Shown: positions 1 through 35,017 of the stretch, piece by piece
Layout: each line of letters begins with the position of its first letter
How positions within the stretch are numbered: the first letter of the stretch is position 1
Assembly (NCBI GenBank): GCA_014800815.1
Contig: JAAVFI010000053.1
Location: forward strand, 1 to 35,017
Direction of reading: 5' to 3'
DNA: 35,017 nucleotides
Source: Bacteroidales bacterium
GTDB taxonomy: Bacteria > Bacteroidota > Bacteroidia > Bacteroidales > Muribaculaceae
Position numbers and translations under genes: made by a program
The notes under the pieces: model-generated
What the model was told of the DNA's origin: nothing
Database searches by the model: none
What the model saw: the letters and a program-made list of their open reading frames with translations, nothing else

Positions 1-111
1 AATAACCCGTTTCATCAGAGAATCGGAGTGATTATTGTAGAGATTCAAGATAAGCTGATTTTCGCCGGTTTTGTACGGCGCGGCGTATGGTCGAGAATGT
101 TAAAATTGTGA
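1..111 (+). CDS. Possible C-terminal tail of a gene cut by the left edge
   Basis: A plus-strand frame is open from the first base to a TGA at 109-111 (36 codons). It ends in a basic, hydrophobic stretch (…FAGFVRRGVWSRMLKL). The other two plus frames stop early. I do not recognise the protein. A promoter begins just after the stop, which fits a gene ending here, but 36 codons can stay open by chance. It could equally be non-coding. Confidence 0.28.
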   Translation, partial: NNPFHQRIGVIIVEIQDKLIFAGFVRRGVWSRMLKL

Positions 112-117
112 TATTGC

Positions 118-148
118 TTTGATAATCGGGAGATTATCGCTAACTTTG
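118..148 (+). promoter_or_regulatory. Bacteroidales-type sigma-ABfr promoter
   Basis: TTTG at 118-121 is followed after 19 nt by TAACTTTG at 141-148. This matches the Bacteroidota housekeeping promoter pattern (TTTG, 19-21 nt, TAnnTTTG) in both elements and spacing. The start site would fall near 155, giving a leader of about 225 nt before the DUF1848 gene, or a small RNA from 155 onward. Confidence 0.6.
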
Positions 149-382
149 CATTGAGTCACTGTTGTCAGTTTGGCAAATGCGGCTTGTAATGCATTAAATC
201 GCAGTGGGTTAACCACTTACAAACACAGAAAATGTACGATGCTTGTACGGATTTGATTTCTACTCTTTTGTAAGTCAATCGTTTAACCACTTCTGCATCG
301 AGAGCGGGATGGATTAATTCATTAATATACATTAACACATGTACGCTGTGATTTTGCTCAGGTCGTGGTTTAACTTTGTACC
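149..382 (+). other. Non-coding leader with repeated short motifs
   Basis: No convincing protein frame is present. TTAACCACTT occurs at 209-218 and again at 283-292. The first copy lies in a small dyad (AGTGG-GTTAA-CCACT, 203-217). A near-inverted version, GTGGTTTAAC, lies at 365-374. TAACTTTG at 371-378 looks like a second -7 element right before the GTG start at 383, but no TTTG lies at the right distance upstream. The region may be a long leader or hold a small RNA. Confidence 0.3.
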
Positions 383-1327
383 GTGAAGATAGAAAAGACA
401 AGATTGACCTTAAGAGACGGGAATATCGTTGAGGCTCAGGCACCAATGATTATATCTGCAAGTCGGGCTACTGATATTCCGGCGTTTTATAGCCGGTGGT
501 TCTTTGACCGACTTAAGGAGGGGTATGCGCGCTGGCGTAATCCTTATAATGGTAAGGATTCTTATGTGTCGTTTGATAAGACTCGGTTTATTGTTTTCTG
601 GTCTAAGAATCCGGCTCCTATTATTCAATCTTTGCGTCTGCTTAAAGAGCGTAATATCGGATGCTACTTTCAGTTTACGCTCAACGATTATGATGCCGAG
701 GGACTGGAGCCGTATGTGCCTCCGATAGAGCAGCGTATCGAAACGTTCAAACTGCTTGTTGACACTCTCGGCACAGGCTCTGTAGTCTGGCGTTTTGACC
801 CTCTAATTCTGACTGACAGAATTTCCGCCGATGATTTACTGCGAAAAATCGAAAACACTGCAAATCAGCTAAAAGGATATGCTGAAAAGCTTGTGTTCAG
901 TTTCGCAGATATTTCAACCTACCGAAAGGTTGGTCGTAATCTGTCGGCTGCCGGTATAAATTATCGGGAATGGACAGAGAGCGAGATGTTTGAGTTTGCA
1001 AAGGGGTTGTCGGATTTACATCTTAGGGTAGAATTAGCTACCTGCGCCGAAAAGATTGATTTATCACAGTTCGGGATAAGACATAACCGTTGCATTGACC
1101 CTGAATTAATCTGTCGTCTCACCCCTGATTTTCAAGATGAAATCAATCGACTGAAAACAGATAAAGGTCAGAGAGCTCTTTGCGGATGTATATCCTCAAA
1201 AGACATAGGCGTTTACAATACTTGCCCACATGGATGCGTCTATTGTTACGCGAACTCAACTCCTTACTCCGCCCGACAAAATTACATCAGGCATCAACAT
1301 AATACAAGCAACGATTCGATATTATAG
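383..1327 (+). CDS. DUF1848 family protein with C-terminal radical-SAM-like cysteine motif
   Basis: 314 aa. The IISASRATDIPAFY segment (residues 23-36) and the FWSKNPAPI segment (72-80) are hallmarks of DUF1848, a widespread family of unknown function. The C-terminus carries CGC (267-269) and then C281-x3-C285-x2-C288 inside CPHGCVYCYAN, which is the spacing of the [4Fe-4S] ligands of radical SAM enzymes and resembles spore photoproduct lyase relatives. An iron-sulfur cluster is therefore likely; the reaction is unknown. The start is GTG at 383. A later ATG at residue 22 would remove the conserved-looking N-terminal strand, so I keep GTG. The gene is visibly more AT-rich than the locus to its right and converges on the GH2 gene with only 3 nt between stop codons. 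It is probably not part of the PUL. Confidence 0.85.
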   Translation: MKIEKTRLTLRDGNIVEAQAPMIISASRATDIPAFYSRWFFDRLKEGYARWRNPYNGKDSYVSFDKTRFIVFWSKNPAPIIQSLRLLKERNIGCYFQFTLNDYDAEGLEPYVPPIEQRIETFKLLVDTLGTGSVVWRFDPLILTDRISADDLLRKIENTANQLKGYAEKLVFSFADISTYRKVGRNLSAAGINYREWTESEMFEFAKGLSDLHLRVELATCAEKIDLSQFGIRHNRCIDPELICRLTPDFQDEINRLKTDKGQRALCGCISSKDIGVYNTCPHGCVYCYANSTPYSARQNYIRHQHNTSNDSIL

Positions 1328-1330
1328 TTC

Positions 1331-3766
1331 TTACTTCACAGCGATTGTGATTGTAGCGGGCTTGCACCCCTTGGCCTTGGCAGTGAAGGTAATTTTTCCG
1401 GGAGTAGTGGAGCTTCTCACAATAGCTGTGGCTGCGCCGCTGAAGAGATCCATCTCCGGGTTCTGAAATGGTAACAAGCAAGTGGGATCGCCGTTGGCGG
1501 TTGCCTCAAATGCACCTTCTCCGGTGATGAAGAACTTCACCCGACGGGAATCTGTCGGTACTATATTACCGTCTTTATCAGCTACTTGAACGGTGATGTA
1601 AGCGAGGTCGGCGCCATTGGCGTCGAGACTCTCACGATTGGCAGAGAGTACAAGATGATGAGGTTTTCCTGCTGTGCGGAGGGTCTTTTCGGCAGCGACT
1701 TTTCCGGCATTGTCATAAGCGACAACTTTCACTTCTCCGGGTTCGTAGACGGTCTCATTCCACATCAGTCGGTAGCGATTCTGGAGCGTAGAATCGTTTT
1801 TCTCCCTCATGCCCTGACTCTTGCCGTTGATGAAAAGTTCAGCTTTTGGATAGGATGTGTAGACAAATACAGGCGTCACCTTACCCTCGCGACCTTTCCA
1901 GTTCCAATGGGGGAGGATGTGGAGAGTCGAATCCTTCTTGTTCCACTGCGAACGGTAGAGGTAGAAGCGGTCCTTAGGCAGCGAAGCCAGGTCGATGATT
2001 CCAAAGACGGAGCTATGACTCGGCCATGCATCATTGTCATAAGGTGAGGGCTCGCCGAGGTAATCGAAGCCGGTCCATACAAATTGTCCGAGCACCCAGG
2101 GCTGCTCATCCATGAAGAAATCGATGTCGGGGGTATTGGACCAGATACAGGTCTCATTGTCATAGCTTGACGACTGGTTATTTGAGTGCACTACCCCGTT
2201 ATGTTCGTTTACGAAAGACACCGGGAAGTGATAGACTCCGCGAGAGGAAACCGTAGATGCCGTCTCGGAGCCGAGAATCATGCGCTGAGGCAGTTTCTCA
2301 TAAGCAGTCTGATAATATTGCGGTTTATAGTTAAAGCCGGGTATATCGAGGGCTGCGGCGAAACCGTTGTCAAGCACAGCATCAATCTGCTCCATACCGC
2401 AAGTAATCGGGCGCGTAGGGTCCAGGCTCTTCACAATGTCGCGCAACATGACCAATTCGCTCACACCATCGGGACCGCACTGACTGGGCACCTCATTGCC
2501 AATAGACCACATCACTACCGACGGATTGTTGCGGAAGTGCTTCACCATGTTGGTTACATCCTTCTCAGCCCATTCGTTAAAGAAAGCGCCGTAGCCGTTG
2601 GGCGACTTGGGGCGGAAGCTCCAGTCGTCGAACGGCTCCACCATCAGCATTAGTCCGAGTTCGTCGCACAGCTCCACCAACTCCGGCGCGGGCATATTAT
2701 GCGACGTACGTATAGCGTTGGCTCCCATGTCTTTGAGCATTTCTATCTGATGACGGAGAGCGGAACGGTTGACGGCAGCGCCGAGAGGTCCGAGGTCATG
2801 GTGGTTGCATACGCCTTTGAATTTCGTCAGTTCGCCATTTAGGAAGAAACCTTGCTCAGGAATGTATTCAAGTTTGCGTACACCGAAACGAGTAGTATAA
2901 GTATCAGTTTCCGAGCCGTTTACAAATAATCTAGTCACAGCACTGTAAAGTGCGGGATTTTCAGGACTCCAGAGGTCGGGAGACTGAATGAGGAAGTTCT
3001 GGGTGAAATTCTGTCCATGAGCAACGTAAGCCGAACGGTTTTCTGCTACCTTTATGCCAGAAGGAGCGTATATCTCGGTCAGAACGTCTACTTTCTCCCC
3101 CTCGGCAGTGCCCGTAATGTCCATTTCGAGGCATACCGAAGCCTTTTCCTTTGATACAAATGGAGTTGTAACATACGTACCCCATGTCGGGATATGAACA
3201 CGATCGGTATTTATGAAGTGTACGTTGCGGTACAGCCCTGCTCCGGGATACCAGCGGGAAGCCCGTTCGAAGTTCTCCAATTCCACCACGAGGTCGTTAA
3301 GTCCGGGATGCACAGCGTCAGTCACGTCAACATAGAACGAGTTGTAGCCATACGGCCAATATATCACCTCCTTGCCGTTGACCATTACGCGGGCATTGCT
3401 CATAGCACCGTCGAAGACAAGGGTGAAGTTGCGACCGGTTGTATCAGGCACTTCGAGCTTGGTACGGTAAGTACCTTGCCCGATGAAGGGAAGTCCGCCT
3501 GTACGGCCTGTCTTTACCGTTTCATCTTTCTCCTTATTCTGCTCCACTGCTACGGTCTGAAGATCGTTGGCGCGGTCAAAAGGTCCGAAGATAGCCCAGT
3601 CGTGCGGCACGCGCACCGCCTGCCAATTGGTTGCAACAGCGGGGCGTCCATTTGTGAACTCCCAGCCTTCAGCGAGGATTGTTTCACAGCGTTCGCAATA
3701 AGCGTTGAATGCAAGGGTTACCGTCAGAACCAGCGCTACTAATATTTTATGTTTAACAGTCATCAT
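1331..3766 (-). CDS. GH2 family beta-galactosidase-like enzyme with DUF4982 and C-terminal Ig-like domain
   Basis: 811 aa, secreted (hydrophobic signal segment, residues 7-22). Domain order: GH2 N-terminal jelly roll (about 28-185), GH2 Ig-like (about 195-295), TIM barrel (about 300-600), DUF4982-like beta domain (about 625-695), and an invasin/Big-like domain (about 705-811). The acid/base is Glu425 in SIGNEVP and the nucleophile is Glu501 in ILGSETAST. The family hydrolyses terminal beta-galactosides or related beta-glycosides; this architecture is common in Bacteroides periplasmic enzymes. It starts 6 nt after the fecR stop, so it should be co-transcribed with the sigma/anti-sigma pair and not with the susC run. 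Two adjacent ATG codons are present at the start; the first is used here. The exact sugar cannot be read from the sequence. Confidence 0.92.
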   Translation of the reverse strand: MMTVKHKILVALVLTVTLAFNAYCERCETILAEGWEFTNGRPAVATNWQAVRVPHDWAIFGPFDRANDLQTVAVEQNKEKDETVKTGRTGGLPFIGQGTYRTKLEVPDTTGRNFTLVFDGAMSNARVMVNGKEVIYWPYGYNSFYVDVTDAVHPGLNDLVVELENFERASRWYPGAGLYRNVHFINTDRVHIPTWGTYVTTPFVSKEKASVCLEMDITGTAEGEKVDVLTEIYAPSGIKVAENRSAYVAHGQNFTQNFLIQSPDLWSPENPALYSAVTRLFVNGSETDTYTTRFGVRKLEYIPEQGFFLNGELTKFKGVCNHHDLGPLGAAVNRSALRHQIEMLKDMGANAIRTSHNMPAPELVELCDELGLMLMVEPFDDWSFRPKSPNGYGAFFNEWAEKDVTNMVKHFRNNPSVVMWSIGNEVPSQCGPDGVSELVMLRDIVKSLDPTRPITCGMEQIDAVLDNGFAAALDIPGFNYKPQYYQTAYEKLPQRMILGSETASTVSSRGVYHFPVSFVNEHNGVVHSNNQSSSYDNETCIWSNTPDIDFFMDEQPWVLGQFVWTGFDYLGEPSPYDNDAWPSHSSVFGIIDLASLPKDRFYLYRSQWNKKDSTLHILPHWNWKGREGKVTPVFVYTSYPKAELFINGKSQGMREKNDSTLQNRYRLMWNETVYEPGEVKVVAYDNAGKVAAEKTLRTAGKPHHLVLSANRESLDANGADLAYITVQVADKDGNIVPTDSRRVKFFITGEGAFEATANGDPTCLLPFQNPEMDLFSGAATAIVRSSTTPGKITFTAKAKGCKPATITIAVK

Positions 3767-3772
3767 GATTTT

Positions 3773-4792
3773 CTATTGCTGTACAGAAGGTCTGTAACTG
3801 CCGATTTTTATCTTAGTGGGGGCTTTGGTCGATTCGGAGTCCTGGACAAATTCGCAAGACACTTCCTTGCTCAGTTGCAGCATATATACAAACTCATGTA
3901 TATCTTCGCCATTCAGTATGATATGAAACATCTTGTCGGCCACCTTCGGTTCGAGTTCGATGTCCACATAGAACAGTTGCTGCAGGCGCGAGCAAATAGC
4001 CGAAAGAGGCTCTTCGTCAAATATAAGCATACCTTGCCGCCATGAGCAGTATTTATCCACATCCACATTTTCTGTCAGGGATACTCCTGCTGCTCCGAGG
4101 TCAAGATGGTCGGAAGGTTTCATAACCCACTTTTGCCCCTCTACCTCCACATCAACTTTTCCCTCAACCAGCGTCACGCTCTGAGTCGTGTCATAGGCAT
4201 TGACATTGAAGCGGGTGCCCGTGGCTGTCACCTGCAGCATTGAACTGTTGACATTAAACGGGTGCGATGCATCGGAATGTACATTGAAATACCCTTCACC
4301 AGAAAGGGATACATTTCGGCATGCCGATGCCGTAGGAATATAACTGAGTTGACTATTGGAATTAAGCCATACTTCCGACCCATCGGGAAGGGTGAAATGT
4401 GAGCTGCAACCATAGGCAGTCGATAGAGTCATTACCCCGACTTCTTCTACATCGTTGTCTCTGAGTGCCAAATAAATACTTACCACAGCAAGAGGCAAAA
4501 GCAAAAAAGCTGCCACGCGAGACCACGCGCGTAGAAAATGAGAGAAAAAAGTGCGCAGGCTACCGGGCTCCACACCTGCTTTGCGAGACAATCTTTTCCG
4601 GGCTTTCTCCAAATCAATCTCCTCCGACGAATATGCCGGATGTAGCGCATGCCAGATTTCAGCCTGCTCTCTGAAATAAATTTTATTATCCTCAGAAGCC
4701 TTCAGCCATTCGAGCAGAAGCATAGCTTCATCATCGGTGGCTTCGCGCGCAAGGAAACGTGCTATGATTATATTTATATCAGGATGTGTCAT
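3773..4792 (-). CDS. FecR family anti-sigma factor
   Basis: 339 aa. A cytoplasmic N-terminal region (1-88) contains the EAMLLLEWLKASEDN segment typical of the sigma-binding part. One membrane helix follows (about 92-110), then a periplasmic FecR domain (about 122-220, with LPDGSEVWLNSNS and GEGYFNV) and a C-terminal DUF4974 domain (about 256-333). It should hold the adjacent ECF sigma factor inactive until the STN domain of the outer-membrane SusC at 5580 contacts its periplasmic part. It lies 15 nt after the sigma gene and 6 nt before the GH2 gene, all on the minus strand. Family assignment is firm; the partner assignment rests on position. Confidence 0.95.
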   Translation of the reverse strand: MTHPDINIIIARFLAREATDDEAMLLLEWLKASEDNKIYFREQAEIWHALHPAYSSEEIDLEKARKRLSRKAGVEPGSLRTFFSHFLRAWSRVAAFLLLPLAVVSIYLALRDNDVEEVGVMTLSTAYGCSSHFTLPDGSEVWLNSNSQLSYIPTASACRNVSLSGEGYFNVHSDASHPFNVNSSMLQVTATGTRFNVNAYDTTQSVTLVEGKVDVEVEGQKWVMKPSDHLDLGAAGVSLTENVDVDKYCSWRQGMLIFDEEPLSAICSRLQQLFYVDIELEPKVADKMFHIILNGEDIHEFVYMLQLSKEVSCEFVQDSESTKAPTKIKIGSYRPSVQQ

Positions 4793-4807
4793 ATGTTCCT
4801 CAATTTA

Positions 4808-5392
4808 CTATAATAAAATTTCCGTTGCAATTATAAGGAGAATGATAATTTTGAAACGTTCAAGGTCAGCCTGAATGAAGCGCAAAGCTTTGCTTATACG
4901 CGCTTCGACTGTTTTTACTGAGATTTTGAGCCGTTCGGCAATTTCAGAATATTTCAGTTTTTCCTCGCGGCTAAGCATCAGCGTGAGCCTTACTTCAGGA
5001 GCCAGTTTTGCAAGAGATTGTTCTATAGCTTCGTTTAATTCATTAAAGCGAAGCACATCCTCCGGCGTATCCGACATCAGCTCCTCATAGACCTGAAGGT
5101 ACGATTCTTCGACCTTATTATGCTTCAGCTTGTTCAAGGCAAGATTCTGCACCAATGTGGTAAGATATGAGCGCAACGAAGATTTTATTTCCAGCGATTT
5201 TCGTGTATGCCAGAATTGCGTGAATACATCTTGCACAATATCTTCACAAGTATCCCGGTCCTGTATGAATCTGCCCGCAAAAAGAACGAGAAAGTAATAA
5301 TACCGACGAAAAATCACAAAGAATGCCTCATGGCTGTCCGTTTTCAAGGCAGCCATCAGAAGTGCTTCATCATCAAATACTTTATGAGTCAT
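4808..5392 (-). CDS. ECF RNA polymerase sigma factor (sigma-70 family, FecR-paired)
   Basis: 194 aa. Region 2 spans about 22-90 (EDIVQDVFTQFW at 50-61 is the core-binding and -10 melting segment). Region 4 spans about 126-175, with the helix-turn-helix around YSEIAERLKISVKTVEARISKAL. The protein ends in a hydrophobic tail (residues 181-194). It probably activates the divergent susC promoter when released by the adjacent FecR protein. It is the first gene of a three-gene minus-strand operon (sigma, FecR, GH2) and has a plausible constitutive promoter at 5409-5440. Confidence 0.95.
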   Translation of the reverse strand: MTHKVFDDEALLMAALKTDSHEAFFVIFRRYYYFLVLFAGRFIQDRDTCEDIVQDVFTQFWHTRKSLEIKSSLRSYLTTLVQNLALNKLKHNKVEESYLQVYEELMSDTPEDVLRFNELNEAIEQSLAKLAPEVRLTLMLSREEKLKYSEIAERLKISVKTVEARISKALRFIQADLERFKIIILLIIATEILL

Positions 5393-5408
5393 CGTCCGAA
5401 AATTTGCG

Positions 5409-5440
5409 CAAATGTATATTATAAATTTTGTGTTTGCAAG
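5409..5440 (-). promoter_or_regulatory. Promoter of the sigma/fecR/GH2 operon
   Basis: On the minus strand, TACATTTG (5416-5409) fits the -7 element TAnnTTTG. CTTG (5440-5437) lies 20 nt upstream and fits the -33 element with one mismatch. The start site would fall near 5402, about 10 nt before the sigma ATG, so the leader is very short. Confidence 0.5.
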
Positions 5441-5476
5441 GGATATTTAAAAAAAATCATTTTTTGAAAAATTCTT

Positions 5477-5484
5477 TAATTTTG
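5477..5484 (+). promoter_or_regulatory. -7 element of the susC promoter
   Basis: TAATTTTG fits the Bacteroidota -7 pattern. No TTTG occurs 19-21 nt upstream (the nearest, 5463-5466, is only 10 nt away). A weak -33 region is what would be expected if transcription needs the ECF sigma factor, but the real ECF recognition site cannot be named from one sequence. Confidence 0.35.
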
Positions 5485-5523
5485 CGATAGGGTATTCCAT
5501 ATCCAAATTGTCATAGAATTATA

Positions 5524-5545
5524 CGCCGCGAAAAAAATCACGGCG
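5524..5545 (+). other. Stem-loop in the susC leader
   Basis: CGCCG (5524-5528) and CGGCG (5541-5545) can form a 5-bp GC stem around a 12-nt A-rich loop, 34 nt before the susC ATG. It could affect mRNA stability or translation. A short stem like this can also arise by chance. Confidence 0.3.
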
Positions 5546-5579
5546 AAACCTTAAATCAGACTATAAATCAATCCAAAAA

Positions 5580-8500
5580 ATGAATCACAATTTCAAACAA
5601 AAAAAATGGCTCACTTTCAATCTGCCGCGATGCGTAGTATTGATGGCGACCTTAATGGTGATGCTCTGCTCAAGTGCATACGCTTCAGCCGACGACCGGA
5701 ACGTGACTCTGGATGTCTCCCGGGCGAAAATGGGCAATGTTCTGAACTCAATCGGGATGCAGACAGGCTACAGTTTTTTCTACAGCACCGAGATGCTCGA
5801 CGATTGCGGACCCGTGACAATAAAAGTTGTCGACCAACCTTTAGACAAAGTCCTCAACCAGCTGCTGCCTCCTCACGGATTGGCCTACTCAATCAACAAG
5901 AAACAGATTGTTTTGAGCAAGAACAATGAATCGTCCGCAAAATTAAAAGCCGGGCAAGAAGTGACGGTGACCGGTACAGTCACCGATACCGAAGGAGAGC
6001 CATTGATTGGTGTTTCTGTAGTCAACGAAACCAACTCAAAAGGTGTAACCACCGACCTCGACGGCAACTATAGCATCAAAGTACCCGTCGGAGCAACACT
6101 GATATTCTCTTATGTGGGCTGTACATCGGTGAAGAGTAAAATCGTATCAGACAAGCCTCTGGATATCACAATGTCGTTGGACGACAACCTTCTCTCGGAA
6201 GTGGTCGTTGTCGGCTATGGCACACAGAAGAAAGTGAACCTCACCGGCGCCGTATCAGTTATCGACGGAAAAGACCTCGAAGGACGCTCAGCCAACAACA
6301 TGACCCAGCTCCTCCAGGGTGCGGTCCCCAATATGAACATCAAGCTCTCAGGCGGTCGTCCCGGAGAGGGCGGCTCCATCAATATCCGTGGTGTACAGAC
6401 TCTTAGCGGTTCGTCTTCAGGCATGAATCCTCTTACACTCATCGACGGTGTCGAAGGAGACATCAACGCCGTAAACCCCAACGATGTGGAGAGTATTTCA
6501 GTACTTCGCGACGCCTCTGCTGCTGCAATTTATGGAGCGCGTGCCGCTTTCGGCGTTATTCTTCTCACCACCAAAAACGGACAGAAAGGTAAATCATCCA
6601 TAAGCTATTCAGGCAGCTATTCTTTCGGAGCCCCGACAGTCTCCCGCGACTATGAAACCCGCGGCTACTACTCAGCGGCTATCAACGACATGTTCTTCAA
6701 ATCCTATGCCGGTATCAACTATACAACCTACGATGATGAGGACTACTATGAGCTCTGGATACGCAGAAATGACAAGACCGAGAATCCCGAGCGTCCGTGG
6801 GTAATGATCAAAGACGGAGAATATCGCTACTATGGTAACACTGACTGGTGGCACTATCTCTACGACGAATCGCGTCCGACATTAGACCAGAACGTAAGCG
6901 TTCAGGGTGGCAACGAGATGATCAACTACTACATCTCCGGCGGTTACCACAGCCAGGATGGTGTAATGGCACATAACACCGATAAATTCGCAAAATACGA
7001 TTTTCGCACTAAAGTAAGTGCTGCGATCGCTCCCTGGCTGCGTCTGAGCAACAACACCAGCTACCACAATCAGGCTTACACCTATAATCTGCCGGTTTCG
7101 GTGAATTCTTTCATAGAGAGCGCCGACATACATCTTCTGGCATCGGATGTCCCGGTCAACCCCGACGGAACAGCCGTGTATATGCCTTCCAGCCACAGCG
7201 GCGGTTATTCGCTTGCAAACGGTGTCACAGCCGCCATGCTCAATGGCAACAACCGTTCAAAGGACCGCAACTCCACATTCTCAACCACATTCGAGGTGCA
7301 GATTGATCCCATAAAGCATCTCAATGTTACTGCCAATTACACCTATCTTACATATAACCTTTGGAATCAGAACCGCAAATCGCAGTTTGAGTATTCCAAG
7401 AATCCCGGAGAAATCTTAACCGCCGAGCTCAAAGGGATATCCGAAAACTCTCTTTTTCGCACCAATACCGAGAGTTACTATCATGCCGCCAATGCCTTTG
7501 CCACATACGACAACGGTTGGAACGGCAACAATGTAAAGGCTACAGCCGGTATCAACTACGAACGCCGCCACTATCAGTACACCTCTATTTATCGCGACGG
7601 AATGGTCAACGACAAGCTTGACGACTTCAATCTGGCAACCGGCGATATCATTGAACTGCATGGCGGTCAGGAAGCATACTCTCTGTTCGGTTTCTTCTGC
7701 CGTGCCAATTACGACTATAAAGGACGCTATCTGGCAGAGTTCAGCGGCCGATACGATGGTTCATCGCGTTTCCGCCGCAATCATCGCTACGCTTTCTTCC
7801 CCTCCGGATCACTCGGCTGGCGTTTCAGCGAGGAAGATTTCTTCAAAGACATACACCAGTGGTGGAACAACGGCAAACTCCGCGTTTCGTACGGACAGCT
7901 CGGTAATCAGGCCGGAGTCGGCTACTACGACTACATTCAGACCATTACTACCGGCTCATTGATCAGCTATACATTCGACGGCGTTTCCAACGCAACTTCT
8001 TCAAGCGTAAGCGCTCCCAATGCCGGAGACCTAACCTGGGAAAAGGTAATTACCTACAACATCGGTCTCGACCTCGGCTTCCTCAACAATCGCCTTTCGT
8101 TCACCGGCGATATGTACATCCGCGACACCAACGACATGCTTTGCGCCTCACAGGATCTTCCCGGTGTGTACGGTGCTTCAGCTCCGAAAATGAACGCAGC
8201 CAACTTGCGCACCAAAGGCTGGGAAATGTCATTGGAATGGAAAGACGGATTCAACTTGGGCAACGACCGCTTCAATTATCAGATTATGGTAGCGCTGGCC
8301 GACAATACATCCAAGGTCCGGAAATACTATAATCCGCAGAAAATTCTCGGTACTCCCTACGAGGGTCAGGAACTCGGTGAAATATGGGGATTCAAGACCG
8401 ACGGATACTTCGCCACCGATGAGGAGGCTGCCAATTACCAGGTAGATCAGGCTTACGTCAACAACCTGCTCAACGGTGCAGCCCTTGATCCGGGACTTCA

Positions 8501-9143
8501 CGCCGGCGACCTCAAATATCTTGACCTTGACGGCGACGGTAAGATTCTCCCGACTCAGACAAGCGAAGATATCAAGGATATGGTCAAGATCGGCAACGCC
8601 CTACCCCGCTATACCTATTCATTCCGTCTGTCCGCCCAATACTTCGGGTTCGACCTTTCAGCCTTCTTCCAGGGTGTAGGACACCAGGATTGGTATCCGG
8701 GTCACGAGACTCAGCTCTATTGGGGCCCCTACTCCCGTCCTTATATATCGTTCCTTCCGAAGGACTTCCTCAAAGACGTCTGGAGCGTAGATAATCCTGA
8801 TGCCAAATTCCCACGCCCCCGCGGCTATGTGGCAATGAACAACGACCGCGAGCTCTCGCGCATCAACGACCGATATCTTGAAAATGTAGCTTACCTCCGT
8901 CTGAAAAACCTGACAATTGGCTACACCTTACCGCGAAAATGGCTGAATGCCATTCATTTCACCAACCTGCGTGTATATTTCAGCGGTGAAAACCTGTTCT
9001 ACTGCACTCCTCTGCGCTCACGCTATATCGACCCCGAGCAGGCCGGTGCCACAACTACCTGGCGCTATACCACCGACACCAGCGTACGCGCAAGCTACCC
9101 CTATTATAAGCTGTACACCTTCGGTCTGCAGGCTACTTTCTGA
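5580..9143 (+). CDS. SusC-like TonB-dependent outer-membrane transporter with STN domain
   Basis: 1187 aa. A signal sequence (about 1-36) is followed by an STN/secretin-TonB N-terminal domain (about 42-114), a carboxypeptidase-regulatory-like beta-sandwich (about 128-200, GTVTDTEGEPLIGVSV), a TonB-box-like segment EVVVVGYG (207-214), a plug (about 218-335, with LIDGVEGDINAVNPNDVES and RDASAAAIYGARAAFG) and a 22-strand type barrel ending in a terminal Phe. It imports oligosaccharides together with the SusD partner, powered by TonB-ExbBD. The STN domain is the part that in related systems touches a FecR anti-sigma factor, which fits the divergent sigma/FecR pair. An extracellular LDLDGDGKI loop may bind calcium. 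The susD gene follows after 37 nt. Confidence 0.97.
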   Translation: MNHNFKQKKWLTFNLPRCVVLMATLMVMLCSSAYASADDRNVTLDVSRAKMGNVLNSIGMQTGYSFFYSTEMLDDCGPVTIKVVDQPLDKVLNQLLPPHGLAYSINKKQIVLSKNNESSAKLKAGQEVTVTGTVTDTEGEPLIGVSVVNETNSKGVTTDLDGNYSIKVPVGATLIFSYVGCTSVKSKIVSDKPLDITMSLDDNLLSEVVVVGYGTQKKVNLTGAVSVIDGKDLEGRSANNMTQLLQGAVPNMNIKLSGGRPGEGGSINIRGVQTLSGSSSGMNPLTLIDGVEGDINAVNPNDVESISVLRDASAAAIYGARAAFGVILLTTKNGQKGKSSISYSGSYSFGAPTVSRDYETRGYYSAAINDMFFKSYAGINYTTYDDEDYYELWIRRNDKTENPERPWVMIKDGEYRYYGNTDWWHYLYDESRPTLDQNVSVQGGNEMINYYISGGYHSQDGVMAHNTDKFAKYDFRTKVSAAIAPWLRLSNNTSYHNQAYTYNLPVSVNSFIESADIHLLASDVPVNPDGTAVYMPSSHSGGYSLANGVTAAMLNGNNRSKDRNSTFSTTFEVQIDPIKHLNVTANYTYLTYNLWNQNRKSQFEYSKNPGEILTAELKGISENSLFRTNTESYYHAANAFATYDNGWNGNNVKATAGINYERRHYQYTSIYRDGMVNDKLDDFNLATGDIIELHGGQEAYSLFGFFCRANYDYKGRYLAEFSGRYDGSSRFRRNHRYAFFPSGSLGWRFSEEDFFKDIHQWWNNGKLRVSYGQLGNQAGVGYYDYIQTITTGSLISYTFDGVSNATSSSVSAPNAGDLTWEKVITYNIGLDLGFLNNRLSFTGDMYIRDTNDMLCASQDLPGVYGASAPKMNAANLRTKGWEMSLEWKDGFNLGNDRFNYQIMVALADNTSKVRKYYNPQKILGTPYEGQELGEIWGFKTDGYFATDEEAANYQVDQAYVNNLLNGAALDPGLHAGDLKYLDLDGDGKILPTQTSEDIKDMVKIGNALPRYTYSFRLSAQYFGFDLSAFFQGVGHQDWYPGHETQLYWGPYSRPYISFLPKDFLKDVWSVDNPDAKFPRPRGYVAMNNDRELSRINDRYLENVAYLRLKNLTIGYTLPRKWLNAIHFTNLRVYFSGENLFYCTPLRSRYIDPEQAGATTTWRYTTDTSVRASYPYYKLYTFGLQATF

Positions 9144-9180
9144 GATTTACCTATCAACTACCAATCAGCCCACAAAAGCA

Positions 9181-10923
9181 ATGAAAGCTTTCAAATACTC
9201 GCTGCTGCTCCTGACGTGCATGTGTTTACTCAGCTCGTGCGACGATATAATCGACGAGATGCCGGAGGACAAAACCACTCCCGAAAGTTACTTTAACACG
9301 GAGAGCGACCTTGAGCAGTACACCAATAAATTCTACACCAACGGCCTCCACATGTCAAGCCTCTATGAGGACCGTGGAGATATCATGATTCCCCAGTATA
9401 CCGACGATGCTATCTTCGGCAAACGTATCATCCCCGAATCCGGCGGTGGCTGGAACTGGAGTGCTCTACGCGACATCAATTTCTACCTTGCGCACTCAGA
9501 GCAGTGCAGCAATACTCAAGCTCGCGCCCGCTACGACGGTGTGGCACGCCTCTTCCGCGCCATATTCTACTATGAAAAAGTGGCCAACTTCGGCGATGTG
9601 CCCTGGTACGACAAAGCTCTTGACAGCAACGATCCCGATCTGTATAAGCCCCGCGACTCCCGCGAATTGGTGATGCAGAACATTATGGCCGACCTTGACT
9701 ATGCCATAGAGAATCTGCCGGCATCACGCAACACATACGTGGTCAACCGTTACACAGCCCTCGGCTTCAAATCGCGCATAGCTCTTTTTGAAGGCACATG
9801 GCGTAAGTACCATGGTCTGGACGACTATGAGAAGTATCTTCAACTCTGTGTGTCCGCTTCCGACCGTCTTATGAACGAGGGCGGCTATTCAATCGCCAAA
9901 GATGGTGTTGAACCGTACTTCGAGTTGTTCAACAAGGAACGAGCCAACTCAAATGAAGTTATTTTATCGCGTCGCATGAATACATCATTGGGTATTTTCC
10001 ACCAGGCAAACGCGTGGATATTTTCGCCCGGACAAGGTGGACGCGGATACACAATTCGCTTGGCCCAGGCCTATCTGATGAAGGACGGAACCTACTTTTC
10101 CTCACAAGACGGCTATCAGTATATGACACTGATGGAGGAATTCATAGACCGCGACCCCCGTATGGCGCAGACCATTACTTGCCCCGGTACATACCGCGAC
10201 AACCAGCTCCTCACACCCAATTTCTCGGTTAACAAAACCGGCTATCAGCCTCGCAAATGGGACGGTGGCAAGAAATATGACAGTGATTTCCACAATGGAA
10301 ACGACCTTCACATTATGCGCTATCCTGAAATTCTTCTGAACTATGCCGAAGCTAAGGCTGAACTGGGCACTCTCACTCAGGACGACATTGACCGCACAAT
10401 TAAACTCATCCGAGATCGCGTGTCAATGCCTAACCTCAGCATGGAGTATGCCAACAGCAACCCGGACCCCTGGATGGAGGCCGCACTCACAGGTTGGACA
10501 AACGTAGAAGGTCCCAACAAGGGAGTGATTCTCGAAATTCGCCGCGAGCGCACTATTGAATTGGTGCAGGAAGGATTACGCTGGTTCGACATCATGCGCT
10601 GGAAAGGCGGCTCAGCATTCCTCCAGCCCAGTCTGGGAGCATACTTCCCTGCCGCCGGTGAATATGATACCGACGGAGACGGAACCAACGATGTGCTTCT
10701 CTACACCGGCTCGGCACCCTCCTCTTCCTGCCGATACAAATTCTCACTTGAGGCAGACCTTGACCGCGACGAAGCTACCGGCCGCCTGAGGATGCACGGG
10801 TTAATTCCTCGCAACTGGGACGAAAACCGCGACTATCTCGCGCCAATTCCCTCAAAGGAACGCCGACTCACCAATGGAGCTCTCACACAGAATCCCGGTT
10901 GGGACGATGGTCTCGAATTTTAA
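9181..10923 (+). CDS. SusD/RagB family surface glycan-binding lipoprotein
   Basis: 580 aa from the ATG at 9181; the frame stays open further upstream inside susC, but only this start gives a lipoprotein signal (LLSSC, lipidated Cys20, then DDIIDE, an export-like acidic stretch). Features of the fold: the GDVPWYDKAL region (138-147), YPEILLNYAEAKAELG in the TPR-like part (381-396), RRERTIELVQEGLRWFDIMRW (454-474) and the closing APIPSKE…LTQNPGW (554-574). It caps the SusC barrel from outside and binds the glycan. A DTDGDGTND loop (496-504) looks like a calcium-binding insertion near the C-terminus. Confidence 0.97.
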   Translation: MKAFKYSLLLLTCMCLLSSCDDIIDEMPEDKTTPESYFNTESDLEQYTNKFYTNGLHMSSLYEDRGDIMIPQYTDDAIFGKRIIPESGGGWNWSALRDINFYLAHSEQCSNTQARARYDGVARLFRAIFYYEKVANFGDVPWYDKALDSNDPDLYKPRDSRELVMQNIMADLDYAIENLPASRNTYVVNRYTALGFKSRIALFEGTWRKYHGLDDYEKYLQLCVSASDRLMNEGGYSIAKDGVEPYFELFNKERANSNEVILSRRMNTSLGIFHQANAWIFSPGQGGRGYTIRLAQAYLMKDGTYFSSQDGYQYMTLMEEFIDRDPRMAQTITCPGTYRDNQLLTPNFSVNKTGYQPRKWDGGKKYDSDFHNGNDLHIMRYPEILLNYAEAKAELGTLTQDDIDRTIKLIRDRVSMPNLSMEYANSNPDPWMEAALTGWTNVEGPNKGVILEIRRERTIELVQEGLRWFDIMRWKGGSAFLQPSLGAYFPAAGEYDTDGDGTNDVLLYTGSAPSSSCRYKFSLEADLDRDEATGRLRMHGLIPRNWDENRDYLAPIPSKERRLTNGALTQNPGWDDGLEF

Positions 10924-10932
10924 TCAGATACA

Positions 10933-12759
10933 ATGATGAAAACTACCAATTACATATATGCCGCAATAGCCGCAGTATGCCTGAGTGCATGCTCGGACCG
11001 TGTCGACAACTCGTACTTCGATGCATATCTCGACGAGGGCTATAATACCGTGCGCTACTGGAATCCGGACTCGCTCGCCTTTACCCGCATTGAATGGCAC
11101 GAGACAAATCTTGGCGACGGAGCAACCTTCGCCACCGGAAACGTCGACTTATGGGACTCTCCCCAATCGATATCCGTTATCAAATATACGCCGGCCACAC
11201 TCAACACCAAAGTGCGCAAAAACGATAAGCAAAGTCAGCTCGCAGATGCTGCTATGAAAGAAAGCGCCCTTTTTGCAGTGAACGGTGCAAATGCAGATTA
11301 CCTGCTGATTGACAACCAAGTAGTGAAAGTTGGTACCAATCTTGAAGGAAAGGCGCTCCTCGCTATTTCAGACGAAGAGCTCGTGGTACTTCCATGCCCG
11401 TCTGACATCAGCATTCTTGAAGGCCGATATTCCACGGCTATGGTGGCCGGCGACCTCATTGTGAACTACGGCAGCTCAACCATAAGTGACACCGGGGAGG
11501 GCGAACGAACCGCGCGCACAATCATTGGCACCGATAGACGCGGCAATGCGGTGATCATGCTTATGAACAAGAGAGCCGGTGAGGCCGAAGGTGTAACCCT
11601 CGGAGAGGCAGCATTTATTGCTCGCGTCTATGGTCTGCAATATGCCATGGCACTTGATAGCGACAATGCCGCAACCATCTGGACCCGACAGCAGGGAAGT
11701 GTGAACGTGCCCGGCGGTGCTGTGACCGACAATTTCATCTGTGTATGCAAAATGGAACTCTTTGCAGCAGGTTCCGGCGAAGAAGATTCTCCCTATATCA
11801 TTCGCACACGCCGTCAGCTCCAGAACGCAAAGGCGGTAATGACAGAGGACAAAATGACATATTTCCGTCTGGAAAGCGATATCGACATGCAGGGGGTAAG
11901 CAATTGGGAACCCCTCAATACATCCACCTGTCAGATAGATTTCGACGGTAACGGTCACACCATCATAAATTTCAGCTGTTCCTACGGACCAAATCCTTCA
12001 ATGTTCGGTATCCTCTTGGGTAAAGTCAGCAAACTTCGTCTTGAAAATGCTACCATCACAGACAATGAAACCGGTATTTCAGGTATTCTTTGCTCATATC
12101 TTGGCAACAGGGCACAATTCAAGAGTCTTGTAGAAGAGGTATATGTCAGCGGCAATCTGAATATCAATGTCCCGGGTTGGGGTGGCGACGATATCGACCC
12201 CCACGGAGCTATCGCAGGCCGAGTATATTTCTCAACCGTCCGCAACTGTTACGCTGATATCAAGATCACTCGACCGGATTCCTGGGGCAACTGCGGTATT
12301 GGCGGTATAGTCGGGGACGTAGCTCAGGGAGCTGCCGTAGAATACTGCTACGCTACAGGTGAAATCGAAGCCGGCACAGGCAACGCCGGTGCAATCGTAG
12401 GCCGCGGTCTGGACTGGAACGAATGTAAAACCGACCATTACCGTGTGGACAATAATATCGGATGGATGAACCGCATCCATGGAGGCTCTGCTTCCGGACG
12501 CGTTGCCGGCCGTATGCTCCTTTTCCGCAACTGCAACAAGGATGCAGGTGAATACAACGGCACCGTTGGCACCAATTACGGTTGGACCGGCACCGACTTG
12601 TGTGGTAGTGAGTACGATGAAATCTCACATCCCGACGATGGTGCACGCAACTGCCTTGACGCTGACAATATCATTGACGCTGCAAAAGCCTTGGGCTGGA
12701 GTAGCAGAGTATGGGATTTAGGAGGTGATTTCCCTCGCTTCTTATGGGAAAATGAATGA
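10933..12759 (+). CDS. Surface-type lipoprotein: degenerate phosphodiester-glycosidase-like domain fused to GLUG/beta-helix-like domain
   Basis: 608 aa; lipobox LSAC with Cys20. Residues about 45-275 follow the NAGPA (phosphodiester glycosidase) pattern of the two downstream genes: SALFAVNGA (111-119) versus GIAAVNAGL, RTIIGTDRRGNAVIMLMNKR (195-214) versus RTIVALTEDRDLLLFTFDGR, and GVTLGEAAFIA (220-230) versus GINMAEAARFIA. The DGGGSTTM signature is replaced by LDSDNAATI (241-249), and FDGR by MNKR, so the domain is probably inactive and may bind ligand. Residues about 280-608 are a repetitive Gly/Asn-rich domain with GLUG-like segments (GAIAGRVYFSTVRNCY, GGIVGDVAQGAAVEYCYATG), probably a parallel beta-helix. 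It begins 9 nt after susD, the usual place of a surface glycan-binding protein. Assignment of the N-terminal half is by alignment to neighbours in this window. Confidence 0.75.
   Translation: MMKTTNYIYAAIAAVCLSACSDRVDNSYFDAYLDEGYNTVRYWNPDSLAFTRIEWHETNLGDGATFATGNVDLWDSPQSISVIKYTPATLNTKVRKNDKQSQLADAAMKESALFAVNGANADYLLIDNQVVKVGTNLEGKALLAISDEELVVLPCPSDISILEGRYSTAMVAGDLIVNYGSSTISDTGEGERTARTIIGTDRRGNAVIMLMNKRAGEAEGVTLGEAAFIARVYGLQYAMALDSDNAATIWTRQQGSVNVPGGAVTDNFICVCKMELFAAGSGEEDSPYIIRTRRQLQNAKAVMTEDKMTYFRLESDIDMQGVSNWEPLNTSTCQIDFDGNGHTIINFSCSYGPNPSMFGILLGKVSKLRLENATITDNETGISGILCSYLGNRAQFKSLVEEVYVSGNLNINVPGWGGDDIDPHGAIAGRVYFSTVRNCYADIKITRPDSWGNCGIGGIVGDVAQGAAVEYCYATGEIEAGTGNAGAIVGRGLDWNECKTDHYRVDNNIGWMNRIHGGSASGRVAGRMLLFRNCNKDAGEYNGTVGTNYGWTGTDLCGSEYDEISHPDDGARNCLDADNIIDAAKALGWSSRVWDLGGDFPRFLWENE
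12061..12756 (+). repeat. Duplicated C-terminal module, copy 1
   Basis: Encodes residues 377-608 of the lipoprotein at 10933-12759. It aligns without any gap to residues 391-620 of the lipoprotein at 13700-15562. A hand count gives about 193 identical residues of 230 (about 84%). Many codons differ silently, for example 3 of 12 codons across GRVYFSTVRNCY, so this is not a very recent copy. Confidence 0.85.
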
Positions 12760-12803
12760 AACATCTAACTTTAAATTAGTACCAATTAATCAACTTTTAC
12801 ATT

Positions 12804-13682
12804 ATGAAAAAATCGATTTTCGCTGTCTTGGTTCTACCTATGATAGCTGCATCCTGCTCAGATCGGGAATGCGAACCGATAGCCACCGGAGATTTCACCA
12901 TGACGGTGAATGCCCGTGTTGCAAATCCTTCCTCTCGTGCCGGCTACACCATTGAAAACTTAACCGAATTTGCACTGATAGTGGACAATGCTTCAGCTCC
13001 GAGCTTCAATATCAACACGAAAATAGTTCACGGCACCGACGGTTGGAACTCTTTCGACGGAGCACCCCTGCTGTGGGACAACGGCCTCAACTCAGTGGAT
13101 GTAATCGCTTTCGCACCCTACCGCGACAATGTGACGATGACCACCAACAACCTCTCCATCGAAGCGCTTGCAGACCAAAGCACCGAAGATGCTGTCCTCG
13201 CTTCGGATTTCCTTCTTATGCCCAAGACTTCGGTTAAGCCGACAGCAAGCGACAAGAATCTCAACGTTGTTCTTGCCCATAAGCTGGCAAAACTCGTAAT
13301 CATAGTGAAAGGTGCAAAAGAAGAAATCAATGATTTGAAAATCAACGGTCTCAAACTTAAAGGTACCTTAGATCTCTCTGCAGCAGAATCTCCTGTAACC
13401 CTTATCGAAGAAACAGCTGCTGTTGTACCCTTCAACAATGACGGTGCTTTCGAGGCCATAGTCATGCCTCAGGATCTCGACAACAACTTCTCTATCACCT
13501 TCAAAGACGGTGACGAAATGTACCGCTGGACTTATACCGGAACAGGTTCGTTAGAGGGTGGCCGATTCTACACCGTTGCACTTGAGATCAATAAACCGAA
13601 TCAGGTGCAGCTCGCCGACGACATCACTATCGGTAGCTGGAACAGCAATAACGAATCCACTTACACTAAATTCGAAGAATAA
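12804..13682 (+). CDS. Fimbrillin-like (Mfa-like) lipoprotein
   Basis: 292 aa. Lipoprotein signal MKKSIFAVLVLPMIAASC, with Cys18. The body has features of fimbrillin family proteins: VNARVANPSSRAGYTIENLTEFAL after the signal, LNVVLAHKLAKLVIIVK in the middle, and a C-terminal GGRFYTVALEINK with a WNSNNE ending. Fimbrillins of this type have two transthyretin-like beta domains. Here it sits between two PUL lipoproteins, so a role as a surface glycan-binding protein is more likely than a fimbrial subunit, but that is inferred from position. It starts 44 nt after the previous gene and 17 nt before the next. It has no visible enzymatic motif. Confidence 0.75.
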   Translation: MKKSIFAVLVLPMIAASCSDRECEPIATGDFTMTVNARVANPSSRAGYTIENLTEFALIVDNASAPSFNINTKIVHGTDGWNSFDGAPLLWDNGLNSVDVIAFAPYRDNVTMTTNNLSIEALADQSTEDAVLASDFLLMPKTSVKPTASDKNLNVVLAHKLAKLVIIVKGAKEEINDLKINGLKLKGTLDLSAAESPVTLIEETAAVVPFNNDGAFEAIVMPQDLDNNFSITFKDGDEMYRWTYTGTGSLEGGRFYTVALEINKPNQVQLADDITIGSWNSNNESTYTKFEE

Positions 13683-13699
13683 TCTAAGATTCTGAAAAC

Positions 13700-15562
13700 A
13701 TGAAAAATATCATAAAAATAATGAGCGCAGCCGCCTGTGTGGCATCCGTGGCTTCCTGCTCATCAACTGAAGAGCCCATCATCCCCACCAGCGAGAGCAA
13801 TGCCGTTCGCCTGGAGGCTTCAATTTCGTCGAAAGACATTTTCGGCCGTTCAAACCCTGTTGCTTCTGACGAACAGCAAGGCAAGTTCAATGAAGGCGAC
13901 GCAATTGCCCTTACTCAGATAGAAGGCGATATCTTCGGCGAACCCGTGAAGTACACGCTCTCTAACGGTACCTGGACTGCCGGAGGAAACATGGTTTTTG
14001 ACCACTTCCCTACAATCTTCCGCGCAACTTACCCCGGCACCGCCAACTACAATAATTTCGCTCTGCCCACCGACCAGTCAACCCCGGAAGGCATAGCTTC
14101 TGCCGACTATATGCGCAAGGAAATCGCACTCGAATCCGAACCCGCCGACAGCAAGCTTACTCTGGTCATGGAGCGCCAGATGGCCCGTATCGTAGTAGAA
14201 CTGACCAGCATCGATCCCAACTGTGGCGGCATCAACACATTCAGTGTAGTGTCCCCATATGCCGGATGTCCTGCTGAAAATGCATTGGCAACACCCGTAA
14301 GCGCTTACTGCGGCAACGGCGTATACTATGCGCTTATCGTTCCCGGCGCAGCCAACAGTGGCGAGGACTTCCTTGTGCTCACCACCGGAAACGGTCGCAC
14401 CCTCAAGGTCAAAGGTATTCCCGAGACTGCAGCAGGCTACAGCTACTCCTTCAAGGCTGCTGTCGATGCGCAGCAGATCATGATTGTCGGCGAACCCACC
14501 GTCACCCCCTGGACTGATGGCGGCGTGATTGACGGCAATATCGAAACTGTTACCTACTTTGACGGCGGCAACGGCACCGCTGCTGCACCTTATCTCATCT
14601 CCTCTGCCACCCAGCTGGATAACATGCACAAGATTATCGTAAACGAAGACGGCGCTAACGGAGAGTTCCATTTCCGCCTTACCGCCGACATCGATATGGC
14701 AGAAGTCACCGGTTGGACACCCCTCAACACCACCGGTAATCGAATCTACTTCGACGGCGACGGCCACACCATCAGTAACTTCAGCTGCGATAAGACCGCG
14801 AATCCTTCGTTCTTCGGTATTCTGCTCGGAAAGGTATCCAAAGTACGCTTTGTCAACGCCACTATCGACGATAACGAAACCGGTATCAGCGGTATTATCT
14901 GCTCTTACCTCGGCAACAACAGCGGATTCCAAAGCCTCATTGAAGAAGTATATGTCAGCGGTACGCTTAATATAAATGCTCCGGGCTGGGGCGGCGATGA
15001 TATGGACCCGCACGGAGCTCTCGCAGGCCGTGTATATTTCTCAACCGTACGCAACTGCTACGGTGATATCAAAATCACCCGTCAGGATTCTTGGGGCAAC
15101 TGTGGTATCGGCGGCTTAGTCGGTGACATTGTTCAAGGTGCAGCTGTTGAAAACTGCTATGCAACAGGCGAAATTGAAGCCGGCACAGGCAACGCCGGTG
15201 CGATCGTAGGCCGCAGTCTGGACTGGAATGACTGTAAGACCAACCATTACCGCGTAGACAACAACATCGGCTGGATGACCCGTATTCATGGTGGTAGCGC
15301 CAGCGGTCGTGTAGCAGGTCGCATGTTGCTCTTCCGCAACTGCAATAAAGATGCCGGTGAATACAACGGAACTGTAGGCACCAATTACGGCTGGACCGAA
15401 ACCGATATGTGTGGCAGCGAATACAACGAAGCAACACATCCCGACGACGGCGCCCGTGCCGGACTCGATGCCGACAATATAATTGATGCAGCCAAGACCT
15501 TGGGCTGGGATGAATCCGTATGGAATCTCTCCGGTAATATGCCTCAATTTGTTTGGGAGTAA
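13700..15562 (+). CDS. Surface-type lipoprotein: fimbrillin-like N-terminal domain plus GLUG/beta-helix-like C-terminal domain
   Basis: 620 aa. Lipobox VASC with Cys20. Residues about 33-270 are fimbrillin-like (FNEGDAIALTQ, YTLSNGTWTAGGNMVF, LTLVMERQMARIVVELTSID, then a strand ending VTPWTDGG). Residues about 285-620 are a repetitive Gly-rich domain with GLUG-like segments (GALAGRVYFSTVRNCYGD, GGLVGDIVQGAAVENCYATG). The last 230 residues are about 84% identical to the lipoprotein at 10933, whose N-terminal half is unrelated. The likely role is a surface glycan-binding protein of the PUL, with the C-terminal module binding the same ligand or partner in both proteins. A strong stem-loop follows the stop codon. 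A long minus-strand frame inside this gene is a codon-bias shadow. Confidence 0.75.
   Translation: MKNIIKIMSAAACVASVASCSSTEEPIIPTSESNAVRLEASISSKDIFGRSNPVASDEQQGKFNEGDAIALTQIEGDIFGEPVKYTLSNGTWTAGGNMVFDHFPTIFRATYPGTANYNNFALPTDQSTPEGIASADYMRKEIALESEPADSKLTLVMERQMARIVVELTSIDPNCGGINTFSVVSPYAGCPAENALATPVSAYCGNGVYYALIVPGAANSGEDFLVLTTGNGRTLKVKGIPETAAGYSYSFKAAVDAQQIMIVGEPTVTPWTDGGVIDGNIETVTYFDGGNGTAAAPYLISSATQLDNMHKIIVNEDGANGEFHFRLTADIDMAEVTGWTPLNTTGNRIYFDGDGHTISNFSCDKTANPSFFGILLGKVSKVRFVNATIDDNETGISGIICSYLGNNSGFQSLIEEVYVSGTLNINAPGWGGDDMDPHGALAGRVYFSTVRNCYGDIKITRQDSWGNCGIGGLVGDIVQGAAVENCYATGEIEAGTGNAGAIVGRSLDWNDCKTNHYRVDNNIGWMTRIHGGSASGRVAGRMLLFRNCNKDAGEYNGTVGTNYGWTETDMCGSEYNEATHPDDGARAGLDADNIIDAAKTLGWDESVWNLSGNMPQFVWE
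14870..15559 (+). repeat. Duplicated C-terminal module, copy 2
   Basis: Encodes residues 391-620 of the lipoprotein at 13700-15562 and pairs with copy 1 at 12061-12756. Similarity is lower in the roughly 90 residues before this block, so identity rises sharply toward the C-terminus. Confidence 0.85.
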
Positions 15563-15580
15563 TTAAGTTTTTATACTAAT

Positions 15581-15629
15581 AAGGGGACAGATTCCGAGTG
15601 GACTCTGTCTGTACGAAATCTGTCCCCTT
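15581..15629 (+). other. Intra-operon stem-loop (possible attenuator or partial terminator)
   Basis: AAGGGGACAGATT (15581-15593) and AATCTGTCCCCTT (15617-15629) are perfect 13-bp complementary arms around 23 nt. GACAGA of the left arm can instead pair with TCTGTC at 15604-15609, giving a shorter alternative hairpin. Only a short U-run follows (TTTCATTC). It lies 18 nt after the surface-lipoprotein block and 19 nt before the first phosphodiester glycosidase gene. It may reduce expression of the enzyme genes or mark an mRNA processing site. Confidence 0.65.
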
Positions 15630-15648
15630 TCATTCAAAAATTCGATTT

Positions 15649-16680
15649 ATGAAATTGAATGTACTCATAGCCCTGTTGACAGCTTCTGCCGCAGCGCTCA
15701 CATTTACAGGATGCACCGGCGACGAGCCCTACAAAGGAGAGAAGCCCTTGCATCATGGCAATGGCGGAAATAACATAGACGATCCTGATGTCCCGGGGTT
15801 GGAAATCAAAAAGGTACCCACACTGGTCAACCGCTCGGGCTTTCAGATTGACACGATCAGCCCCGGACTGATACATTATGTATATGAAGGCCGTGAACCC
15901 GTTACACAAGCAAACCAGTATATTAATGTACTGGAGCTTGACCTGACTTCCAAAGACTATAAGTTCGAACTTGCCTATTATGCTCCGGGCGACAACAATC
16001 CCACAGCAGCCGAGGCTCTGAAAGAGACCCGAGGCATTGCAGCCGTCAACGCCGGCCTCGAACCCGCTTCTATCAACATCCGCCGTAACGGTGTAAATCT
16101 TTGGTGGACTAAGGTTGATCCCGCTGATGAGATTTACGGTTGGCGACACAACGCAGCAATAATGTGGAACGATAAATCAGACGTCCGCATTGTCAACGCG
16201 CGAAAGGATTTCTTCCAGTGCAACGACTGCTATATAGAGTGTACAGAGAGGAATCTCATCTCATCCGGTCCTATGATAATCGACGATTACAAGCTTGTCG
16301 GTTCTCAAATTGTCAACCCCATATACACTCCCGAAGACCTTGATAAAATGGATGGAGGCACTCTGGATAGCTTCAGCGGCAAGCGTCATCCACGCACTAT
16401 TGTAGCTCTCACAGAGGACCGCGACCTGTTGCTTTTCACTTTCGACGGACGTGCCAAAGAGGCCGACGGAATCAATATGGCTGAAGCGGCCCGATTCATC
16501 GCCGGTAACTTCAACGCACAGTACGCCCTTAATATGGACGGCGGCGGTTCAACAACCATGTGTATAAAGGGCCTCGGAGACCCTGCCACAAACTGTGTCA
16601 ATCACCCTACCGACAACGGTAAGTTTGACCATGACGGTCTTCGACAGCTCACTACCTTCTTTATTATCTCTGCCAATTAA
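15649..16680 (+). CDS. Phosphodiester glycosidase family lipoprotein (NAGPA domain)
   Basis: 343 aa from the ATG at 15649; an in-frame ATG at 15598 lies inside the upstream stem-loop and would bury the lipoprotein signal (LTFTGC, Cys22). The NAGPA domain covers about 75-340: GIAAVNAGLEP (129-139), LISSGPMIIDD (203-213), HPRTIVALTED (247-257), FDGR (265-268) and the signature MDGGGSTTM (296-304). The family founder removes GlcNAc from GlcNAc-1-phospho-6-mannose; bacterial members cleave sugar-1-phosphodiesters. As a lipoprotein it is likely on the outer membrane, possibly surface exposed. The linker after Cys22 is Gly/Asn/Asp-rich. It forms a pair with the soluble paralogue 5 nt downstream. 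The actual sugar and acceptor are unknown. Confidence 0.88.
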   Translation: MKLNVLIALLTASAAALTFTGCTGDEPYKGEKPLHHGNGGNNIDDPDVPGLEIKKVPTLVNRSGFQIDTISPGLIHYVYEGREPVTQANQYINVLELDLTSKDYKFELAYYAPGDNNPTAAEALKETRGIAAVNAGLEPASINIRRNGVNLWWTKVDPADEIYGWRHNAAIMWNDKSDVRIVNARKDFFQCNDCYIECTERNLISSGPMIIDDYKLVGSQIVNPIYTPEDLDKMDGGTLDSFSGKRHPRTIVALTEDRDLLLFTFDGRAKEADGINMAEAARFIAGNFNAQYALNMDGGGSTTMCIKGLGDPATNCVNHPTDNGKFDHDGLRQLTTFFIISAN

Positions 16681-16685
16681 TCGCT

Positions 16686-19642
<2,957 letters not shown>

Positions 19643-19666
19643 AAAAATATACAATCTCAACCAGAC

Positions 19667-21955
19667 ATGGGCTACAATACAGGTAAATTAGGTTTTAGGG
19701 GTCTCTCGGCAGCTCTTTCTATGGCGTTGGCCATGGGGGCTGCTGCCGAAGAGTGTCAAGAATTCGTCGACAACCTGCTCTCGCAGATGACTATCGATGA
19801 AAAAATCGGACAATTAACGCTCCCCGCAGCAGGGGACATTTCCACCGGAACATCGCGCAAGACTTTTGTAGATCAACAGGTTGCCGATGGAAAAATCGGT
19901 GGTATCCTGAATATCCGCGGAGCAGAGAAAATCCGTAGTATCCAAGAGGTTGCTGTTGAGAAGAGCCGTCTGCACATACCGCTTCTCATAGGCATGGACG
20001 TTATACACGGCTATCGTACAGGATTCCCTATTCCCCTGGCACAGAGCTGTACATGGGATATTCCCGCGATTGAAGAAGCTGCGGCAATAGCTGCCAAAGA
20101 AGCTTCGGCATGCGGTATCAGCTGGACTTTCTCACCAATGGTCGACATCAGTCGCGATCCGCGTTGGGGACGTCAGGCCGAAGGCGCGGGAGAGGACCCT
20201 TATCTCGGCTCGGAAGTGGCCCGTGCCATGGTCAGAGGATTTCAGGGCGACCTTAGCAAAGACACTCAGGTATTGGCTTGTCTCAAACATTTCGCCCTGT
20301 ATGGAGCTGCTGAAGCCGGACGCGACTACAACACAGTCGATATGAGCCGACAGCAAATGTATAATGTCTATTTCCCGCCTTACAAGGCTGCCGTCGAGGA
20401 AGGTGTGGGGTCGGTAATGTCCTCTTTCAACATTGTTGATGGCCTGCATGCTACGGCAAATCCTTGGCTGCTCACCGAAGTCTTGCGCAATCAGTGGAGC
20501 TTCGACGGTTTCGTGGTCACTGACTATGCTTCGATCAATGAAATGTCCACGCATGGTTTAGGCAGCGATTACGACAATTCCATTGCGGCTCTAAAGGCCG
20601 GAACAGATATGGATATGATTTCCGAGGGGTTTGCACGAAATTTGAAAAAAGGTGTTGAAAACGGCGATATACCCGAGGCTTTGATTGACTCGGCTGTCTC
20701 CCGTATTCTCACGGCTAAATACCGCCTTGGACTCTTTCAGAATCCTTACAAATACAATAATACAGAACGAGAAAAGACAGATCTTTATCTGCCCGAAGCC
20801 CGGAAAGCGGCAAAAGATATGGCCGCAAAGAGTTTTGTGCTGCTCAAGAACGAAAACAGTCTTCTTCCGCTCAAAGCTGAAGGCAAAATTCTGCTCACAG
20901 GTCCATTGGCCGACAGTGGCGCCAACCTGCCCGGAACATGGGCCGGAGATGTGTTGCTTGACCAAACGAAATCGGTACTCGAATCTATGCGGGAGTATGT
21001 CGGCAATAAGTGTGAAATCCTTTATGCCAAGGGCAGCAATATTTGTGATGACCCGCATGTCGAATGGGGCATGACAGTTGGTGGCCGTGAGATGCGCGAT
21101 TCGCGTAGCGCGCAAGAGATGCTCAACGAGGCTTTGGAGAAAGCGCAGAGTGCAGATGTCATCGTCGCTTGTCTTGGCGAAGGTGGCGAAGGCAGTGGCG
21201 AGGGCAGTTCTCGTGCCGATCTTACATTGCCGGACGCTCAGCAGCGGTTACTTGAGGCTCTGGTGGCCACCGGCAAGCCAATCGTTCTACTGAACTTCTC
21301 AGGCCGTGCCACAGTGCTCTCGCACGAGGATGAAGTGCTTCCCGCCATAATGAATGTCTGGTTCGGTGGCAGTGAGGCCGCCGATGCCATTACAGAAGTC
21401 GTTTTCGGCGATATTTGCCCGTCAGGCAAGCTTACTGTGTCAATGCCGCGCAGCGTAGGGCAGATACCCGTGTACTACAATCATTTAATGACCGGACGCC
21501 CCAAGATTCCTTACGACGCACCATACCGTCCGTATTCGAGCAACTACCTGGATATTCCCAATTCTCCTCTATATCCGTTCGGATACGGTCTGAGCTACAC
21601 AAACTTCGATTATAGCGATTTTGAAATCTCAGACACCGAACTGAAAGATAACGGCGTCATTACCGCCTCTATAAATGTAAAGAACACCGGCAATAGAGAT
21701 GCAGATGAAATTGTTCAGCTGTATATTCGCGATGTCATACGTTCGATAGCTCCTCCTGTTATGGAGCTTAAAGGATTCCAACGCCTGTCTCTCAAAGCTG
21801 GTGAAAGCCGGCGAGTTTCATTCGATATCACGCCTGAGATGCTTAAGTTTTATAATTACGACCTTGAGTTTGTTGCCGAACCGGGCCAATTCGATATTAT
21901 GATTGGCGGAAGCTCCGACAAAACCCTCAAACAGTCATTTGAATACAAACAATAA
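19667..21955 (+). CDS. GH3 beta-glucosidase, BglX-like
   Basis: 762 aa, near the usual BglX length. Weakly charged signal segment (about 1-27). N-terminal TIM-like domain with IPLLIGMDVIHGYRT (104-118), FSPMVDISRDPRWGR (155-169), CLKHFALYG (205-213) and the nucleophile Asp286 in GFVVTDYAS. The second alpha/beta domain has the likely acid/base Glu512 in SGEGSSR. A C-terminal fibronectin-III-like domain begins after YPFGYGLSYT. It hydrolyses terminal beta-glucosides (or related beta-sugars) in the periplasm. It lies 24 nt after GH97. A second, differently organised GH3 occurs at 27145, so the two probably take different linkages. Confidence 0.94.
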   Translation: MGYNTGKLGFRGLSAALSMALAMGAAAEECQEFVDNLLSQMTIDEKIGQLTLPAAGDISTGTSRKTFVDQQVADGKIGGILNIRGAEKIRSIQEVAVEKSRLHIPLLIGMDVIHGYRTGFPIPLAQSCTWDIPAIEEAAAIAAKEASACGISWTFSPMVDISRDPRWGRQAEGAGEDPYLGSEVARAMVRGFQGDLSKDTQVLACLKHFALYGAAEAGRDYNTVDMSRQQMYNVYFPPYKAAVEEGVGSVMSSFNIVDGLHATANPWLLTEVLRNQWSFDGFVVTDYASINEMSTHGLGSDYDNSIAALKAGTDMDMISEGFARNLKKGVENGDIPEALIDSAVSRILTAKYRLGLFQNPYKYNNTEREKTDLYLPEARKAAKDMAAKSFVLLKNENSLLPLKAEGKILLTGPLADSGANLPGTWAGDVLLDQTKSVLESMREYVGNKCEILYAKGSNICDDPHVEWGMTVGGREMRDSRSAQEMLNEALEKAQSADVIVACLGEGGEGSGEGSSRADLTLPDAQQRLLEALVATGKPIVLLNFSGRATVLSHEDEVLPAIMNVWFGGSEAADAITEVVFGDICPSGKLTVSMPRSVGQIPVYYNHLMTGRPKIPYDAPYRPYSSNYLDIPNSPLYPFGYGLSYTNFDYSDFEISDTELKDNGVITASINVKNTGNRDADEIVQLYIRDVIRSIAPPVMELKGFQRLSLKAGESRRVSFDITPEMLKFYNYDLEFVAEPGQFDIMIGGSSDKTLKQSFEYKQ

Positions 21956-21968
21956 ACCCAACATAATC

Positions 21969-23366
21969 ATGAAACATATCAGCACAATACGCCTGAGCTT
22001 GGCTGCTTTAGGCACTGCAGTAGCACTTTCAGCCTCTGCACTCCCTCCAAAATATATCTTCCTGTATATCGGCGATGGTATGGGCATGGGACCTTCCATG
22101 GCCGCCGAGATGTACAACCGTCAGGTGCTTAAGAACGATACACCCATCACCATGATGCAGTTTCCCGTAGCAGGATTCTGTATGACATACAGCGCCAGTT
22201 CGCCCGTAACCGACTCTGCGGCAGCCGGCACAGCCCTGGCAACCGGCACCAAGACCAAGAATGAAATGCTTGGCATGAACCCCGACTCCATAGCGGTATA
22301 TTCCATCGCCTCCACCCTCAAGGCCAAAGGTTATGGTATCGGCGATATCACAACGGTGGCTCCCGATGATGCCACACCTGGTGCATTCTACGCCCATGTC
22401 CCTAACCGCAATATGACGTATGAGATTGGCGTTCAGGCAGCTGAAAGCGGATTTGAATTTATAGGCGGCGGTGGCTGGCGAACCCCGGCCAAGGAAGGTA
22501 AGAAGTCTCTGTTCGATGTTTTCGAAGAAAACAATGTGAAGGTGGTGTTCGGCCCCGACTCTGCTGCCTGCATTGGTAATGCGGAGCGAGTAGTAATGGT
22601 CAACCATTGGGGCACGGATCCAAGCAATATGGGATACTCTATCGACTCTATACCCGGCACCCTCACCCTACCCTTTCTCACCAACCAATGCCTGGATCAC
22701 TTGAAACGAGTATCGCCTGACGCATTCTTCATGATGGTTGAGGGCGGCAACATCGACCACGCCCTTCACTCCAACGACGGTGGTACAGCCGTCAAGGAAA
22801 TCCTGAATTTCAACAATGCCCTTGATATTGCTTATCAGTTCTATAAGGAGCATCCCGATGAGACTCTTATTGTAGTCACTGCCGACCACGACACCGGAGG
22901 CATGACCATAGGCAATCCTACCCTGAGCTATAACGCTCGCCTGCAATTCATCGACTCTCAGAAAATATCCAAGCTGGAATTCCAGAATATGCTCACACGT
23001 TCGGCACAGAAGGGCGAGAAATGCACTTGGGATGAAATGAAAGAGATTCTCATGGAAAAATTCGGATTCTGGCGCGGAGTACCTGTCACCGAGAAGCAAG
23101 AGGAAGCGCTCAAAAAAGAGTTCAACGACATGATAGCACAGCGAAATCTGGCCGACCAAAAAACTCTGTACGCAACCTTCAACGGCTTTGTCGCCAAAGT
23201 ATTCAAGGTGTTCAACGACGCTGCCGGAATCGGATTCGTCACCTCAAGCCACACCGGCAACCCTGTTCCCGTTTTTGCTGTGGGTGTAGGAGCCGACTCC
23301 TTCAAGAATCTCAACAACAACATTGAGATTCCTCAAAAGATAATGGAATTAGTGGAGAGCAAATAG
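21969..23366 (+). CDS. Alkaline phosphatase (PhoA superfamily)
   Basis: 465 aa from the ATG at 21969; an earlier in-frame ATG at 21903 lies inside the GH3 gene and would mask the signal peptide (1-24). The PhoA-type metal site is complete: Asp36 in IGDGMGMG, nucleophile Ser83 in TDSAAAGTA, Glu258, Asp263 and His267 in VEGGNIDHALHSND, Asp306-His307 in TADHDTGG, and His428 in SSHTGNPVPV. It hydrolyses phosphomonoesters in the periplasm. It sits 13 nt after the GH3 gene and 7 nt before the esterase, so it belongs to the PUL operon. With two phosphodiester glycosidases upstream, removal of phosphate from sugar phosphates freed from a phosphodiester glycan is the likely job, more so than general phosphate scavenging. 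Confidence 0.93.
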   Translation: MKHISTIRLSLAALGTAVALSASALPPKYIFLYIGDGMGMGPSMAAEMYNRQVLKNDTPITMMQFPVAGFCMTYSASSPVTDSAAAGTALATGTKTKNEMLGMNPDSIAVYSIASTLKAKGYGIGDITTVAPDDATPGAFYAHVPNRNMTYEIGVQAAESGFEFIGGGGWRTPAKEGKKSLFDVFEENNVKVVFGPDSAACIGNAERVVMVNHWGTDPSNMGYSIDSIPGTLTLPFLTNQCLDHLKRVSPDAFFMMVEGGNIDHALHSNDGGTAVKEILNFNNALDIAYQFYKEHPDETLIVVTADHDTGGMTIGNPTLSYNARLQFIDSQKISKLEFQNMLTRSAQKGEKCTWDEMKEILMEKFGFWRGVPVTEKQEEALKKEFNDMIAQRNLADQKTLYATFNGFVAKVFKVFNDAAGIGFVTSSHTGNPVPVFAVGVGADSFKNLNNNIEIPQKIMELVESK

Positions 23367-23373
23367 CAAGATT

Positions 23374-25296
23374 ATGAAAAAAAGAAATGTCTTGCTTCTG
23401 GTCGCAGCCCTTGCAGTTGGTTCAGCAAACGCAAGCATTACACTGCCATCCTATATCACAGACAATATGATTGTTCAGCAGAACAGCATCTTGACTGTGG
23501 AGGGGTATGCTGCGCCCGGTTCCAAGGTCACTGTACGGCCCGGGTGGACCAACAAGCCGCTGACTGCGAAAGCCGATGGCAACGGTTCCTTTACATTAAA
23601 AGTCAAAACTCCTCCGGCCGGAGGTCCTTACTCGATTGCTTTTGAGGATACCGATGGTACGGTCCGACTTGAAAACATCCTTTCGGGAGAAGTATGGCTT
23701 TGCTCAGGACAGTCCAATATGGAGTTCCCCGTCGAGGGCTGGGGCAAAGCCATGGATTACGACCATGAAGTTGCCACAGCACAGCATCCCGACATACGGC
23801 TGCTGAAAGTGAAACAAAATATGGCATTCTCCCCGAAGGAAGATGTGGAAGTCGACGGTGAAGGATGGCAGATTTGCTCTCCGGCAAGCGTCGCTGATTT
23901 TTCTGCCGTAGCTTATTTCTTTGCTCGGGAACTATCGGAGGAACTGAAGGTGCCTGTGGGAGTGATTGACACCTCTTATGGTGGTACACCGGCTGAGGCA
24001 TGGACTTCGGCGGAAGCTCTTGGTGCCATTCCCGGCTTCGAGCAGCAACTGACCGCCCTCAAAGAGGCCGGCTATGATGCCGATACACTTTACGAGAATT
24101 ACGATAAGAAGATTGAAGCCTGGATGGCACTCGCGAAATCCTATAAAGTTGACTTTGACATGGCCGTAATGCAGTCTGGCGACAACTGGAAAGAGATCGC
24201 CGTTCCCGGCTATTGGGAACAGAGCGTACTGCCTGATTTTGACGGGACTGTCTGCCTCCAGCGCACCATCGAGATACCTGCCGACAAGGCCGGGAAAGTG
24301 CTTGAACTGAAATTCCAGGCTATCGATGATGAGGATGAGACTTATTTCAACGGCCGGCTCGTGGGTAAGTGCTCCTGGCATAACGCGCCGCGAAATTATT
24401 CCGTACCGGGCGACCTCGTCAAGGCGGGTACGAATGTAATTTCCGTCAAAGTGACCGACTTTGGAGCAGAAGGCGGCATCGTTCCCGGTGTGGCGGAGGC
24501 CGTTGTTGATGGTTTGTCCATCCCGCTTTCGGGAACGTGGCAATACTCGATTCTGAAAGATTTCTCACAGTTGCCGCCTAAGCCTGTCTCTCCGCGATGG
24601 CCGAACTATCCGACCGTCCTCTATAATGCAATGATCTCACCCTTGAAAAATATGCCCTTGAAAGGCGTGCTTTGGTATCAGGGTTGCGCCAATGTAGGAC
24701 GCGACCGGCAATATGAATCGCTGTTCAAGGCCCTTATCAACGATTGGCGCAAATTATGGGGCGAACAGACTCCGTTCTATTTCGTTCAGCTGGCCGGCTA
24801 CCTGCAACCTCTGCCGGTGCAACCCAATTCACCTTGGGCCGCTCTTCGGAATGCACAGGCAAAGGCGCTTGAATTGGAGAATACAGGTATGGCTGTCGCA
24901 ATCGACCTCGGCAACCCGGTCGACATCCATCCCAAAAACAAGAAGGATGTTGCACATAGGCTCGCCCTCATAGCCTTGAATCGCGATTATGGGAAGGATT
25001 GCATTTATCAATCTCCCCGCTGCATCTCTGTCAAACCCTCAGGTAATTCCTTAGAACTCAAATTTGACGCACCGATTCATTCCTCCACCAACGCCATCAC
25101 AGGATTTATCATTGCAGGTGCTGACGGCGTATTCACTACCGCCACTCCGGTCGCCGTGGACGACTGCACTCTCCTCATATCCGCGCCTTCAGTCTCCAAA
25201 CCCGCATTTGTGCGCTACAACTGGGCCGACGATCCCTGTGGAAATCTGTATGGCCCAACCGGATTACCGGTGGCTCCTTTCGCCAACGATAAATAA
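23374..25296 (+). CDS. Sialate O-acetylesterase-like SGNH esterase with inserted beta-sandwich
   Basis: 640 aa with a signal peptide ending ANA (1-20). An N-terminal Ig-like strand domain (about 21-100) leads into the SGNH hydrolase: nucleophile Ser114 in CSGQSNMEFP, IDTSYGGTPAEAW (198-210), WYQG (434-437), and Asp517/His519 in VDIHPKNK. A GH2-like jelly roll (about 268-392) is inserted in the catalytic domain. Family members remove O-acetyl groups from sialic acids or from other sugars. No sialidase or sialic acid catabolism gene is in the window, so de-acetylation of another sugar is more likely. The position that is often Glu in WYQGE is Cys438 here (WYQGCANVG), a variant I believe occurs in Bacteroidota members. 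Confidence 0.88.
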   Translation: MKKRNVLLLVAALAVGSANASITLPSYITDNMIVQQNSILTVEGYAAPGSKVTVRPGWTNKPLTAKADGNGSFTLKVKTPPAGGPYSIAFEDTDGTVRLENILSGEVWLCSGQSNMEFPVEGWGKAMDYDHEVATAQHPDIRLLKVKQNMAFSPKEDVEVDGEGWQICSPASVADFSAVAYFFARELSEELKVPVGVIDTSYGGTPAEAWTSAEALGAIPGFEQQLTALKEAGYDADTLYENYDKKIEAWMALAKSYKVDFDMAVMQSGDNWKEIAVPGYWEQSVLPDFDGTVCLQRTIEIPADKAGKVLELKFQAIDDEDETYFNGRLVGKCSWHNAPRNYSVPGDLVKAGTNVISVKVTDFGAEGGIVPGVAEAVVDGLSIPLSGTWQYSILKDFSQLPPKPVSPRWPNYPTVLYNAMISPLKNMPLKGVLWYQGCANVGRDRQYESLFKALINDWRKLWGEQTPFYFVQLAGYLQPLPVQPNSPWAALRNAQAKALELENTGMAVAIDLGNPVDIHPKNKKDVAHRLALIALNRDYGKDCIYQSPRCISVKPSGNSLELKFDAPIHSSTNAITGFIIAGADGVFTTATPVAVDDCTLLISAPSVSKPAFVRYNWADDPCGNLYGPTGLPVAPFANDK

Positions 25297-25297
25297 T

Positions 25298-25321
25298 TCA
25301 ACTTTCACAAGCAAAAGTTGA
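25298..25321 (+). other. Stem-loop between esterase and GH2 genes
   Basis: TCAACTTT (25298-25305) and AAAGTTGA (25314-25321) form an 8-bp AU-rich stem with an 8-nt loop in the 57-nt gap after the esterase stop. No U-run follows. It may be an mRNA stability or processing element. Confidence 0.35.
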
Positions 25322-25353
25322 TGTTGAACTTACAAAACTTTAAAAGAAACAAT

Positions 25354-27138
25354 ATGAGAAAGATACTTCTTGCACTGACTCTCCTCATAGGCCTCTACGC
25401 TTTTGCGTGGCAACCGGCCGGCAACCATATCCGCACGCGTTGGGCTTCCGATATTAACCCTGAGAAAGTATGGGATAAGTACCCGCGTCCGCAAATGGTA
25501 AGGGCCGACTGGAGCAATCTGAACGGCTTATGGCAATACGCCATAACACCCAAGGCCGCTTCGAAACCCACCCGCTTTGAAGGCGAAATACTCGTGCCAT
25601 TCGCTGTGGAATCGTCTCTCTCGGGTGTCGGTCGTACCGTCGGTGCTGACTCTGCACTATGGTATCAGCGCACATTCACAGTTCCTCAAAACTGGAAAGG
25701 CAAAGACGTACTGCTTAATTTCGGTGCTATTGACTGGAAGAGCGACATTTGGGTAAATGACATCAAAGTGGGCTCACATACAGGCGGATATACTCCATTC
25801 AGCCTCAATATCACAAAGGCCCTCAAGAAAGGGGATAATACACTGACCGTGCGTGTCTGGGACCCCACCGACAAAGGCCCCCAGCCCTGCGGAAAACAGA
25901 TTACCAAGCCGGAGATAATTTGGTACACTCCCGTTACCGGCATCTGGCAGACTGTATGGATGGAACCTGTCAACGCAAATCATATTGAGTCGCTCAAGAT
26001 TCTCCCCGACATAGACGACAATACATTGAGCGTTCAAGCCCTCGCCACAAACTCTCCGGGCATCGTAACGGTAAAGGTACTTGACAATGGACGCGTAGTA
26101 GCCACAGGCAAATCGGTCAATGGCGAAACCGTAACTATACAGATGCCTGCCGACGCGAAACTATGGACACCCGAGAGCCCCTACGTATATGATCTTGAGG
26201 TGTCACTCGACAATACCGACATAGTACGCAGCTATGCAGCAATGCGCAAATTCAGCACCGGCCAAGACTCCAATGGAATCGTCCGCCTTATGCTTAACAA
26301 CAATCCTATATTCCAATTCGGCCCGCTCGACCAGGGTTGGTGGCCCGACGGATTGTACACAGCTCCTACCTACGAAGCAATGGTCTATGATATAGACAAG
26401 ACCAAGGACCTTGGTTTCAATACAATCCGCAAACACATCAAAGTCGAACCGGCTTTATGGTATGAATATTGCGACCGAAACGGAATAATCGTATGGCAGG
26501 ACATGCCCAGCGGCGATGCGCATCCCGAATGGCAGCCTAACTCTTACTTCAATGGTAAAGAGTTGGTGCGAACTCCCGAAAGCGAAGCTAACTATCGCAA
26601 AGAATGGAAAGAAATCATTGATGCTCTTTACAACTTCCCTTGCATTGGCATGTGGATTCCTTTCAACGAACGTTGGGGTCAGTTTAAAACCGAAGAAATA
26701 GCTGCCTGGACAAAGGCTTATGACCCTTCAAGAGTTCTCAATCCTGCAAGCGGCGGAAACTTCTATCCCGTTGGCGATGTCCTGGATGTTCATCATTATC
26801 CCGCGCCGAGAATTACTCTGACAGATCCTCTGCGTGCTACAGTACTGGGTGAATACGGCGGTATAGGACTGGCTGTCGAGGGCCATTTATGGCGTCCCGA
26901 CCAGAACTGGGGCTATGTGCAGTACAAAACCACAGGCGAAGTCACCGATGAATATGTCAATTTTGCCAACCAGCTTGCAGAGCAGGCAAAGAAAAACTTT
27001 ACCGGAGCAATCTATACACAGACCACCGATGTGGAAATGGAAGTCAACGGTCTGATGACCTACGATCGCGAAATGGTCAAAGTCGATGAAGAACGCGTAC
27101 GCAAAGCCAATCAGGAAGTAATCAACTCTGTCAAGTAG
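25354..27138 (+). CDS. GH2 family beta-galactosidase-like enzyme
   Basis: 594 aa from the ATG at 25354; an in-frame ATG at 25318 lies next to a stem-loop and would add 12 residues before a clean signal peptide (1-18). Compact three-domain GH2: jelly roll (about 45-205), Ig-like (about 210-300), TIM barrel (about 305-594). The acid/base is Glu439 in IPFNERWGQ and the nucleophile is Glu500 in VLGEYGG. There is no DUF4982 or extra C-terminal domain, unlike the GH2 at 1331, so the two are distinct subfamilies. It cleaves terminal beta-galactosides or similar in the periplasm. It begins 57 nt after the esterase and ends 6 nt before GH3. The exact sugar specificity is not readable. Confidence 0.9.
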   Translation: MRKILLALTLLIGLYAFAWQPAGNHIRTRWASDINPEKVWDKYPRPQMVRADWSNLNGLWQYAITPKAASKPTRFEGEILVPFAVESSLSGVGRTVGADSALWYQRTFTVPQNWKGKDVLLNFGAIDWKSDIWVNDIKVGSHTGGYTPFSLNITKALKKGDNTLTVRVWDPTDKGPQPCGKQITKPEIIWYTPVTGIWQTVWMEPVNANHIESLKILPDIDDNTLSVQALATNSPGIVTVKVLDNGRVVATGKSVNGETVTIQMPADAKLWTPESPYVYDLEVSLDNTDIVRSYAAMRKFSTGQDSNGIVRLMLNNNPIFQFGPLDQGWWPDGLYTAPTYEAMVYDIDKTKDLGFNTIRKHIKVEPALWYEYCDRNGIIVWQDMPSGDAHPEWQPNSYFNGKELVRTPESEANYRKEWKEIIDALYNFPCIGMWIPFNERWGQFKTEEIAAWTKAYDPSRVLNPASGGNFYPVGDVLDVHHYPAPRITLTDPLRATVLGEYGGIGLAVEGHLWRPDQNWGYVQYKTTGEVTDEYVNFANQLAEQAKKNFTGAIYTQTTDVEMEVNGLMTYDREMVKVDEERVRKANQEVINSVK

Positions 27139-27144
27139 CCCTAT

Positions 27145-29304
27145 ATGAGATTCGCTGCTATATTTCTTCTATTGATACCTTTGCGAATACTCGCGCAGGA
27201 AGAAGCGATCTATCTCAATGTAGATGCTCCTATTGAACTGCGGGTGGAGGATGCACTGTCGCGAATGACTTTGGAAGAGAAAGTCGATATGTGCCACGGA
27301 CATAGCAAATTCACATCTGCAGGTGTTCCTCGGCTCGGTATTCCACAGATTTGGTGGAGCGACGGCCCGCATGGAGTCCGGGCGGAATTCCTCGCTGATA
27401 AGTATGTGTATGACGACCGGCTCGATGACTTTATCACCGCTTTCCCTGCTCTCACTGCCCTTGCCGCCACATGGAATCCTGAACTTGCGTACGAGTACGG
27501 TCAGGCTCTGGGAGACGAAGCTCTCTATAGAGGCAAAACCGTGATGCTTGGTCCGGGACTAAACATTTGTCGCACGCCGTTGAACGGTCGTAATTTTGAG
27601 TACATGGGTGAGGACCCTATGCTCTGCGCCGAAATGGCTATTCCTTACATACAAGGTCTGCAGAGCAAAGGTGTGGCTGCGTGCGTCAAACATTTCGCAC
27701 TCAACAACCAGGAAAATTGGCGTCTTGACATTGATGTCCAATGCTCCGACCGGGCGCTTCATGAAATCTACCTTCCGGCCTTCAAAAGAGCTGTCGCCGA
27801 AGGTGGCGCATGGGCTCTGATGGGTGGTTACAACCGTGTCAGAGGCGAGCATGCAAGCCACAACAAGCTTCTTCTTTGTGATATTCTTCGCCGCCAATGG
27901 AACTATGACGGCGTGGTTGTATCTGACTGGGGTGGTGCCCACGATACCTTTCAGGCCGCCAATAATGGATTGGATGTGGAAATGGGTACTTCGTCGCCGT
28001 ACAATAAGAATATTCTGGCAGATCCATATCTGGAGGCGATGCGTTCCGGGCTTATTGATTCAACCACTGTAAACGAAAAGGTACGCAACATTTTACGTCT
28101 GATTTTCCGCACGTCTATGAGCGGCAAGCGAGGTTTCGGAGCCATTTGCACACCTGCCCACTACGAACTCTGCAGACAAATAGGTGAAGAGTCAATTGTT
28201 TTGCTGAAAAACAATGGTATTCTGCCGTTGGAACCGAATCAAAAACGCCGTATACTGGTCGTTGGCGAGAATGCAACTCTTCCTCTCAACCTTGCGGGCG
28301 GTTCTTCCGAGCTGAAAGTCAAGGATATGTATTCACCGCTTGATGCAATCAGAAATATCTATGGCGAAGAAGTAGTGTATACTCCGGGATATAAATCAGG
28401 CCCGTACACCTACAATGTTGAGAATCCTGTTCCTCAGGAAGTCACTGAATCTCTTCACAGAGAAGCCGTAGCAATGGCACGGCAGGCTGATGTGGTAATC
28501 TATATCGGCGGATTAAACAAAAACTCCTATCAGGATTGCGAAAACCGCGACCGCTACACTTATAATCTCATTTTCGGCCAGGACTCTCTCATTAATGCTC
28601 TCGCCGATGTGAATCCCAATATTATTGTAGCTAATATCTCGGGGGCTCCTTTTGCAATGCCTTGGATAGACAAGGTACCGGCTGTAATTCAGAGTTGGTA
28701 TCTTGGCACTATGATCGGCCCGGCAATGGCCGACGTAATTTCGGGGCGAGCCAATCCCTCCGGCAAACTACCATTTTCATTCCCTAAGCGAATTGAAGAT
28801 TGCGGAGCACATGCCTTGGGACAGCTGTCATATCCCGGTGTCGAGGATGCAGATGGCCGACACCATCAGGAATATCTTGATGACATAATGGTAGGCTATA
28901 GATGGTATGATACCAAAAAGATTCCGGCCTTGTTTCCATTTGGATATGGTCTGAGTTATACAACTTTCAAATGCGGCAAACCCACTCTTGAAAAGCATGG
29001 ACAGAACTGGACCGTTGATGTGCCTGTGACAAATACAGGTAAAACCGACGGTAAAGAAACTCTGCAGTTGTATGTCTGTGATGTCAAATCAAGACTACCG
29101 CGGCCGGCCAAAGAACTCAAAGCCTTCTCAAAAGTGTACCTTAAACCCGGCGAGACGAAAAATGTAATACTCACTCTCAGCCCTGACGACCTCAAGTACT
29201 ATGATCCGGAAGTGAGCGATTGGGTGCTCGAGCCCGGAAAATTCCAGCTGCTTATCGGTACGTCCTCCACAAATATCTCCCATAAAATTAATATCGAAAT
29301 CTGA
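27145..29304 (+). CDS. GH3 family beta-glycosidase (beta-glucosidase/xylosidase type)
   Basis: 719 aa with a signal peptide ending ILA-Q (1-17). IWWSDGPHGVRAEF (69-82), GPGLNICRTPLNGRNFEYMGEDP (about 136-158), VKHFALNNQE (181-190) and the nucleophile Asp261 in GVVVSDWGG. The second domain carries a probable acid/base Glu in CENRDR. The C-terminal fibronectin-III-like domain follows FPFGYGLSYTTF. It is a broad beta-glucosidase/xylosidase-type GH3, different from the BglX-like enzyme at 19667. It starts 6 nt after the GH2 gene and ends 20 nt before the mutarotase. It probably removes terminal beta-linked glucose (or xylose) in the periplasm. Confidence 0.92.
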   Translation: MRFAAIFLLLIPLRILAQEEAIYLNVDAPIELRVEDALSRMTLEEKVDMCHGHSKFTSAGVPRLGIPQIWWSDGPHGVRAEFLADKYVYDDRLDDFITAFPALTALAATWNPELAYEYGQALGDEALYRGKTVMLGPGLNICRTPLNGRNFEYMGEDPMLCAEMAIPYIQGLQSKGVAACVKHFALNNQENWRLDIDVQCSDRALHEIYLPAFKRAVAEGGAWALMGGYNRVRGEHASHNKLLLCDILRRQWNYDGVVVSDWGGAHDTFQAANNGLDVEMGTSSPYNKNILADPYLEAMRSGLIDSTTVNEKVRNILRLIFRTSMSGKRGFGAICTPAHYELCRQIGEESIVLLKNNGILPLEPNQKRRILVVGENATLPLNLAGGSSELKVKDMYSPLDAIRNIYGEEVVYTPGYKSGPYTYNVENPVPQEVTESLHREAVAMARQADVVIYIGGLNKNSYQDCENRDRYTYNLIFGQDSLINALADVNPNIIVANISGAPFAMPWIDKVPAVIQSWYLGTMIGPAMADVISGRANPSGKLPFSFPKRIEDCGAHALGQLSYPGVEDADGRHHQEYLDDIMVGYRWYDTKKIPALFPFGYGLSYTTFKCGKPTLEKHGQNWTVDVPVTNTGKTDGKETLQLYVCDVKSRLPRPAKELKAFSKVYLKPGETKNVILTLSPDDLKYYDPEVSDWVLEPGKFQLLIGTSSTNISHKINIEI

Positions 29305-29324
29305 TAGTGACTATCTTACTCAGC

Positions 29325-30461
29325 ATGAAAAAAGTATTGAACGCTATAGCCATCGCATTACTTCTTGCAGGATGCCGCCCTGCCGAACCGGCATTAACCG
29401 AGTCCGGCCTCAGTTTCGACGATTTCATCGCCGAGGTCGATGGCAAATCAACAGCCCTCTACAAACTCAATAATGCCAACGGACTCGAGGCATGCATCAC
29501 CAACTATGGAGGGCGCTTAGTCTCGCTCATGGTACCTGATCGCGACGGTCATCTTCGCGATATAGTGCTTGGACACCAAACCATTGCAGATTATATTAAT
29601 AATATCGACGGCAATTTCGGTGCGATTATCGGGCGCTACGGCAACCGCATAAATCAAGGTCGTTTCGCCATAGACAGCGTAGACTATCAGTTGCCTCGGA
29701 ATAACTTCGGGCACTGCCTTCATGGAGGCCCCATAGGTTTCCACCACTCCGTATGGGATGCGGTTCAGCCTGACGACTCAACCCTTGTGCTAAGACTCTC
29801 TTCTCCCGATGGTGAAGCCGGGTTCCCCGGAAATGTAGATGTTGAGGTCACATACACCCTGACTGCGGATAACGCACTCAACATCTCATACCGAGCCACC
29901 ACTGATAAACCGACCATTCTCAACCTCACAAACCATTCATACTTCAATTTGAGCGGCGACCCGACTAAGGATATTTCAAAGGAGATAATATGGTTCGATG
30001 CACCGGCTTTCACACCCATCGATTCAACCTTTATGACTACCGGCGAAATACTGTCTGTAGCAGCGACGCCGTTCGACTTCACTCAACCCAAAGCTATCGG
30101 TCAGGACATCAATGTAGATGACGAGCAACTCAAAAACGGGCGTGGATACGACCACAATATGGTGCTGAGAGAAGGTCGCGACACTTCCGCACCGGCAGCA
30201 GTACTTGAGGATGAAGAGTCGGGCATAAGAATGGAGGTATTCACCGCCGAGCCCGGGATTCAATTCTATACCGGTAATTTCTTGGATGGCTCAGTTGCTG
30301 GCAAGCGTGGCATCGCTTACCCTCATCGTGCAGCGATATGCCTCGAATCACAACATTTTCCAGACAGCCCCAATAAGCCTGACTGGCCTTCGGTAACGGT
30401 GCGTCCCGGAGAACAATACACAAGTCATTGCAGCTACCGCTTCTCTTGCCTTGAGAACTAA
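29325..30461 (+). CDS. Aldose 1-epimerase (galactose mutarotase), lipoprotein
   Basis: 378 aa from the ATG at 29325 (an upstream in-frame ATG at 29307 adds six residues before the signal). Lipobox LLAGC with Cys17. Mutarotase motifs: GRYGNRI (103-109), CLHGG (131-135), LTNHSYFNL with the likely acid His204, YDHN (275-278), and CLESQHFPDSPNKP with the likely base Glu341. It interconverts alpha and beta anomers of galactose or glucose. As an envelope lipoprotein it would act on sugars freed by the GH97, GH2 and GH3 enzymes; GH97 inverters release the beta anomer. It is the last gene of the plus-strand PUL run, before a stem-loop at 30480-30514. Confidence 0.93.
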   Translation: MKKVLNAIAIALLLAGCRPAEPALTESGLSFDDFIAEVDGKSTALYKLNNANGLEACITNYGGRLVSLMVPDRDGHLRDIVLGHQTIADYINNIDGNFGAIIGRYGNRINQGRFAIDSVDYQLPRNNFGHCLHGGPIGFHHSVWDAVQPDDSTLVLRLSSPDGEAGFPGNVDVEVTYTLTADNALNISYRATTDKPTILNLTNHSYFNLSGDPTKDISKEIIWFDAPAFTPIDSTFMTTGEILSVAATPFDFTQPKAIGQDINVDDEQLKNGRGYDHNMVLREGRDTSAPAAVLEDEESGIRMEVFTAEPGIQFYTGNFLDGSVAGKRGIAYPHRAAICLESQHFPDSPNKPDWPSVTVRPGEQYTSHCSYRFSCLEN

Positions 30462-30479
30462 ATAACAGCCAAGTAAACA

Positions 30480-30514
30480 GTTAGCCGTGCCGGCGATGTG
30501 CCGACACGGCTAAC
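30480..30514 (+). terminator. Probable bidirectional terminator between the PUL and mdh
   Basis: GTTAGCCGTGCCGGC (30480-30494) and GCCGACACGGCTAAC (30500-30514) form a 15-bp stem with one mismatch and a 5-nt loop. It lies between the convergent epimerase and malate dehydrogenase genes, as expected for a shared terminator. The U-run is poor on both strands, so termination efficiency is uncertain. Confidence 0.7.
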
Positions 30515-30541
30515 TATATATAGAATATCTATGTTCTTAGC

Positions 30542-31540
30542 TCAGAGGTTCGGGTTGATCTTGCTCCATTCAGAGATAGGAGGCATGATGCCGAGCTCAA
30601 TCACTTCGTCGCGGAGAGCGCAGAGGTGCTTATAGCTCTGATCGAGTTCCTTCTCCTCTTCGGGAGTACCGTGCATGGGTTGTACGGTCACGCCGTTCTT
30701 GTCCACGGTTGTCTCCATAGCCATCATGATGTGGCTGAAGCGGTCGTTGTTTACGTATGTACCTACCGGCCAGCGGAATTTAGGACCACCCATCGCTGCC
30801 TCGATCATCTCAATGGAGAGATATGCGGGGCTCTGGAATGAGCTGCGGCCGCGAAGGTCGATGATGCGCTTGCCGCCCTGCACTACGCGCTGCTTGAGTT
30901 CTTCCCAAGCTTCGTTAGGGAATGTTTCGGTGCCAATCAAGTCGAGCAGAGGGGTGCCGTCGACGGTTGCAGTTGATGCGAATACGGCCATCTGCTCGCC
31001 GTGGCCGCCGTATGTGCGGCAATTTACGATTTTATCGGGTGCGACGTCGAACTGTTTAGAAAGTTCGTTGCGCAGACGTGTGCTGTCGAGAGCGGCGAGT
31101 GTCGACACCTGACCGGGTTTGAGGCCGCTGTATAGCAGCGTGATAAGGCCTGTGATATCGGCAGGGTTGAAAATAACGACAATGTGCTTTACATCAGGGC
31201 AATACTTCTTTACGTCCTTACCGAAATCTTCGGCAATCTGTGCGTTGCCCTTCAGAAGGTCTTCGCGGGTCATTCCGGCTTTGCGGGCTGCACCTCCCGA
31301 GTTGACGATGTACTTCGCGTCTTTGAGGGCTTCGGCGATATCGGTGGTGAAGGTAAGGTTGAGGCCTTCAAACCCTGACTGCTTCAGTTCTTCGGCTACG
31401 CCTTCGAGGCCGGGACCATATGGGTCGTAGAGGCAGATATTAGGCGTCAGGCCTTTCATAATGGCTGTCTGGGCCATATTGCTACCGATCATTCCGGCGG
31501 CTCCGATAATGACAAGCTTGTCATTCGTTAGGTAATTCAT
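30542..31540 (-). CDS. mdh: Malate dehydrogenase
   Basis: 332 aa, LDH/MDH superfamily. NAD-binding GAAGMIGS (13-20), substrate-binding Arg86 and Arg92 in ARKAGMTREDLL, NPAD (125-128), Arg155 in DSTRLRNEL, and catalytic His180 in TYGGHGEQ. It interconverts malate and oxaloacetate in the cytoplasm, part of the reductive branch to fumarate and succinate in anaerobic Bacteroidales. The Arg in the ARKAG loop favours malate over lactate. It is a monocistronic-looking minus-strand gene, separated by 177 nt from the divergent manC. I saw no clear TTTG/TAnnTTTG promoter for it. Confidence 0.93.
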   Translation of the reverse strand: MNYLTNDKLVIIGAAGMIGSNMAQTAIMKGLTPNICLYDPYGPGLEGVAEELKQSGFEGLNLTFTTDIAEALKDAKYIVNSGGAARKAGMTREDLLKGNAQIAEDFGKDVKKYCPDVKHIVVIFNPADITGLITLLYSGLKPGQVSTLAALDSTRLRNELSKQFDVAPDKIVNCRTYGGHGEQMAVFASTATVDGTPLLDLIGTETFPNEAWEELKQRVVQGGKRIIDLRGRSSFQSPAYLSIEMIEAAMGGPKFRWPVGTYVNNDRFSHIMMAMETTVDKNGVTVQPMHGTPEEEKELDQSYKHLCALRDEVIELGIMPPISEWSKINPNL

Positions 31541-31570
31541 AATATCGAATTTTTAGTGTTTTATGTTCCG

Positions 31571-31584
31571 TGAGCCGAGGCTCA
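31571..31584. promoter_or_regulatory. Perfect dyad in the mdh/manC divergent region
   Basis: TGAGCC-GA-GGCTCA is a perfect inverted repeat with 6-bp arms, 31 nt upstream of the mdh start on that strand. It could be an operator for a dimeric regulator or a hairpin in the mdh leader. A chance dyad is possible. Confidence 0.3.
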
Positions 31585-31649
31585 AGAGTTCAACAAATCA
31601 TCGGTATGCAAGGTTCATTTTCCCGAATTTTGCGGAATACTTCGTATTT

Positions 31650-31681
31650 TTTGGTGGGGAGGAAAAAAATAGTTAACTTAG
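31650..31681 (+). promoter_or_regulatory. Promoter of the manC-argS operon
   Basis: TTTG (31650-31653), 20 nt, then TAACTTAG (31674-31681). This matches the Bacteroidota -33/-7 pattern with one mismatch in the -7 element. The start site would be near 31688, about 30 nt before the manC ATG. Confidence 0.65.
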
Positions 31682-31717
31682 CAAACTGATATTGACGAAA
31701 AACATACCACCTAAGAT

Positions 31718-32809
31718 ATGGAACAGAAAGCACACCGCTATTGCGTGATAATGTGCGGCGGAATAGGAAGCCGATTCTGGCCTTTCAGCCGTGCACGCCT
31801 GCCGAAGCAGTTTATCGACTTCCTCGGTACCGGTCGCACGCTCCTGCAGATGACATTCGACAGGGTACGCGATATTATACCCGTTGAAAATATAATAATT
31901 ATCACCAACGAGCGCTATACCGAGCTCGTAGCAGAGCAGTTGCCCGATATCGACGCAAGCCAGATTCTTGCAGAGCCGGCACGCCGCAACACTGCACCCT
32001 GCATCGCTTGGGCTACTGCACACATTGCCGCCCGCGACCCTGAAGCGTCGATGATGGTCTGCCCCTCGGACCACATGATTACCCGCGAGAAAGAATTCGA
32101 GCGCAACGTCCTCAAAGGGTTTGAATTCGTCGAGACTCACGACGCCCTCCTTACTCTCGGCATCTCCCCTACCCGCCCGGAGACCGGCTACGGCTACATT
32201 CAGGTAGGCGAACCCGTTGCTGAAAACATCAACAAAGTAAAGACCTTCACCGAGAAGCCGAATCTCGAGCTGGCTCAGATATTCCTCAATTCGGGAGAAT
32301 TCTTCTGGAACTCAGGCATGTTCCTTTGGAGCGCCCGCTCTATCCGGGAGGCTCTCAAGGAATATGTTCCCGACATCGCAGGAGTCTTCTTCGGCTGCGA
32401 AGCCTCGACATTCCTCGACCCCGAATCAGAGCGCAAGTTCATTGCCGAAGCTTTTCCCGGCTGCATGAGTATCTCTATCGACTACTCTGTAATGGAAAAA
32501 GCCCAGAATGTATATGTCGAGACCGTAGACATAGGCTGGAACGACCTCGGCACCTGGGGTGCACTCTACGACCTCTCTCCCAAGAACAGCGAGCGCAATG
32601 TGACTCAGAACTGCAATGTGCTCTCCTACAACTGCGCGGGAACAATCTTTGCCGTACGCGGCGACAAGCTCATAGTGGCCGACGGTCTCAACGATTACAT
32701 CGTGGCCGATGCCGACGGTGTACTACTTATATGCCCCAAGGCTCGCGAACAGAAAATCAAACAGATGCTAACAGATGCCACCGTAAAATTCGGTGACAAA
32801 TACGAATAA
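31718..32809 (+). CDS. manC: Mannose-1-phosphate guanylyltransferase
   Basis: 363 aa, single-domain nucleotidyltransferase without the fused isomerase half found in long ManC/AlgA proteins. The activation loop CGGIGSRFWPFSRARLPKQF (13-32) is diagnostic. AEPARRNTAPCIAWA, CPSDHMI (metal-binding Asp), GYGYIQVG, FTEKP and FFWNSGMFLW follow in the usual order. It makes GDP-mannose from GTP and mannose-1-phosphate in the cytoplasm for glycan and fucose synthesis. It has its own promoter and is followed after 7 nt by argS. It is unrelated to the degradative PUL. Confidence 0.93.
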   Translation: MEQKAHRYCVIMCGGIGSRFWPFSRARLPKQFIDFLGTGRTLLQMTFDRVRDIIPVENIIIITNERYTELVAEQLPDIDASQILAEPARRNTAPCIAWATAHIAARDPEASMMVCPSDHMITREKEFERNVLKGFEFVETHDALLTLGISPTRPETGYGYIQVGEPVAENINKVKTFTEKPNLELAQIFLNSGEFFWNSGMFLWSARSIREALKEYVPDIAGVFFGCEASTFLDPESERKFIAEAFPGCMSISIDYSVMEKAQNVYVETVDIGWNDLGTWGALYDLSPKNSERNVTQNCNVLSYNCAGTIFAVRGDKLIVADGLNDYIVADADGVLLICPKAREQKIKQMLTDATVKFGDKYE

Positions 32810-32816
32810 TCCAAGA

Positions 32817-34604
32817 ATGTCAATTGATAAGGTAATCTCTGCGGCTGTCGCCAAGGCCGTCAAAGAACTTTACGGCATCGAAATCGATGCCTCGGCAATC
32901 GTCCCTCAAGCAACCCGCAAAGAGGTTGAGGGCAATCTTACCATTATTGTATTCCCCTTTGCCAAGACTGCGCACAAGGCTCCCGAGGCAGTAGGTAATG
33001 AAATAGGACAGTGGCTCGTAGACAACGAACCCGCAGTGTCGGCTTTCAACACTATCAAAGGCTTCCTGAACCTTACTATCACCCCCACCTACTGGAACAA
33101 TGTGCTCAAGGCTATCGAAGACGACGCCAACTACGGCATAACCGCTCCCGGTGCCGACAGCCCCCTCGTGATGGTGGAATACTCATCGCCCAATACCAAT
33201 AAGCCCCTCCATCTCGGTCACCTCCGCAACATCCTGCTCGGAAGCAGCCTCTCCAATATTCTCGCAGCTTGCGGCAACAAGGTTGTAAAGACCAACATCG
33301 TGAACGACCGCGGTATCCACATCTGCAAATCAATGCTCGCCTGGCAGAAATTCTTCGACGGCGCAACTCCCGAAAGCTGCGGCAAGAAGGGCGACCACCT
33401 CGTAGGCGACTGCTATGTGGCATTCGACCGCCATTACAAGGAAGAGGTGAAAGAACTCATGGACAAGGGTATGAGCGAAGACGAAGCCAAAGCTTCCGCA
33501 CCCCTCATGCTCGAGGCCCGCGAGATGCTCCGCCGCTGGGAAGAAGGCGACCCCGAAGTTCGCGCTCTCTGGGAGAAGATGAACAACTGGGTGTACGACG
33601 GTTTCGACGTAAGCTACCGCCGCATGGGCGTAGGTTTCGACAAAATCTACTACGAATCCAAGACTTACCTCGACGGTAAAGCCAAAGTGCTCGAAGGTCT
33701 CGAAAAAGGTCTTCTCATCAAGAAAGAAGACGGCTCGGTATGGGCCGACCTTTCGGATGCCGGACTCGACCAGAAACTCCTCCTCCGCTCCGACGGTACA
33801 TCGGTGTACATGACTCAGGATATCGGCACCGCAAAGCAGCGCTTCGACGACTATCCTATCGACCGAATGATATATGTGGTGGGCAACGAGCAGAACTACC
33901 ACTTTCAGGTGCTCTCAATCCTCCTCGACCGCCTCGGATTCAAATGGGGCAAGGACCTCGTACACTTCAGCTACGGTATGGTCGAACTCCCTGAAGGCAA
34001 GATGAAGAGCCGCGAAGGCACCGTAGTGGATGCCGACGACCTTATGGAAGACATGGTGAGCACAGCCCGCGAAGTATCTGAATCACTCGGCAAACTCGAC
34101 GGCATGACCGATGAAGAGAAAGCAGAAATCGCCGAAACAGTAGGTCTCGGAGCTCTCAAATACTTCCTCCTCAAAGTTGATCCCCGCAAGAACATGACGT
34201 TCAATCCTCGCGAAAGTATCGACTTCAACGGCAATACCGGCCCCTTCATTCAGTACACTTACGCCCGCATCCGTTCAGTACTCCGCCGTGCAGCGGAAGC
34301 CGGACTCGACAAGGCCGACTACAGCACCGTAGAACCCAACGAAAAAGAAATCGCCCTCATCCAAACTCTCGGCGATTTCCCCGCTACCGTAGCTGAGGCC
34401 GGACTCTCTTACTCCCCTGCCCTGATTGCGAACTACACTTACGATCTGGTAAAGCAATACAACCAGTTCTACCACGATTACTCGATACTGCGCGAAGAAG
34501 ACGCATCTGTGCGTTCGCTCCGCCTCGCAATATCAGACGCAACAGCGCGCACAATAAAGACCGCTATGGGCCTTCTGGGTATCAACGTTCCCGAAAGAAT
34601 GTAA
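32817..34604 (+). CDS. argS: Arginyl-tRNA synthetase
   Basis: 595 aa from the ATG at 32817; a GTG at 32793 is in frame but lies inside manC. Class I synthetase: N-terminal additional domain (about 1-85), HIGH motif HLGH (132-135) in SSPNTNKPLHLGHLRN, KMSKS-like GKMKSREG (394-401), and the C-terminal anticodon-binding DALR domain (about 475-595). It charges tRNA-Arg in the cytoplasm and is essential. It is co-transcribed with manC (7-nt gap) and ends at a strong terminator. Confidence 0.96.
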   Translation: MSIDKVISAAVAKAVKELYGIEIDASAIVPQATRKEVEGNLTIIVFPFAKTAHKAPEAVGNEIGQWLVDNEPAVSAFNTIKGFLNLTITPTYWNNVLKAIEDDANYGITAPGADSPLVMVEYSSPNTNKPLHLGHLRNILLGSSLSNILAACGNKVVKTNIVNDRGIHICKSMLAWQKFFDGATPESCGKKGDHLVGDCYVAFDRHYKEEVKELMDKGMSEDEAKASAPLMLEAREMLRRWEEGDPEVRALWEKMNNWVYDGFDVSYRRMGVGFDKIYYESKTYLDGKAKVLEGLEKGLLIKKEDGSVWADLSDAGLDQKLLLRSDGTSVYMTQDIGTAKQRFDDYPIDRMIYVVGNEQNYHFQVLSILLDRLGFKWGKDLVHFSYGMVELPEGKMKSREGTVVDADDLMEDMVSTAREVSESLGKLDGMTDEEKAEIAETVGLGALKYFLLKVDPRKNMTFNPRESIDFNGNTGPFIQYTYARIRSVLRRAAEAGLDKADYSTVEPNEKEIALIQTLGDFPATVAEAGLSYSPALIANYTYDLVKQYNQFYHDYSILREEDASVRSLRLAISDATARTIKTAMGLLGINVPERM

Positions 34605-34629
34605 TACGTCGTACGGGCTAAAGATAATG

Positions 34630-34665
34630 AGAGGCTGTGTTTTGCTGCACAGCCTCTTTTTCTTT
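34630..34665 (+). terminator. Rho-independent terminator after argS
   Basis: AGAGGCTGTG (34630-34639), loop TTTTGCTG, CACAGCCTCT (34648-34657), then TTTTTCTTT. A perfect 10-bp stem with a good U-run, 25 nt after the argS stop. Confidence 0.92.
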
Positions 34666-34759
34666 ATCTATATAGTTTTCTATGACTACATCGCGTGAAA
34701 AGAGAGCTGTCAGGTAGATGTCCGTGACATGGCTGATGCTACGGTTTTATATCAACATG

Positions 34760-35017
34760 TCAATTTCCTCTTCGCTGCGGGGCGTGAGTCGTGAGGCTCA
34801 TCGGGTGCGGGGCAGCTGCCGCTAAGGTGTAGAAGTCCAAGCCCTCCATAGTGGGGCCCGAACCTATGCCCTCGGACGGCGGCTTCTGAGGCGAAGATAC
34901 GGGGATGAGGAAATAGGCGGTCATAGGAGCGGCCTTCGCAGGCAGATCCTCCATGGCCTTTCGACGGTATGCACGGTATGCGCTGATAGAGATGTCACGC
35001 TCTACGCAGGGCGGGAA
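34760..35017 (-). CDS. Unrecognised partial gene entering from the right edge
   Basis: On the minus strand one frame is open from the window edge (35015-35017) to a TGA at 34762-34760, about 85 codons; the other two minus frames stop quickly. The visible part is basic near the edge (ISAYRAYRRKAMEDL) and rich in Pro, Ser and Ala toward the end. An internal ATG at 34954 could be a start, but the frame continues beyond it. I recognise no family. It converges on argS across the terminator. It could be the C-terminus of a real gene or a chance opening in GC-rich DNA. Confidence 0.38.
   Translation of the reverse strand, partial: FPPCVERDISISAYRAYRRKAMEDLPAKAAPMTAYFLIPVSSPQKPPSEGIGSGPTMEGLDFYTLAAAAPHPMSLTTHAPQRRGN

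Follow-up and report, generated by a model that had tools for sequence, protein, structure and literature searches.

A SusCD locus encoding NAGPA-domain proteins and an alkaline phosphatase, with a probable role in the use of phosphodiester-containing glycans

The window, a stretch of 35,017 nucleotides, carries 17 genes between positions 1331 and 30461, all of which are present and open. Gene content and base composition suggest a gut-type bacterium, probably of the Muribaculaceae. Their domains were identified by Pfam and agree with an earlier sequence-only reading, which had described a 17-gene polysaccharide utilization locus (PUL) behind susCD. Three of the genes run divergently on the minus strand—a GH2 gene with DUF4982 and C5 domains (GH2a, 1331–3766), a FecR-type anti-sigma factor (3773–4792) and an ECF sigma factor (4808–5392). 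The other 14, from SusC through a mutarotase, all lie on the plus strand and are separated by −4 to 86 bp. They start with a SusC-type TonB-dependent transporter containing an STN domain (5580–9143) and a SusD-type lipoprotein with the lipobox LSSC (9181–10923), and the pair is accompanied by co-directional glycoside hydrolase genes, as in a PUL. Start sites were revised to likely positions for SusD (9181), NAGPA1 (15649) and ALP (21969). A scan of positions 1–20000 for promoters and terminators gave counts similar to those of shuffles, and a tRNA search found none.

SusD is followed by NAGPA3 (10933–12759), a lipoprotein with a degenerate NAGPA domain fused to a GLUG module, by a fimbrillin-like (Mfa_like_1) putative surface protein (12804–13682), and by GLUG2 (13700–15562), a surface lipoprotein with a lipobox and a C-terminal GLUG module that resembles the one in NAGPA3 by alignment. 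Next are NAGPA1 (15649–16680; open reading frame 15598–16680), a lipoprotein, and NAGPA2 (16686–17543), which has a signal peptide-like N-terminus. Against a cut-off of 25 bits, the Pfam NAGPA model (PF09992) scores 78 bits with NAGPA1, 91 bits with NAGPA2, and a weak 45 bits with NAGPA3. The DGGGS motif, as part of MDGGGSTTM, is intact in NAGPA1 and NAGPA2, as the sequence-only reading had it. That reading also called the third protein inactive-looking, and we concur: NAGPA3 appears inactive because the active-site stretch reads ALDSDNAATI and NKR stands at the position of DGR in the other two. It is likely a glycan-binding pseudoenzyme. Sphingobacterium has a NAGPA with an intact motif joined to a GLUG-like module.

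The predicted model of NAGPA2 (m1d5c91a5f60b) is confident (pLDDT 88) and has the NAGPA fold, matching animal NAGPA (6pki, 6pky) and 3ohg. The animal protein, the uncovering enzyme (6pki, 6pky, 6u11), shares the Pfam domain, fold and DGGGS motif with the window's NAGPA proteins, but structural alignment with NAGPA2 gives only 15–17% identity, and the window's proteins are encoded in a bacterial SusCD operon. Because the identity is so low, NAGPA2 might cleave a bond other than a sugar-1-phosphodiester. The match 3ohg is the DUF2233 protein BACOVA_00430 of Bacteroides ovatus, which has the same fold (TM-score 0.71) but is 18% identical, and whose PDB title names no function. Among 149 genomes of the family and 393 of the order, no close homologue of NAGPA2 was found besides NAGPA2 itself.

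The remaining genes encode mostly hydrolases. The GH97 protein (17540–19642) is SusB-like, a relative of alpha-glucosidases rather than of retaining galactosidases, with full-length similarity of 967 bits to 2d73 versus 178 bits to 3a24. GH3a (19667–21955) and GH3b (27145–29304) are of the beta-glucosidase type, the former also by phmmer against the PDB. Between them lie ALP (21969–23366), a PhoA-type alkaline phosphatase; an SGNH (SASA) carbohydrate acetylesterase (23374–25296; phmmer matches 9h4u, 9ega and 7kmm); and GH2b (25318–27138), a GH2 protein closest in PDB comparison to 7sf2 and the beta-D-galactofuranosidase 9j6n (GH2_18). The similarity of GH2b to 9j6m and 9j6n is full-length, the match to 9j6n scoring 475 bits over 577 query residues. 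An aldose 1-epimerase (mutarotase; 29307–30461), a lipoprotein by its lipobox, ends the run. The phosphatase is complete, as had been described, and aligns with 3a52 through TDSAA, TADHDTGG and SSHTG, which we take to be the catalytic and metal-binding motifs. ALP is not the sole copy in its genome, since a second (G000:C75) is 57% identical to it; matches to ALP occur in 126 of 149 family genomes, singly in 118 of these.

A locus of nearly the same make-up is present in one other species (G536/JAAVDU, locus L239), and the whole locus was found in these two species only. The sister locus has the order ECF-FecR-SusCD-NAGPA3-Mfa-GLUG2-NAGPA1-NAGPA2-GH97-ALP-GH3b at 64–87% identity (FecR 64–66%, ECF 76%, SusC 84%, SusD 82%, Mfa 64%, GH97 87%, ALP 79%, GH3b 83%); dN/dS is low, a qualitative result given that dS is saturated. 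The motif loss in NAGPA3 is common to both copies, and ALP lies inside the operon in both. The sequence-only reading had named the absence of the NAGPA and phosphatase genes from an otherwise conserved copy as the observation that would speak against it; in the one near-complete copy examined, both are kept. Since the sister locus retains three NAGPAs and the phosphatase, NAGPA and phosphatase are part of the conserved core. SASA, GH2b, GH3a and GH2a were not seen in the sister locus, where the contig runs out after a second GH3. There is no GH3 between GH97 and ALP in it, and the place beside FecR in G536 is occupied by genes other than a GH2, so that GH2a is probably outside the core.

Further NAGPA loci (n = 74) were fetched with two short peptide patterns for NAGPA, so that the frequency of SusCD with NAGPA cannot be derived from this set; it may include near-copies, and an absence in it means little. 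SusC and SusD matches in the set include distant ones (24% in L154), and the phosphatase, transporter, EEP and GDSL queries came from three of the loci themselves (L168, L111 and L139). A MINPP-like histidine phosphatase is matched in 41 of the 74, in 38 cases no more than 50 bp from a NAGPA match with strand ignored, and ALP in one. Both motifs share a reading frame in 31 loci—22 open reading frames in the order NAGPA-MINPP and nine in the order MINPP-NAGPA, as counted with a custom greedy ORF caller and motif patterns. The fused phosphatase domain was identified as MINPP by a PDB profile and by the predicted model of one fusion (mc3b4b4d97be7; moderate, pLDDT 80, pTM 0.64), and its closest solved relatives are MINPP phytases (7r5y, 4fdt). 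A phosphatase beside NAGPA or fused with it is seen in relatives. The fusion to NAGPA, in either order, is found in rumen relatives, whereas the window has no MINPP, whose place the PhoA-type enzyme seems to take. The pairing is independently supported by the fusions that other Bacteroidales carry, and it appears convincing because related bacteria have both putative activities joined in one protein. In the six Sphingobacterium SusCD-NAGPA loci, the roughly 10 kb to each side hold nothing that matches the ALP or MINPP query, and NAGPA is therefore not always accompanied by such a phosphatase. An MFS protein from L111, which among NCBIfam models fits PgtP, GlpT and UhpC best, is matched in 15 of the 74 loci.

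We also counted EEP phosphodiesterases or NAGPA within 12 kb downstream of relatives of the window's SusD, the window itself excluded. They were found for at least 10 of 15 relatives with 42% identity or more, at least 7 of 20 at 38–41%, at least 2 of 14 at 35–37%, and, among the matches listed, 0 of 25 at 29–34%; for the other SusDs of the same genome the figure is at least 2 of 17. Relatives of this SusCD thus often have phosphodiesterases, more commonly as SusD nears that of the window. The counts draw on 75 SusD places, 15 of 45 NAGPA matches and 82 EEP places (67 of 72 matches from one search and 15 of about 150 from another), the remaining EEP and NAGPA matches being on other contigs, too far from the SusDs or upstream of them; the second EEP search reaches an E-value of about 4e-11 and its genomes are undercounted. 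With that E-value applied throughout, the top group falls from 10 to 9 of 15, the EEP matches of G000:C71 being weaker. Of the five misses in the top group, two are on contigs that end 1.4 and 4.3 kb after SusD, one (G403) has a GDPD phosphodiesterase instead, and two (G255, G013) have neither EEP nor NAGPA nearby and no phosphoesterase among four neighbours scanned. Many SusD relatives at 43–50% identity, two of them in the same genome, have no NAGPA, so the idea that this SusCD type is NAGPA-specific was dropped in favour of the weaker association with phosphodiesterases. A single origin of NAGPA-bearing loci was likewise rejected on a SusD tree, where seven label changes are needed, although the tree mixed NAGPA-fetched loci with others and is no fair test, two fetched loci (L152, L153) being labelled as having none because the ORF caller missed their NAGPA.

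The gene content, the intact motifs, the NAGPA fold of the model, the core conserved in a second species and the recurrent fusions lead us to propose that this is probably an ECF/anti-sigma-regulated SusCD PUL for a glycan joined or decorated by sugar-1-phosphodiester bonds. From them we infer the enzymatic activities, order of steps, cell locations and phosphodiester substrate as follows. Surface lipoproteins would capture the glycan, with the dead NAGPA3 kept as one binder. NAGPA1, a surface lipoprotein, and NAGPA2, probably periplasmic, would split the sugar-1-phosphodiester, so that the sugar is released while the residue next to it retains a phosphomonoester. ALP would then take off this phosphate. 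Stripping of the remaining sugars would fall to GH97 and GH3, joined in this strain by GH2b and the esterase. The sequence-only reading had proposed an O-acetylated heteroglycan with sugar-1-phosphate diester links. Its central part, a phosphodiester-glycan PUL with NAGPA and phosphatase acting together, is strengthened by the sister locus and the fusions; the part concerning O-acetylation and GH2 is not upheld, as SASA, GH2b, GH3a and GH2a were not seen in the sister locus.

A microbial surface phosphopolysaccharide fits best as substrate. A sharper form of this explanation, to which we give only limited credence, is a surface phosphopolysaccharide of Gram-positive bacteria that contains both galactofuranose and glucose-1-phosphate, like the Lactococcus lactis wall polysaccharide, whose repeat, in an extract of PMC7831098, has alpha-Glc-1-P, beta-Galf and an alpha-Glc branch. 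The closeness of GH2b to a galactofuranosidase and the SusB-like GH97 are consistent with it, as are locus L137, where a GH2b homologue (49%) stands beside SusCD-NAGPA and adjoins a calcineurin-type phosphoesterase, and rumen locus L168, with a GH78-type rhamnosidase and a GH20. The window, however, has neither rhamnosidase nor GH20 by Pfam, and a DNA search of the sister genome found no close GH2b, the nearest relative being 35% identical. Among the other 73 loci, moreover, L137 alone has a homologue near 50%, the match in L113 being 25%, and the GH2 group that includes GH2_18 has activity on both galactofuranosides and arabinofuranosides according to an extract of PMC12243196.

An ordinary glucan or galactan PUL, in which the NAGPAs would serve as binders or plain glycosidases while ALP scavenges phosphate, is similarly doubtful. 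GH97, GH3 and GH2 would be enough for phosphate-free glycosides; PhoA-type enzymes are unspecific and ALP could serve general phosphate supply; and the literature searched yielded no bacterial NAGPA of this kind whose activity had been demonstrated. Left unexplained, however, are the NAGPA-MINPP fusions in both orders, the organophosphate-type transporters near NAGPA and the rise in phosphodiesterases towards the closer SusD relatives, and the position of ALP within the operon in both species also speaks against this reading.

Detachment of a wall polymer from peptidoglycan, with NAGPA cutting the GlcNAc-1-P-6-MurNAc linkage unit and ALP clearing the leftover MurNAc-6-phosphate, is improbable. 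The chemistry of this unit is given in an extract of PMC7831098. Its structure resembles the substrate of animal NAGPA, and animal NAGPA is among the nearest solved relatives, but Pfam identifies no peptidoglycan enzymes among the window's 17 genes. SusCD systems, moreover, are expected to import soluble oligosaccharides. Yeast phosphomannan, which contains Man-1-P-6-Man diesters and which the sequence-only reading had already thought less likely, and mucin are rejected as very improbable substrates, since none of the 17 genes belongs by Pfam to a family that we take to be mannan- or mucin-specific.

Bacteroidota SusCD PULs share ECF/FecR regulation, SusCD, surface lipoproteins and glycoside hydrolases with the window, which differs in having NAGPA and a phosphatase in its core. 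Surface polysaccharides with phosphodiester links, such as capsules and teichoic and wall polymers, are common among microbes; we are aware of no PUL that has been described to open this bond, the literature searched contained none, and no paper found there combined NAGPA with a PUL. The phosphodiester-glycan reading may extend, with about even chances, to a Bacteroidota class of PULs for sugar-1-phosphodiester glycans. In this class an 'uncovering' NAGPA glycosidase would pass its product to a phosphomonoesterase, be it a neighbouring PhoA gene, as here, or part of a NAGPA-MINPP polypeptide in both domain orders, and a worn-out NAGPA would be reused as a surface glycan binder, all within a wider SusCD lineage tending to carry phosphodiesterases of several families. 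If the locus does open such bonds, it points to the enzyme family so far missing for this task and to the partner of that family, and bifunctional NAGPA-phosphatases are to be expected. Under the same condition, bacterial NAGPA proteins of this group would gain a substrate class that can be tested, and the locus would be a source of enzymes with which to cut phosphopolysaccharides.

All 17 genes that the sequence-only reading had placed in a single run at 1331-30461 are present and open. By their Pfam domains, GH2, FecR and ECF sigma genes lie on the minus strand, followed on the plus strand by SusC, SusD, NAGPA3-GLUG (10933-12759), Mfa_like, GLUG2 (13700-15562), NAGPA1 (15649-16680), NAGPA2 (16686-17543), GH97, GH3a (19667-21955), a PhoA-type alkaline phosphatase (ALP, 21969-23366), an SGNH esterase (SASA), GH2b (25318-27138), GH3b (27145-29304) and a mutarotase; the 14 plus-strand genes are spaced by -4 to 86 bp. 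One flank carries a DUF1848 gene (domain search) and the opposite flank malate/lactate dehydrogenase and nucleotidyltransferase genes (Pfam) with an ORF taken by eye for ArgS, and the locus is thus bounded by unrelated genes.

No close NAGPA2 was found beyond the window's own genome, the next best matches scoring 71 bits among 149 family genomes and 89 bits among 393 order genomes. A pattern scan across 84,980 species, each represented by a single genome, yielded 74 NAGPA loci, one of which (L104, contig JAAVDU010000042.1 of genome G536, recorded as Bacteroides sp.) is the same locus. Its identities to the window are 84% for SusC, 82% for SusD, 77% for NAGPA3, 64% for Mfa and 77% for GLUG2 in the surface part; 81% for NAGPA1, 75% for NAGPA2, 87% for GH97, 79% for ALP and 83% for GH3b among the enzymes; and 76% for ECF and 64-66% for FecR. 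L104 has no GH3a between GH97 and ALP, no SASA or GH2b between ALP and GH3b, and no GH2 after FecR; its contig terminates in a second GH3. When all of G536 was searched at the DNA level with window 17540-34604, neither GH3a nor GH2b had a close match, and distant relatives of SASA (53%), the mutarotase (55%) and GH2b (35%) lie on other contigs. The gene content common to both therefore defines a core of ECF, FecR, SusCD, three surface proteins, NAGPA1, NAGPA2, GH97, ALP and GH3b.

The identity between NAGPA1 and NAGPA2 is 40%, and both contain the stretch HPRTIVA as well as the 10-residue DGGGS motif. The predicted model of NAGPA2 (pLDDT 88) matches zebrafish, frog and guinea-pig NAGPA, Bacteroides ovatus 3ohg and the uncharacterised 6ozd and 5h3k, with no other match at E <= 0.001. 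The third protein had been described as inactive-looking, and the motif is indeed gone in NAGPA3 (ALDSDNAATI), as it is in the sister copy (ALDYDDAATM), which is 75% identical over the NAGPA half; dN/dS between the two is about 0.08, a qualitative value as dS is saturated. In Sphingobacterium loci L110 and L114 an intact-motif NAGPA is followed, on inspection, by a GLUG-like module, which BLAST matches in all six Sphingobacterium loci and which receives no Pfam Glug score in L110; in L123 the motif of a NAGPA-GLUG protein is partly eroded (LTGGNS). Because the motif is lost and the protein kept, and given these intact and eroded relatives, NAGPA3 looks like a former enzyme that now serves as a surface binding protein. 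The GLUG-bearing half of NAGPA3 aligns closely with that of the adjoining lipoprotein GLUG2; the N-terminal halves of the two lipoproteins differ, an arrangement kept in the sister genome.

Each of the 74 NAGPA loci, many of them cut by contig ends, was compared with query proteins using tblastn at E 1e-10. Matches were obtained to a histidine phosphatase in 41 loci (in 38 of these within 50 bp of NAGPA), a GLUG module in 38, SusC or SusD in 33, a GDSL esterase in 20, an EEP phosphodiesterase in 15, an MFS organophosphate-type transporter in 15, GH97 in four, GH3 and GH2b in two each, ALP in L104 alone, and SASA in none. The best NCBIfam matches of one transporter protein are PgtP, GlpT and UhpC, all under model cut-offs. 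The phosphatase domain beside NAGPA is MINPP-like: PDB profiles match 7r5y and MINPP 4fdt, and only at a threshold of E <= 0.1 does Pfam His_Phos_2 score, in 10 of 11 members (best 6.8e-05). The predicted structure of the fused protein from L168 has matches to 7r5y on the one hand and to 3ohg and animal NAGPA on the other. Where one reading frame holds both motifs, NAGPA comes first in 22 cases and the phosphatase in nine; fusion in both orders is difficult to account for if the reactions are not consecutive on one substrate. Strict coupling is counted against by the six Sphingobacterium loci, which have no ALP or MINPP match at the same threshold. In L090 (G355:C7) four genes follow one another, for an amidohydrolase, NAGPA, a calcineurin-like phosphoesterase and ALP (two assigned by Pfam, two by BLAST), with SusCD absent within the 20 kb fetched; L092 (G500:C3) has the same order, judged by BLAST and gene lengths only. 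In L106 a GDPD phosphodiesterase with DUF4996 (3910-4878) directly follows a MINPP-NAGPA fusion gene.

The locus ALP is an extra copy, since a further ALP, 57% identical to it, lies on contig C75 of the genome, and of the 126 family genomes that match ALP at all, 118 have just one. The single ALP of G088, in the same genus, is about 77-78% identical to the locus copy and lies in a different setting, outside any SusCD match (G088:C3:90500-110400, at 9221-10747 of that segment); this ALP type is therefore not confined to the locus, and the locus copy may descend from the G088 gene or be related to it.

The 393 order genomes supplied SusD relatives chosen irrespective of NAGPA, and a phosphodiesterase neighbour was defined as a same-strand EEP or NAGPA gene no more than 12 kb downstream. 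With the window excluded, such neighbours accompany at least 10 of 15 relatives at 42% identity or more and, among the matches listed, 7/20 at 38-41%, 2/14 at 35-37% and 0/25 at 29-34%; the figure for other SusDs of the window's genome is 2/17. Loci of this lineage additionally encode GH89, GH20, GH31 and GDPD. The transporter lineage thus appears to lean to phosphodiester-bearing substrates, with NAGPA one among several possible openers; the EEP proteins presumably work on the glycan that is taken up. Two further SusCD loci of the window's genome (contigs C71 and C13; SusD 44-48%) have EEP genes downstream, and that on C71 also has a GH31 with DUF4886. Yet another SusCD locus there (L087, C24:64500-84400) adjoins a 549-aa NAGPA protein (ORF 9104-10753), its SusC and SusD being only 33% and 26% identical to the window's.

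By PDB sequence comparison, GH97 is SusB-like and both GH3s are beta-glucosidase-like; the esterase closely resembles 9h4u and 9ega, as GH2b does 7sf2 and the Streptomyces beta-D-galactofuranosidase 9j6n, whose twin entry 9j6m is placed in GH2_18 by PMC12243196. According to PMC7831098, the lactococcal wall repeat holds alpha-Glc-1-P, beta-Galf and alpha-Glc; the same paper describes the GlcNAc-1-P linkage unit to MurNAc. A SusB-like GH97 (56%) also occurs in L128, together with a NAGPA-phosphatase locus. These likenesses point to microbial surface phosphopolysaccharides as the leading substrate class; GH2b and the esterase lie outside the shared core, so gene content does not fix the exact polymer.

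No paper in the literature searched has NAGPA and PUL together as whole words, and among the papers listed none described NAGPA in a PUL, weak evidence of absence as few subscription journals were covered. Other arrangements were seen: a family member has five NAGPA-like matches in tandem (G004:C51:20607-31116, ORFs of 815-882 aa), and L240 (G256:C9) encodes a 1069-aa protein with GH123 and NAGPA domains (12742-15951), adjoining GH2 and a rhamnosidase.
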